From a bacterium (GTDB lineage Bacteria; Patescibacteriota; Gracilibacteria; Peribacterales; Peribacteraceae): a stretch of 47,829 bases of DNA. Below, one piece after another: positions 1 through 47,829 of this stretch. The notes beneath the pieces are model-generated. The model worked only from the letters and a program-made list of their open reading frames with translations, did no database searches and was not told the DNA's origin. Positions within the stretch are counted from its first letter, which is position 1; each line of letters begins with the position of its first letter. Location of the stretch: the NCBI GenBank assembly GCA_027623015.1, contig JAQBVR010000007.1, forward strand, positions 1 through 47,829, written 5' to 3'. A program made the position numbers and the translations under genes.

Positions 1-38
1 GCCCTCTTGTAGTGTAGCAATTTCAAGAAGTTGAACGA

Positions 39-75
39 CCCTGACTGAACAGAGCGAAGCGGAGTGAGTCGAAGA
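39..75. repeat. Dispersed intergenic repeat, GAGTCGAAG family
   Basis: The segment contains CTGACTGAACAGAGCGAAG followed by CGGAGTGAGTCGAAG. A related copy in the other orientation lies at 47472-47510 (CTTCGACTC ... CTCAGGATGA), and a remnant reading TTCGTCGGGCTCAGAATGAC lies at 44833-44852. This copy sits just downstream of the coiled-coil gene. Confidence 0.5.
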
Positions 76-80
76 GCCCA

Positions 81-1259
81 TCAGATAGGGCTGCTCCTCA
101 TGGCGTCGTCCTCGGCCTCTCCTGTTTGCATGCTTTCTATTTTTATCTCGTTGATTCTTGTGTCTCGGTATTTATGAGCAGCTTCTCGTACATGGCTGAT
201 GTTGTATGTGGCATCACGCTTCTTGTCTTGCGTCTCCTGTTCTAAGCTGCGCTTGGTATCTATTTCTTTTTCGTCTGTCTTCTTCTGTGTCATTCGTATT
301 TCATTATGGATACGGATCTCTTCTTTTTTGCGATCTACTTCTATCTTTGTACGTTTCTTTTCAAATTCTCCTCGTAGCTGTTGAGCGTCTTTTCTCTCTT
401 TTTCTTCGACCTGCTTCTCTTTTGCTTTGCGTATGCCATCCTCTTTTATATCTTTCAGTGCCATCTTTTTTCTATCTGCTTCGCGTGTAACTTTCTGCTG
501 CTCATTGCGTTCCATAATCGCAAGCTTCGTGACTTCCGTCTTGGCCGTTTCATTCAGCTGCATGATGCGTTGCTTTTCTTCTATATCTGCATCTCCACGG
601 GACTTTCGCGCTTCTTCTGTTGCCTTCTTCGTGCCCAGTGTCGCATCTCTGTCGAGTGACTCATGCTTATGAAATGCTTCTTTTTCAGCATCTTTGACTT
701 TTGTCAAAACTGCTTCTTCTTCGTCTCTCAAATCTTTTTCCATTTTCATTTTTCGTCGGTTGGCATCACCAAGTTCTTGTAGATACAACGCTTGTTCTTC
801 TGCCTCCTTCTTTTTTCTCTCCACCTCCTCCTCCATATGTATGAGCTCAGCCTCTTTGCGCTTTTTTTCTTCTGCTAGATCTATTTTATGTTGAATCTCT
901 CCCTGTCGAAATGCTTCTTTTTCAGCTGTAGCCTGTAGCTCTCTCTTTTCTTCTTGGGCAATAAACTGCTTTGCACGCTCTGTTTCGGCTACTGCTTCCA
1001 GCTTCTTCTTTCGGGTCCGATCTGTGCGCTTCATAGTATCTTGTGCGATGCGCTTAGCTCCTTCTTCGAGTGTTTTATCGAACTCCTCTTTCTTTTCTTT
1101 TGCCTTGGTTTCTTCCTTGTCGTCCATAGTTCCCAAAGGAGCGTCGGATGATGAATCTGTTGGCAACTTTGCCTCCCCTTCTTTTGGTATAGACGCAGGC
1201 TTCTTTGCAGGCTCGTCTGAAGCTGCATCATCGCTAAAATCGTACATAGATTTGGTCAT
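81..1259 (-). CDS. Highly charged coiled-coil protein, function unknown
   Basis: A 392-residue protein made almost entirely of Glu, Lys, Arg, Ala and Gln. Long uninterrupted heptad-like helices run from about residue 45 to 375. It has no signal peptide, membrane segment or cysteine. The first 45 residues are acidic and Ser/Pro-rich and probably disordered, as is the short tail. The composition suggests a rod-shaped cytoplasmic structural or scaffold protein. Similarity to the charged linker of translation factor IF2 or to TolA would be compositional only. The start is well supported: TATAAT lies 6 nt before the ATG, preceded by TGC as in an extended -10, so the mRNA would be leaderless. The gene appears monocistronic. 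I do not recognise the family. Confidence 0.75.
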   Translation of the reverse strand: MTKSMYDFSDDAASDEPAKKPASIPKEGEAKLPTDSSSDAPLGTMDDKEETKAKEKKEEFDKTLEEGAKRIAQDTMKRTDRTRKKKLEAVAETERAKQFIAQEEKRELQATAEKEAFRQGEIQHKIDLAEEKKRKEAELIHMEEEVERKKKEAEEQALYLQELGDANRRKMKMEKDLRDEEEAVLTKVKDAEKEAFHKHESLDRDATLGTKKATEEARKSRGDADIEEKQRIMQLNETAKTEVTKLAIMERNEQQKVTREADRKKMALKDIKEDGIRKAKEKQVEEKERKDAQQLRGEFEKKRTKIEVDRKKEEIRIHNEIRMTQKKTDEKEIDTKRSLEQETQDKKRDATYNISHVREAAHKYRDTRINEIKIESMQTGEAEDDAMRSSPI

Positions 1260-1265
1260 CTAGGT

Positions 1266-1271
1266 ATTATA
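1266..1271 (-). promoter_or_regulatory. -10 box of the coiled-coil gene
   Basis: TATAAT preceded by TGC, with 6 nt (ACCTAG) to the ATG at 1259. This is the best consensus example of the leaderless arrangement. Confidence 0.75.
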
Positions 1272-1389
1272 GCACAATTTAGAGCGGATTTGTACTACTA
1301 GTCTATTGAAGAAATAGAGATCAAAGGCAAAGTGCTGGAGAAAGATTCTGAGGAGTAACATGTACTAGGTCTGATAGTAGTGAAACGAG

Positions 1390-1416
1390 GCACCCCTCCC
1401 TTTCAGGGAGGGGTGC
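1390..1416. terminator. Perfect 12-bp hairpin between aspS and the coiled-coil gene
   Basis: GCACCCCTCCCT and AGGGAGGGGTGC pair perfectly around a 3-nt loop. No U-run follows on either strand, so it may work as a Rho-independent-like pause, an mRNA 3' stabiliser for aspS, or a repeat. The CCCTCCCT/AGGGAGGG word recurs at 35971-36029. Confidence 0.5.
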
Positions 1417-1521
1417 GCAAGCGAATTTCCTATCCATTTCTCTGTTTATCCTTCGATAAGAGGTGTTCAATAACCCAAAACAGGGCACTTCGAAAACATC
1501 GAGTACGTCGAGTACCTCTTC

Positions 1522-3279
1522 TCAGTCCTTCATAATAGAAATCCCCAGCTCCTCTATTTGCTCCTCTGGCATAGGGGACGGTGCTCCTAGCATCAAGTCC
1601 TTGGCTTTCTGATCCTTCGGGAAGGCTATCACCTCTCGGATGTTGGGTTCGCCCGCTAAGATCATTACGACGCGGTCTACACCGTATGCAAAGCCACCAT
1701 GTGGTGGTGCGCCGTATTCAAACGCACGAAGGATGTGACCAAAGCGCTCCTCTTGGTCTTTCTTAGATATGCCTAGCAGGTCGAACACTTCTCCTTGTAG
1801 CTTAGGATCATGAATCCTGATCGACCCACTTCCCAGCTCGTATCCGTCGAGCACAAGATCATAGCAGATGGCAGTTATGCCAAATGGGTCTTCATTGCGT
1901 TTTTCCCATTGGTCTAGGTGAGGATGTGTAAATGGATGATGTGAAAATGTTACACCGCCATCATCTGTTTCTTCACAGAGTGGGAAGTCTGTTACCCAAA
2001 GCATAGAATGCACGGAGGTATCTATGAGATCAAAACGCTGAGCAGCTTCTTGGCGAATGCGTCCGAGGCTTGCGCAGACTACGGAGAACTTGTCGGCTCC
2101 GAAGAAGATCGCATCTCCCGTCTTTGCACCGAGAGCTTTTTGGAGTTTTTCTAGGTAGCCATCTGCAAAAAATTTCAGCAATGGTGAGTGAGGGCCTTCT
2201 TCTTTGAAGAGGATGTACGCTAGCCCCTTTGCTTTCTGTTCTTTGGCAAGTTCTGTCCATCGGTCTATCTCTCCACGTGAGAGTTCTGCGCCTCCAGGGA
2301 CGCAGATTGCTCGCACAATTCCTTTGTTTGCTATTGCATCTTCAAATACGTTGAACCCACATTCTTTGGAGATGTCACCAATATCAACGATAGGCAGGTC
2401 GTACCGTAGATCTGGCTTGTCTGAGCCGTAGTTGTCCATGACATGTTGCCATGTGTAGCGTTCCACTTTGCCAGTTTTGAGCGGCTTCTCACCGCATTCT
2501 TTGAGGATACTTATCAATGAGCCCTCGATGACGTTCATCACATCTTGCTGCTCGCAAAAGCTCATCTCAAAGTCGAGCTGTACAAACTCTGGTTGCCTGT
2601 CTCCACGGAGATCTTCGTCACGGAAACAGCGGCATAGCTGAAAGTATTTATCGATGCCACCAACCATACAGAGCTGCTTTAGTTGTTGTGGACTCTGTGG
2701 CAGTACGAAGAAGTTTCCTGGGTACACACGAGAGGGGACGATGTATTCACGTGCACCTTCTGGTGTTCCCTTTATGAGGCATGGTGTATCCACTTCTATG
2801 CAATCTTGCTCTGCGAAGTATTTACGTATGATTTGAAACACTTTGGAGCGTAGCGCCATGTTTTTCTGCATGCGTATACGTCGCATGTCTAGATATCGGT
2901 ACTCTAAGCGGATTTCTTCTCCTACATCTTTCTCTTGGTCTATCTCGAATGGTGGCGTTTTGGATTCGTTTAACACTTCGATATTTTTGACGAGTACTTC
3001 CACTCCTCCAGTTGGGTTTTCTGATCGCACTGCATCATCTTTTCGCTTTTGAACAGGGCCAGTAACTTTTAGCACCCACTCTGGTCGAACGAGTTCGCCG
3101 ATAGCGAAAGCATCTTTGTTCTTTGGGTCGAAGACGATCTGTGTAAAGCCATAGCGGTCACGTAGATCGATGAAGATGAGCCCTCCATGGTCACGTCGAC
3201 GGTGTACCCAGCCACAGAGTGTTGTTTCTGTCCCATCAAGGTCTTCGCGTAACTGCCCGCAGGTGTGTGTTCGAAGCAT
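1522..3279 (-). CDS. aspS: Aspartyl-tRNA synthetase
   Basis: A full-length 585-residue bacterial class IIb synthetase that charges tRNA-Asp. The N-terminal OB fold (residues 1-105) contains GWVHRRRDHGG. Class II motif 2 is FRDEDLRGDRQPEF at about 219-232, and motif 3 starts at GFAYGVDR (about 529). A GAD-type insertion lies between them. Residue 31 is His. In the Pseudomonas enzyme His31 is associated with the non-discriminating type, which also makes Asp-tRNA-Asn for conversion by GatCAB; here that is an inference. TAGCAT ends 6 nt before the ATG, so the mRNA is probably leaderless. Its 3' side is followed by the hairpin at 1390-1416. Confidence 0.97.
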   Translation of the reverse strand: MLRTHTCGQLREDLDGTETTLCGWVHRRRDHGGLIFIDLRDRYGFTQIVFDPKNKDAFAIGELVRPEWVLKVTGPVQKRKDDAVRSENPTGGVEVLVKNIEVLNESKTPPFEIDQEKDVGEEIRLEYRYLDMRRIRMQKNMALRSKVFQIIRKYFAEQDCIEVDTPCLIKGTPEGAREYIVPSRVYPGNFFVLPQSPQQLKQLCMVGGIDKYFQLCRCFRDEDLRGDRQPEFVQLDFEMSFCEQQDVMNVIEGSLISILKECGEKPLKTGKVERYTWQHVMDNYGSDKPDLRYDLPIVDIGDISKECGFNVFEDAIANKGIVRAICVPGGAELSRGEIDRWTELAKEQKAKGLAYILFKEEGPHSPLLKFFADGYLEKLQKALGAKTGDAIFFGADKFSVVCASLGRIRQEAAQRFDLIDTSVHSMLWVTDFPLCEETDDGGVTFSHHPFTHPHLDQWEKRNEDPFGITAICYDLVLDGYELGSGSIRIHDPKLQGEVFDLLGISKKDQEERFGHILRAFEYGAPPHGGFAYGVDRVVMILAGEPNIREVIAFPKDQKAKDLMLGAPSPMPEEQIEELGISIMKD

Positions 3280-3285
3280 GTTTGT

Positions 3286-3291
3286 ATGCTA
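3286..3291 (-). promoter_or_regulatory. -10 box of aspS
   Basis: TAGCAT with 6 nt (ACAAAC) to the ATG at 3279; TGC precedes it. Confidence 0.65.
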
Positions 3292-3369
3292 GCAATCTCT
3301 TGAAATAGAGGAAACCATATGATGGACATAAATACATAGTAAATTCCAAAACTGGGATGTCATCCTGCG

Positions 3370-3425
3370 TGCCGTCCGTAGCCTTGCATGCCGACCATAG
3401 CTTTAGCGACGGTTGGGCGAAGGGG
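3370..3425. repeat. Dispersed CCATAGC element, degenerate copy
   Basis: Contains GCCGACCATAGC and AGCGACGGTTGGGCGAAG. It resembles elements at 23127-23200 and 35983-36020, which share GTCGGCCATAGC and CGGCTGAT. It occupies the spacer between aspS and nrdR, where no gene is seen. Confidence 0.4.
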
Positions 3426-3469
3426 GGAGCCTGACGAAGGGCCAAAACCCAATGACTCATAACTTTTTA

Positions 3470-3913
3470 TTACAATAGCTTCGTCATAGCCTCCTTCAAT
3501 TCTATAACGTCCTTGAATTCACGGTGCACTGATGCAAAGCGGATGTACGCGATTTTGTCCAGTTTCTGTAGCTCTTTCATCACATCTGTTCCTATGGTGC
3601 TGCTGGCCACCTCTTTCTTATTTGCTCCCCATTTCTCTTCTAGTTTTGTAAGGAGTTTATCTATCTGGTTCTGTGAAATGGGTCGTTTTGTACATGCAAG
3701 CCAAAGGCCTCTTTCGAGCTTGGAACGACTATATGGCTCTCTCGTACTATCTCTTTTTATGACGATCAAAGAACTAAGTTCCTGTCTTTCGAAGCTCGTG
3801 AATCGATGGTTGCACTTCGTGCATTCTCGCCTTCTACGTACAGCACGCCCCTCTTCGGCAAGTCTAGAGTCGATCACAGATGTATCCGCAGATTTGCAGT
3901 GAGGACAGTGCAT
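3470..3913 (-). CDS. nrdR: Transcriptional repressor NrdR
   Basis: A 147-residue protein matching NrdR over its full length. NrdR represses ribonucleotide reductase genes according to the dATP/ATP ratio. The N-terminal zinc ribbon has four cysteines (MHCPHCK at 3 and 6; CTKCNHRF at 31 and 34), followed by the RRRREC segment. The ATP-cone domain covers about 48-138. No nrd gene lies in the window, so it acts in trans. TACAAT ends 6 nt before the ATG. The region where a -35 would fall lies inside the GAATTAT heptad array at 3928-3955. Confidence 0.96.
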   Translation of the reverse strand: MHCPHCKSADTSVIDSRLAEEGRAVRRRRECTKCNHRFTSFERQELSSLIVIKRDSTREPYSRSKLERGLWLACTKRPISQNQIDKLLTKLEEKWGANKKEVASSTIGTDVMKELQKLDKIAYIRFASVHREFKDVIELKEAMTKLL

Positions 3914-3919
3914 GAAGCT

Positions 3920-3925
3920 ATTGTA
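3920..3925 (-). promoter_or_regulatory. -10 box of nrdR
   Basis: TACAAT with 6 nt (AGCTTC) to the ATG at 3913. Confidence 0.7.
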
Positions 3926-3927
3926 AC

Positions 3928-3955
3928 GAATTATGAATTATGAATTATGAATTAT
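3928..3955. repeat. Heptad array, GAATTAT x4
   Basis: Four exact copies of GAATTAT fill most of the nrdR-tsaC spacer. The array covers the place where the -35 element of nrdR would lie, so copy-number change could alter promoter strength. Confidence 0.9.
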
Positions 3956-3979
3956 GAAAGGAAAATATGACTATTCACG

Positions 3980-4576
3980 TTAACTTCTTAGGATCCTTTC
4001 TTTTCCTTCCGAGAGATCAATAACCTTCGATGATGGCATTTTGGGCAATTCTCCACTATCAATGATGAAATCAGGAATCAGTCCTTGTGCCTGTATTTGT
4101 TCTATGGAGTAGGTGTTTGGTTGGCCGTGAATGTTTGCAGATGTTGTGCTGATGGGTTTGCCGAAGGCTTTTACTAATGTTTGGGCGGTTGGGTGGGAGG
4201 AGATGCGGATGCCTATAGTTGCGGGTTGCGGGCCTGCCCCTCGTAGCCTTGGCATAGTGGGGTTGCGGGTTGCGGGTTTAACTTTCAGGGTGTTGTCTTT
4301 TGCACGCAATATTATAGTCAGTGGCCCTGGTAGATATTCATCTGCAAGTTTCTGTGCGGGATCATTCCATTCTATGTATTGCTTTGTTTGATCAACTGAT
4401 TCAAATAATGCGCTGACGGGCATGTGTTCTGGTCGCTGCTTTAGTGCAAAGAGTTTGGCTACTGCTGCAGGGTTGCTCAGGTCACACGCAAGCCCATAGC
4501 AGGTTTCTGTAGCATGTGCGACGATGCCTCCAGACTCAAGAATGCGTACTGCTTCGGTAATTATATCTGCAGTCAT
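3980..4576 (-). CDS. tsaC: L-threonylcarbamoyladenylate synthase (Sua5/YrdC)
   Basis: A 198-residue YrdC-domain enzyme that makes threonylcarbamoyl-AMP for the t6A37 modification of ANN-decoding tRNAs. Family motifs are visible: GGIVAHATETCYGLACD, KQRPEHMPVSAL, YLPGPLTIIL and STTSANIHGQ. TsaB, a later factor in the pathway, is encoded at 30761. Residues about 101-119 (PATRNP ... GPQPA) have no place in the family. They come from a GTTGCGG heptad block inserted between the LTIIL strand and TIGIRISSHP. The start lies 3 nt after the dnaE stop. TACACT ends 7 nt before the ATG, so it may also have its own promoter. Confidence 0.93.
   Translation of the reverse strand: MTADIITEAVRILESGGIVAHATETCYGLACDLSNPAAVAKLFALKQRPEHMPVSALFESVDQTKQYIEWNDPAQKLADEYLPGPLTIILRAKDNTLKVKPATRNPTMPRLRGAGPQPATIGIRISSHPTAQTLVKAFGKPISTTSANIHGQPNTYSIEQIQAQGLIPDFIIDSGELPKMPSSKVIDLSEGKERILRS
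4218..4275. repeat. GTTGCGG heptads inside tsaC
   Basis: Two pairs of GTTGCGG (4218-4231 and 4262-4275) flank about 30 bp with a palindromic feel. The block is in frame and adds roughly 19 residues to TsaC. The same heptad occurs inside dnaE and murG. Confidence 0.8.
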
Positions 4577-4579
4577 AGA

Positions 4580-7500
4580 TTACAGTGTAGTTGTAACATA
4601 TTTTTCCATCACCTCTGCGATCTTCTTTTCTAATATGGTCGATGTACTGATAGTGAGTGGGAGCGAGACAGTCTGTTCACCAATTTTGAGTTGCACCTTC
4701 TCTTTGCCTGGGAAAGTTTCGAGTACATGCTTGAGGTCGAGAAGCATCTTCTTTGGTGCTCTTTCGGGGAGGTCGATAGTATAGACACTGATTTGTGTTT
4801 TTGAGTTGGGGGTTGTGGGTTGCGGGTTTTGTATGTCATTTGTTTTATTTGGGATTTGGGATTTGGGATTTGGGACTTCATCTGCCTCTTTATTGTTTTG
4901 CAGCAATCCTAGTTCACTCATTATTTTATCTACAGGCATGCCGTCAGATATCCATTTAGCGATGGGGCCAACCAATTCTTCTGTTACCACAGGACTTTTT
5001 TTTTCTACAGTAATAGTCTCACCTGCTATTACATTTCCTTCTTCATCTATTGCGTCTACAGCGTCAATTTCGTTATCTTCTAGCGATACTGCTCTCGTAA
5101 TTCTGATGCCATTCTTTGCCTCTTCTTCATCATAAAATCCAGATTTTTTTGCGTTGTCTATGACACGAGTGAGCTTCGTACTTTTTATGCTATCGGCCCG
5201 TACTTGCAATTGGCCTGCGCGTAGGTCGAGTGCGCCATCGATGACAAGGAATGTATTTGCATCTTCTATGTGCTCCGCAACTTCTGCATATGTTCGTGGG
5301 AACAGGGTTACTTCTATCTTTCCAGTAGGGTCTTCGAGAAACAGTATTGCCATTGTGTCTCCTTTTTTAGTTGTAATCTTTTTAATACCTTCCTGTATAC
5401 CTGCAAGTTTGACCTTCTTGCCCACCTCTTTTTGCGTTAGATTCCCGATGAGCTGCGCCTTTTTCCCTATGTATTTCTTCAGTCCGGCAAGTGGGTGACT
5501 CGATACATACATACCAAGGGTTTCTTTTTCCCATTGTAGTTTCTCTAGAGGGCTTGCAGGATCTGTCTCGGGAAATTCTATCTTTGCTTCAGATTCAGGA
5601 TCCTCCATGCTAGCAAAGAGGTCAGTTTGCGTACTACTTACATCGCTACAAGCCTTGGCATAGTCGGTGATGTGTACAAGAGTTCGCCTTTCGCCAAGTG
5701 AATCTAGCGCTCCTGCCTTTGCCAGTGCGTCGACAGTTTTTTTATTGATGATTTTCGCAGGGACCCGACTAGCAAAATCTTCTAGGCTACTGAACTTTTC
5801 ACCCTGCTCACGCACTTCGATGATCTGCTGTACAGAGCTATCCCCGATTCCTTTGATTGCTGTAAGTCCAAATCGAATAGCACACTCCTTTGGCATCGCA
5901 GTGAAGTGGCGTAGGGATTCATTGATATCTGGTGGAAGAACTTCTATGCCCATCTCTCGACATTCTTCGATCTCGATCATCACCCTATCTGTTCGTTGTG
6001 CGTCGCTACTGAGGAGGGCGGACATAAATTCCACAGGGTAGTGTGCTTTGAGATATGCAGTTTCATAGGCAATGCGTGCGTAGCCAGCAGCATGTGATTT
6101 GTTAAATCCATACCCAGCAAATGGCGTGATGACATCATCGAATATTTTCTCAGCAAGAGCTTTGTCATAGCCTTTTTCCATTGCACCTGCGATGAACTTT
6201 TCACGTTGAGCATCGAGCTCAGATTTAATCTTTTTACCAATGGCTCGCCGTAAGATGTCTGCACTGCCAAGGGAAAATCCTGCAAAGACCTGAGCGATCT
6301 GCAAGATCTGTTCTTGGTAAATGCCAATACCGTATGTCGGTTCGAGGATTGGTTTTAGATCATCGTGGATGTACTTCACCTTTTCTTTACCGTGTTTACG
6401 TTTGATGAAACTTGGGATGTACTCCATCGGACCAGGTCGATACAAAGAGACCATAGCAGTGATGTCGCCAAATACTGTTGGCTTGAGTTGTTTTAGGTAT
6501 CTACGCATGCCTCCGGACTCCAGCTGGAATACTCCAGTCGTTATACCTCGTTGTAATAACGCGTATGTTTCGCTGTCATCTATGGGGATATTTGCAATAT
6601 CTAGTTCCTTACCTTCGGTACGCTCGATAATCTCCAGTGTTGTCTGAATAACCGTTAAGTTCATAAGTCCTAGGAAATCCATCTTTAGAAGACCAAGAGC
6701 CTCAAGTGGTTTAGCAGATGACTGTGTAATGATCGTCTGATCGTCCTTGGGCGCTCTTTGCAGTGCGGTGTAACACACGGTTGGTTCTTCAGTAATGATC
6801 ACTCCACATGCATGTACAGACACGTGACGAGCCTTCTTCTCAAGCTTGAGAGCAATATCAATAATCTTTTTGTAGGTTTCATTGGTGTCGTATGCAGACT
6901 TCAATTCTTGCGTTTCAAGCGCTTCGTCGAGTGTGGTACCAGGGCGTTCGGGTATGAGTTTGGCGAGAGAGTTCATCTCCAAAAATGGCACACCATACGC
7001 ACGACCTACATCTTTTACTGCAGCTCTCGCTGCCAGTGTTCCAAATGTGCAGATCTGTACAACTTTATCTTCACCGTATTTTTCGCGCACATAATCCAAC
7101 ACTTCATCTCTACGGTTATCGGCAAAGTCTATATCGAAGTCCGGCATAGATATACGTTCTGGATTGAGAAATCGCTCGAAGAGCAGTCCGTGTTCTATGG
7201 GGTCTAGACCTGTGATCTTCAGGCAGTACGCGATCATCGATCCTGCAGCAGACCCACGTCCAGGCCCTACGGTGATGCCCCGACGCTTTGCTTCGTTGAC
7301 GAAGTCTGACACGATCAAGAAGTATCCTGCAAAGTCGACTTCTTCGATGACTTTTAACTCGTATTCCAAGCGGTCACGATGTTCCTGTGTCGGGTTTTTA
7401 TACTGTTTAGCGAGTCCTTCCGTTGCAAGTTCCCGTAGATATGCAGCTTCTGTTTTTTTGTCTGGAACAGGAAATCTTGGGATCCGGTATGTGCCAAAAT

Positions 7501-8338
7501 CTAGTTCTATGTTGCATCGGTCTGCTATAACTTTCGTATTTTCGAGTGCCTCTGGTACGTGCGCAAATATCTTTTCTATTTCTTCGTAGGGGCGCATAGA
7601 GAAGTCGCTATCTCTCATGGAAAATCTGCTGGGGTCATCAACATGAGCATTCTTTTGTATGCATAGCAATACATCATGCGCTTCTGCATCCTCTGGTTTG
7701 CAATAGTGGGCATTGCAGGTGGCTACTAGTGGTACATTCAGTTCCTTTCCCCACTTGATAAGCTGCTGATTGATTTCGGATTGTCCGTTTACATTTGGTA
7801 GATCCATAAGCTCGAAGTACAGATTGTCTTCGCCGAAGAACCCACGGTATTGCTCTACGAGTTCCTTGATCCTCTCTCCATCTTCTGCGAGTGCAGCTTG
7901 GGGTATTGCGCCACTCATAGGTCCAGATAGCGCTATTAGGCCCTTGCCGTAGTTCTCTAGAAGCTCAGCGTCGACGCGCGGCTTGTAGTACATGCCCTCA
8001 AGTGCTGCCTTTGTCGCTAGCTGTAGTAGGTTCTGGTAGCCTTCTTGTGTTTCTGCCAGAAGAACGAGAGGGTAACGTTTCGTGTCTGTGCCGCTTTCTT
8101 TGTCGTGGCGTGTCCGACGTGCTACGTATGTTTCAAGTCCTAGAAGCGGCTTCACCTTATGTTTGAGAGCGCATTGGTAAAACTCTGTCAGTCCATAGGT
8201 GTGCCCCTTGTCTGTGAGACCTACGGCAGATTGTCCTAGTTCTTTTGCACGTAATACGATCTCTTCAGGGCTTGGTAGAGCCTCGAGTAGAGAGTACGTA
8301 GAATGGCAGTGCACGTGAACGAAATCCTCTTTTTTCAT
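4580..8338 (-). CDS. dnaE: DNA polymerase III alpha subunit
   Basis: The 1252-residue replicative polymerase. An N-terminal PHP domain (about 5-275) precedes the PolIII palm with GPGRGSAAGSM and PDFDIDFADNRRDEV, which supplies the catalytic aspartates. Then come FQLESGGMRRYL and SLYRPGPMEYIP, a helix-hairpin-helix region and an OB fold near 1000. The PHP site keeps HVHCH but changes several usual metal ligands: TDKG for TDHG, SGPMSGAIP for SGCLxxEIP, MDLPN for NHGLP, and CNAH for NDGH. The domain is therefore probably catalytically dead. Residues about 1155-1178 come from heptad repeats. CATAAT lies 5 nt before the ATG. tsaC follows after 3 nt. Confidence 0.96.
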   Translation of the reverse strand: MKKEDFVHVHCHSTYSLLEALPSPEEIVLRAKELGQSAVGLTDKGHTYGLTEFYQCALKHKVKPLLGLETYVARRTRHDKESGTDTKRYPLVLLAETQEGYQNLLQLATKAALEGMYYKPRVDAELLENYGKGLIALSGPMSGAIPQAALAEDGERIKELVEQYRGFFGEDNLYFELMDLPNVNGQSEINQQLIKWGKELNVPLVATCNAHYCKPEDAEAHDVLLCIQKNAHVDDPSRFSMRDSDFSMRPYEEIEKIFAHVPEALENTKVIADRCNIELDFGTYRIPRFPVPDKKTEAAYLRELATEGLAKQYKNPTQEHRDRLEYELKVIEEVDFAGYFLIVSDFVNEAKRRGITVGPGRGSAAGSMIAYCLKITGLDPIEHGLLFERFLNPERISMPDFDIDFADNRRDEVLDYVREKYGEDKVVQICTFGTLAARAAVKDVGRAYGVPFLEMNSLAKLIPERPGTTLDEALETQELKSAYDTNETYKKIIDIALKLEKKARHVSVHACGVIITEEPTVCYTALQRAPKDDQTIITQSSAKPLEALGLLKMDFLGLMNLTVIQTTLEIIERTEGKELDIANIPIDDSETYALLQRGITTGVFQLESGGMRRYLKQLKPTVFGDITAMVSLYRPGPMEYIPSFIKRKHGKEKVKYIHDDLKPILEPTYGIGIYQEQILQIAQVFAGFSLGSADILRRAIGKKIKSELDAQREKFIAGAMEKGYDKALAEKIFDDVITPFAGYGFNKSHAAGYARIAYETAYLKAHYPVEFMSALLSSDAQRTDRVMIEIEECREMGIEVLPPDINESLRHFTAMPKECAIRFGLTAIKGIGDSSVQQIIEVREQGEKFSSLEDFASRVPAKIINKKTVDALAKAGALDSLGERRTLVHITDYAKACSDVSSTQTDLFASMEDPESEAKIEFPETDPASPLEKLQWEKETLGMYVSSHPLAGLKKYIGKKAQLIGNLTQKEVGKKVKLAGIQEGIKKITTKKGDTMAILFLEDPTGKIEVTLFPRTYAEVAEHIEDANTFLVIDGALDLRAGQLQVRADSIKSTKLTRVIDNAKKSGFYDEEEAKNGIRITRAVSLEDNEIDAVDAIDEEGNVIAGETITVEKKSPVVTEELVGPIAKWISDGMPVDKIMSELGLLQNNKEADEVPNPKSQIPNKTNDIQNPQPTTPNSKTQISVYTIDLPERAPKKMLLDLKHVLETFPGKEKVQLKIGEQTVSLPLTISTSTILEKKIAEVMEKYVTTTL
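4584..4589 (-). promoter_or_regulatory. Possible -10 box of tsaC
   Basis: TACACT with 7 nt to the ATG at 4576. It overlaps the last codons of dnaE, so an operon transcript is equally possible. Confidence 0.4.
4809..4875. repeat. Two heptad arrays inside dnaE
   Basis: A GTTGTGG/GTTGCGG block at 4809-4828 and four exact copies of TTTGGGA at 4848-4875, separated by about 20 bp. They are in frame and encode the low-complexity stretches NPQPTTPN and NPKSQIPN near the C-terminus of the polymerase. Confidence 0.85.
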
Positions 8339-8343
8339 AGGAG

Positions 8344-8349
8344 ATTATG
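8344..8349 (-). promoter_or_regulatory. -10 box of dnaE
   Basis: CATAAT with 5 nt (CTCCT) to the ATG at 8338. Confidence 0.55.
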
Positions 8350-8410
8350 CTACAACATGAATGGGTTTTTGTCGAAAGCTTTGTTTTTCTTAGTGTGTTT
8401 CAATGGGTCA

Positions 8411-8490
8411 AAGGGGGCACTGGGAACCAGTGGGCAAAAGGAGCTAACGGGCCAAACCCAAATATACACCTTTACCCCTTGTCCCCCTTT
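8411..8490. repeat. Inverted G-rich/C-rich arms between the secreted operon and dnaE
   Basis: AAAGGGGG near 8411 faces CCCCCTTT at 8483-8490. The arms are extended by loosely heptad-spaced GGG and CCC runs. The hairpin begins at the stop codon of the 531-aa gene and may serve as its terminator. Confidence 0.45.
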
Positions 8491-10084
8491 ATTCTATCCC
8501 CTCTGTTACTTTTGCAGCGCTTCTACACATTTCATGGTGTGTTGGATTGCCGACAAACGATCCGTCTGTGTACGGGAAGCACACATCTTTGAAGTTGATC
8601 TTGAGTATGTGATCAAGTTGCTTGGTACAAGTGCGGTAGATGCATGATCTTCTGAGGTACCATCCTAAACCACGCGTGAATTTTCGTGCACCTACTTCCT
8701 GCTTCGATGCATAGCGAGAGAAATCTCTCATGACCGTTCTCAGTGGCTTTAACATTGTAGTTATTTGCAGCTGAGCATCTGTAGATTGCATGATAGCCGT
8801 TGCCTCTTCTCCCATTTGTTCTATATTCCAACGCTTAAAGTAATCTCTCATGAACCAGCGAATGAAACTCTTTGAACTTCCTAGTATTGATTCACGCGCT
8901 TCGGCATCTGTGAACTCAGTTGAGCCATCGATATACTCGTTTGGGAATTTGAGATAATCCGCTTGTTCGCGCAGTGCACCCCATGCACGTAATTGATAGA
9001 ACAGTCCATGTAAGAGTGCTGGTTCGTTTTTCGAAAGATTGAACGGTCCTCGTAAGGCTATCCGCGCTGCGCCTTTAGGAAATTCATTTGGTGTGTCGGT
9101 ATCGATGCGTGCTGCTTCAAGCACGTCTCCGTCGAATCGGTTGCACCCTATACGTGTACGATGAGTCCGTTCCGATTCTCTGCCCTTGAGGAAGTCGTCG
9201 AGTCTGTCTTGGATATCGGACGTATCTCTTCCCAATGATGTGAGAATGGCAAGAGTTATGTCTCGTATGTAGTCTACATTGTTTAAAAAGTCGTCGCGTG
9301 CATCTATAAAAGCAGCCATTCCGTCTCGTTCTGCGACAGCATAGACACGTCCTCCATCTGCTATATCGTTTAATATACCCAAGTCACAACCGTATCCTGC
9401 TCCAGTAGGAGGAAGATAATCAGAGTGAAAAGGGCACATGATTTGCTCCTCTGGTTCGGGGTCTGGCTTGTCGCAACTGTGTGCTTCGCAGGATTTCCAT
9501 GATGCCAGTGGATTACCCTTATTTTGTAAGCATGTTACCCGGTCTCCTAGTACGCAATTTAACCCCTCTGACTTGTTGCAGCACCACCCATCTTCATCGA
9601 AGCTATAGAGCCAGTGGTAATATTCGTCTTCGTATAGGGGATCTGTTCCACCTCTGATGAGTTGGTTGTAGCGCGCGTTAAGGAATCTTGCGAGTGACTG
9701 TAGACGGAAGATGTCTCCTATGCGCTTTTCCTCAAATGCAGTGAGGATCTCTTGGCGCACGAGCTCTATTTCTTCTTCCATGAGGATAAGATCATAGTGG
9801 TAACATGCCGTGATATTTACCAAGTCGCGTTGGTATTCAACTATACGTAGTTTTGTATCGACAAGCTCAAGAAATACACCAGTGAGCTGGCTGAGCCAGT
9901 TGAAAAAAACAAAGTGGAAGTCGCTGACCGATGCAGCACTTTGGGAGTTTGCAATACCTTGGTTTGCACGGTCGAGCACATCTTGAACGTAGTGGTCAGA
10001 GACTGCTAGATCATGAAAGGCGTACGTCTGGAGTGGTGTTCCAGCGAGTAGTAAGCCAATGAGTAGTGTACTAATCTTTTTCAT
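8489..10084 (-). CDS. Secreted cysteine-rich protein, last gene of a five-gene operon
   Basis: A 531-residue protein I do not recognise. It begins with a clear Sec signal peptide (MKKISTLLIGLLLAGTP, likely cleavage after YA at about 22) and has no other membrane segment. The middle is cysteine-rich (CCNKS, CLQNKG, CEAHSCDK, CPFH, YGCDLG). A helical C-terminal part ends with SCIYRTC, and more cysteines lie nearer the end, so disulfide bonds outside the cell are likely. Its ATG shares one base with the TAA of the upstream gene (TAATG), implying translational coupling. No Shine-Dalgarno sequence is seen. It sits between the metalloprotease-like gene and dnaE. A part in a surface or secreted complex with its four neighbours is an inference. 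Confidence 0.85.
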   Translation of the reverse strand: MKKISTLLIGLLLAGTPLQTYAFHDLAVSDHYVQDVLDRANQGIANSQSAASVSDFHFVFFNWLSQLTGVFLELVDTKLRIVEYQRDLVNITACYHYDLILMEEEIELVRQEILTAFEEKRIGDIFRLQSLARFLNARYNQLIRGGTDPLYEDEYYHWLYSFDEDGWCCNKSEGLNCVLGDRVTCLQNKGNPLASWKSCEAHSCDKPDPEPEEQIMCPFHSDYLPPTGAGYGCDLGILNDIADGGRVYAVAERDGMAAFIDARDDFLNNVDYIRDITLAILTSLGRDTSDIQDRLDDFLKGRESERTHRTRIGCNRFDGDVLEAARIDTDTPNEFPKGAARIALRGPFNLSKNEPALLHGLFYQLRAWGALREQADYLKFPNEYIDGSTEFTDAEARESILGSSKSFIRWFMRDYFKRWNIEQMGEEATAIMQSTDAQLQITTMLKPLRTVMRDFSRYASKQEVGARKFTRGLGWYLRRSCIYRTCTKQLDHILKINFKDVCFPYTDGSFVGNPTHHEMCRSAAKVTEGIE

Positions 10085-12546
10085 TAGATATCGACGATGC
10101 GTTCACACATCTCTGTGGGGAAGTTTACATCGCCAAGTCCTTTGAGTAGGTCATCTGTTGAGTGCATGATTTCTTCGAAGGCGCGTACTGCGGTGGAGAA
10201 GTACAGTAGGTACACATTTGTACCAATGCGTGAGCCGACACCAGGTGCAAGGATGCTCAATGCATGGTGCTCTAACTGTTGTTCAAGTGGTTGGTCGTTG
10301 AGACTTTGCCATGTAGCAAGAAGATTGTAGGTTTGTCTGCTTAGTCTTCTGCGTACATCAAATGCACATTTTATAGGAGGGAAGAGTTTGGGTAGACCGT
10401 TGACTTGGCATAGTGCGTTGTCGAGTTCTTGCACTAAGGTATAGGGGCGATACGGTGGAAAGGGCACGCTTAAGTCAGGAGAAGAGAGGAAGAATGCTCC
10501 AAGGTTTGGGTCTTTACCAGCTTCGCTTTCATAGGGGAAGTTTTCTCCTTGTACAGTAGTTGTCCATCGTCCAGGGATGAGCTTATGTCCTTCGAGAGAC
10601 TGCTCTACACATTGTCCGATAAAGCAGAGGTTATTGCCAATCGTATTGAGGAACTTCGTCTGGCAATCTGGAGAGCACACGAGTGGCATAGAGTTGATCA
10701 TTTTTTGCGCACGTGGATCGAGATTGTTTACTGCCTCTTCACAGGTGTCTGGCAGACCAATCTCTGCATAGTTATCCTCGATGTACTGGGTTGTCTCATC
10801 GTAGATTATCTGTGCGTCGAGGTCTGGGTTGTTGCCAAAATCTGAACAAGAGCCTGGTCCTCCGCAGCTGAAGTCAGAAAATGCAGCAGCACACACATCG
10901 ATGCTATACCCCAGAGCTGGGAGTATGCCGTCTTCTGCCATTGCTCCGCATGAAGCGAGATACGCTTGATACTCTGTGGCACAACAACCCTCTGTGGTGT
11001 CATAGGATTCTACCCATCCATTTTCATATCCAGGTGGTAGATTACAGTGCTGTTGCGCATGCACCACTTCGTGGATGATCAGGTATCGTGAGTTTTTTCC
11101 GATTCCCCCAATACATGTTTTTATGCGGTTGGGATTCGTTGGATTTCCAGATTCATCATATCCTTTTGGTGCGCTGAGGCCTTCTTGCGGTGTACCAGTA
11201 CAACCACAGACAAGGTCGACATAGCAATTGCTACATGCTCCTGGATCTACATCTACTTCTTCACCTGGTGTATCTACAAAAGCCTCTGGGCCACTTGCAC
11301 CTGCTATCGTTGGTCCTTCTGTAAAAGATCTCCAACCTCCTTCTTGGCACATATTTGGCCCTGACTCTGTTCTCCGTTGTGAAGATAATAGGTTTGGTGC
11401 TTTGCAGCCAGTGAGGAGAATCTGTTCGTCGGTAACTTCTGTGTCGAGTATCGGAGGGCAGACTGCAGAGACGCGATCACGACAGAGGTAGCCACTTTTA
11501 TCAAAAGGATGTGAGCACAGCATGGTGCCAGCTTCTGGATCTTCAAGTTCACCAGGATAGGTTCCACCAAGAATGGCGCCGTCTACACATTCTTCTGGTG
11601 TTTCGTAGCTATCGCTACAGTCAAGTGATGGCAAGATGTTGTCGACAGGTACTTCCCAGCCTAGTCCTACGTCGTCTTGGCGAGTCCAGACATAGATGTT
11701 GAGATCTTCAAATTCCTGTATGGGAAACAGTGCTAGTTCTCCAGTGTTGAGTGGTGGATCAAACACTACAGCGGAGGTGTCTGCATAGATGTCGAGTAGC
11801 GCGTCTTCTACATCACACCATCTGGCTGTCATAAACTGTAGTTCCGTTCCATCGCCTTTGCCATCTTGTCCGGCATCACAATCTGCTGATGCAACGATAC
11901 GTTGGTGGCCATTGCGATAACGCCACACTGCTGCGATAAGTTTTTCTTTATCTTCTTTATCTCCAGATTCATCTAGTGCTGTTAATGCTGTTTCTAGTGT
12001 GGTGAATTTTGTCTCCATAGCTGCAGGGTCGTCAAATACAACACCGCGTGCTTTGGATTCTACAAATGGGCTCATCTGTACAGCAGTATCTGCCTGCCAG
12101 ATTTTGAGGATGCTTGGTAGTCGAGATGCGATAGCAACGGTTCTTCCAGGGTAGCTGTCGATACCTATCTCGTAACCTCCTGTGATGTACTGCCATTCAC
12201 GGATCTGCATGCGTAGCCATGTGTTGCGTCGCACAAGATCGATAACTTGGTCACGGTATCCTTGGCAATATGTAGGATTATCGGGCTTGTCGTCGTCTTC
12301 TGTTCTACAGATTTCAGAGTCTCGCTTTTGGAGGGCCTTATCTACATCGCTTTCCTCTAGTTCTATGAGAGAGTCGGGGTAGATCTTTGCGAGGAATTCT
12401 TCGATAGGCTTTTCTGCTTCTTTCATTGCCGCTTCCTGCAGTGTAAATGCTTTGATGCGTTCATACAGCGTGGCATCCAGTGCGTGCACAGGTGCGGCTT
12501 GTAGGAGCAAGCTGAGGCCGATGGCAATAGGGGTATAGTGCATCAT
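10084..12546 (-). CDS. Secreted HEVVH metalloprotease-like protein
   Basis: An 820-residue protein. The preferred start is ATG 12546, which overlaps the TGA of the upstream gene (ATGA). This puts a signal peptide (IAIGLSLLLQAAPVHALD) at the N-terminus; the open frame continues upstream but only lengthens it inside the neighbouring gene. Residues 492-496 are HEVVH in a hydrophobic LIIHEVVHAQQH helix, the zinc-binding and general-base pattern of zincins. A Glu at 525 (CCATEYQAY) is well placed for the third, gluzincin-type ligand. More than 25 cysteines lie around this core, so the mature protein is probably extracytoplasmic and disulfide-bonded. The large N-terminal helical region and C-terminal part are unrecognised. 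Protease activity is inferred from the motif alone. Confidence 0.8.
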   Translation of the reverse strand: MMHYTPIAIGLSLLLQAAPVHALDATLYERIKAFTLQEAAMKEAEKPIEEFLAKIYPDSLIELEESDVDKALQKRDSEICRTEDDDKPDNPTYCQGYRDQVIDLVRRNTWLRMQIREWQYITGGYEIGIDSYPGRTVAIASRLPSILKIWQADTAVQMSPFVESKARGVVFDDPAAMETKFTTLETALTALDESGDKEDKEKLIAAVWRYRNGHQRIVASADCDAGQDGKGDGTELQFMTARWCDVEDALLDIYADTSAVVFDPPLNTGELALFPIQEFEDLNIYVWTRQDDVGLGWEVPVDNILPSLDCSDSYETPEECVDGAILGGTYPGELEDPEAGTMLCSHPFDKSGYLCRDRVSAVCPPILDTEVTDEQILLTGCKAPNLLSSQRRTESGPNMCQEGGWRSFTEGPTIAGASGPEAFVDTPGEEVDVDPGACSNCYVDLVCGCTGTPQEGLSAPKGYDESGNPTNPNRIKTCIGGIGKNSRYLIIHEVVHAQQHCNLPPGYENGWVESYDTTEGCCATEYQAYLASCGAMAEDGILPALGYSIDVCAAAFSDFSCGGPGSCSDFGNNPDLDAQIIYDETTQYIEDNYAEIGLPDTCEEAVNNLDPRAQKMINSMPLVCSPDCQTKFLNTIGNNLCFIGQCVEQSLEGHKLIPGRWTTTVQGENFPYESEAGKDPNLGAFFLSSPDLSVPFPPYRPYTLVQELDNALCQVNGLPKLFPPIKCAFDVRRRLSRQTYNLLATWQSLNDQPLEQQLEHHALSILAPGVGSRIGTNVYLLYFSTAVRAFEEIMHSTDDLLKGLGDVNFPTEMCERIVDI

Positions 12547-13310
12547 CCGTCTTCGATATCGCGGAGAACATCTCGTGCATCCCACACACGTGGGAGGCAC
12601 ATAGCGGCGTCGGCTCCCAGAGCGAGGGCATTGCGCAGATCAAGCGAGCCGCGTTGTAAGCATTGGAGTTCTGCATCTATGGGTCCGAGTCTTCCTATTC
12701 CACTTACGACCATGAGAGACCTTTCTAGCGATGGTCGAGAGATAGCAAACTCTTCCATCATCTTTATCCGTCGTGCTCCCATCTCTGCTGCGACACTCAT
12801 CAGGGAAAATCCTCTGATAAATTGTAAAGGAGGACCTCCGCCTGCTGCTTCTTCAAATTTTTGTGTGATGATGTCTATAGGTAAAAAGAAGTTGTGGTCC
12901 GTCATTGCACATTCATACGTACGGAGATATTCCAGTAGTACTGATCCGATATCTGTGCGCTTGAGTTTTGCAAATTCATCTGGCTCCGCCCATGGAGGCA
13001 AGCTCCGTGCAATTCTTCCTATGGCAGATCCAGCACTCACAGGAAGCAAGTTGTCTTGCGTACATTTTATCTCTTCTGCTGGCTTGATATATTCCTCTAT
13101 AGCAGCGCTTATTTGCTCATGGTAGATATCGTCCCAATCTTCGAACTGCATATTTAGGAAGTCTGCAACGTCTGTGTAGCGGTCTTCATATCGTGAACAT
13201 GGAGCAAGTATAGGGTAGCGTTGACCAACTTCTGGTGCAGCTTTGACAGTAGGTATTGCGCTTATGAGAAGTGCACAAAGTGTTATGAGAGATGTCGTGG
13301 GGTTTCTCAT
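12543..13310 (-). CDS. Secreted protein, third gene of the secreted operon
   Basis: A 255-residue protein with a signal peptide (TSLITLCALLISAIP, cleavage near VKA|AP at about 24). The mature part is mostly alpha-helical with five cysteines (PCSRYED, KCTQD, YECAM, LQCLQ, AMCLP). No known domain is visible. Its ATG follows the upstream TAA directly (TAAATG), and its own TGA overlaps the next start (ATGA), so it is embedded in the operon. No Shine-Dalgarno sequence precedes it. Confidence 0.8.
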   Translation of the reverse strand: MRNPTTSLITLCALLISAIPTVKAAPEVGQRYPILAPCSRYEDRYTDVADFLNMQFEDWDDIYHEQISAAIEEYIKPAEEIKCTQDNLLPVSAGSAIGRIARSLPPWAEPDEFAKLKRTDIGSVLLEYLRTYECAMTDHNFFLPIDIITQKFEEAAGGGPPLQFIRGFSLMSVAAEMGARRIKMMEEFAISRPSLERSLMVVSGIGRLGPIDAELQCLQRGSLDLRNALALGADAAMCLPRVWDARDVLRDIEDG

Positions 13311-14111
13311 TTAAGGAGCGAGAGGTGGATATGCGTCACAACTTGCGACAAAACATGGGATTCGGTTTAGTCCTCCTATGAGATTTATTACATCGCGAAG
13401 CGTGGAAATAAGAGGAAGTCGAAATTCCTGTAAGAATAGATCAAAGTTTCCTGCAAACTGTAAGACAGTGCGATAGGCAGCATCATAAGAGATTGCCATA
13501 GAGATGATGCCTGCTTCTTGTTCGAGCATTTCTTCTACAATTTTTGGGCAGTATCCTAGAGTGTCTGCTTGATCTCCAAGGTTAGTTTTTTTGTTTGCGA
13601 AATGGCATTCCGGAAAAGTCTCTACATCTTTTTTTATGCACCCAAGTGCGGATACCGTGATATTTTGTGGAACATCTTCAGCGTAGTTCATCGATTGCAT
13701 TTGTTGGTCACATATCAACGATAGGTTGCATTGGAATGCGCGCATGCTCTGACCAATATATGGAATAAGATTTGATGTAAGGACTCCTCGTGTTTCGAAG
13801 AATCCACGTCTATTCCCACCAGGGGTTTGCGCATCCATATCAAAATCTGTGAATGGGAAATCCACAGCGGTGCTCCTCCATTCGTTTTCTGCAACTTTGT
13901 ACCATGCTCTATCTATGAAATCGATGCGCACTTCACCTATGCCTGCTTCTTCCGCTTTTTTTACACCAAAAACTACACCGCGAAAGATCGCGTGTTCCTT
14001 CTGTATTTCTTCATGAAGAGCATTGCGACAGACGTCTGCATCTATGCGTTGTCCTTGTGCAGAAGGAATCTGGGCTATAAGAAGGCCGGTAATAATGACG
14101 ATGTTAAGCAC
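13311..14111 (-). CDS. Secreted protein, second gene of the secreted operon
   Basis: A 266-residue protein starting at a GTG that shares a base with the TAG of the preceding gene (TAGTG). A short signal peptide (LNIVIITGLLIAQIPSAQGQ) leads into a helical, cysteine-containing domain (DVCRN, FQCNLSLICD, LGCIKKD, PECHF, GYCPK). It ends with a hydrophobic helix and IPCFVASCD. The size, single export signal and paired cysteines resemble the 255-aa neighbour, but I see no convincing sequence repeat between them. Function unknown. Confidence 0.8.
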   Translation of the reverse strand: MLNIVIITGLLIAQIPSAQGQRIDADVCRNALHEEIQKEHAIFRGVVFGVKKAEEAGIGEVRIDFIDRAWYKVAENEWRSTAVDFPFTDFDMDAQTPGGNRRGFFETRGVLTSNLIPYIGQSMRAFQCNLSLICDQQMQSMNYAEDVPQNITVSALGCIKKDVETFPECHFANKKTNLGDQADTLGYCPKIVEEMLEQEAGIISMAISYDAAYRTVLQFAGNFDLFLQEFRLPLISTLRDVINLIGGLNRIPCFVASCDAYPPLAP

Positions 14112-17100
14112 TATGAGGAGCTGGAGGAACTAGAAGAGCTATGGACAGGAAGGAGGTTTATAGTGGGGCGTACTTCAAATGCTGGTGTCATCTCATTTGG
14201 TGTAACGATGAATTTCTGTAAGTCTTCATCGGCTACACCTTCTCTTAGGAGATTTTCTTCAAACATATCCACACGCAGATTATTTATTAGGTCGTCTTGC
14301 AGTGTATCTGCTGGCGTGCGGATAGCCCATCCGTGTTGTGGTTCATACGTGAAGGGTCGCTGGAGAAGGCACGCCCAGTCTTCTCGAGGACAGTAGTCTA
14401 CGTCGTTGTATTCGGGCGCACGTTTTTGACCGTAGGATTCGAAGTCTTCTTTTAGTGTAACCCCTGGCCTAGCGCAGATGCGCTCAAGACGTGACAAGAG
14501 GTCCATCTCCACGTGTACACATGTATCGAGGTATACACTAACGCAGTCTTTTTCCGTCCCTTTAGGGTCTACAGTTTCGGGGTCTATCTTTACGCTTTTC
14601 CAGAATCTTCCGTAGGAATAGTCCATGAGAAATACGAGATCCTCGATACGGTCGAACACAGCAGCGTCTACGAGAGGGGCAGTACCAGGGAAGTACGACG
14701 TAAGGTCTGGTGGTGGGTTTTCTACCAGCACATCGGGGAAGTCAGCAGCAGTTATACCATCTGCGATCGTTGGTATTGGGGGAAGGGCTGGTGGTAGTTT
14801 CTCTAGAATATCATCGATGATTCTAGGATCTGCTTTTGTCGAAGGTACAGTGAGAAGAAATGGACTCAATCGAACTTGAATTGGTTTCAGTACAGGAAGT
14901 CGTATTGCACCTGTTGCAGTACGGATCATCGAGAAGTCCAATACCACGTCTCCAAGTCTTGAGACACTAAAGCGGGGAAGAGTAAGAGGGTTGAGGCCCT
15001 CAACTGCTCCGTCTATGCCACCATCGAGCAGAGGTCTACCTGGAAGCCAGGGTGTACCACCCCCATCGTCGAGCAGGGAGAAAATTGGTGGTAAGAACCG
15101 CATATTCATGCACCATGGAAGATTGGTTTTGTCGTGGAATTTTCTGTAACGAAGCTGAATTTGCTGCCAGCGAAAACGGAGTTGCTCGAGGGCACTTATC
15201 GAGTTCTGGAAACTTATGTATTGCTGGAGTGAGTTATTGAGCCAGTTGCCTATTGTACTAATAAGCTCGTTTTGTTGTACAAGCAAAAGTGCTTCGTAGG
15301 TTGCAAGTTCTCCACGCAATATACGAATGTCATCCATGCGGTCGGCATACTCTTCTAGGCGCTCTACGAGAGGTGCTACAGTGCCATCACATTTTTCTGT
15401 TTTATCGCGCTCCATTTCCCAGCTACACCATGCCTGCGCGATAGAGCGGTACTCTAGTGGGTCGCCAAATGGTACGACGACTGGTACGGGTTCTTCAAGG
15501 ACGCGGAGTACGAGTGAGCGTTCCATGTATGCTGCAACTTCTCCAAGAAGATCCTCTCTTGCCTCAAGCATCACCTCGATGGGTTGGTCACGAGGGTTGT
15601 CTCTGTCTTCTGCGAGGATAGGGTCTGTTGGATCTTCGGGGTCGGGTATATCTGGTGTGAAGAGAGGGTCAAGAGGGTCGAGGCCGACAGACCATGTCGG
15701 AGGTAGCTGTAGACGTACCTGTGGAGTATTAAACAGATTGTGTGCTTCTGTTTCGAGTTCTTGCCACCATTCTACTAGCGTACGTCTCTGTGGTCGTAGA
15801 GAAGTGACGGTGTCATCCATTGCGCGTAAGTACGCGCCACTGGAGTAGAGATTTTCCAGTGTTAACTGTGGGTAAGCACGGTGCTCAGATGTGTCTGGAG
15901 TAAGCAGGGCAAAAGAGAGGTCGCTGCCGAAGTCATCTTCAAAGACCTTTCCATTGAGGAGAGAAAAGCCTCCACCAAGATTTGGGTACCAGAGATCATC
16001 ATCATTTGTGTAGGTGGGGTTGCGAATGATGTGGTAATCCTCAGGGACGCGTGAGTCTGGTAGGTCTGGCCATATGTTATCGTCCTTACTTTTTTTGCCA
16101 TACTCCACTTGGTCGTCGAGGCTCCAGTCATTTTTCTGCGAATCTTTCATATCCCAGAGGTGGTTGGATTCGTATGATGTCGCGATGACACAATTTTGCT
16201 GGTACCACTCTGAGACGACGAGCATCGGGTCGTAGTCAGCGCCTGTGAATTGAACTCCGTAGAATCCGTAGCATGCTACTGGTATGGACGGACGCGTACG
16301 ATCATCATCCGGAACGCCTGGGACAGCTTCTGGCATGAAGCAGCTTGCGTCGTATTCACGAAAGTAGGAGTAGTACGGTGCCGGGCCGGGTTCAGGCCCC
16401 GTTTGTGGTGGTTGCCCTTGGCAGTCTGGCCCTGTGCATGTTCGGCAGTTCATCTCTTCTGGTGGGGCCATAGTTCTGCCATCTGCTGTAGCTTCTGCGC
16501 TAAGATCTACGTTTGCATTGGTACAGCATTGCATAGACCTATAGTAATTCCAGACACAGTTGTAGTACGGAAGCACTGCCGCAGGGTCTAGCGGTTCTGG
16601 GTCAGGTGGCTCATCGTCTACATCTAAATCCCAACACGACGTATTTGCATACGTCAACCCTTTGAATGTCACCGTTATGGTCGTAGTTCCTCCAGGGGGA
16701 TCTGGCAATGGTATTACGATGTCTAGATCGCACTGCAAAGAGTATTGTCTGTAGTTCCAACGGCGAGTCAGATCTTCACAGAGTGCATCGCATGTCCACT
16801 GCACACCATGATCAAGAGGATCAGTTGTGTCGCAATTTGCAGTTGCTGGCTCTGTTGTATCTGCGCCCGGCGGGCCAATCTTTGGATGGGGATCATCGCA
16901 TGCTTTACTATCTGGTTTGTAGATACTTGGATTGCCATCTTCACCCCTTGGCCGCTGACAGGAAAAGAACTCATAAAACGATGGCCACCCTGGTCTGCAT
17001 GCAGAGGTAAATCCATCTGCATCTGCAGGGTATTCAAATGGTGTGCCAGGAATACGGATGCCCATACCACTTTTTATATCTCCAAGTGGATCGTATCTGT

Positions 17101-17338
17101 GCCCGGGGACACCATTGACGACTGCCATCTTTGGTACGACTTCAGATTCATAGTTCCAACCACCACAGTGTGCTTGAGATAGGTCGTCTTCTATCTCTGA
17201 AATTGCAGTATTTACACCTTTTATATCTCCAGGGTTTTCTTGTACAGTAAGCGCTTGCCCAACCGATGGTAGAGCGAGACCTGCCAGTGCACACACAGTG
17301 AGAAATTTATAAATCGTACAATAAGGGTAGGGTTGCAC
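14111..17338 (-). CDS. Large secreted cysteine- and proline-rich protein with poly-Ser tail
   Basis: A 1075-residue protein, first gene of the operon, starting at GTG. A signal peptide (FLTVCALAGLALPSVGQA) ends near residue 30; a GTG at codon 15 would still leave a usable one. Residues about 50-380 are rich in Cys, Pro, Gly and aromatics (CCTNAN, CRTCTGPDC, CSWEMER further on). Two long helical stretches follow (about 590-730 and 890-960), with a proline-rich segment between them. The protein ends in nine serines encoded by mixed codons, so this is not simple slippage. No anchor or sortase motif is present. TTGAAT-16-ATATAT at 17389-17416 could be its promoter; AAGGAGGAG lies about 30 nt upstream of the start, too far to be a ribosome site. 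Confidence 0.8.
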   Translation of the reverse strand: MQPYPYCTIYKFLTVCALAGLALPSVGQALTVQENPGDIKGVNTAISEIEDDLSQAHCGGWNYESEVVPKMAVVNGVPGHRYDPLGDIKSGMGIRIPGTPFEYPADADGFTSACRPGWPSFYEFFSCQRPRGEDGNPSIYKPDSKACDDPHPKIGPPGADTTEPATANCDTTDPLDHGVQWTCDALCEDLTRRWNYRQYSLQCDLDIVIPLPDPPGGTTTITVTFKGLTYANTSCWDLDVDDEPPDPEPLDPAAVLPYYNCVWNYYRSMQCCTNANVDLSAEATADGRTMAPPEEMNCRTCTGPDCQGQPPQTGPEPGPAPYYSYFREYDASCFMPEAVPGVPDDDRTRPSIPVACYGFYGVQFTGADYDPMLVVSEWYQQNCVIATSYESNHLWDMKDSQKNDWSLDDQVEYGKKSKDDNIWPDLPDSRVPEDYHIIRNPTYTNDDDLWYPNLGGGFSLLNGKVFEDDFGSDLSFALLTPDTSEHRAYPQLTLENLYSSGAYLRAMDDTVTSLRPQRRTLVEWWQELETEAHNLFNTPQVRLQLPPTWSVGLDPLDPLFTPDIPDPEDPTDPILAEDRDNPRDQPIEVMLEAREDLLGEVAAYMERSLVLRVLEEPVPVVVPFGDPLEYRSIAQAWCSWEMERDKTEKCDGTVAPLVERLEEYADRMDDIRILRGELATYEALLLVQQNELISTIGNWLNNSLQQYISFQNSISALEQLRFRWQQIQLRYRKFHDKTNLPWCMNMRFLPPIFSLLDDGGGTPWLPGRPLLDGGIDGAVEGLNPLTLPRFSVSRLGDVVLDFSMIRTATGAIRLPVLKPIQVRLSPFLLTVPSTKADPRIIDDILEKLPPALPPIPTIADGITAADFPDVLVENPPPDLTSYFPGTAPLVDAAVFDRIEDLVFLMDYSYGRFWKSVKIDPETVDPKGTEKDCVSVYLDTCVHVEMDLLSRLERICARPGVTLKEDFESYGQKRAPEYNDVDYCPREDWACLLQRPFTYEPQHGWAIRTPADTLQDDLINNLRVDMFEENLLREGVADEDLQKFIVTPNEMTPAFEVRPTINLLPVHSSSSSSSSS

Positions 17339-17531
17339 ATATCTTAGCGTTTCTTGTTGTGTGTTCCTAGCTCCTCCTTATTACACACATATATTTTTAT
17401 ATTGATTACCATTCAATAAAATATTATTGCTGACAATCTTAGTTCCTTGCAAAATAGCTTCGAGGGTGTACAGTCGTCCACGTCACGAAATTGCTAGTGG
17501 CATCCTTTAATTCTATTTCCCCATTCAGTGT
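17339..17531. promoter_or_regulatory. Divergent promoter region between the secreted operon and ssb
   Basis: An AT-rich 193-bp spacer. On the minus strand TTGAAT (17416-17411) and ATATAT (17394-17389), 16 bp apart, are a possible promoter for the secreted operon, with a leader of about 50 nt. On the plus strand TTTAAT near 17507 could serve ssb with a short leader. Neither fits the strict leaderless spacing seen elsewhere. Confidence 0.35.
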
Positions 17532-18413
17532 ATGTATTCATACAATCGTGTTCAAATCATCGGTTATCAGACTCAACCAGTCGAAGTTCGTCAGACCCCA
17601 ACAGGGACAAGCGTGACGGATTTAAATTTAGTTGTTCCCTATGTTTTCCGAAGTGAAAACGGCGAGATGCTTCAGGGTAAAGGTTTTCATACCGTTACTA
17701 TCTGGGGGGCTATGGCAGACGTAGCAGGTCAGTACCTAAAAGCTGGTGCTCAAGTATTTATCTCCGGTCGTATGCAGACCGATAGCTGGGATGACCAAAC
17801 CAGTGGCGAGAAGCGCAGCAAGACCAAGGTCGTTGCGATGGATATGATCCTTCTTGATCCAAAAGATGGTCAGCATCCAGCGCCAGAAGGTGCAAAGGAG
17901 ATCGGTGGCTCTGTGAACCGTGTAGACATCATTGGGAACTGCACGCGTGATCCTGAGATGCGTACGACAACCAGTGGACAACAGGTGCTCACTATTGGTG
18001 TAGCGACCAATGATCGCTGGAAAGATAAAGCATCTGGAGAAGACAAGGAGCGTTCAGAGTTTCACAACGTTGTGATCTGGGGCGACCTTGCTACAGAAGT
18101 AAATCTTCACATCAAAAAAGGACATCGTCTCTTTGTCTCTGGACGTGTGCAAACACGAAGCTGGGAAGCGAAAGATGGTTCCAAGAGATACACTACAGAA
18201 GTCATAGCAGAGACAGTTCGTCTCCTTGGAGTCAAAAATGCAGCTGCTTCTGAGTCGGTATCTGCTTCTGCATCTCCTGTACAAAGAGAAGCTTCGCAAG
18301 AGTCAGTTGCACCTACAACAGAGGGTGTCGCTCCTGCTCCAACAGAAGAACCTGTAGCTGTGCCAAGTGTTGAGTACGCATCGGAGATCAAGGTTGAAGA
18401 TCTGCCTTTCTAA
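17532..18413 (+). CDS. ssb: Single-stranded DNA-binding protein with two OB folds
   Basis: A 293-residue SSB in which the OB domain is duplicated: residues 1-108 (VQIIGYQTQPVEVRQ ... VFISGRMQTDSW) and 127-225 (VDIIGNCTRDPEMR ... LFVSGRVQTRSW). A disordered Ser/Ala/Pro/Glu linker (about 235-280) leads to the acidic tip VEDLPF, the usual docking site for replication and repair partners. Ordinary bacterial SSB has one OB fold per chain and forms tetramers. The two-fold arrangement resembles Deinococcus/Thermus SSB, which works as a dimer. A strong hairpin at 18437-18475 ends the transcript. Confidence 0.95.
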   Translation: MYSYNRVQIIGYQTQPVEVRQTPTGTSVTDLNLVVPYVFRSENGEMLQGKGFHTVTIWGAMADVAGQYLKAGAQVFISGRMQTDSWDDQTSGEKRSKTKVVAMDMILLDPKDGQHPAPEGAKEIGGSVNRVDIIGNCTRDPEMRTTTSGQQVLTIGVATNDRWKDKASGEDKERSEFHNVVIWGDLATEVNLHIKKGHRLFVSGRVQTRSWEAKDGSKRYTTEVIAETVRLLGVKNAAASESVSASASPVQREASQESVAPTTEGVAPAPTEEPVAVPSVEYASEIKVEDLPF

Positions 18414-18436
18414 GAGAAATAAGTGCAATAAAAGAA

Positions 18437-18475
18437 GTAAGGGGAATAAGAGAATATCTTATCCCCTTATTTTAT
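18437..18475 (+). terminator. Terminator of ssb
   Basis: AAGGGGAATAAGA and TCTTATCCCCTT form a near-perfect stem around a short AT loop. It is followed by ATTTTATT. Confidence 0.75.
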
Positions 18476-18492
18476 TGTGTGAGCCGCACACT

Positions 18493-18585
18493 GTCTGAAC
18501 CACAGATGTCTCAGATGACGCATATAGAACAGATGAGCTAGAAATCTGCGTCATCATAACTATCTGCGTAATCTGTGGTTCAGAC
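18493..18585. repeat. Long inverted repeat, GTCTGAACCACAGAT family
   Basis: GTCTGAACCACAGAT (18493-18507) and ATCTGTGGTTCAGAC (18571-18585) pair perfectly. Inner segments with ATGACGCA and TGCGTCAT extend the foldback. It lies between the convergent ssb and murB genes and looks like a dispersed palindromic element. Confidence 0.7.
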
Positions 18586-18600
18586 AGGGGTGAGTTCGTC

Positions 18601-19470
18601 CTAAAACACCAAAGACCCATCTTCCTCGATAAATCGCATCTCAACGTTCAGAGGTTTGCCAGTGCCTTCGCGAGCCTCTTGCACTAGTGCTTTACACTCT
18701 TCAAAGGTTCCATCTCCTGTGTTTATTAGGAAGTTGGCATGCTTCTCGCTTATTTGAGCTCCGCCTATCTGCTTTCCACGGAGTCCGGCAGCGTCTATGT
18801 GTTTCCAAGCAGGTGCGCCTTCGTATGCCTTGAAGCAGGAGCCTGATGTTTTTACGTGAGGCTGTGTTTCTATACGTACTTTCAGTAGCCGTTGAACTTC
18901 ATCTTTGATTTCTTGTGGCTTGCCAGATGGAAGATGTAGTACGACTTCCCAGACGATGGGCGATGTAGGGAACCACTCTTTAAATATACTCTCTCTGTAG
19001 TCGAAGCTGCAGGCTTCTTTGGGCAGCATCTTCCATTCTCCTACGTGGTAGCACAGTACTTGGTCTATGTATTGGTCTATCCATATACCTTCTGGTCCTT
19101 GCCCTGCGCTGCCGACTATTGCACCTCCTAGCGTCCCTGGTATTCCTGTAAGAGGAGAAAGATCTAGCCCTTCGTCTGCAAGTTCATTGATGAGCATGGC
19201 GAGGTTCTTTCCAGCATGTACGGTGACCGTGTTTCCATCGATCTTCATCTCTGTATTTTTTAGTCGTACGATAAGTGCTTCGATAGTTTTATCTGCGAAG
19301 ATCGTATTACTTCCTCCCCCAAGAACAATAAGCGGCACACGATGCTCAATTGCAAACTCTTGTGCGTGCTCTACGTCATCTTTTGTAACGATTTCTGCGT
19401 AATAGTGAGCATTGCCGCCGATGCGCATGGTAGTTTTTGGCGCGAGAGGGATGTTTTGTTGAATATTCAC
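18601..19470 (-). CDS. murB: UDP-N-acetylenolpyruvoylglucosamine reductase
   Basis: A 289-residue FAD-dependent enzyme that completes UDP-MurNAc synthesis. The FAD-binding part contains KTTMRIGGNA, LGGGSNTIF and GIPGTLGGAIVG. The substrate domain has SGSCFKAYEG, which includes the Ser/Cys proton-donor position, and ISEKHANFLIN. It is a compact form of MurB. With murG and ftsW in this window it shows a peptidoglycan wall. The GTG start is supported by TAACCT 6 nt upstream. A GTTACTT heptad array covers the region further upstream. Confidence 0.95.
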   Translation of the reverse strand: MNIQQNIPLAPKTTMRIGGNAHYYAEIVTKDDVEHAQEFAIEHRVPLIVLGGGSNTIFADKTIEALIVRLKNTEMKIDGNTVTVHAGKNLAMLINELADEGLDLSPLTGIPGTLGGAIVGSAGQGPEGIWIDQYIDQVLCYHVGEWKMLPKEACSFDYRESIFKEWFPTSPIVWEVVLHLPSGKPQEIKDEVQRLLKVRIETQPHVKTSGSCFKAYEGAPAWKHIDAAGLRGKQIGGAQISEKHANFLINTGDGTFEECKALVQEAREGTGKPLNVEMRFIEEDGSLVF

Positions 19471-19476
19471 GTAGCT

Positions 19477-19482
19477 AGGTTA
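19477..19482 (-). promoter_or_regulatory. -10 box of murB
   Basis: TAACCT with 6 nt (AGCTAC) to the GTG at 19470. Its upstream end runs into the heptad array. Confidence 0.55.
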
Positions 19483-19506
19483 CTTGTTACTTGTTACTTG
19501 TTACTA
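19479..19506. repeat. Heptad array, GTTACTT x4
   Basis: Three exact GTTACTT copies plus GTTACTA, at the murB promoter. A close relative (GTTACTC) lies at 31359-31386. Confidence 0.9.
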
Positions 19507-19519
19507 GTGAATCTTGTGC

Positions 19520-19984
19520 TTATTTTGAAAGCAGCGATGCGACACTTTCTAGTGCATCAGTGATCTTAGTCGACTTCTTTTTACGGTTGACCTTGATCGC
19601 TGCTGAAACGAGAACGACGAGTCCCAGAAGCGTCCCAGCGATGATCAAGTATTCACGTTGTGCGAGTTCTATAGAGAAGCTGGCGAGTATCATCTCGCCA
19701 ACAGCAAAGATAAATATTCCCGCGAGTATCCCGATAGCCAGTGTCACGAGTACGAGCTGGCTCTGGTTTTCTTGGTTATCTTGAGGAGCGCTTGCAAGGT
19801 TAGTAAGAAGAGTAGAGCTGACGATGATCGGCTCTTCACCAGAGTCTTTAAAGAGGGAGACTACTTTACGCTGCAGAATAAGTTGTACGAACTTCTGAAA
19901 AGGCACAGTTGTCTTTCCCTGTATGACGGCTTTACCGCCTTCAAGGGTTACATCGACTTCCAATTCTCTATCTCTTTTAACCAT
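19520..19984 (-). CDS. Small membrane protein with two transmembrane helices
   Basis: A 154-residue protein of unknown function. The N-terminal 75 residues are soluble and strand-rich. Two hydrophobic helices follow (about 79-101 and 108-132), then a basic stretch VNRKKKSTK and a short helical tail. ATG 19984 is chosen because TACAAT ends exactly 6 nt upstream; a longer frame from 20020 would lack such a signal. It lies between murB and gltX, both on the same strand, with separate promoters. Confidence 0.7.
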   Translation of the reverse strand: MVKRDRELEVDVTLEGGKAVIQGKTTVPFQKFVQLILQRKVVSLFKDSGEEPIIVSSTLLTNLASAPQDNQENQSQLVLVTLAIGILAGIFIFAVGEMILASFSIELAQREYLIIAGTLLGLVVLVSAAIKVNRKKKSTKITDALESVASLLSK

Positions 19985-19990
19985 GGCCCT

Positions 19991-19996
19991 ATTGTA
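19991..19996 (-). promoter_or_regulatory. -10 box deciding the start of the 154-aa membrane protein
   Basis: TACAAT with 6 nt (AGGGCC) to ATG 19984. It places transcription start inside the longer open frame and so excludes the upstream start codon. Confidence 0.65.
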
Positions 19997-20085
19997 GAGT
20001 AGAAATGTCTTTTGGAACAACTACAACTCGGCTTGAAGGGTGCAAAGGGGACAAAGAGGAATACTTTTGTTCCCAACTTCTCGTT

Positions 20086-21570
20086 CTATACATTTACTTT
20101 CGCAAGCCTTTTCATTGTAGTTTCCTTTCCAAGAGCTACAGCAACTTCAAAAGCACCAGGGCTGTAGGGAAGCCCTGTCAGTATTGCGCGAAGTGGCCAG
20201 AGCACTTGCCCGTTTTTGTAGTTTTTTTCAGCAGCTACTGCGAAGAGAATTTCTTTGAGATGGTCTTGGTTCCAGTCTTTCTCCTCTATAGACCCTAGTG
20301 TTTCTATAAGTAGTGGCACTATCTCTTTTACAAGCTCCTCAGTCACTTTCTGCTTTTTGCTGCAGATGAGCTCCATGTTGATTTTTGGCTCAGAGTAGTA
20401 GTAGCTAAGCATCTCAGGTGCTTCGCGGAAGAACGTAATGCGCTCATGGATCAGTACTGCCTTTTCTATGAAGTCATTGTCCTCTGCTGCAGCGGGGTAT
20501 TCTTTGGCGACGATGGGCTGAATGCGATTGGCGAATTCTTCAACAGACAACATGCGTATCCATTGTCCTTGGAGCCAGTCGAGTTTCTCTCTATCAAACA
20601 CAGCGCCTGCTTTCTGTACACGGTCGAGAGAAAATGCTTTTACGAGTTCATCAAATGTAAAGAACTCCTCTGTGCTTCCGGGGTTCCACCCGAGCAGTGC
20701 AATGAAGTTGATGATGACTTCGGGGAGGTAGCCTTGGTCGATGTAGTCTTGGACAGATACATCGTTCTGCCTTTTACTGAGCTTGCTTTTGTCTGCATTG
20801 AGAAGCAGTGGCACATGCGCGTACAGAGGTTCTTTCCAGCCAAATGCTTGCCATAGCAGCAGATGTTTTGGTGTTGATGGTAACCATTCCTCTCCACGAA
20901 GTACTGTATCGATCTCCATCAAGTGATCATCCACAACGTTTGCAAGATGGTATGTTGGGAAGCCATCACTCTTGAGCAAGATCGCATCGTCGACTGTGTG
21001 TGATGCGAATTCGACTTTGCCACGGATGGCATCGTTACAAGTGATAGTCGTATTTTCTGGAATCTTGAGACGGATGACATGAGGCTCACCTGCATCGATC
21101 TTCTTCTTCGTTTCTTCTTCGCCAAGTGTGAGTGCATTGTTCATGCGCATACGATTTGAAAGGTCATACTTGGGCGCAGGGTTTCCTGCTGCCTTTTCCT
21201 CTTCACGCATACGGTCGATCTCCTCTGGTGTGTCGAACGCATAGTACGCGTGGCCAGAGTCTATGAGTGTCTGTGCATGCTCTCTGTAGATGTCGAATCT
21301 CTCAGACTGGATGTACGGTCCCTTATCTCCTTTCTGTATTACGGTACCGTCTTCAAGCACTACACCCTCGTCTGGGTCGATACCTGCCCAGTGGAGTGCT
21401 TCGATGATGTTCTCGAGTGCACCTTCTATCGTTCGTTCTTGGTCTGTATCTTCGATACGGAGAATAAACGTACCTTTTGCCTGCTTTGCTAGAAGATATG
21501 CATATAGAGCTGTACGAAGACCACCGATATGAAGAAGGCCAGTGGGGGATGGAGCAAATCGTGTTCGCAT
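20086..21570 (-). CDS. gltX: Glutamyl-tRNA synthetase
   Basis: A 494-residue class I synthetase. The HIGH motif is at 14-17 (LLHIGGLRTALYAY), followed by LRIEDTDQER. The KMSKS equivalent is KLSKR at 263-267. GYLPEVIINFIALLGWNPG and the anticodon-binding C-terminus are present. The length is normal for a bacterial GluRS. TACTAT ends 7 nt before the ATG. Confidence 0.97.
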   Translation of the reverse strand: MRTRFAPSPTGLLHIGGLRTALYAYLLAKQAKGTFILRIEDTDQERTIEGALENIIEALHWAGIDPDEGVVLEDGTVIQKGDKGPYIQSERFDIYREHAQTLIDSGHAYYAFDTPEEIDRMREEEKAAGNPAPKYDLSNRMRMNNALTLGEEETKKKIDAGEPHVIRLKIPENTTITCNDAIRGKVEFASHTVDDAILLKSDGFPTYHLANVVDDHLMEIDTVLRGEEWLPSTPKHLLLWQAFGWKEPLYAHVPLLLNADKSKLSKRQNDVSVQDYIDQGYLPEVIINFIALLGWNPGSTEEFFTFDELVKAFSLDRVQKAGAVFDREKLDWLQGQWIRMLSVEEFANRIQPIVAKEYPAAAEDNDFIEKAVLIHERITFFREAPEMLSYYYSEPKINMELICSKKQKVTEELVKEIVPLLIETLGSIEEKDWNQDHLKEILFAVAAEKNYKNGQVLWPLRAILTGLPYSPGAFEVAVALGKETTMKRLAKVNV

Positions 21571-21577
21571 TGGTCAG

Positions 21578-21583
21578 ATAGTA
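21578..21583 (-). promoter_or_regulatory. -10 box of gltX
   Basis: TACTAT with 7 nt (CTGACCA) to the ATG at 21570; TG precedes it. Confidence 0.6.
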
Positions 21584-21675
21584 CACTACGAGGACAGCGT
21601 CGTCTGTAGTCTGCGGACGTTTTTGAGGTAAATTCTACTTTACATAGAAGATTTGATGAGTAGAATGTTGCGGCT

Positions 21676-22758
21676 ATGCAGATCTATACAGGACAAGAAT
21701 TGGAGCGGTTTCAGTCAGGACTCGATATGGTTCCAGATAGTGAGGTGATAACTGCGCCTGAGCATTTTCGTGATGATCGATTGGGTATTCGACGTGGTAT
21801 TGAATACACACTTGGCTTTCCAGCTACTGTAGGTGAAAATAGCCGTACGACATTTTGGAATGAGCCAATGGATCTAAGCATATCTCCAACAGCAGGAGAT
21901 GCTGTTCCTCGTACTATTCATAACGGGCGATCGTATACAAGAATATTATCGAATACAGACGTAGGAATGCACAATATTCGAATGGGACACTTGGGGATCC
22001 TTGAGCACCCCAGTGCAGTTGCTACAGCCCTTGGTATACGTTTTGATATACGAGCAGAGACGCAGAAGCCATCGCTAGGTCTGCACCGTGCTATGCAAGC
22101 CGTGGGAGTTGCAGAGGATGTGGCGTCTCTTCCTACGTTTCCAAATATGGCTGAGCCGTACCTCGATGCGATGGAAGGGAATCTATATCCTATTGGCGAT
22201 ACAAATTTCATCACAGTGAATGAGCCTGTAGGTTTCGAGATGGACGAATCATATATCGTTATGGAGCCAGATGATGGTGACGGAAGGCTACTTATTGATC
22301 ATCAGATTTCCTACCCACAGAATCCTGCAATAGGTACACAGCGCATAGTGGCAGACATCACTCCAGAGTTTTTTGCATTCATCGCTAGTGCGAGAACACC
22401 GGCATTTGGTATGCGTTCAAAGCTTGCACAGCTTGTAGGAAAGTTTGGTCCAGAAGCCACATTCCCTTATACGGCACTGGGCATGAGTAACATCGTTGCT
22501 GTTGGGACAGATGGTATCGTAAATCCCAATACAAAGTTCGATACTGGTGACCACAATCTTGAAGTGCTTTGCCACGAGCTTATCGACAAACTTGGTTGGC
22601 TTGAAGCAATTGAGAATCAGTATGGTGGGAGGTTTGCAGGACGCATAACAACATTTTGCACAAACCATGCGCGAGATATAGAAGTCGCTCGTGCTATTTG
22701 TGAGCAAGATTTAATAATCCCGATGTCTATTGGTGTACAGCAGAGGAGAGTTGCGTAG
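21676..22758 (+). CDS. LpxC-like metal-dependent deacetylase
   Basis: A 360-residue protein whose C-terminal two thirds follow the LpxC pattern (UDP-3-O-acyl-GlcNAc deacetylase). Visible correspondences are LEHPSAVATALG at 109-120 for the EH(L)LAAL helix, DITPEFFAFIASARTPAF at 227-244 for the TPEF..ARTF segment, CHELIDKLG at 299-307 for the RHKxLDxxGD zinc site, and FCTNHARD at 327-334 for the catalytic-His GHxxN. The ligand pair His300 and Asp304, His111 and the general-base Glu110 all seem present. No other lipid A gene lies in the window, so its substrate may be another GlcNAc-containing glycan. TAGAAT lies 9 nt before the ATG. The family assignment is from motifs read by eye. Confidence 0.65.
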   Translation: MQIYTGQELERFQSGLDMVPDSEVITAPEHFRDDRLGIRRGIEYTLGFPATVGENSRTTFWNEPMDLSISPTAGDAVPRTIHNGRSYTRILSNTDVGMHNIRMGHLGILEHPSAVATALGIRFDIRAETQKPSLGLHRAMQAVGVAEDVASLPTFPNMAEPYLDAMEGNLYPIGDTNFITVNEPVGFEMDESYIVMEPDDGDGRLLIDHQISYPQNPAIGTQRIVADITPEFFAFIASARTPAFGMRSKLAQLVGKFGPEATFPYTALGMSNIVAVGTDGIVNPNTKFDTGDHNLEVLCHELIDKLGWLEAIENQYGGRFAGRITTFCTNHARDIEVARAICEQDLIIPMSIGVQQRRVA

Positions 22759-23287
22759 CTATGCTGTTCATAGTTCCTTGTTGTTAATTGCTTGTTATTT
22801 TTTATAACAACATAAAATGATTCAACCAAGAACTAACAGCTAGCAACAACACAAGCGTCCAATGAAATTTCCACATTCCCATCATCTCACGAACCATTGG
22901 AGCATTGCTTTCACAACCTTTGACTCTTTTCACGGCGGAAAAGTGTCCAAAACGCCTTCATTTCCAAGCTCGCGGCAAAGCATGCAAGGTGATTGTTTAG
23001 AGGGTTGTTATCGAACCAAGATTTTCTCCATATACTTTTTGCATTAATAGACCGTTCGAAAACTTGGCATCGATAACCAATAATCCTTTTTAAGGGAACG
23101 CCTGCTTTCCGCTCAAGCACAGCCTGTCGGCCATAGCCCAGCCTGCCAGCCATAGCCCAGAGGCGACGGCTGGAGGCGACGGCTGGAGGCGACGGCTGAT
23201 GGAAATGACCACCCCTACCAGTGTGATAGGTGCAGTATTGAGTGTATGATGTTATTTTCTTTGGACGGTAGTGTAGCAACAAGGTAT
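22759..23287. other. Long intergenic stretch with hairpin and repeats
   Basis: No convincing gene. TTGTTAT and ATAACAA at 22792-22810 form a terminator-like hairpin after the LpxC-like gene, flanked by loosely 7-bp-spaced AAC/GTT words. A minus-strand open frame (22911-23282) is low in coding character and passes through tandem repeats, so it is not called. The block at 23127-23200 is listed separately. Confidence 0.5.
23127..23200. repeat. CCATAGC element with 13-bp tandem repeats
   Basis: GTCGGCCATAGCCCAGC and CAGCCATAGCCCAG are followed by nearly three copies of a 13-bp unit AGGCGACGGCTGG, ending CGGCTGAT. It shares its ends with the element at 35983-36020. Confidence 0.75.
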
Positions 23288-24031
23288 TTATTGCACTTCA
23301 ACAGAGAACGTCACATCGTCGAATGGCTTGTCGCTGCCATCACGAGAGACGATCTGGATTGCGTCGATGACGTCCATGCCATCGGTGATCTTGCCAAATA
23401 CGGTGTGCTTTCCTTCGAGCCATGGCGTGCCTCCTTCACGAGTGATGAGGAAGAACTGACTTCCGTTTGTGTTTGGTCCGCGGTTGGCCATCGCTATTAC
23501 TCCACGCTCCATAGAAAGAGACTTGAGGTCGTCGTTGTAGACGTATCCCATCATCTCGTTGTACTCCATAACAGTGAGGTCCTTCATTTCATCTGGTAGA
23601 GGCTGACTGCCAACTTCTTCTGAAAGCTTTTTCTTGTGGAGCTTGTACGTCTTTGCGTTGATCTCATCTTCAAATGTATCTCCGTAGATACTCACACCAC
23701 CTGTACCGTTACCATCTGGGTCACCACCTTGGATCATGAAGTCAGGAATAACACGGTGGAAGATTAGGTCGTCGTAGTATCCGTTCTGTGCATGTACCAC
23801 AAAGTTTGAAACAGTCTTTGGTGCTGCGTCTGCGTCGAGTTCGAGAGTGATGTCTCCTTTTGAGGTTTTCATCACTACAGTGTGCTTGCCGCTGAGTGTC
23901 TTGTGGTCAGATGCCATATCGGTTGCTGGTTGATCTGCCCCTTCAGGGATGGAGTCATCTGCCCCGCATCCAGCCAACATGACTAGTGCGAAGAGGGGGA
24001 TCAGTAGTAATGATAGTTTCTGCATTTGCAT
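23288..24031 (-). CDS. Cyclophilin-type peptidyl-prolyl isomerase lipoprotein
   Basis: A 247-residue protein with a lipoprotein signal (LFALVMLAGC, lipid-bearing Cys22). A short linker leads into a cyclophilin domain (about 52-247). Diagnostic segments are FHRVIPDFMIQGGDP, GVIAMANRGPNTNGSQFFLI and WLEGKHTVFGKI. It would assist proline isomerisation in exported proteins on the outer face of the membrane, which could include the secreted proteins of the 8489-17338 operon (inference). A second in-frame ATG two codons later would also work; no close -10 box distinguishes them. Confidence 0.93.
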   Translation of the reverse strand: MQMQKLSLLLIPLFALVMLAGCGADDSIPEGADQPATDMASDHKTLSGKHTVVMKTSKGDITLELDADAAPKTVSNFVVHAQNGYYDDLIFHRVIPDFMIQGGDPDGNGTGGVSIYGDTFEDEINAKTYKLHKKKLSEEVGSQPLPDEMKDLTVMEYNEMMGYVYNDDLKSLSMERGVIAMANRGPNTNGSQFFLITREGGTPWLEGKHTVFGKITDGMDVIDAIQIVSRDGSDKPFDDVTFSVEVQ

Positions 24032-24076
24032 AAAGCTGAGGCAGATTAAGCACTCTTGGGCGTGCTTGCAAGGGTC

Positions 24077-25123
24077 TTAACTGAGTATTTTTGCTATTTG
24101 TCTAGCACTGTCACTTCTACTCAGTGATGAGATAGCACGAGACATCGTTATTCGGCGATCTGGATTTTCAGTGATACTCTTGACGGTATCGACAATAGTA
24201 TTGCATAAAGTATCTTCGTCTAGCTCGATACACCCGCCACTTTCTGCTGCAGCTTCTGCGTTTTTCTTCTGATGGTCGTGTCCGACTCCACGCAGTGGTA
24301 CAACGATAGTTGGAATGGAGTTTGCTGCGAGTTCTGCGAGTGCACTAGCACCTGCTCTGCTGAGAGCGAGGTCGGCGGCGGCGTAGAAGTGTTGGAGTTC
24401 GGCGTGGGCGAAGGGAATTGTGAAATAGTTACGGGTTGCGGGTTGCGGGTTCCGAGTTATTCCTCTCTTGCCTTTGCCTGTGATGTGGATGATGTTACAG
24501 ACTTCAAGAAGTGCATCGGCATTCTCATTGATTGCTTTGTTGAGAGTAAGAGACCCTTGGCTTCCGCCGATGACGAGCAGAATAGGTTTGCCGTCGCGTA
24601 ATCCTGTTATGCTTAGGCCTTTTTCTTTGGAACCTTGGGTGATGGATTTTCGTATAGGATTTCCAGTGACAACAATGTGCCCTTGGTCCTTCAGCCCTTG
24701 GTCCTTGGTCCTAAATCCATGGCAGATAGTTTTCGCCCAACGAGAGACGAGGCGATTGGCATAGCCGCTAACTGCGTCTGACTCGTGGAGAACGATGGAG
24801 ATACTTTTCTTATGCGCGACGTAGCAGAGAGGAACACTTACGTATCCTCCTTTAGAGAAGATGATGTCTGGCTTTACTCGATTGAGAATTTCTTTGGACT
24901 GCTTACATGCTTTCCAGAACTTCCATGGAAATGAGAGGCTGATGCGTGGAGCGTGGAGCGTGGAGCACTCGTACCCTTCCTCTAGGATGTACTTTGCTTC
25001 GGAAGGCTTAGGACCGCAGACAAAATGTACTGCAGCATCTTGTAGTTCTTCACACACAGCAATAGAAGGAGCTATGTGCCCTATAGAGCCCCCGCCGACG
25101 AAGAGAATGGTTCTTTGTACCAT
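24077..25123 (-). CDS. murG: UDP-GlcNAc:lipid I N-acetylglucosaminyltransferase
   Basis: A 348-residue GT28 enzyme that forms lipid II at the inner membrane face. The N-terminal loop is GGGSIGHIAPSIA. The C-terminal domain has VIGGSQGSLTLNKAI and RAGASALAELAANSIPTIVVPL followed by DHQKKNA, the UDP-GlcNAc site. Three heptad blocks interrupt the protein at residues about 54-60, 136-147 and 223-232 (TRNPQPATRN), in segments that look like loops. TAGAAT ends 7 nt before the ATG. The order murG, kinase, ftsW on one strand recalls a reduced dcw cluster. Confidence 0.95.
   Translation of the reverse strand: MVQRTILFVGGGSIGHIAPSIAVCEELQDAAVHFVCGPKPSEAKYILEEGYECSTLHAPRISLSFPWKFWKACKQSKEILNRVKPDIIFSKGGYVSVPLCYVAHKKSISIVLHESDAVSGYANRLVSRWAKTICHGFRTKDQGLKDQGHIVVTGNPIRKSITQGSKEKGLSITGLRDGKPILLVIGGSQGSLTLNKAINENADALLEVCNIIHITGKGKRGITRNPQPATRNYFTIPFAHAELQHFYAAADLALSRAGASALAELAANSIPTIVVPLRGVGHDHQKKNAEAAAESGGCIELDEDTLCNTIVDTVKSITENPDRRITMSRAISSLSRSDSARQIAKILS
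24428..24455. repeat. GTTGCGG heptads inside murG
   Basis: GTTACGG, two exact GTTGCGG copies and GTTCCGA, in frame in the C-terminal half of MurG. The unit is shared with the tsaC and dnaE blocks. Confidence 0.85.
24682..24717. repeat. CTTGGTC heptads inside murG
   Basis: CTTGGTC at 24682, 24697 and 24704, with degenerate units CTTCAGC and CTAAATC between and after them; one extra base breaks the phase. It encodes FRTKDQGLKDQG. Confidence 0.75.
24944..24964. repeat. Heptad array GCGTGGA x3 inside murG
   Basis: Three exact copies of GCGTGGA, 21 bp in total, adding exactly seven in-frame codons (within CSTLHAPRI). Confidence 0.85.
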
Positions 25124-25130
25124 ATATATG

Positions 25131-25136
25131 ATTCTA
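25131..25136 (-). promoter_or_regulatory. -10 box of murG
   Basis: TAGAAT with 7 nt to the ATG at 25123. Confidence 0.6.
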
Positions 25137-25179
25137 GTGAGCGTATTGCACTAGTGTAAGTGAATACTACAGAAATATT

Positions 25180-25716
25180 TTATTGTATTTGCTTTTTCAG
25201 CTTTTCGATAGCAACGGGAACTTGTTGTGAGAAGTGTATGTTTTCATCAATGATGATGGATGCCATCTCTTCGTAGAGAGGATTTCTCTTTTCCAAAAGT
25301 TCTGTGGCTCGTTTTTTTACGTTTATATTGTGAAATTCTGGCCGTGGTCGCTTTGCTTCTTTTAAGTGTCGTGTAACTCTTTTTATTCCTGCTTTCATCC
25401 AAATTACGGTTGTGTGATTGAGAGCCTCTCGTACAAGTGTCGCTTCTATAGCGCCTCCACCAAGGATGATGACATGACCAGGTTTGAGTAACTCTACGAT
25501 GAGATCTTGCTCAATATTTCGAAAGACTTCCCATCCTTTCCTTTCTATAAATTCTGATTCATTCCCATATATTTTTCGAAAAGTGCTATCGGAATCTACG
25601 GCTTTCATATGGAGCCTCGAAGCTAACTTCTTTCCAAACTTTGTTTTACCAACTCCGTTCATGCCTACTATGGCGATGCACTTGGAGTTTTCATGAGTGG
25701 AAATAGTAGTATGCAC
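25180..25716 (-). CDS. Shikimate kinase-like P-loop kinase
   Basis: A 178-residue small-molecule kinase. The P-loop is GMNGVGKT at 18-25. Then come DSD (41-43), ERKGWEVFRNIE (58-69) with the shikimate-site Arg66, ILGGGAI at 84-90, a lid region with RPRPEF, and RNPLYEEMA near the end. These match AroK order and spacing. No other aromatic-pathway gene is present, so the substrate may differ, as in related kinases. The GTG start is chosen because TAGCAT lies 6 nt upstream. It sits between ftsW and murG on the same strand. Confidence 0.75.
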   Translation of the reverse strand: MHTTISTHENSKCIAIVGMNGVGKTKFGKKLASRLHMKAVDSDSTFRKIYGNESEFIERKGWEVFRNIEQDLIVELLKPGHVIILGGGAIEATLVREALNHTTVIWMKAGIKRVTRHLKEAKRPRPEFHNINVKKRATELLEKRNPLYEEMASIIIDENIHFSQQVPVAIEKLKKQIQ

Positions 25717-25722
25717 TTGCTC

Positions 25723-25728
25723 ATGCTA
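25723..25728 (-). promoter_or_regulatory. -10 box deciding the GTG start of the kinase gene
   Basis: TAGCAT with 6 nt (GAGCAA) to GTG 25716. Confidence 0.55.
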
Positions 25729-25770
25729 CCGTTGTAGGAGCATTGGTCAATGGTTCTTTGTTGGAATACT

Positions 25771-25838
25771 AGGGACCAAGGGGGACCAAGGTACCAAGGT
25801 GAATAAGCAGGGGTACCCTTGGCTCCTTTGGTCCCCTT
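25771..25838. terminator. Repeat-built hairpin between ftsW and the kinase gene
   Basis: GGGACCAAG, GGGGACCAAG and GTACCAAGG on the left face GGTACCCTTGG and TTTGGTCCCC on the right. A run of T follows on the plus strand. The 7-8 bp GACCAAG words recall the CTTGGTC units inside murG. Confidence 0.5.
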
Positions 25839-25854
25839 TTCCATTATATTTACA

Positions 25855-27027
25855 TCATCGCACTGCCCGTCTTTTCGTCCTTCTTGCCTTCGAGGCTTCT
25901 TCTTGAGAATGCATGGAGATATTTAGCAGCACACCGATGGCTGCCAAGTTCGCAAGGAGAGAAGATCCGCCGTAGCTCATAAGAGGAAGCGTTATACCCG
26001 TAAGTGGGAAGAGGGCGAGGTTTACTGCGATGTTCAAGATTGTTTGACAGGCTATCCATGTGGTGATGCCTGTGGCCACAAGGAATCCGAAACGATCTGG
26101 AGCTTGCTGTGCTACTTGGTACCCACGCCAGATGAAGATGCCGTACATACAGAGGATGATCATGAGACGCATGAAGCCAAGCTCCTCTGCCATAGCAGCG
26201 AAGATGGTGTCACTTTGCACTTCTGGCAAGTACCCAAATTTCTGTATGCTTTTTCCATACCCTACTCCAAATGCTCCACCACTTCCTATAGCGATGAGTG
26301 CTTGCTTGATCTGAAATCCAATCGTTTCAGAGATGCTGGGGTTGTCTGGCTGCAGGAATGCACGTATCCGGTTTCGGATGTATTCTTTTTGTAAGATGAT
26401 GGGGAGTCCCATTACGGCAGCTATGGCACCACCGAGGATGACATGGAGGATGTTTCCACCTGCGACGAAGAACATCACAACAGCGATGGAGGAGAGGACG
26501 AGAAACGACCCAAGGTCTGGTTGCATAGCGACGAGGAACGTCGCAAGTAGTAGCACCGATGCGAATGGAACGAATCCTTCTTTCAGTGTTCCGATAAGCG
26601 TCTCACGCTTTTGGAGCCATACTGCTAGGTAGAAGATGAGCGATAGCTTTAAAAACTCCGATGGTTGTATAGACACAGGTCCCAAGCGAAGCCAGCTATG
26701 TGCCGTTCCATAGTCTGCAGAGATCCCAGGAAGGAATACTGCGATGAGTAAGATAAGCATGACTCCGAAGATAGGTAGCGCCAATGACTCCCACAAGCGG
26801 TAGGGAATAACGATGGTACAACCCATCGCGACGACACCAATAATGACATGAACGAAGCTTCTCCAAAGGTAGAAGGAGTTGCTGGGCATCTCTCGCAGTC
26901 CTTGGTCTACCAGCCTCTGTGTGATCTGATAGCTTTCAAATACGCTTACACTAGCGATCATTGCTAGTCCAAAGAGGGTTAGCACCAATGTGATAGCCAG
27001 TAGGAGAAGGTCGATACGTTTGAACAC
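25855..27027 (-). CDS. ftsW: FtsW/RodA-family SEDS glycosyltransferase
   Basis: A 390-residue integral membrane protein with about ten hydrophobic helices. Family signatures are WLRLGPVSIQPSEFLKLSLI, AMQPDLGSFLVL, RIRAFLQPD, GSGGAFGVGYGKSIQKFGYLPE, QSDTIFAAMAEELG and GITLPLMSYGGSSLLANLAAIG. SEDS proteins polymerise lipid II into glycan strands. Proximity to murG favours the division form FtsW over RodA. The GTG start has TACCAT 7 nt upstream. The C-terminus is short and basic. Confidence 0.9.
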   Translation of the reverse strand: MFKRIDLLLLAITLVLTLFGLAMIASVSVFESYQITQRLVDQGLREMPSNSFYLWRSFVHVIIGVVAMGCTIVIPYRLWESLALPIFGVMLILLIAVFLPGISADYGTAHSWLRLGPVSIQPSEFLKLSLIFYLAVWLQKRETLIGTLKEGFVPFASVLLLATFLVAMQPDLGSFLVLSSIAVVMFFVAGGNILHVILGGAIAAVMGLPIILQKEYIRNRIRAFLQPDNPSISETIGFQIKQALIAIGSGGAFGVGYGKSIQKFGYLPEVQSDTIFAAMAEELGFMRLMIILCMYGIFIWRGYQVAQQAPDRFGFLVATGITTWIACQTILNIAVNLALFPLTGITLPLMSYGGSSLLANLAAIGVLLNISMHSQEEASKARRTKRRAVR

Positions 27028-27034
27028 GGGCTCT

Positions 27035-27040
27035 ATGGTA
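27035..27040 (-). promoter_or_regulatory. -10 box of ftsW
   Basis: TACCAT with 7 nt to GTG 27027. Confidence 0.5.
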
Positions 27041-27058
27041 TATGCTTCTGTTGATTTG

Positions 27059-27126
27059 TTGTAGGTTGTAAGTTTTAGGTTGTATGTTTCTGTAACTTAT
27101 AACTTACAACATATAACCTAAAACTG
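27059..27126. repeat. Inverted degenerate heptads between divergent promoters
   Basis: Left arm units TTGTAGG, TTGTAAG, TTTTAGG, TTGTATG; right arm units TAACTTA, TAACTTA, CAACATA, TAACCTA. The 18-bp arms at 27071-27088 and 27108-27125 pair with one mismatch. They lie exactly between the ftsW and glycosyltransferase promoters. Confidence 0.85.
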
Positions 27127-27150
27127 TTTTATTTCCCTTATTTCCTCCGT

Positions 27151-27156
27151 CATACT
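27151..27156 (+). promoter_or_regulatory. -10 box of the GT2 gene
   Basis: CATACT with 6 nt (TCATAC) to ATG 27163. Confidence 0.6.
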
Positions 27157-27162
27157 TCATAC

Positions 27163-28008
27163 ATGCTAGAACTCAGCGTCATCATTCCGACTCATAAAAG
27201 AGCAGATATCCTCGATCACTGCATCCATCATTTGGAGAAGCAGACTATCGCGGACAAGTTGGAGGTTATAGTCATCCATGATGGTCAAGATGAAAAGACA
27301 GATGCACTTTTTGATAACACTGCTTTTCATATTCCCGTACGTTATGGATCAATTCCGAAAAGTCAGCAAGGGGTCGCTCGCAACGTTGGCGTCCAAAAAG
27401 CACAAGCGTCCACCTGCCTTTTTATCGGTGATGACATCTTCTTAGAGTCACACGCATGCGAGCATCATCTCGAAGCACATCGTAAGATTGCAGAGCAAGG
27501 CAAAGACCCTGCAGCAGTGCTTGGATTTACGACGTGGGACCCTGCAGTGGGAACCAACGATGTCATGCATTGGCTCGAGACGAGTGGGTGGCAATTTGGC
27601 TATCCGAAGATCCAAAAGTACAAGCACCGCTTTCTTCCAAAGACCATCGCACACAAGTTTACCTACACCAGCCACATCTCTGTACCGACGTCTGTCGCTA
27701 AGAAGTTTCCATTCGATAAAGACGTAAAAATGTATGGGTGGGAGGACGTTCACTGGGGTAGCGAATTGCGAGATGCAAACGTACACCTCTACTACGAACC
27801 AGATGCACGCGCACTCCACCATCATTTCATTTCGATGGAAGACTCCCTCAAGAGGATGGAGACATTGGGCAGGTCTATCGCTGCATTCCCCTCACTGGAT
27901 CGTCGTCCTACAGGATGGAAGCTCTGGGCATACAGGCTCTCTGCGCTGCTGCCAACGATGGTTGGACGGCATCGGCGGGCGTTTTTGAAAGGGCTTCAAA
28001 TGAACTGA
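27163..28008 (+). CDS. Family 2 glycosyltransferase
   Basis: A 281-residue GT-A fold enzyme. It opens with LELSVIIPTHKRADILDHC, has VIHDGQDE near 40 and the metal-binding LFIGDDIFLE at 87-95. A GW motif (YGWEDVHWG) at about 190 is typical of the acceptor side. A short amphipathic C-terminal region may touch the membrane, but no transmembrane helix is evident. It ends with TGA, which argues against UGA recoding here. The substrate cannot be told. It converges with the surface O-acyltransferase genes, so a role in surface glycan synthesis is plausible. Confidence 0.88.
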   Translation: MLELSVIIPTHKRADILDHCIHHLEKQTIADKLEVIVIHDGQDEKTDALFDNTAFHIPVRYGSIPKSQQGVARNVGVQKAQASTCLFIGDDIFLESHACEHHLEAHRKIAEQGKDPAAVLGFTTWDPAVGTNDVMHWLETSGWQFGYPKIQKYKHRFLPKTIAHKFTYTSHISVPTSVAKKFPFDKDVKMYGWEDVHWGSELRDANVHLYYEPDARALHHHFISMEDSLKRMETLGRSIAAFPSLDRRPTGWKLWAYRLSALLPTMVGRHRRAFLKGLQMN

Positions 28009-28059
28009 AACAAAACGATAATCTCAGAGCAAGCTGTAAGGTAGCGGCTGAAGCGACAT

Positions 28060-29010
28060 TTACTCAAGAGCACCTACCACAGTTGGCGTATAAAGAGCTG
28101 ACCCCTGGCTATTGAGGTGGCTACCATTATAAAACAGGGTGTTGTCATGGTCGAACAGTGTCGAATAATCCAGCATGATATCAAAAGACAACGTGGCCAG
28201 CCTGTCTTCAATCTCGTGAACTCCTACGTCGTCCAACACCATTACATAATCGTTTCGCAGGGGATTTCGAATACCCACTACCACAATGCCACGCCTATGC
28301 AAAATATCAATCAGTTCCCTCGCATGTTCTAAAACACTCGCATTCGACCCGCTGCTAATATGTTCTTTTACGACTTTACGAGTAGATTCTAATAAATCAC
28401 TGCTATTTCGCTCTTCATCCGAAAACTCCGAAACATATCGCCAACTTCCTTCGGAAGAAAAACGAATACCCTCTTGTCCCTGTACATCTACACCTAACAC
28501 TCTCTCCAGCATATCGACGATACGTATCGAGAACATTTCCCGCGCACTTTTTTGTACAAGCGGCATCATACACATGATGCTATCTTCAATAAACTGTTGC
28601 CACCCGTATACATGAGCGTACTGACGGTGCGACAACAGTGGTAGCATCTGGCATCTATTCCGATTTCGGAGCCTATAATTGGTGTAAAAATGGTGATCAA
28701 GTGGCAGAATCACACGCTTAAGAGAAAACCACTCATCAGCCATTAAATACTTCGCATGGGAATCCCAAATTGTGTCCGCTGGGTACGAGGCGTTATACCA
28801 GCTGTCTGGCAATAGTGCATTGTCCACATCCAGAGCACTACGAGAGTCACCGATGAAAAGCGTGTCTACAACCTTTTTGTTTTGCAAAAATCTCATTTGC
28901 GTCTTTACATGATCGGTCCTTATCATGCGGTTGTAACTCGCATTGAGTGCGATAAACGCGCACAGAAACAGTACAGAAAAGACGATAAGTGACCGCAAAA
29001 AAGAACGCAT
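28060..29010 (-). CDS. SGNH-type protein, DltD/AlgX-like partner of the MBOAT
   Basis: A 316-residue protein with an N-terminal membrane anchor (about 5-24) and an extracytoplasmic SGNH-hydrolase-like domain. The nucleophile motif is FIGDSRSAL (Ser56). Near the end FYNGSHLNSQG (His298) fits the catalytic block, with Asn-Gly where Asp is common two to three residues before the His. Its ATG overlaps the TGA of the MBOAT gene (ATGA). MBOAT plus SGNH pairs O-acylate surface polymers (DltB/DltD, PatA/PatB, AlgI/AlgX), so the same division of labour is inferred. Confidence 0.8.
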   Translation of the reverse strand: MRSFLRSLIVFSVLFLCAFIALNASYNRMIRTDHVKTQMRFLQNKKVVDTLFIGDSRSALDVDNALLPDSWYNASYPADTIWDSHAKYLMADEWFSLKRVILPLDHHFYTNYRLRNRNRCQMLPLLSHRQYAHVYGWQQFIEDSIMCMMPLVQKSAREMFSIRIVDMLERVLGVDVQGQEGIRFSSEGSWRYVSEFSDEERNSSDLLESTRKVVKEHISSGSNASVLEHARELIDILHRRGIVVVGIRNPLRNDYVMVLDDVGVHEIEDRLATLSFDIMLDYSTLFDHDNTLFYNGSHLNSQGSALYTPTVVGALE

Positions 29011-30434
29011 CAGAATTGGAAGTAGATAAACTGTTGTGCGCTATGAGCGGCGAGAAACAAGACTGCAAAGCTCATGGCGAAATAAGAAGCCCATCGCAAT
29101 ATCAGAGGAGCACGGCGTATGGCCAAATGCTGATCTGCTGAGTATTCCTGCCACACGTGTGCGAGAACCAGCACGACCAATGACACGCAACTCATCGCAA
29201 ATACGGGTGTGCTCATCGCAATATTGCGTCCCAACGGTGAACCACCGTCAAATACAAACAGATGGGTCACTATGTACCAGGCATCAGCTAAAGAGTCCGC
29301 GCGGAAGAAGATCCATGCAAAGGTGACACAGTGAAACACGACTACAATACGCAGAAATGTCGTCCAAGAGTTGCTCGGCAAGGTGAACATGCCGCGTAGT
29401 AGGCGCTCTACAATAAGGAAGGCAGCATGAACCAGTCCCCACACGATAAATGTCCAATCAGCTCCATGCCATAGACCACTTACTGCGAATGTAAGTGCAA
29501 GATTACGCACGCTCGATACTGAGCCGCCCCGATTTCCGCCTAGGGGAATATAAACGTAGTCCTTTAGCCACGATGACAAGGAAATGTGCCAACGACGCCA
29601 AAATTCCGTAAACGATCTGGCAAAATATGGTCGCTTAAAATTGTCCACAAGGCGAATGCCCAGTAAACGTGCCGATCCAATTGCTACAAGCGAGTACCCT
29701 GCAAAGTCGCAAAGAATCTGGAAGGAAAAGAAGTACGTTGCTACCAGCAGCGGTACACCAGTAAACGCGTGAACGGAGCCATAAATGCTATTGACGTATA
29801 TCGCAATGTTGTCAGCAATGACGACCTTCATGACTATACCGACTAGGATCAGCTGAAGTGCGTACGTCCACTCGTGTGGCTTCGGGACATGTCGTGTCGA
29901 TAGTTGAGGAAGTAAGTGGTCCGGTCGCTCAATGGGGCCGGCCACGAGTTGTGGAAAGAATGCTACATACAACAAGAGGACACTTGCCCGTCGCTCGGCA
30001 GGATAGTCTTGTTTATACACATCCACGAGATAACTTACTGCTTGAAATGTATAAAACGAGATCCCGATAGGAAGTAGAAGTGAATGTTCGGTCGGAGTTG
30101 TTGAGATGGAGAGAATTGTCAGCATTCTAGACAGTGTCGCGGAGAAGAAATTGTAATACTTGAAGACAAACACATTACATAGAAGGGTTCCAAGTCCCGA
30201 GAGAAGAACTGCCTTCCTCCACAACGATGGGCCAACATGGTCTAATTGAAGGGCAATGAGATACGTAGTTAATGATACGCAGAAGAGTAATACGGCATAA
30301 GGTATGCTCCAGAAGGCATAGAATACGTAGCTCGCCACGAGCAAGACGATATGCTGAAAATTCTTAGGCAGCACATAATACGCGATAACAACTATCGGCA
30401 GGAATAGAAAGTAGTGTATGGAAGTGAACAACAT
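29010..30434 (-). CDS. MBOAT-family membrane O-acyltransferase
   Basis: A 474-residue polytopic protein of the AlgI/DltB/PatA family, which moves acyl groups across the membrane for attachment to surface glycans. Clear signatures are MLFTSIHYFLFLP at the N-terminus, FFPQLVAGPIERP, FNxxPY-like FKRPYFARSFTEFWRRWHISLSSWL, and LWHGADWTFIVWGLVHA with the catalytic His. The start is uncertain: the frame is open to ATG 30614, but the usual family N-terminus begins at 30434. The extra 60 codons cross an inverted repeat and read poorly. The gene is coupled to the SGNH gene by an ATGA overlap. Confidence 0.85.
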   Translation of the reverse strand: MLFTSIHYFLFLPIVVIAYYVLPKNFQHIVLLVASYVFYAFWSIPYAVLLFCVSLTTYLIALQLDHVGPSLWRKAVLLSGLGTLLCNVFVFKYYNFFSATLSRMLTILSISTTPTEHSLLLPIGISFYTFQAVSYLVDVYKQDYPAERRASVLLLYVAFFPQLVAGPIERPDHLLPQLSTRHVPKPHEWTYALQLILVGIVMKVVIADNIAIYVNSIYGSVHAFTGVPLLVATYFFSFQILCDFAGYSLVAIGSARLLGIRLVDNFKRPYFARSFTEFWRRWHISLSSWLKDYVYIPLGGNRGGSVSSVRNLALTFAVSGLWHGADWTFIVWGLVHAAFLIVERLLRGMFTLPSNSWTTFLRIVVVFHCVTFAWIFFRADSLADAWYIVTHLFVFDGGSPLGRNIAMSTPVFAMSCVSLVVLVLAHVWQEYSADQHLAIRRAPLILRWASYFAMSFAVLFLAAHSAQQFIYFQF

Positions 30435-30498
30435 TGCGGCGGGCTTAAGAAAAGAAAATCTCATCGAGGTAGCCCACAAAAGGGCACCCTGGTCGACT

Positions 30499-30620
30499 GA
30501 CCCAATGTCATTCGTCTGGTTGTCCCATCGAAACGCATTGATCGAGCGCAAGATGCCCGTTTCTACGTTCGATGATGGGATATCATTAGCTGCAAGCAGC
30601 ACATGGAATGACATTGGGTC
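30499..30620. repeat. 15-bp inverted repeats flanking 92 bp upstream of the MBOAT gene
   Basis: GACCCAATGTCATTC (30499-30513) and GAATGACATTGGGTC (30606-30620) are perfect inverted copies. Inside lies a second imperfect pair (CCCATCGAAACG / CGTTCGATGATGGG). This could be a leader-RNA foldback or an invertible segment. Confidence 0.7.
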
Positions 30621-30748
30621 GATTACAGAATATCACCAAGTTTGTATTTCTTCACAGAAAACTCTCGATGTATTGCAAGCTATCTGTCTAAAAACTCTAT
30701 ATGCTTCCATATCCTCTATTTCCTACTGTCCTTAGGGAAAACCTATGA

Positions 30749-30754
30749 CATACT
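30749..30754 (+). promoter_or_regulatory. -10 box of tsaB
   Basis: CATACT with 6 nt (GGCTCT) to ATG 30761. Confidence 0.6.
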
Positions 30755-30760
30755 GGCTCT

Positions 30761-31357
30761 ATGCAGATCCTCTACATTGATATCGCAAGTCATGATGGGC
30801 TCATCGCTGTGTGCAAAGATGATTCGGTTATCACATCGAAGGCGCTCAACAATCGCGTCAGTGACGCGGAAATTATTGCCATTGTAGAAAAGATGGTTCC
30901 AGATTTTCAGGAACTTACACACATCGCCTGTGTAGTTGGCCCCGGAGGGTTTACAAGCCTCCGTGTCGCTGTCACATTTGCAAATGTACTTGCAGATCAG
31001 TTGGGTATTCCACTTGCGGCTATCCATCTTTCATCACTTTATCATGCGAGGGTCGGGGGATCGGGAGTCGGGGATCGGGAGTCGGGGAATTATTATTGGC
31101 TGCATTCAACACAGAAAGATCATTTGTTTGTCTGTGGAGGCGAATACAAAGAGCCAACTTTAGTAGAAATAGATACCCTACTCCCTACCTCCGATTCCCT
31201 ACCTCCTATCCCGTGGGCTGGTGAGCTCATCGATGCACACAGAGAAAAGGTTGGCTCTGAGCCAATGGATCTACGAGAGACTACAGATGTATTGCCTGTA
31301 CTGCTTGCGGCACAAGAATACAAAAAAAAGCAGATTACACCGTGGTACGGGAGGTAA
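30761..31357 (+). CDS. tsaB: tRNA t6A synthesis protein TsaB
   Basis: A 198-residue YeaZ/TsaB-family ASKHA-fold protein that scaffolds TsaD in t6A37 tRNA modification; tsaC is at 3980. N-terminal YIDIAS replaces the usual LDTS. VVGPGGFTSLRVAV is the family's GPGSFTGLR motif, and GIPLAAIHLSSLY follows. Residues about 98-109 (GGSGVGDRESG) and 140-151 (LLPTSDSLPP) are encoded by two heptad arrays, one G-rich and one C-rich, so the mRNA could fold on itself there. Confidence 0.88.
   Translation: MQILYIDIASHDGLIAVCKDDSVITSKALNNRVSDAEIIAIVEKMVPDFQELTHIACVVGPGGFTSLRVAVTFANVLADQLGIPLAAIHLSSLYHARVGGSGVGDRESGNYYWLHSTQKDHLFVCGGEYKEPTLVEIDTLLPTSDSLPPIPWAGELIDAHREKVGSEPMDLRETTDVLPVLLAAQEYKKKQITPWYGR
31052..31087. 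repeat. ATCGGGA/GTCGGGG heptads inside tsaB
   Basis: GTCGGGGG then ATCGGGA, GTCGGGG, ATCGGGA, GTCGGGG, in frame. Confidence 0.85.
31178..31212. repeat. CTACCTC-type heptads inside tsaB
   Basis: CTACTCC, CTACCTC, CGATTCC, CTACCTC, CTATCCC: five consecutive degenerate heptads, roughly complementary to the G-rich block at 31052-31087 about 90 bp upstream. Confidence 0.8.
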
Positions 31358-31358
31358 C

Positions 31359-31386
31359 GTTACTCGTTACTGGTTACTCGTTACTC
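31359..31386. repeat. Heptad array, GTTACTC x4
   Basis: GTTACTC, GTTACTG, GTTACTC, GTTACTC just after the tsaB stop, in the spacer before secA. Confidence 0.9.
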
Positions 31387-31460
31387 GTTTTCTACAACAT
31401 AGGTGATTCTCCATTGTTATTTCTTATTTCATAGTTGATTTCTGCTATTCTCTGCCAGTC

Positions 31461-34133
31461 ATGTCCATCATGGATTCCCTTAACCGGCTACTAGGCGACC
31501 CCAATGAGAAGGAGCTGAAGAAGCTGCGGCCTATTGTTCCTCTCGTGCGAAAGTGGCACAACAGCGAGGCATACCAGAAACTAACACTTGCTGATCTCCC
31601 AGGAAAAACACAGGAGTTCAAAGATCGTATCGAAAATGGAGAGATGCTCGACGACCTACTACCAGAAGTATTTGGCTTGGTATGTCGTGCATGTGAACTT
31701 GTCGATGGGCAAACTGCAACCATGGGGAAGCAAATACTTGAATGGAAGATGGTTCCCTACGATGTACAGATCATCGGAGGAGTGGCACTACACAGAGGAA
31801 GTATCTCGGAGATGAAGACAGGAGAAGGAAAGACTCTTGTGTGTACGATGCCTGTGTATCTCAATGCGCTAACAGGAAAAGGTGTGCATGTGGTTACGGT
31901 GAACGACTACCTTGCGAAACGTGATGCTGTGTGGATGAGCATCCTCTACGAAGCACTTGGAATGACAGTGGGGACTATTCTCCATTCTGTAGATCCAGAT
32001 AAACGCAAAGAGGTATACGACAATGACATTGTGTATGGAACAAATAATGAGTTTGGATTCGACTATCTGCGTGACAATATGTCGACATCGCTCGAACGTC
32101 AGGTGCAGAGAGGCTTGTATTACGCGATCGTGGATGAGGTGGATTCTATTTTGATCGATGAAGCTCGTACGCCACTTATTATTTCGCAGCCTGCAGGGGA
32201 ATCTACAGCAAGCTACTTGGAGTATGCTCAGTTGGTTCGAAATCTTCGTGAAAGTACACACTTCACACGAGATGAAAAGCAGCGTGTGGCATCACTTACA
32301 GAAGAAGGGATCAGCAAGATGGAACAGCTTCTTGGTATAGAGAACATCTACACGGAGCGTGGGTTTGAAGAGGTGCATCACATCGAACAGGCACTTCGTG
32401 CACATGCTATTTATCAGCGAGATGTCGACTATGTTGTGAAAGAAGGAGAGCTCATCATCGTCGATGAATTTACAGGTCGTCTTATGCCAGGCCGTCGCTA
32501 CAGTCATGGACTGCACCAAGCACTGGAAGCGAAAGAAAACCTTGAAGTGCAGCGTGAGAGCAAGACACTTGCGACTATCACGTTCCAGAATTACTTCCGT
32601 CTGTATGAAAAGTTGGCAGGTATGACAGGTACAGCCAAGACAGAAGAAGAGGAGTTTGATTCCATCTACAAGTTGCCAACAATTGTGATACCGACGCACA
32701 GGCCTATTGCTCGTGACGATCAGCCTGATGCTATCTATAAAACGGTAGAGGCAAAGTTTCACGCAGTAGCAAAGATGGCGAAAGAGAAACATGAAAAGGG
32801 CCAGCCTGTCCTTATTGGTACGACATCTATCGAAAAATCCGAAGCACTTGGTGCATTACTGACGCAAGAGGGGGTTCCTCATCAAGTTCTCAATGCAAAA
32901 CAGCATGAAAAAGAAGCAGAGATTGTCGCAAATGCAGGGCAAAAAGGTGCGATAACCATCGCGACGAATATGGCAGGACGTGGTACAGACATCAAGCTTG
33001 GTGAGGGTGTCGCAGGCATCGGAGGTCTGTGTATTCTTGGTACGGAGCGACATGAAGCGAGGCGTATCGACAACCAGCTTCGAGGTAGGTCTGGTCGACA
33101 AGGAGACAGTGGAGAGAGTGTGTTCTTTGTCTCAATGGAAGATGACCTGATGCGACTCTTTGGTGGAGATAGGCTCAAGGGACTTATGGATCGCATGCGT
33201 GTTCCAGACGATATGCCACTTGAAAATGGGATGGTGTCGCGTTCTATAGAAGGTGCGCAGAAGCGTGTAGAGGGACGCAACTTCGACATTCGTCGACATG
33301 TCGTGCAATACGATGACGTTATGAATAAGCACAGAGAGGTTATCTATACACGGAGGCAGAAGATTCTTCTACGTTTAGCAGATGAAAGTTTTCACGATGA
33401 AGTTACTCCTTTGCATGACGATGTGGTTACTGCACTAGAGAAAGAAGTTGCAGCAGTTGTGGGTTTGCATGCAGGTGCTACAGACTCAGAAGAGTGGGAT
33501 GCGAAGGAAGTACATGAGTCTATGGTCGTGTTGCATCCTGGTATCGCAAAAGTTGTGACAGAAGAAAAAGTTATGACGTTTCAAAAGAGCGAAGACTTGC
33601 AGAGCTTTTTAACCACAACGGTTGTCGCATTTTACGAGAAGAAATGTGCATCAGAAGATCCTGTTACTGTCTCACAGGCAGAGCAGGTCGTCACACTTCG
33701 CAGTATAGATACACATTGGATGGATCATATCGATGATATGGCACATCTGCGCGAACAGGTGTCTTTTGCAGGGTACGCTCAGCGTGATCCACTCATCGAA
33801 TACAAAGACCAAGGCTTTCAGCGCTTTCGCTCACTTCTTGTTGCTATAGATTCTACGATCATCCGTACGTTGCTACAGGCAGACTTCAAGCAATTTACTC
33901 CCAGCGCATTCCTTCGTCGTGCAGAAGAAGCTCAGCGTTCTATGGAGACAAACGAAGAAGCTATCTCTGATGAACTCGAACAGACAGGGGTAGGAGCAAA
34001 TGTGAAACAAAACCCTATAATGATGAATCAATCAGCAAGTTCAGCAGGACAACCTCTCTCTACAGAGAAGGTAGGACGCAATGATCCGTGCCCATGCGGT
34101 AGCGGAAAGAAGTTTAAGAAGTGTCATGGTTAA
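31461..34133 (+). CDS. secA: Preprotein translocase ATPase SecA
   Basis: An 890-residue motor that drives Sec export, the route inferred for the five signal-peptide proteins of this window. Walker A is MKTGEGKT (118-125) and Walker B is [14 protein letters not shown] (224-237). [11 protein letters not shown] marks NBD2. The C-terminal tail ends with the zinc-binding SEC-C motif ([17 protein letters not shown]), preceded by a flexible linker. Length is normal. TATTCT lies 9 nt before the ATG, so at most a 2-3 nt leader is expected. An in-frame ATG three codons on is the alternative start. Confidence 0.97.
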
Positions 34134-34171
34134 GCATAAAATTCAAAGATTCAAGATACAAATTCTGCTAG

Positions 34172-34177
34172 TCTAAT
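34172..34177 (+). promoter_or_regulatory. -10 box of holB
   Basis: TCTAAT with 6 nt (TCTCCA) to ATG 34184. Confidence 0.5.
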
Positions 34178-34183
34178 TCTCCA

Positions 34184-35155
34184 ATGCCAAAAATAATGCA
34201 GATCATCGGTCATAGTACGCAAACAGCAGAGCTCATAGAAGATCTAGAGAAGGGTAATTTGGCACATGCATATCTCTTTAGTGGTAGCCCGCACCTTGGA
34301 AAGATGACCGTAGCGCACTGGTTTTCTGAACAAGTACTGACGCTTGGGCTGACTGACGAGGGGCGCGCAAATGAACGTAGACGCATAGAACATCTCTCCC
34401 ATCCCGACTTTATGGTGCTCGACCAACTGTGGATCGATAAAGAGTGCGATGACTGGGATATCATCTCACAATCTTCCAATGTTTCTCAGGAGCATCGTAG
34501 TAAGACTCCTCCTGCGAAGACAGACATTATCAGCATCGATGACGTGCGTGCTTTGCAACATCGACTTCATGCAACTGGTGTTGGCAAGCATCGTGTTTGC
34601 ATCATCTCTTCTATGGAACGCATGCAAGATGCAGCAGCAAATGCATTCTTGAAGATCCTCGAAGAGCCACCGCCAAACTTAGTGTTCATTCTCACGGCTG
34701 GCTCCCTGTCGAAACTCTTACCTACTATCTGTTCGCGTACCCGTGTGATGCATTTCTCTCCATTGTCTCGCAATACATTACTTCCGATGCTTGAACATAC
34801 AAGTGAGGATGATGCGCATTTTATCTTACAGTTAGCACAGGGTGCTCCGGGCACTGTAAAACGTTTACGAGATGACCCCGATGCTCTTCGGCAAGAGAGG
34901 CAAGTTCAGCAGCATGCGATAAGTTTCTGGAGTAGCAACTCTCTCAAGAGTCGAATCCATGTATTGTCTGCACTGAATAATCGAGGGATCGATGGCGATC
35001 GACTCATCATGCATCTTGCTTTTGCCTTGCGTAAATTACCTGTTTCAGATCGCCAGAAATCCGCTCCTGTATTCATGCAACTGCTGTCTGACCTCCAGAC
35101 CAACGTTCAAAGACGACTTGTTTTACAGCGGTTTGCTCTTGCTGCAAAGAATTAG
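34184..35155 (+). CDS. holB: DNA polymerase III delta-prime subunit
   Basis: A 323-residue clamp-loader AAA+ protein. It has NLAHAYLFSGSPHLGKM (P-loop 34-41, with Met where Thr/Ser normally binds Mg-ATP, so probably ATP-inactive as in E. coli delta-prime). RMQDAAANAFLKILEEPPPN and PTICSRTRVMHFSP (the SRC-like arginine finger region) follow. The zinc-module cysteines of many delta-prime proteins are missing, and a polar insertion (about 85-115) takes their place. The next gene starts 3 nt after its stop. Confidence 0.9.
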   Translation: MPKIMQIIGHSTQTAELIEDLEKGNLAHAYLFSGSPHLGKMTVAHWFSEQVLTLGLTDEGRANERRRIEHLSHPDFMVLDQLWIDKECDDWDIISQSSNVSQEHRSKTPPAKTDIISIDDVRALQHRLHATGVGKHRVCIISSMERMQDAAANAFLKILEEPPPNLVFILTAGSLSKLLPTICSRTRVMHFSPLSRNTLLPMLEHTSEDDAHFILQLAQGAPGTVKRLRDDPDALRQERQVQQHAISFWSSNSLKSRIHVLSALNNRGIDGDRLIMHLAFALRKLPVSDRQKSAPVFMQLLSDLQTNVQRRLVLQRFALAAKN

Positions 35156-35157
35156 CA

Positions 35158-35940
35158 GTGATAGCCTCTATGGCTGTGGTATACATACTCGTTCTTGTCG
35201 GCTCTTTTATCGGTATCTTTGTGATACTAAGTATTCGTGTTTTACTGCGAAATCGTTCTGTGCGCAAGTTTGTCCGGTCAATTCGTCAGCGTGCAAACAT
35301 CTCAGAGAATTATGGTGCAGTCATGAGTATGGAGACACCTGTTCAGCGTACGCAGAAAAGTCCACGTACGTCTGCTATTGAGATGCAGCAAGTCTCCACA
35401 CTTGTTCGCCAAGCGGAAAAGGCTATGGCACAGGGAAGACTAGAAGAGACTGAGAAGCTTTTTATTCAAGCACTCACAGTATCGCCTGAGGCATTTGATG
35501 TTCAGGCACAACTTGCGAAGTTTTATCTCGATACAGATCGTTACCAAAAGTCAGAGGCACTCTATCGTGAGATCCTTCTTCGTCAGGACGATATAACCTA
35601 CCACGCAAACCTTGGGTTGGCGTACTACAAGCAGAGCAAGTTTCCCGAAGCATGTGGGTCGTACAAAGAGGCTCTTGCGAGAGACCCTAAAAGTCCTGAG
35701 CGTGCGGCTGCATTGGCACGTGCGTGCATCGCAGCAGGCCACTACTTGGATGCTGCGGTGTTACTTGAGAAGGCATGTGAGAGACTTTCAAGAGACACAG
35801 AGTTGCTAGGTCTTCTTGCGGAGTGTTACGAGCAGCTCGACGCTATCGACAATGCAAAAGAGGCGTATATGAGGATCAATAAGATCGAACCGTATAACGA
35901 GCATGTGAAAGAGAGGTTGAGTGTACTGGCGAAGATGTAA
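35158..35940 (+). CDS. Membrane-anchored TPR protein
   Basis: A 260-residue protein with one N-terminal transmembrane helix (VVYILVLVGSFIGIFVILSI) and a basic patch (LLRNRSVRKFVRSIRQR). At least four tetratricopeptide repeats follow from about 75 to 255 (for example LVRQAEKAMAQGRLEETEKL, NLGLAYYKQSKFPEACGSY, LLAECYEQLDAIDNAKEAY). It probably displays a protein-binding scaffold on the cytoplasmic side of the membrane, judging from the basic patch after the helix. The GTG at 35158 is taken as start; ATG 35170 is the alternative. It is co-transcribed with holB. Confidence 0.85.
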   Translation: MIASMAVVYILVLVGSFIGIFVILSIRVLLRNRSVRKFVRSIRQRANISENYGAVMSMETPVQRTQKSPRTSAIEMQQVSTLVRQAEKAMAQGRLEETEKLFIQALTVSPEAFDVQAQLAKFYLDTDRYQKSEALYREILLRQDDITYHANLGLAYYKQSKFPEACGSYKEALARDPKSPERAAALARACIAAGHYLDAAVLLEKACERLSRDTELLGLLAECYEQLDAIDNAKEAYMRINKIEPYNEHVKERLSVLAKM

Positions 35941-35970
35941 TATCGATCTACATCTCTTTCCTCCTAAACA

Positions 35971-36029
35971 CCCCTCCCTTCTTGTCGGCCATAGCTTGCC
36001 ATAGCAAGCGGCGGCTGATAGGGAGGGGA
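35971..36029. repeat. CCATAGC element in a CCCCTCCCT hairpin
   Basis: CCCCTCCCT and AGGGAGGGG enclose GTCGGCCATAGC, the small hairpin GCTTGCCATAGCAAGC, and GGCGGCTGAT. It is related to the copies at 3370 and 23127. Confidence 0.6.
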
Positions 36030-36092
36030 CTAAGGGGAGGGTTAAGATCAGAATCTGCAACCTTCTTTCTCTATTTGTATACAAAATACATT

Positions 36093-36120
36093 CCACCTTT
36101 TTTCCAGTGAAAAAAGGTGG
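36093..36120. terminator. Hairpin with CCACC-T6 / A6-GGTGG stem
   Basis: An 11-bp perfect stem with a 6-nt loop, placed where it could end the TPR transcript on plus or follow the structured RNA on minus. There is no U-tract beyond the stem itself. Confidence 0.5.
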
Positions 36121-36133
36121 AGCCAAAAACACC

Positions 36134-36274
36134 TGCCAGCCGAGCCTCACTCAGGCCATCCTTACTCATCATTGCTGTACGCACTTCGACCAAGCTGACC
36201 TGCGGGTCACTTGGCACTCAGCGACTGGATGAGCCAATAATGTCATGCCCTCGTTCAAACAAGGGTGGCTGGCA
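36134..36274. ncRNA. Candidate structured RNA, unknown family
   Basis: A 141-nt segment closes with TGCCAGCC (36134-36141) and GGCTGGCA (36267-36274), 8 perfect pairs. Inside are GCCT/AGGC (36144-36156); CTCATC/GATGAG (36165-36170 with 36228-36233) enclosing TTGCTG/CAGCGA; a 10-bp hairpin CCAAG-C-TGACC / GGTCA-CTTGG with TGCG loop (36190-36214); and CCCT-c-GTT / AAC-a-AGGG (36248-36265). All helices nest without conflict. I see none of the hallmarks of RNase P RNA, tmRNA, SRP RNA or 6S RNA. The strand is undecided; minus would place it after the ferredoxin gene and just before the 36093-36120 hairpin. Confidence 0.55.
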
Positions 36275-36324
36275 AGAGAAAGAGTTGCTAGGTTCAGAGT
36301 GGCATCTTTCTGTGCATTGAAAAC

Positions 36325-36609
36325 CTAGTAATCAATCACCTCTATCTCCACATCTCCCTCTACTTCTGCTTGGCAGCTGAGACGCTCAGGGTCGTCCATT
36401 ATCCCCATGTTTTCTTCGCGGTCGTTGCGTGGGCTCAGGTTTGCCATGCCTTCTTTTACGTTGCAGAGACACGTTGTACAGAAGCCATTTCCTCCACAGG
36501 CGTGCTCTATACCAACGCCGTTATCGAGAGCGATCTGGAGGATCTTCTCCCCACTAGCTGCTTCTACAGTTTTGGTTTGGCCGTCGAAGTGGAATGTGAC
36601 TTTTGGCAC
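36325..36609 (-). CDS. fdx: [2Fe-2S] ferredoxin
   Basis: A 94-residue plant/adrenodoxin-type ferredoxin. The cluster ligands are Cys38, Cys44, Cys47 (ACGGNGFCTTC) and Cys79 (RLSCQ); the spacing fits the family. It is divergent from sufC across a 159-bp gap, so an electron-donor role for Fe-S assembly or for the Fe-S fumarase is a reasonable inference. The GTG start is well supported by CATAAT 6 nt upstream. Confidence 0.93.
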   Translation of the reverse strand: MPKVTFHFDGQTKTVEAASGEKILQIALDNGVGIEHACGGNGFCTTCLCNVKEGMANLSPRNDREENMGIMDDPERLSCQAEVEGDVEIEVIDY

Positions 36610-36615
36610 GTGGCT

Positions 36616-36621
36616 ATTATG
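36616..36621 (-). promoter_or_regulatory. -10 box deciding the GTG start of the ferredoxin gene
   Basis: CATAAT with 6 nt (AGCCAC) to GTG 36609. Confidence 0.65.
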
Positions 36622-36647
36622 AACGAAGAAATAAGGGAAATAAAACA

Positions 36648-36720
36648 GTTGTAGGTTTTAAGTTGTAGGTTATAGGTTTTTGGCCAATAAGCTTAATACT
36701 TACAACTTATAACTTATAAC
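36648..36720. repeat. Inverted degenerate heptads between fdx and sufC
   Basis: Left units GTTGTAG, GTTTTAA, GTTGTAG, GTTATAG, GTTTTTG; right units CTTACAA, CTTATAA, CTTATAA. As at 27059, it lies between divergent leaderless promoters. Confidence 0.85.
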
Positions 36721-36756
36721 CAAGAGTAATATTTACAATAAAGCTGAAGCAACATA

Positions 36757-36762
36757 TACACT
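36757..36762 (+). promoter_or_regulatory. -10 box deciding the start of sufC
   Basis: TACACT with 6 nt (ATGTCC) to ATG 36769. If transcription starts there, the in-frame ATG at 36763 is not in the mRNA. Confidence 0.5.
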
Positions 36763-36768
36763 ATGTCC

Positions 36769-37557
36769 ATGCTTAATATCCAAAATCTCCACATCTCCGT
36801 CGATAGCACCGAAGTTGTCAAAGGGATAGATCTCACCATCAATGCTGGAGAGATACATGCCATCATGGGGCCAAATGGCTCTGGTAAGTCTACATTGGTT
36901 AGTGCACTGATGGGGCACCCTGCCTATACCATCACATCTGGATCTGTAAAGTTTGATGGCAAAGATCTCCTTGCGATGGCACCACATGAGCGGGCACAAG
37001 CAGGATTGTTCTTAGCATTTCAGTATCCGAAAGAGATAGCAGGGGTCACACTACGTAGTTTTCTCTTTGCTGCATATAACGCACAGATGGGTGCTCGGAA
37101 TCCTGATGCAAAGAAAGTTTCCCCTATAAAGTTTAAGAAGTTTCTGGAGGAAAAGATGAAAGAGTTAGATATGGATAGCGCTTTTGCAGAACGATTTGTA
37201 AACCAAGGCTTTAGTGGAGGAGAGAAGAAGAAAGCAGAGGTCTTACAGATGCAAATTCTCGAGCCGACTATGGCACTGCTCGACGAAACAGACTCAGGAC
37301 TAGACGTAGATGCTCTCAAGGTTGTTGCAGAGGGTGTGAATTCTATGCGCAGCGATGCATTTTCTGGACTCATCGTCACACACTACGCACGCATCCTCGG
37401 GTACATCACGCCAGACCATGTCCATGTGATGGTGGATGGGAAAATAGTCGAGAGTGGGGGGGCAGAATTTGCCCATCAACTAGAAAAGGAGGGATACGTG
37501 AAGTATGGCATTTCGGGAGTAGGGGGTAGGAAATTTGACAGTGCTGCTTTGCAGTAG
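36769..37557 (+). CDS. sufC: Fe-S assembly ATPase SufC
   Basis: A 262-residue ABC-type ATPase of the SufBCD scaffold. Walker A is GPNGSGKSTL at 34-43, the Q-loop is FLAFQYPKEIAG, the signature is FSGGEKKKAEVLQM, and Walker B is ALLDETDSGLDVDALK. ATG 36769 gives MLNIQNLHISVD, the usual SufC N-terminus, and has the matching -10 box; ATG 36763 would add two residues. sufB lies 4.6 kb and sufD 7.4 kb downstream, so the operon is broken up. Confidence 0.96.
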   Translation: MLNIQNLHISVDSTEVVKGIDLTINAGEIHAIMGPNGSGKSTLVSALMGHPAYTITSGSVKFDGKDLLAMAPHERAQAGLFLAFQYPKEIAGVTLRSFLFAAYNAQMGARNPDAKKVSPIKFKKFLEEKMKELDMDSAFAERFVNQGFSGGEKKKAEVLQMQILEPTMALLDETDSGLDVDALKVVAEGVNSMRSDAFSGLIVTHYARILGYITPDHVHVMVDGKIVESGGAEFAHQLEKEGYVKYGISGVGGRKFDSAALQ

Positions 37558-37590
37558 TAGTTTTAATCCTAATCTTTTCCCTATTCTTTT

Positions 37591-37863
37591 ATGCATATTC
37601 GCACTTTTGATGTTTCACTAAATGACGGAGTAGACTCAGATGTTATTCAGCAAAAATTCGGATTTCAAAAAGATATCTTTGGACGTTCTACAGATAGTCT
37701 CAGTCTGGAAAGTGGTTCAGATGGACAAACAGCTATAGCTGCAAGAGTAAGTGTAGCCAGCTACACCATGCTGACGAAGGTGATAGACGTATTGAATCAT
37801 TTTGGCAAAATAACAAATTTTACTTCTCAATCATCAACATCAGAAGTTCCTATTGCCGCATAG
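37591..37863 (+). CDS. Small protein of unknown function
   Basis: A 90-residue soluble protein between sufC and the SIMPL gene (gaps of 33 and 55 bp). It has no cysteine, signal peptide or membrane segment, and alternates short strands and helices. I do not recognise it. It could be co-transcribed with sufC, which would make a role in Fe-S assembly possible but unsupported. Confidence 0.6.
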   Translation: MHIRTFDVSLNDGVDSDVIQQKFGFQKDIFGRSTDSLSLESGSDGQTAIAARVSVASYTMLTKVIDVLNHFGKITNFTSQSSTSEVPIAA

Positions 37864-37918
37864 CTTTTGAAAAATTGAATAGTTCTCTATACTGTTAATC
37901 CTATTCCCCATTACATTT

Positions 37919-38662
37919 ATGGATGAACATAAGCTTTTTGTACGCCCCCCTGTGTGGCTACCTATCATCGTTGCACTTATTGCTGGTGGTTTATATATCA
38001 CAGGAAAACATGTAGAAAACATGGAGCCTCCTCCAGTCATCTCTGTACAAGGGCAAGGGAAGATCCAAGCGGTACCAGATATCGCACTACTGAACTTCGG
38101 TGTGCAGACAGGTCGGCAGAAGTCTGCGCAAGCAGCTATGGAGATGCTTGGCAAAAGGATGACAGCAGCTTTCGATGCACTCAAAGAGCTTGGCATCGAA
38201 GAGAAGGACATCATGACACAGAGTTTGAACTTGAACCCTGCATACGACTGGAACGAAGGTAAAAGGATCGATCGTGGGTTCGAAGCAAACCAAAACCTAC
38301 AGGTGAAAGTGCGTGACTTAGATAAGATCACCACAGTTCTCGATGTTGCAGTCCGTATGGGTGCGAACCAAGTTGGCGGTGTGTCGTTTACCATCGATGA
38401 TATGGACGAACTTCGAGAAGAAGCACGTGAGATGGCTATCGCAGATGCACAGAAGAAGGCAAAGGATCTAGCACATGATCTTGGTCAGACACTCGGAAGG
38501 TTCCGTGGGTTCAACGAAGGAGGTGGATACAACGAGCCGTACCCAATGATGCGTATGGAGTCCATGGCTATGGATGCCAAGGGCATAGGTGGTGGCACAC
38601 CAGTTCCCGCTGGAGAGCAGGAGATCGTGGTGAATGTAAATCTGATGTACGAGGTGAAATAA
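37919..38662 (+). CDS. SIMPL-domain (DUF541) membrane-anchored protein
   Basis: A 247-residue protein with one N-terminal transmembrane helix (WLPIIVALIAGGLYITG) and a DUF541/SIMPL domain (about 38-245). The family pattern is clear: VISVQGQGKIQAVPDIALLNFGVQT, ALKELGIEEKDIMTQSLNLNP, QNLQVKVRDLDKITTVLD and AIADAQKKAKDLAHDLG. The biochemical function of the family is unsettled; envelope stress roles have been proposed. Confidence 0.88.
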   Translation: MDEHKLFVRPPVWLPIIVALIAGGLYITGKHVENMEPPPVISVQGQGKIQAVPDIALLNFGVQTGRQKSAQAAMEMLGKRMTAAFDALKELGIEEKDIMTQSLNLNPAYDWNEGKRIDRGFEANQNLQVKVRDLDKITTVLDVAVRMGANQVGGVSFTIDDMDELREEAREMAIADAQKKAKDLAHDLGQTLGRFRGFNEGGGYNEPYPMMRMESMAMDAKGIGGGTPVPAGEQEIVVNVNLMYEVK

Positions 38663-38671
38663 CTATTCGAA

Positions 38672-38741
38672 GTCGTAGGTTTTAAGTTGTAAGTTGTAGG
38701 TTAAGCTACTATACCTACAACTTATTACCTATAATTTACAA
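38672..38741. repeat. Degenerate heptads that form the fumarase promoter
   Basis: Left units GTCGTAG, GTTTTAA, GTTGTAA, GTTGTAG; right units CCTACAA, CTTATTA, CCTATAA, TTTACAA. The last two contain the TATAAT box and end at the putative AUU start of fumarase. Confidence 0.8.
38730..38735 (+). promoter_or_regulatory. -10 box of fumarase, deciding a non-standard start
   Basis: TATAAT, 5 nt (TTACA) before ATT 38741. It lies inside the heptad array. Confidence 0.55.
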
Positions 38742-40276
38742 TTATCAACACATTCTCCTCCTCCATCCTCGAGCTTATCCGCAGGACATCTGCGTACCTT
38801 CCACGCGACGTCGAGGAAGTGCTGGAACTCAAAGCGATGACAGAGCAGCCACAGTCTTGTGCGGGGCTTGCTATGGAGATTGTCGGGCAGAACATCAAGC
38901 TTGCGAAACAGAAGTCACTGCCTATTTGCCAAGACACAGGCACGATCTCGTTTTATATAGAGACTCCGGTTGGCTTTGATCAGTTGCAGCTAGAGGAAGA
39001 CTGCAAAGCTGCAGTTGTAGAAGCGACAGGGTTTGGGTACTTGCGACAAAACTCCGTTGATTCTCTTACGGGCGAGAACTCAGGGAATAACCTTGGCGAA
39101 GGAAGTCCGGTGTTTCATTTTTCTCAGACGCGAGAGTCGCATATTTCCATCAAGTTGATGCTCAAAGGTGGTGGATGTGAAAACATGAGTCGTCAGTACA
39201 GCTTGCCTTGTACTATTGGCGAGGAAACTCGTGCAGATCGTAACCTTGCAGGGGTTCGCAGCTGCATCCTCGATGCTGTTTGGCAGGCACAAGGGAAGGG
39301 CTGTGGACCAGGATTCCTCGGTGTGAGCATCGGAGGAGACCGCGCTACGGGTTATGAACATGCTAAGAAGCAGTTACTGCGTACAGTAGATGACATCAAT
39401 GACAACCTAGGCCTTGCACAGCTCGAAGCACAGATCTTGCAAGAGGCAAATCAACTTGAGATAGGCCCGATGGGGTTTTCTGGCAACTTCACACTTGGTG
39501 GATGCAAGATAGGTTCTCTCAACCGTTTACCAGCGTCGTTCTTCGTATCTATTGCGTACATGTGTTGGGCGTATCGGAGGCGGGGGGTTGTGCTCGATGC
39601 TGAAGGAGAAGTAGTTGAGTGGTTGTACGAAGACAAAATTGCAAATTGCAAATTGCAAATTGCAAATTCTCATGCATATTCTTTGTCTACTATACAAAAT
39701 GCAAAGGCTTTGAAGTTACCTCTTTCCGAAGAGGATGTGCGATCACTTACAGCAGGTGATGTCGTACTGCTTTCAGGAAAGATGTTTACAGGACGAGATG
39801 CTGTACATAAGTATTTGTTCGATGGTGGGTCACTGCCAAAACTTCAGGGCGGCACGGTATACCACTGCGGCCCTGTGATGATGGAAGAAGATGGAGAGTA
39901 CAGTGCCATCGCAGCAGGGCCGACGACGTCGATTCGTGAAGAGCCCTACCAGTGGCGGATAATCGAAGATTACAATCTCCGTGCAGTCATTGGCAAAGGG
40001 GGGATGGGTCCTGCGACACAGGAGGCGTGTAAGAAACATGGTTGTGTATATCTTCACGCCATTGGTGGTGCTGCACAGATCTATGCACAGTGCATTACAA
40101 AAGTACACGGCGTAGATTTGCTAGAGTTTGGTAGTCCCGAAGCTGTCTGGGAGCTAGAGGTACGAGACTTTCCTGTGGTCGTGAGTATCGATGCTCACGG
40201 AACGAATTTACAAGAACTTACACGACAGCGGTCGCAGGAGCACTTATCAGATCTACTAACTCCTTTACTCCAGTAA
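38741..40276 (+). CDS. Class I fumarase, fused alpha and beta domains, probable AUU start
   Basis: A 511-residue Fe-S fumarate hydratase; the FumA/FumB-type alpha and beta parts are in one chain. The [4Fe-4S] ligands are Cys63 (PICQDTG), Cys188 (KGCGP) and Cys275 (YMCWAYRR). The beta part has GDVVLLSGKMFTGRDA, AAGPTTSIRE and GKGGMGP. The first ATG/GTG/TTG in frame is GTG 38819, but it would cut off ILELIRRTSAYLPRDVEEVL, which matches the family N-terminus. The frame upstream to the TAA at 38732 has no ATG, GTG or TTG, so ATT 38741 (or ATC 38744) is proposed. Residues about 299-308 (KIANCKLQIAN) come from a heptad array. It overlaps mdh tail to tail by 59 bp. Confidence 0.85.
   Translation: MINTFSSSILELIRRTSAYLPRDVEEVLELKAMTEQPQSCAGLAMEIVGQNIKLAKQKSLPICQDTGTISFYIETPVGFDQLQLEEDCKAAVVEATGFGYLRQNSVDSLTGENSGNNLGEGSPVFHFSQTRESHISIKLMLKGGGCENMSRQYSLPCTIGEETRADRNLAGVRSCILDAVWQAQGKGCGPGFLGVSIGGDRATGYEHAKKQLLRTVDDINDNLGLAQLEAQILQEANQLEIGPMGFSGNFTLGGCKIGSLNRLPASFFVSIAYMCWAYRRRGVVLDAEGEVVEWLYEDKIANCKLQIANSHAYSLSTIQNAKALKLPLSEEDVRSLTAGDVVLLSGKMFTGRDAVHKYLFDGGSLPKLQGGTVYHCGPVMMEEDGEYSAIAAGPTTSIREEPYQWRIIEDYNLRAVIGKGGMGPATQEACKKHGCVYLHAIGGAAQIYAQCITKVHGVDLLEFGSPEAVWELEVRDFPVVVSIDAHGTNLQELTRQRSQEHLSDLLTPLLQ
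39636..39663. repeat. Heptad array AAATTGC x4 inside fumarase
   Basis: Four exact AAATTGC copies followed by AAATTCT, in frame, at the linker between the alpha and beta parts. Confidence 0.9.
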
Positions 40277-41174
40277 CACTCGCCGCAAAAGCTTCTCGTT
40301 CATCTGGAGTAAGGTCCACTTCTACGATCTTCTCTACTCCATCTGCTCCAAGTACTGCAGGTACGCCGACAAAGTACCCTCCGACGTCATACTCTTTGTC
40401 GCAGTACACAGCGCATGGCAGTAAACGCTTCTTGTCGAGTAGTATTGCTTCGACCATTTGCACTGTTGCTGACGCTGGAGCTTCGAAAGCAGATCCAGAT
40501 TGCAAAAGTTTGACGATCTCTGCTCCGCCATCTCTCGCTCGTTGTACGATTTCCTCGAGTCTTGTTGGTTCAATGAGTTGCGTAACGGGGATACCTCCTA
40601 CTGTGGTGTAGCGAGGGAGTGGGATCATCGCATCCCCGTGTCCTCCGAGGAGCACAGTAGAGATGTCTTGCATAGAGACACCCAGTTCCATGCTGATGAA
40701 TGTGCGAAATCGTGCAGTGTCGAGTACACCTGCTTGGCCCATCACTTTGTGTGTAGGGAGACCACTTGCTTTCCATGCAGCGTAGACCATGGCGTCTAGA
40801 GGATTGGAAACAACGATTAGGAAGGTGTCTGGACTGTACTCAACAACACTCTTACTTACTTGTTCCACAATCATGGCGTTGGTTGTTAGGAGGTCATCTC
40901 TACTCATCCCTGGTTTACGAGGTATGCCTGCTGTGATAACGACAATGTCACTTCCTGCAGTATCTGCGTAGTCGTTTGTTCCATTTACACGCGTACTAAA
41001 TCCTTCTATCGGTCCTGACTGCATAAGGTCCAGAGCTTTGCCACGAGGCATGTCTCCACTTTGAGGAATGTCTAATAGTACGATGTCGGCGATATCTTTG
41101 GCGGCAAGCCAGTGTGCGGTTGCTCCTCCTACATGGCCTGCACCTATGATGGATACTTTGGATCGTTTAGGCAT
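40218..41174 (-). CDS. mdh: Malate dehydrogenase (LDH-like)
   Basis: A 318-residue NAD-dependent dehydrogenase. The Rossmann loop is IIGAGHVGGATAHW. The substrate loop GIPRKPGMSRDDLL carries Arg, which favours malate over lactate. Catalytic His is in LLGGHGDAMIP, with VVSNPLDAMVY and GQAGVLDTARFR before it. It catalyses the step after fumarase, whose gene converges on it with a 59-bp 3' overlap. TACGAT ends 6 nt before the ATG. Confidence 0.95.
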   Translation of the reverse strand: MPKRSKVSIIGAGHVGGATAHWLAAKDIADIVLLDIPQSGDMPRGKALDLMQSGPIEGFSTRVNGTNDYADTAGSDIVVITAGIPRKPGMSRDDLLTTNAMIVEQVSKSVVEYSPDTFLIVVSNPLDAMVYAAWKASGLPTHKVMGQAGVLDTARFRTFISMELGVSMQDISTVLLGGHGDAMIPLPRYTTVGGIPVTQLIEPTRLEEIVQRARDGGAEIVKLLQSGSAFEAPASATVQMVEAILLDKKRLLPCAVYCDKEYDVGGYFVGVPAVLGADGVEKIVEVDLTPDEREAFAASVTGVKELVDLISAPATAVV

Positions 41175-41180
41175 AACTTT

Positions 41181-41186
41181 ATCGTA
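41181..41186 (-). promoter_or_regulatory. -10 box of mdh
   Basis: TACGAT with 6 nt (AAAGTT) to the ATG at 41174. Confidence 0.65.
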
Positions 41187-41235
41187 GATGAAATTATTCG
41201 TACGAACAACGAGTTGTTCTGTGAAAACAGCTCAT

Positions 41236-41256
41236 AACACAGAACACAGAACTTAC
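41236..41256. repeat. Short heptad pair AACACAG x2
   Basis: Two AACACAG units and a degenerate AACTTAC in the mdh upstream spacer. Confidence 0.55.
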
Positions 41257-41270
41257 AACGTAATATACAT

Positions 41271-41714
41271 TTAGCTGCGTAGTTCCCTAAAAATATCATC
41301 TATAACTTCCGGCACTTCTTTGAGTTGTGCATCGTGCATGATCTCCCAGATGAGCCACCCAGCTGTGGTACAACTAGAGACGATGAAGAATGCTTTTAGT
41401 AACTCGGAGTTGATCCAGTGTAATTTATTAAAATCAGATGTAGCTAAAGCTAGTAGCATCGTACAGATGAGAGACAGAGGATGTATCCATTTTCGCTTAC
41501 CAATCTTCATCATGTTTGTGGAAAGACAGATGAGTGCCTTGTCTTCGGTTACGGTGATCAAGCTCTGATCGATGTTGTGATCATGCGATATAATTTCTAT
41601 ATTTTTTCGGTTAATGATTACGGTGCCAAGTTCTAGGGGTGGCTCCTCTGGTTGTGGAAACTGAAAAGAAACAGATGGCTCTTTAAGCTTCTGAGATGCG
41701 GTAAAAGCATTCAT
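41271..41714 (-). CDS. Two-helix membrane protein, unknown function
   Basis: A 147-residue protein. A soluble, strand-rich N-terminal half (about 1-75) precedes two hydrophobic helices (about 79-94 and 107-124) and a charged tail. The layout (soluble domain, hairpin of two helices, short tail) resembles the 154-aa protein at 19520, but no sequence kinship is evident. ATG 41714 is preferred; the frame is open to a TTG at 41786. Confidence 0.6.
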   Translation of the reverse strand: MNAFTASQKLKEPSVSFQFPQPEEPPLELGTVIINRKNIEIISHDHNIDQSLITVTEDKALICLSTNMMKIGKRKWIHPLSLICTMLLALATSDFNKLHWINSELLKAFFIVSSCTTAGWLIWEIMHDAQLKEVPEVIDDIFRELRS

Positions 41715-41909
41715 GAAAGGGGTGGGGAAATAAGGTGTAAATTTACCTTTGCATCTATTCGTACCGAATTTCAGTCTATCCGTCAACTATCCTGTACATA
41801 GAATGTATACAAAATGACCTAGTAAATGTATGTGAAGTATGTCGTAGTCTGTTGAGATTGTGTTTAAAAGTTTTTGAAGGGGGCGAAGTGTTTGAGGTGG
41901 AAAAATATG

Positions 41910-41937
41910 CCAAATACCATATACCAAATACCATATT
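41910..41937. repeat. CCAAATA/CCATATA heptads
   Basis: CCAAATA, CCATATA, CCAAATA, CCATATT directly upstream of the promoter of the 72-aa gene, covering its likely -35 position. Confidence 0.85.
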
Positions 41938-41942
41938 TTATT

Positions 41943-41948
41943 CATACT
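41943..41948 (+). promoter_or_regulatory. -10 box deciding the start of the 72-aa gene and serving sufB
   Basis: CATACT with 6 nt (AGAACT) to ATG 41955. The longer open frame from 41874 crosses the heptads and is rejected. Confidence 0.6.
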
Positions 41949-41954
41949 AGAACT

Positions 41955-42173
41955 ATGGCACCTCCAATACAGTCATGGTCAAAGGCATTCTTTATCTCTG
42001 CAATAGTTATCATCGTAATGCAGCAGTTACGTATAGCGGGTTTACAGGAGCAGGTACGCAAACTTGAGGTAAGCGTTGCCATAGGTATCCAACTACTCGA
42101 TACCGCAACAGATCAGATAGCACGACCACCATTTCCACCAGAGATTCCCGAACTCCCTGATGAGCGAGGGTAA
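41955..42173 (+). CDS. Small single-pass membrane protein upstream of sufB
   Basis: A 72-residue protein. One transmembrane helix (AFFISAIVIIVMQQL) is followed by a short helix (LQEQVRKLEVSVAIG) and a proline-rich tail (RPPFPPEIPELPDERG). Its last 14 bp overlap the start of sufB in another frame, so the two are probably translated from one mRNA. I do not know the family. The overlap suggests it sets sufB expression or anchors something, but neither is shown. Confidence 0.65.
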   Translation: MAPPIQSWSKAFFISAIVIIVMQQLRIAGLQEQVRKLEVSVAIGIQLLDTATDQIARPPFPPEIPELPDERG

Positions 42174-43563
42174 TATCTTCTCAGGCTTAGACCGTAGTGT
42201 CTTCGATACACCTAACCCATCTCCCTACGCAGATGGACTAGCGAAAGGTCTAACAGAAGATCTTGTTCGACAGATTAGTAGTGATAAATCTGAACCTACA
42301 TGGATGCTCGAGCACCGTCTAGAGAGCTTTCGTATTTATAAAGAGAAGCCCATGCCAAACTGGGGTCCAAGCCTTGACGGTCTTGAGCTCGAAAACATCT
42401 TGTACTATGCCAGACCTGGTACAAAGGAGACAGATAACTGGGATGAAGTGCCAGATGACATTCGTCGTGTATATGACCGTCTCGGTATACCAGAAGCTGA
42501 GCGTAAGGTGCTTGCGGGCGTTGGTGCGCAGTATGAAAGTGAGATGATCTACCACAACTTAAAAGAGAAGTGGGAAGAGAAGGGAGTCGTCTTTCTGGAT
42601 ATGGATGATGCGGTGCAAGAGCATGAAGAACTCGTGAAGGAATACTTCATGCAATGCGTTCCCAATACAGATCATAAGTTTGCTGCACTTCATGGTGCGG
42701 TGTGGTCTGGTGGTACGTTCTTGCATGTGCCTGCAGGTGTCGAGATAACAGAACCACTTCAGGCGTACTTTCGTATGAACGCAAAGAACATGGGACAGTT
42801 TGAGCACACGCTTATCATCGTCGAAGAGGGGGCAACCGCACACTACATAGAAGGTTGCAGTGCACCGAAGTATGGGAGTATGGGCCTCCATGCAGGTCTT
42901 GTAGAGATCTTTGCGAAGCCTGGGTCTTCTGTGCGCTATAGCAGCGTAGAGAACTGGAGTCGCGATACATTTAACCTCAACACCAAGCGGGCCATCGTAG
43001 AGCGTGATGCAACGATGCAGTGGGTGGGTGGGAACTTGGGCAGTGGAACGACGATGCTCTACCCGTGTTCGGTCTTAGTCGGTGAAGGTGCACGGTGTGA
43101 CCACATGGGTATCGCGTTTGCAAACGAAGGACAGTGGCAAGACACAGGTGCAAAGGTACTGCACATGGCTCCGCATACTACGAGTAACGTTGTGTCGAAG
43201 TCTATCTCGAAAGCAGGAGGCACGAGCGTGTACCGTGGCATGCTCAAAGTCGCACCGCATGCCTATGGATGCACTGCGAGTGTAGAGTGCGATGCGCTGC
43301 TTCTCGATGAAGACAGTCGTACCGACACGATTCCAGATATTCAAATCCGTAACAACGATGTTACTATTGCTCACGAAGCTACAGTCGGGAAGCTCTCCGA
43401 AGAGGACATCTTCTATCTTACAAGCAGAGGCATAGCAGATGAAGAAGCCAAAGCCATGATCGTCAATGGATTCATCGAGCCAATAGTTCGATTGCTTCCC
43501 CTTGAATACGCAGTCGAGATGAACAGGCTTATAGAGTTGGAGATGGAAGGGTCCGTTGGTTAG
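42160..43563 (+). CDS. sufB: Fe-S scaffold protein SufB
   Basis: A 467-residue SufB of normal length. Typical segments are MIYHNLKEKWEEKGVVFLDMDDAV, KFAALHGAVWSGGTFLHVPAGVEI, AHYIEGCSAP, SVRYSSVENWS and YRGMLKVAPHAYGCTASVECDALLLDEDS. It ends with the C-terminal SufB/D motif IPDIQIRNNDVTIAHEATVGKLSEEDIFYLTSRG (in part), including the His and Glu. It forms the SufBCD complex with SufC (36769) and SufD (44917). The start overlaps the 72-aa gene, and no Shine-Dalgarno sequence is present. The 3' end overlaps the antisense 129-aa gene by 35 bp. Confidence 0.96.
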   Translation: MSEGNIFSGLDRSVFDTPNPSPYADGLAKGLTEDLVRQISSDKSEPTWMLEHRLESFRIYKEKPMPNWGPSLDGLELENILYYARPGTKETDNWDEVPDDIRRVYDRLGIPEAERKVLAGVGAQYESEMIYHNLKEKWEEKGVVFLDMDDAVQEHEELVKEYFMQCVPNTDHKFAALHGAVWSGGTFLHVPAGVEITEPLQAYFRMNAKNMGQFEHTLIIVEEGATAHYIEGCSAPKYGSMGLHAGLVEIFAKPGSSVRYSSVENWSRDTFNLNTKRAIVERDATMQWVGGNLGSGTTMLYPCSVLVGEGARCDHMGIAFANEGQWQDTGAKVLHMAPHTTSNVVSKSISKAGGTSVYRGMLKVAPHAYGCTASVECDALLLDEDSRTDTIPDIQIRNNDVTIAHEATVGKLSEEDIFYLTSRGIADEEAKAMIVNGFIEPIVRLLPLEYAVEMNRLIELEMEGSVG

Positions 43564-43918
43564 CCCTCGCTCTGCTTGCACCTTCAGCAATTACTCTCCA
43601 TATTTTCCGTTTTTCTTCCAATGTAGATAACTGTTCTGCTTGTTCGTAGGTGACGTTAGCAGTCTCTAGAAATTTTCTAGCTGCCCTTATAAGTAAGTTT
43701 CTTATTGTATGTATATAGTTATTATTTGGCATTAGTTTATGAGTCATACCAAACTCCTTTTCCCAGTTAGTTTTATCGCAAATGCGCTCTACTTCTGCCC
43801 TTGTTGCAATGCTATATTTTTCTAGTACTGCTACAAGACTTGGTCCATCGATTGTTGCTTCTAGCTCAGCTATTTGTTCATCGTTCGGAACCCAAAGAAG
43901 ATTTTGGTGAGAGACCAT
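43529..43918 (-). CDS. Small helical protein A between sufB and sufD
   Basis: A 129-residue soluble, mostly helical protein (IAELEATIDGPSLVAVLEKYS, YEQAEQLSTLEEKRKIWRVI). No known motif. Its ATG overlaps the TAA of the preceding gene (TAATG), so the two are coupled; a TTG five codons earlier is less likely. The basic tail (ARANQRTLPSPTL) is encoded opposite the end of sufB. Confidence 0.6.
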   Translation of the reverse strand: MVSHQNLLWVPNDEQIAELEATIDGPSLVAVLEKYSIATRAEVERICDKTNWEKEFGMTHKLMPNNNYIHTIRNLLIRAARKFLETANVTYEQAEQLSTLEEKRKIWRVIAEGASRARANQRTLPSPTL

Positions 43919-44301
43919 TAGTTTCGATGGCAAATAAATAATTCTTTAATTCTTATTGCTGCTTTTGTGACATTTAGATCTCTCTCACAGAGAAGATCAC
44001 ATGCCCCCTGTTGCACTTCTGGTGAACTCGGCACTGCTCCTGTAGCAATCAATTGCAACAATGTATTGAGCTTGCTCTGACTACCAATCTGCTGAGCAAG
44101 TTCTTGAATTGGTAATCCTGGAATAGGATCCCCAGTTGTCAGTGCTCGCGCAATTCGCAGTGCACTAAAACGTCCGGCACGAAATGCAGGACCTTTGACC
44201 AATTCATCTTCTCCGGCAACTTTCATTGGAGACATATGTTCTTTAGTAGAGAAGAGAGTCCCTTGCCCTTCTGCTTGCCCTTTATAGCGAGGTAGAACCA
44301 T
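43918..44301 (-). CDS. Small helical protein B between sufB and sufD
   Basis: A 127-residue soluble protein. A polar N-terminus (about 1-40) precedes a helical part (about 41-127) with LPIQELAQQIGSQSKLNTLLQLI and a possible HEAT-like pair of helices. TAATTT ends 7 nt before the ATG. Function unknown. Confidence 0.6.
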   Translation of the reverse strand: MVLPRYKGQAEGQGTLFSTKEHMSPMKVAGEDELVKGPAFRAGRFSALRIARALTTGDPIPGLPIQELAQQIGSQSKLNTLLQLIATGAVPSSPEVQQGACDLLCERDLNVTKAAIRIKELFICHRN

Positions 44302-44308
44302 AGAGAAA

Positions 44309-44314
44309 AAATTA
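44309..44314 (-). promoter_or_regulatory. -10 box of small protein B
   Basis: TAATTT with 7 nt to the ATG at 44301. Confidence 0.45.
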
Positions 44315-44344
44315 CTCTTTTGCCTTGGCTAAGGCAAGGAAAAT

Positions 44345-44794
44345 TTACACAAGCTTGCTAAATTCGCCTTCATGGCCGTCATCGTCATCGTTTTCTGCAT
44401 TTCTTTCAGCATTGCTTTTTCTTCGCAATAATTCCTCCATAACCATTTGGAAGCCAGCTATAGATGCTATCAGGGGATTTAGAGATAAGTCTCTAATCTC
44501 AACTAATGAGAGATTTGCAGTAGAATTTGGAATAAGTAGTACAATTTGCTCCCTGCAATACCTAGGTAGGTTCGCTATCGCTTCACGCATCGTATTGTCT
44601 GTATCCAAGAGGATATTGGCTACAACTTGTGGCTTTAGTCGTAGAAGGTGATTTACCGCCCTTCGCTCTTCTGTGTCTAATATTGCTACTTCAGCATCGT
44701 AAATCTCTTGTGAAATGCCCCATTCTCGATTTACTGTATCGTTCGGAGTGTTTCCACTCGGCTGACTTGGCCCACCAATTGGATCAGTTCCCAT
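44345..44794 (-). CDS. Small protein C between sufB and sufD
   Basis: A 149-residue protein. A disordered N-terminus (GGPSQPSGNTPND) leads to helices (about 22-130) and an acidic tail (NAENDDDDGHEGEF). ATG 44794 is chosen because a perfect TATAAT ends 6 nt upstream; ATG 44809 would lie upstream of the transcription start. It is the third small minus-strand gene interrupting the suf genes. No family recognised. Confidence 0.6.
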   Translation of the reverse strand: MGTDPIGGPSQPSGNTPNDTVNREWGISQEIYDAEVAILDTEERRAVNHLLRLKPQVVANILLDTDNTMREAIANLPRYCREQIVLLIPNSTANLSLVEIRDLSLNPLIASIAGFQMVMEELLRRKSNAERNAENDDDDGHEGEFSKLV

Positions 44795-44800
44795 ATGTAT

Positions 44801-44806
44801 ATTATA
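44801..44806 (-). promoter_or_regulatory. -10 box deciding the start of small protein C
   Basis: TATAAT preceded by TG, with 6 nt (ATACAT) to ATG 44794. The box lies inside the longer open frame. Confidence 0.7.
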
Positions 44807-44903
44807 CATTACTTATAGAATTGTGTCTATTCTTCGTCGGGCTCAGAATGACACCAATGTTTTTTTATTAAAACAACCTCAGATGCCGATAGCATCTTCA
44901 TGT

Positions 44904-44909
44904 TAAGCT
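44904..44909 (+). promoter_or_regulatory. -10 box of sufD
   Basis: TAAGCT with 7 nt (AATACTA) to ATG 44917. It gives sufD its own promoter, separate from sufB. Confidence 0.5.
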
Positions 44910-44916
44910 AATACTA

Positions 44917-45765
44917 ATGGAGTTAGATATCACCGACATCGATGGCAAGAAGCATTTGGTTATACCACAAAATCAGACGATTGATGCTGTGCAGGAATAC
45001 TCTGTACAAGATGCAACAACAGATCTGCAGATCCATGCAGAGGCAAGAAGCAGCGCGACAGTAAGTATCGTCATAGATCCAGATGATGATGTATGTAAGT
45101 GCTCGTTGCACATTGTTGTAGACGCAGGAGCAAAGCTTACAGTGCTACTTTTGCAAGTTGCAAAGTCTAAGAGCGTATCTATTTCGCAGTCATCTCAGAT
45201 AGCAGATGGTGCGCACTTGCGTTTGCACAACATTACTCTCGGAGGAGAGGATGTATCGCACGATATAGAGTCGCACCTTCTCGGTCAGCATGCCGTAAGT
45301 GATATCGACTGGATCTTCTATGCACGGAACAAAGAGAAACAAAAACTCTCTGCGACAAATGTATTTGAAGGTCGTGCAGGCGGAGGAGAGATCAACATGC
45401 GTGGTGTCGCGCAGGACTCAGCACACGTTGTCTGTAATGGCATGATCAACATTGGCGAGGGGGGTGGAGAAACAGACACGTACTTAACCGAAGAGGTGCT
45501 CATGCTCGACAAAACTGCAAAGGTAGATGCTATCCCTGGGCTGGAAATAAAAACCAATGATGTGAAAGCAAGTCACAGCGCAACTGTTGCGAAGGTTACC
45601 GAGGCAGATCTATTTTATTTTGCTGCGCGAGGGATACCTACAGATCAAGCACGTCAAATGTACGTTCTTGGGTTTTTAGAAGATCTAACTAAAAGGATTG
45701 CAGCTCCAGATCTTAGCAAGAAAGTACTGCAGGAAGTCGAAAAGAAGTATATGTTTATAGTCTAG
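44917..45765 (+). CDS. sufD: Short SufD-like Fe-S assembly protein
   Basis: A 282-residue SufB/SufD-family protein, much shorter than usual SufD (about 420). It keeps the beta-helix core and the C-terminal signature KVDAIPGLEIKTNDVKASHSATV with the conserved His, then LFYFAARGIPTDQARQMYVLGFL. The N-terminal helical region of normal SufD is missing. With SufB and SufC it should complete the scaffold. Neither a cysteine desulfurase (SufS) nor a sulfur shuttle (SufE/SufU) is in the window. Confidence 0.85.
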   Translation: MELDITDIDGKKHLVIPQNQTIDAVQEYSVQDATTDLQIHAEARSSATVSIVIDPDDDVCKCSLHIVVDAGAKLTVLLLQVAKSKSVSISQSSQIADGAHLRLHNITLGGEDVSHDIESHLLGQHAVSDIDWIFYARNKEKQKLSATNVFEGRAGGGEINMRGVAQDSAHVVCNGMINIGEGGGETDTYLTEEVLMLDKTAKVDAIPGLEIKTNDVKASHSATVAKVTEADLFYFAARGIPTDQARQMYVLGFLEDLTKRIAAPDLSKKVLQEVEKKYMFIV

Positions 45766-46378
45766 GTGTTACACCGCTTTTATCGACGATGAAGAGGTCT
45801 GTGGTAAGCTCGTAAGTTTCTTCTGCTTCGAACTCAGTGTTTACTTGTTCTATAAAAGCTTCCTCGAGAGGGAAGTTTGCTGGCCAAGCGATGAGTATGT
45901 CTCGCATAGGGATCGCTACTGTCGCCCCCTCCCCAAGTTCATCGATGATCCGCTTCTGTACAGCCTTTGATACTAAGCGACTTGCTGCGAAGCCATCTCC
46001 TGTTTCGATGATGAGGTATTTTTCATTCTCTGATGTTCCTGCGTTGGATACATCGAATGCGGGAGTCTCTGTAAGAGCAGTAAAGTTCTTCATTGCTTGT
46101 TTGTGTAACGTTTGTTGGTTGATGCCGAGCTGTTCTAGTTGAGGCTGCATAATGAAGTCATAGCGTGTCTCATCGTCAAAGACATACCCAATATCGAGAC
46201 TATCTGAAAATGATGCATGGACGAGTGGCATGAGGTCTTTGTTTTTGGTGCGCATGAGTTGAGGAAGTACTGTACCTTTCGCCATAGCCCATTCAGGAGT
46301 CTCTGTATTTCTCAGCATCATATAGCCCCCTCCGAGGAGAATAGCCAAGCCGATAATGATGAGAATCTTCTTTTGCAT
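45755..46378 (-). CDS. Membrane-anchored DUF1444-like protein
   Basis: A 207-residue protein with an N-terminal transmembrane helix (ILIIIGLAILLGGGYMML) and an outside or cytosolic alpha/beta domain. The stretch YLIIETGDGFAASRLV followed by VAIPMRDILIAWPANF resembles DUF1444 (YtpQ-like) proteins, whose function is unknown. TAACCT lies 9 nt before the ATG. It overlaps sufD tail to tail by 11 bp. Confidence 0.65.
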   Translation of the reverse strand: MQKKILIIIGLAILLGGGYMMLRNTETPEWAMAKGTVLPQLMRTKNKDLMPLVHASFSDSLDIGYVFDDETRYDFIMQPQLEQLGINQQTLHKQAMKNFTALTETPAFDVSNAGTSENEKYLIIETGDGFAASRLVSKAVQKRIIDELGEGATVAIPMRDILIAWPANFPLEEAFIEQVNTEFEAEETYELTTDLFIVDKSGVTPRL

Positions 46379-46424
46379 GCAACAAGGAGGTTAAGCGTGA
46401 TTCACCTATTTTTCAATAATTACA

Positions 46425-47033
46425 TCAGGGAATAAGCTCGTGAATCTTTTGCCATATAGCTTTTGCTGTGGCATGGATATCGATGTTCCATAGAGAGTTA
46501 CTTATCTCTTGTCTTAGTTCCGGTGTAGTAAGGATTGCTGTAGTGGCTAAAACTACCATACCCATAGTAACAATGACCAATCCCCTATCTACCGGCTCCC
46601 TTCGTTCCAGTGATCTTTCAAGTGCAGCTATATCGACTGGATCTGCAAAAGTACCTAATGCTGGTTGAGGGGTTGGATGTTGAGCATATGGAACGGAAAA
46701 TTCAGGGAAATGGTAAGTTTTGGAGATGCCTTTTATGTCTTCCCCATTGGAATGTCGCAACGGACAAAACATTTTAACCGATACCTTAAGCGTGAGTACA
46801 AAACCTGAATCACGTACAATTTCCACTTTTGTCCTTGAAGGATTTAGTATTGACTTAGGAGACTGAGGGATGACTGCCCAACATGACTGCCCATCGATAA
46901 TCGTTGGGCCATGTTGCATTTGTGGCTTGCCGAAAACTTGGTAACCGAGTTTTGTTTGGATAGCAGCAACCACGAATGGCTTCTGTGCATCGGTTAGTTC
47001 AGACGTTTCTCTGTTGGGTTCACTCTCTGACAT
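46425..47033 (-). CDS. Tail-anchored membrane protein, unknown
   Basis: A 202-residue protein. The N-terminal 145 residues are soluble and strand-rich. A single transmembrane helix (GLVIVTMGMVVLATTAILTT, about 151-170) lies near the C-terminus, followed by an amphipathic segment. The topology suggests a tail-anchored protein with a cytosolic domain. AAGGAA lies only 2 nt before the ATG, too close for a ribosome site. I do not recognise the family. Confidence 0.6.
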   Translation of the reverse strand: MSESEPNRETSELTDAQKPFVVAAIQTKLGYQVFGKPQMQHGPTIIDGQSCWAVIPQSPKSILNPSRTKVEIVRDSGFVLTLKVSVKMFCPLRHSNGEDIKGISKTYHFPEFSVPYAQHPTPQPALGTFADPVDIAALERSLERREPVDRGLVIVTMGMVVLATTAILTTPELRQEISNSLWNIDIHATAKAIWQKIHELIP

Positions 47034-47203
47034 AGTTCCTTAGTATTCCCCCCTGCTGAAGTGAATGCAAATTTCATATGTAAAAGCATAATAATCTTTG
47101 CATTGCTCTAGTTTTAGGGATAAAACATAAGGTGTTCGTCAGAATTCCATCCTATACGGATGGCCATTTCAGCTCTTTGCACACCTCAGGGGAGAGAAGA
47201 CCG
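47034..47203. other. Spacer between divergent membrane-protein genes
   Basis: Contains a CCATCC/GGATGG foldback (about 47147-47163) in what is probably the leader of the 113-aa gene. Nothing else is recognised. Confidence 0.4.
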
Positions 47204-47545
47204 ATGCTTAAGATCTTCGTATTACTCGGATTGCTGGTTTTCTGTGTTCTGGTGTGGCTCTTGGGAGCCTATGTGATTGCGTTTATTGTTTCTGTGGTTG
47301 TGATGTTCCTGTTGGTACATGCATTTCATGACTTCAGATGCAGGTGCAATCGTCATGAAGGCTCGTGGCCACACTGGGCAAATGCATCTCTCTCGATAGT
47401 TTTTATCGGGATTGGTTACGGCATGGTTTCCTGGCAGATCGAGTCAGCGTTTTTTGGTATAACAAAAAAACATCCTTCGACTCTCCGCCTTTGGCGGATC
47501 GCTCAGGATGAAAAATCAAAGATTTTTCACAGCATTGTTGAGTAG
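47204..47545 (+). CDS. Small membrane protein whose C-terminus runs into a repeat
   Basis: A 113-residue protein with two long adjacent hydrophobic segments (about 3-45, LKIFVLLGLLVFCVLVWLLG and on) and a third (about 66-80). Between them lies a His/Cys-rich loop (FHDFRCRCNRHEGSWPHW) that could bind metal. GGGGAGAGAAG lies about 6 nt upstream, the only Shine-Dalgarno-like leader seen here. The last 20-odd residues (PSTLRLWRIAQDEK ...) are encoded by the dispersed GAGTCGAAG-family repeat. The frame is open upstream to GTG 47132. Confidence 0.5.
   Translation: MLKIFVLLGLLVFCVLVWLLGAYVIAFIVSVVVMFLLVHAFHDFRCRCNRHEGSWPHWANASLSIVFIGIGYGMVSWQIESAFFGITKKHPSTLRLWRIAQDEKSKIFHSIVE
47472..47529. repeat. 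GAGTCGAAG-family repeat plus hairpin
   Basis: CTTCGACTC, palindrome TCCGCCTTTGGCGGA and CTCAGGATGA, followed directly by TGAAAAATC-aaa-GATTTTTCA (47509-47529), a perfect 9-bp hairpin. It may terminate both converging transcripts. Confidence 0.65.
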
Positions 47546-47562
47546 AGAATGTAATCACCGGG

Positions 47563-47608
47563 CCCCAATCTTCTACGCCCTTGCAAGGCAAGGTGCAAAA
47601 GGTTGGGG
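47563..47608 (-). terminator. Hairpin downstream of 16S rRNA
   Basis: CCCCAA ... TTGGGG with an inner CTT/AAG and CCTTG/CAAGG. It lies about 80 nt beyond the 16S 3' end on the minus strand and could be an rRNA processing stem or terminator. Confidence 0.45.
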
Positions 47609-47688
47609 GATGTTCCCCGGGCAATTAGATACATGATGGCAAAGTTTGAACATCGGCCAGCGCATGCACTTCAGAGAAAATTCCCTGG

Positions 47689-47829
47689 TAAGGAAGTGTT
47701 CCATCCGCAGGTTCTCCTACGGATACCTTGTTACGACTTAGTCCCAATCAGCAGTTTCACCGTGGTACCCCTCCCGAGGGATGAGGGTGCTTCGGGCGCC
47801 CCTGCCTTTCATGACTTGACGGGCGGTGA
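47689..47829 (-). rRNA. rrs: 16S ribosomal RNA, 3' end (partial)
   Basis: On the minus strand the last 141 nt of 16S rRNA are present and the gene continues past the window edge. Helix 44 flank CACCGCCCGTCAAGTCATGA, AAGTCGTAACAAGGTATCC and GTAGGAGAACCTGCGG are unmistakable. The 3' end reads GGAACACTTCCTTA where GGATCACCTCCTTA is standard, so the anti-Shine-Dalgarno core is altered by one base (CCTCC to CTTCC). No tRNA or 23S follows in the 140 nt before the next gene, and none occurs elsewhere in the window. Confidence 0.97.

Follow-up and report, generated by a model that had tools for sequence, protein, structure and literature searches.

Start-adjacent promoters and predicted leaderless mRNAs in a Peribacteria-type member of the Patescibacteria with an altered anti-Shine-Dalgarno core

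Transcription of leaderless mRNAs from a -10 box adjacent to the start codon is established for Deinococcus-Thermus and for Actinobacteria (PMC12340547, PMC3160421, PMC4633059). In Deinococcus-Thermus, an ORF-adjacent Pribnow box drives leaderless transcription of approximately 30-46% of genes, enhanced by a -35 element at 17 bp (PMC12340547; PMC3160421), and in Mycobacterium a large fraction of mRNAs are leaderless (PMC4633059). Bacteroidota do not use Shine-Dalgarno (SD) sequences yet translate efficiently, and some Flavobacteriia have lost the anti-SD motif CCUCC (PMC10783764). The classification in the same source includes a category iv, "SD-scarce organisms lacking CCUCC", which lists Candidatus Peribacter riflensis and SR1/Absconditabacteria; anti-SD loss in a Peribacter is thus already recorded there.

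The genome analyzed here resembles each of these systems in part. As in Deinococcus-Thermus (PMC12340547; PMC3160421), a Pribnow box lies a few bp before the ORF, and as in Mycobacterium (PMC4633059), a large share of mRNAs is predicted to be leaderless. SD sequences are not used, as described for Bacteroidota, and CCUCC is missing and SD pairings are few, as in category iv, whose table holds the closest named species (PMC10783764). Unlike in Deinococcus, which has a clear ribosome-binding-site (RBS) motif besides the -10 motif, no gene class has SD sequences, and the anti-SD core has degenerated. Unlike in Bacteroidota, for which A-rich leaders are described (PMC10783764), promoters lie directly against the start codon, and a C/U-rich element precedes internal genes. 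Family-wide anti-SD loss, compensatory hairpin changes and start-adjacent promoters go beyond category iv, which as tabulated comes without promoter or leader anatomy (PMC10783764). No literature linking leaderless promoters to Peribacteria was found in a search that most subscription papers, e.g., those on GeneMarkS-2 and the CPR ribosome, lay outside. New here are the promoter anatomy and its extent, the lack of any SD gene class, the hairpin-constrained, family-wide decay of the anti-SD, and the C/U-rich element of internal genes.

The window (the whole 47,829-nucleotide stretch of DNA analyzed) comes from the 1,099,175-base MAG (46 contigs, 99% complete) of a tiny uncultured bacterium, all of which was used beyond the window. 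The host is assigned to a Peribacteria-type lineage of Patescibacteria (CPR) because the closest AspS relatives in named genomes are from Candidatus Peribacteria/Peregrinibacteria MAGs (70-79% identity). Gene calls and starts were our own: 949-953 genes were called genome-wide from codon statistics, and starts were chosen only by coding signal, by start codon and by whether the gene overlapped its upstream neighbour, never by upstream motifs. Start uncertainty was integrated over in the promoter model, and starts were also checked by homology; a forced-start subset comprised 82 genes, too small a sample. Genes were classed as opposite-neighbour heads (upstream gene on the other strand), co-directional genes with a gap of at least 40 nt, or tightly packed genes (gap <40 nt). 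The promoter comparison covered E. coli, named Peribacteria contigs and class genomes G034, G061, G081, G089, G090, G136 and G163. For G136, from another family of the class, gene calling failed with the standard code and gave normal genes with TGA as sense, consistent with code 25; standard-code calling also failed for G210, from another class family, which was read instead with TGA as sense. The following -10 boxes precede genes in the window (gap, number of nt between box and start codon):

1266..1271, minus strand: TATAAT, gap 6 to the ATG at 1259; weak -35 TACAAA at 17 bp
3286..3291, minus strand: TAGCAT, gap 6 to the aspS ATG at 3279; position conserved in Peribacteria orthologues
3920..3925, minus strand: TACAAT, gap 6 to the nrdR ATG at 3913
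4584..4589, minus strand: TACACT, gap 7 to the Sua5/YrdC-family ATG at 4576
8347..8352, minus strand: TAGCAT, gap 8 to the dnaE ATG at 8338
19477..19482, minus strand: TAACCT (weak), gap 6 to the murB GTG at 19470
19991..19996, minus strand: TACAAT, gap 6 to the ATG at 19984; absent from the examples given earlier
21661..21666, plus strand: TAGAAT, gap 9 to the LpxC-like ATG at 21676
25131..25136, minus strand: TAGAAT, gap 7 to the murG-like ATG at 25123
25723..25728, minus strand: TAGCAT, gap 6 to the shikimate-kinase GTG at 25716; -35 TTGACC at 16 bp
27151..27156, plus strand: CATACT, gap 6 to the glycosyltransferase ATG at 27163
30749..30754, plus strand: CATACT (weak), gap 6 to the TsaD-family (TsaB-like) ATG at 30761
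31446..31451, plus strand: TATTCT, gap 9 to the secA ATG at 31461
36616..36621, minus strand: CATAAT, gap 6 to the ferredoxin GTG at 36609
41181..41186, minus strand: TACGAT, gap 6 to the lactate/malate dehydrogenase ATG at 41174; -35 TTGTTC at 17 bp
44801..44806, minus strand: TATAAT, gap 6 to the ATG at 44794; top promoter score of the window (10.0 bits)
46388..46393, minus strand: TAACCT, gap 9 to the ATG at 46378; -35 TTGAAA at 17 bp, and also a CCTCC/pyrimidine stretch
47042..47047, minus strand: AATACT, gap 8 to the ATG at 47033; -35 TTGCAT at 17 bp

The N-terminal domain match of NrdR begins at residue 1 of the start at 3913. The window also encodes five large proteins in a row (8489-17338, minus strand; 255-1075 aa) without any Pfam match.

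With starts set without upstream information, TAnnnT was found at gap 6 in 5 of 41 genes in the window (approximately 1.3 expected) and at gaps 5-7 in 12 of 41 (approximately 4 expected). An earlier note on this DNA had proposed that -10 boxes sit 5-7 nt before start codons, and in all ten of its example genes a [TC]AnnnT hexamer does end exactly 6 nt before ATG or GTG; the 9 nt that it gave for secA and the LpxC-like gene was also recovered. Its count of 21 genes is not itself evidence, because a loose hexamer (one of T, A and T may differ) at gaps 5-7 precedes 69% of heads and also occurs in 58% of shuffles; the evidence is the exact-gap, exact-hexamer peak. That peak emerged at 6 nt from the genome-wide comparison with shuffled sequence that the note had suggested. 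Before opposite-strand heads, TAnnnT occurred at gap 6 in 52 of 310 cases, at gap 7 in 33 and at gap 8 in 21, against a background of approximately 9 per position. The 16.8% of heads with TAnnnT at gap 6 compares with 3.2% in dinucleotide shuffles (Fisher P = 1e-20), 2.2% at intergenic non-start ATGs (P = 6e-26) and 0.6% at internal ATGs (P = 2e-45). Gaps 6 and 7 of the proposed range thus peak, but the range actually extends from 6 to about 11, because gap 5 is avoided (1.0% of heads versus 3.6% in shuffles).

The position of the box is conserved among orthologues, which have the motif in common (odds ratio 6.4, P = 2e-5, homology-defined starts). Upstream of aspS, for example, TATACT, TACACT or TAGAAT lies at gap 6 in most Peribacteria, within unrelated flanks; in other lineages of the class, its place is taken by a TAAGAT located far upstream. 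The gap-6 peak was found in three further genomes of the family (G034, G061 and G081, spread over gaps 6-8 in G061) and in the pooled named Peribacteria contigs. One genome from another family of the class (G090) showed a broader peak at gaps 6-9, no gap-6 peak was found in two other families (G089 and G136), and the pattern in G163 was ambiguous.

The start-adjacent boxes are sigma70-type promoters, with a -35 element at approximately 17 bp and a YR initiator on the A of ATG. De novo expectation maximization without a prior recovered TA[TC]AAT at gaps 6-9, and before 60% of opposite-strand heads (modal gaps 6, 7 and 8); given a -10 box at gaps 5-8, TTG was most frequent with a spacer of 17 bp (36 versus about 6). 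A joint -35/-10 model gained 747 log-likelihood units over 729 heads, and about 0 on internal and non-start ATG controls; it learned a -35 of TTG(C/A)nA, a spacer of 16-17 bp, a weak extended -10 and gaps of 6-11, with gaps 0-5 nearly empty. Under a model with latent starts, a promoter within 40 bp was assigned to 81% of opposite-neighbour heads (gap 4-9, 53%; gap 6, 25%), 64% of co-directional genes with at least 40 nt upstream (40% and 15%), and 29% of tightly packed genes (19% and 8%). Gaps 0-5 took only 0.7%, and three decoy models (reversed, complemented and permuted) fitted in the same way yielded about 0. At gap 6, base -1 was a pyrimidine in 90% of 142 cases, compared with 65% in genes without a promoter; transcription initiating at the A of ATG would be expected to show this pyrimidine-A step. 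Of 443 genes without a promoter, 21 started with TTG, versus 0 of 231 with a promoter at gaps 6-9. Three traits of bacterial genomes with leaderless transcription were found: a large share of genes with a Pribnow box 6-8 nt ahead of the start codon, promoter features, and a preference for heads over internal genes.

Leaderless mRNA is the best reading of these data because of the promoter model, the decoys, the YR step and the distribution of TTG starts. Such promoters (TTGnnn, 16-17 bp, partly extended TA[TC]AAT) would place the A of the start codon at +1 or 1-5 nt after it, and most transcription-unit heads would therefore give leaderless or near-leaderless mRNAs. These would require direct recognition of the start codon, presumably, as in other bacteria, of a 5'-AUG with initiator tRNA on 70S or 30S ribosomes. 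With SD:anti-SD pairing not detectably used anywhere in the genome, the anti-SD core of the 16S rRNA, freed from SD constraint, would have drifted across the family, limited only by its pre-16S hairpin. We consider this explanation as a whole (start-abutting promoters, leaderless or nearly leaderless heads, SD disuse and anti-SD drift) very probable. The earlier inference of leaderless transcription is supported by the 17-bp -35, the YR initiator, the wall below 6 nt, orthologue conservation, and the SD and anti-SD losses. As the main mode it holds for heads, approximately 53-59% of the opposite-neighbour class having a predicted leader of 0-5 nt, but not for tightly packed downstream genes (19%). 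Such leaders would thus apply to most opposite-neighbour heads that have a detectable promoter. Leadered mRNAs exist as well, because no promoter is detectable within 40 bp of approximately 19% of opposite-neighbour heads, and in 18% it lies 21-40 bp away; leadered or operon-internal genes are still a large minority.

How many of these mRNAs begin exactly at the start codon bears on a related reading, in which transcription usually begins a few nt upstream and the resulting 1-5 nt leaders act like leaderless mRNAs. Gaps 7-11 combined exceed gap 6, and base -1 at gap 7 is a purine in 45% of cases, but no single gap is commoner than 6, at which a strong initiator falls on the A of ATG, and base -1 is mostly a pyrimidine at gaps 8-10, also favoring the start codon as +1; we regard short leaders as the usual case as rather unlikely. 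Far less probable is that TAnnnT is an AT-rich, non-SD ribosome-binding element within a leader, comparable to those of Bacteroidota or Cyanobacteria, and not a promoter box. The depletion of G upstream of starts, the absence of SD sequences and the occurrence of TAnnnT at gap 6 before 10% of tightly packed downstream genes would suit such an element, which gives no reason for a TTG 17 bp further upstream or for a YR step exactly at gap 6, nor for the concentration of the hexamer at transcription-unit heads (53% versus 19%). That the peak is an artefact of AT-rich intergenic base composition or of motif-driven start choice, as the near-chance loose-hexamer count might suggest, can be dismissed: starts were picked blind to upstream sequence, nothing appears at internal or non-start ATGs or in shuffles and decoys, the peak survives homology-defined starts (TAnnnT at gap 6 in 18 of 97 genes versus 2.1 per position), and E. 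coli in the identical pipeline has an SD peak (58 versus 10) and lacks the one at gap 6.

Start-adjacent promoters and the predicted leaderless mRNAs are accompanied by a lack of SD signal. Unlike in the mixed system of Deinococcus, no RBS motif was found alongside the -10 motif: SD motifs were at or below background in all gene classes, heads and internal genes alike. Leaders were predicted to pair with the 16S tail no more strongly than shuffles, for heads or internal genes, whether the canonical or the organism's own tail was used, in agreement with the earlier remark that operon-internal genes carry no SD sequence. Re-matching of the SD to the altered anti-SD (AAGGAAG-like) was rejected, with no enrichment over shuffles. 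Mycobacteria retain SD sequences and an intact anti-SD; here, in contrast, SD sequences are absent and the anti-SD is altered. Pairing at -8.4 kcal/mol with the organism's own tail was found for 2-3% of genes, equal to shuffles and below the limit for SD-scarce organisms in PMC10783764 (at most 5.5% of genes at that energy), a limit set with a different program and window from ours. The altered rRNA end lies within the window:

47689..47829, minus strand: 16S rRNA gene, 3' end, truncated at the contig boundary (RF00177, 109 bits, model positions 1387-1533)
47692..47696, minus strand: anti-SD core CUUCC instead of CCUCC
47681..47695, minus strand: hairpin UUCCUU-ACC-AGGGAA spanning the canonical 16S 3' end; folds in 50/50 family tails

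The 16S 3' end reads GGAACACUUCCUUA, with the core CUUCC and not CCUCC; candidate 3' ends are ...CUUCCUUA or an end extended through AGGGAA. Across the family, the anti-SD is altered in 47 of 50 16S tails from 49 genomes (CUUCC, UCUCC, UUUCC and UUUCU). CCUCC is kept in 46 of 103 tails in the rest of the class, where the f6 relatives have CCGCC/UCGCC and f14 and f22 have UCUC(C/U), and in every 16S found in the phylum sample outside the class. The change is local and not a product of poor sequence, because the stretch preceding the tail is identical in all matched family members, an identity that the match pattern itself in part demands. In addition, the GGAUCA that precedes the anti-SD is replaced by GGAACA in essentially every family member. 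GAUCA is the Era-binding site. Loss of Era from most CPR has been reported (PMC10582724).

The anti-SD core of the family pairs with GGGAA or GGGAG directly past the canonical 3' end. The variable pair 5-19 of this predicted hairpin is U-A in 34 and C-G in 14 of the 50 tails, with two exceptions and no U-G, a pattern indicating that it is kept by compensatory changes. Most relatives, many genomes outside the class included, have comparable sequence past the 16S 3' end, and for this reason we infer an old pre-rRNA processing hairpin that persisted after the anti-SD lost its pairing function. G081 combines predicted leaderless promoters with an intact anti-SD core, which suggests that SD disuse preceded anti-SD decay. 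Loss of ribosomal protein S1 was rejected as an explanation because a 489-aa frame contains S1 repeats; regarding loss of bS21 as a cause, no bS21 match was found in the genome itself, and relatives gave borderline matches only.

Tightly packed downstream genes seem to use a different, C/U-rich signal. Those without a -10 box (n = 128) have a C/U-rich element positioned at -13 to -8: CC ends 7, 8, 9, 10 and 11 nt before the start in 18, 16, 21, 26 and 26 cases (about 7 expected), TTCC occurs at gap 10-11, and G is depleted. TTCCC is the most enriched 5-mer before internal genes (12 versus 3.7), the element is also found within overlapping coding sequence, and C is raised at the same position in three family relatives (small samples). 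Examples in the window are:

Upstream of 14111: C/U-rich element where an SD would sit
Upstream of 13310: C/U-rich element where an SD would sit

It is quite possible, if short of probable, that Peribacteria have an SD-free, two-mode initiation, with leaderless heads and a UUCCC-like element 8-13 nt before internal starts replacing the SD. The element may serve to attract ribosomes, to prevent RNA folding or to base-pair with a partner. Translational coupling is also plausible for tightly packed genes because in many cases the start codon overlaps the stop of the preceding gene (31 at -4 and 20 at -1). Within the 16S 3' region, complementarity to internal-gene leaders is highest in GGGAAUUUU and CAGGGAAUU, and pairing of the C/U element with the GGGAA past the canonical 3' end, in an extended tail, is weakly hinted. 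As a specific UUCCC/GGGAA pairing this is unsupported, because CTCCC does not take over in relatives that have GGGAG (0 and 1 cases, approximately 0.9 expected each, in tiny samples).

If this reading is true, Peribacteria would be a bacterial lineage that makes its proteins wholly without SD pairing, with the loss written in its rRNA. The family appears to hold different stages, leaderless with an intact anti-SD in G081 and leaderless with a decayed anti-SD elsewhere, and the order of events (disuse first, decay second) is therefore testable. Gene finders that assume an RBS would then mis-call starts in this group, and expression constructs built on the same assumption would fail. Ribosomes of Peribacteria would offer a natural system in which to study initiation by the start codon only.

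Follow-up and report, generated by a model that had tools for sequence, protein, structure and literature searches.

Five consecutive genes (A to E) in a 47,829-nucleotide stretch of patescibacterial DNA, here called the window, are co-inherited as a unit within Candidatus Peribacteraceae, in a fixed order and a fixed genomic slot, with invariant cysteines, exchange of modules and an identity below that of the neighbouring genes. The explanation that we favour, tentatively and at a little under an even chance, is that their products form a lineage-specific surface complex, made rigid by disulfides and fitted with exchangeable modules, which would contact other cells or their surfaces. It is from sequence that we infer the physical complex, its surface position, the disulfides and the contact function. 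The bacteria of this group are tiny, uncultured inhabitants of groundwater. The features of the window that concern us are the following.

4580..8338, minus strand: dnaE, one edge of the slot
8339..8488, no strand: spacer between E and dnaE; the same interval holds a type IV prepilin gene in five other genera
8489..10084, minus strand: gene E, 531 aa, predicted to be exported, 8 invariant Cys
About residues 165-217 of E: swap site, occupied by a 6-Cys mini-domain in the window copy
10084..12546, minus strand: gene D, 820 aa; zincin cassette between constant N and C domains
10717..11289, minus strand: zincin cassette inside D, HEVVHAQQ-x-C ... CCATE, distantly M76-like
12543..13310, minus strand: gene C, 255 aa, 5 invariant Cys; putative signal peptide or N-terminal membrane anchor
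13311..14111, minus strand: gene B, 266 aa, predicted to be exported, 8 invariant Cys
14111..17338, minus strand: gene A, 1075 aa, predicted to be exported, 28 Cys, Ser-rich C-terminal tail
17339..17531, no strand: divergent intergenic region between A and ssb
17532..18413, plus strand: ssb, the opposite edge of the slot

All five open reading frames lie on the minus strand where an earlier note on this DNA had placed them, and the lengths it gave (1075, 266, 255, 820 and 531 residues) are correct, if the ATG overlapping C's stop codon is taken as the start of D (with the GTG further upstream, at 12600, D has 838 residues). The frames are coupled as described there, through TAGTG (A/B), TAAATG (B/C), ATGATG, that is, an ATGA overlap (C/D), and TAATG (D/E). 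For a promoter of A, there was a single promoter-like match (9/12, at 17452-17423, minus strand), which is within chance expectation. Elsewhere in the window, an LpxC-like gene (21676-22758, plus strand) matches the C-terminal part of the PF03331 profile at 2.3e-10, in this case in a patescibacterial genome.

Most homologues of each of the five families begin with an N-terminal hydrophobic core, mostly followed by [AVS]xA, as judged by a heuristic applied to the N-termini and not by SignalP; this supports the Sec export proposed earlier, and by the same heuristic the N-terminus of C often resembles an uncleaved anchor. Cysteine makes up 2.4-3.8 % of each protein versus 1.17 % across the 19 other proteins of the window, so that the many cysteines claimed for every member hold as an enrichment of the set, although B and C have just 8 and 6. 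Across the family alignments cysteines are the best-conserved residues, nearly invariant throughout and 100 % invariant at all eight positions in B, five in C, eight in E and several in A. Purifying selection was evident in one same-genus pair (dN about 0.06-0.08, dS about 0.8-1.0), which together with the near-invariant cysteines places A-E far from chance open reading frames. The median identity to the window proteins is 31-34 % for A-E, compared with 70 % for dnaE and 65 % for ssb, and this fast divergence would also fit weak constraint on ordinary envelope proteins. A ends in a poly-serine tail (14114-14143, minus strand), and A or B ends likewise at several other loci; these tails are possible targets of O-glycosylation. 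No clear VKOR gene was found in most of the genomes tested.

The loci were surveyed by profile searches on stop-to-stop frames, and the homologues were placed in Candidatus Peribacteria/Peribacteraceae (Patescibacteria) by scanning named genomes. Within the window's family the profile of E matched 38 of 44 genomes, and in the 198 other genomes of the class it had no match; the profile of B matched 14 of 380 genomes of the phylum, every one within Peribacteraceae; beyond the family, no homologue was seen in those 198 class genomes with profile E or in about 366 phylum genomes with profile B. The idea that the genes are phage or plasmid cargo found no support, as D had no relative in phage and plasmid collections by tblastn. 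In 41 of 48 homologous loci, spread over 31 genera, the genes stand in the order A-B-C-D-E, all on the same strand, their frames coupled or overlapping, so the arrangement seen in the window is kept in its relatives; the other seven loci are contig ends or the divergent genome G039. The slot is fixed as well, between a divergent ssb (adjoining murB) and dnaE. The operon is absent from three lineages (g6, g8 and g24), and in operon-less genomes dnaE and ssb lie close together (26 bp apart in G007, 77 bp in G005, 98 bp in G042 and 764 bp in G023), so that it is present or absent as a whole. On the dnaE+ssb tree, presence and absence require at least two changes of state, and the pairwise distances of each of A-E track those of dnaE, which fits vertical descent. 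We also observed that the DnaE of the operon-less G005, G007 and G042 matches that of the window only to about residue 1,140, the alignment showing a gap before the final 65-70 residues. Given the fixed order, joint loss and joint presence, the multi-protein extracellular complex suggested in the earlier note would be the most economical reading, as far as sequence can tell.

The absence of a recognised family stood up to wider searches. For the scaffolds (A, B and C, plus what is constant in D and E) no family was found with A-E in Pfam, NCBIfam or PHROGs, nor with every member of A, B, C and E in Pfam, and PDB profile searches gave nothing significant over them; they match no secretion, pilus or conjugation system, and co-occur strongly in relatives. 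The AlphaFold model of B (pLDDT 81) is mainly helical and has no PDB match, while that of D is poor overall (pLDDT 55) with a better zincin region (70-89). Foldseek with the models of D and B gave no match at E <=0.001 and no recognised carbohydrate- or protein-binding fold; a Bacteroides zinc peptidase, considered as a structural relative of D, came at E 2.4 and has no evidential weight. By hhalign the N-termini of D and E are weakly similar (37.6-67 %) and A shows no similarity to D, and we do not claim a common ancestry for A-E. An apparent C-terminal domain of D in A was an artefact: two A proteins and one free-standing zincin protein had been included in the alignment of D.

The zincin-like HEVVH reported earlier is real (residues 510-514 of D in the 838-aa frame) and belongs to a cassette of roughly 190 residues between the constant N and C parts of D. 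In the cassette alignment H73, E74 and H77 are nearly invariant and E106 is invariant; the HExxH with its downstream Glu ligand is present in the window and in most other cassettes, not in all members. The nearest named relative appears to be peptidase M76 (ATP23-type, PF09768), at a distance. The cassettes share with it HExxHA, the following Cys and a CxxE pattern, but they stay below the cut-off in the members examined (best match E 4.3e-5, 23.8 bits against a Pfam cut-off of 25.2), have extra cysteines, are sometimes inactive and are embedded in a large exported protein. Four of 30 cassettes match M76 at E <=0.1, and that of the window has no PF09768 match. Thirteen members have a D without the cassette while A-E stay conserved, and in four distant loci (L037, L041, L043 and L047) it is found near the N-terminus of A. 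At least seven of the 30 copies in D have lost the HExxH, among them those of L029, L036 and L038 and those of L010, L011, L016 and L021, where the catalytic residues are gone and the cysteine frame is clearly retained. In the operon-less G005 the cassette is part of an unrelated stand-alone cysteine-rich protein of 1,076 aa (L048:9229-12459, plus strand), joined with DUF4215 repeats. To judge from this distribution, the zincin is an exchangeable accessory and not the core of the operon.

Zincins are not the only modules exchanged. The D protein of G039 (L077:8505-16376, minus strand) has 2,623 aa and 259 Cys, and consists mostly of DUF4215-type repeats, about 2,080 aa of GDG...CDDGN units preceding the usual C-terminal domain, which matches the constant C part at 1.4e-21; its N-terminal domain was matched weakly (E 0.0038). 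It matches DUF4215 (PF13948) above the Pfam cut-off, with 40.7 bits and in four stretches. One E member also matches this family, and residues 165-217 of E are, depending on the member, empty, a 6-Cys mini-domain or a DUF4215-like repeat. The cassette swaps in D and A and the swap site in E make the scaffold the constant element, with modules that vary; DUF4215 is accordingly a swapped module alone and not a part of the scaffold. Literature searches found no report of DUF4215 in Patescibacteria.

Some loci are also linked to pili. Five genera (g7, g9, g17, g20 and g38) have a type IV prepilin gene after E, at a distance of 15-50 bp in L009, L011, L016 and L026.

L009:6571-7056, prepilin gene
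L010:6807-7256, prepilin gene
L011:12434-12919, prepilin gene
L016:242-727, prepilin gene
L018:3958-4395, prepilin gene
L026:13416-13910, prepilin gene
L086:2412-2927, prepilin gene

These form an ortholog group that scores 244-265 bits (148 for the next-best pilin paralogues), and that was always found at the operon locus and nowhere else in 46 genomes. The protein has four conserved Cys and an identity of about 50-70 % between genera, far above the conservation of A-E. At L018, E and the pilin gene are separated by an inserted membrane H+-pyrophosphatase gene (4524-6665, minus strand). Two genomes of g3 have an E that carries, fused to its C-terminus, a T4SS_pilin domain with two TM segments (PF18895; L033:5652-7712 and the E frame of L034); the one scanned scores 36.6 bits, where the cut-off is 26.6. 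Among the genomes tested, PilC was present in 12 of 13 with the operon versus three of six without it. VKOR, ComEC, T2SSE, TraG and PilC were all considered as partners and set aside, as their presence does not strictly follow that of the operon.

A role with pili is possible in some lineages, and one could take A-E for accessory parts of type IV pili or similar filaments, such as a tip, an adhesin or a dedicated minor pilin complex. The locus-specific prepilin, the g3 fusion and the distribution of PilC all point that way, and the pilin gene inside the operon recalls the minor pilins of type IV pili and type II secretion. However, A-E have no match to an N_methyl/prepilin motif (Pfam over members) or to a pilin, the g3 fusion excepted; most genera, that of the window included, have no pilin at the locus, and the pilin may be one ancestral insertion. 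Besides, G028 (99 % complete) has the whole operon without PilC or a long PilB-type ATPase, with one shorter T2SSE match, and G005, G042 and G056 have pilus genes and no operon. As G028 does without PilC and the long ATPase while three operon-less genomes have PilC, a pilus is not a general requirement, and we consider the accessory role unlikely. F-type conjugation systems have sets of cysteine-rich exported proteins similar in number to A-E, and the five could be periplasm-like components of such type IV secretion, comparable to TraN, TraU and TraH. The g3 fusion would suit this too, as would the VirB4/TraG-type ATPases encoded somewhere in the genomes. But TraG-type matches are equally present in operon-less genomes (neither they nor ComEC separate the two sets) and lie on other contigs or far from the operon, and no member scanned matched TraN, TraU or TraH in Pfam; this seems very improbable.

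An extracellular protein-processing machine with the zincin as an essential part would agree with the HExxH and downstream Glu of most cassettes and with the sub-threshold similarity to M76. It is hard to reconcile with the conservation of A-E in the members whose cassette is missing from D or sits in A, and with the copies that have no HExxH; we give it little credence, and the processing of external protein put forward in the earlier note is unsupported as the core job, since in many members the zincin is not there at all, sits elsewhere, has given way to another module or is inactive. Somewhat less improbable, though still doubtful, would be a structural layer of the envelope, akin to an S-layer or associated with the wall, that plays no part towards partner cells. 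The proteins are disulfide-rich, predicted to be exported, vertically inherited and encoded next to housekeeping genes, and the models suggest helical scaffold proteins. Against such a layer stand the clean loss in at least two lineages, the swapping of modules, which is unusual for a lattice protein, and the lack of any S-layer domain match in Pfam over the members of A, B, C and E.

In the surface complex that we favour, A-E would pass through Sec, become oxidised once outside the membrane and assemble into a single structure restricted to Candidatus Peribacteraceae. The constant parts of D and E, together with A, B and C, would make up a disulfide-stapled scaffold, possibly anchored through the N-terminal helix of C, with outward-facing swap sites on E and on D (on A in some lineages). 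The zincin, 6-Cys mini-domain or DUF4215-type repeats held there would determine what is bound or cut, and the whole would serve contact with other cells or their surfaces. Large cysteine-rich exported proteins with a proposed role in attachment have been described in Ca. Peribacter riflensis (20 proteins, mean 1,655 aa, with a 14-gene cluster of 7.2 % Cys and weak similarity to Myxococcus cysteine-rich repeats; Anantharaman et al., 2016, PMC4736985). That set resembles A-E in lineage, export, cysteine richness, proposed role and, through the DUF4215 modules, in its repeats; by the published description it differs from A-E, in which Cys amounts to 2.4-3.8 %, the five genes make one fixed operon and most of the proteins are smaller. 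Our contribution is to define a unit of five genes that spans the clade, occupies a fixed slot and is cleanly absent at some sites, and to give evidence that the protease it carries is an accessory open to exchange.

It has long been asked how the ultra-small Patescibacteria recognise their partners and keep hold of them, and this operon is one compact, clade-wide and non-essential candidate for an answer. The lineages that naturally lack it and the natural swaps of its modules make it testable by comparison. It might even be, although we think this rather less probable than not, a new bacterial surface machine, in which a disulfide-stapled chassis of five proteins, confined to one patescibacterial family, would present partner cells with protease or repeat modules that can be interchanged.
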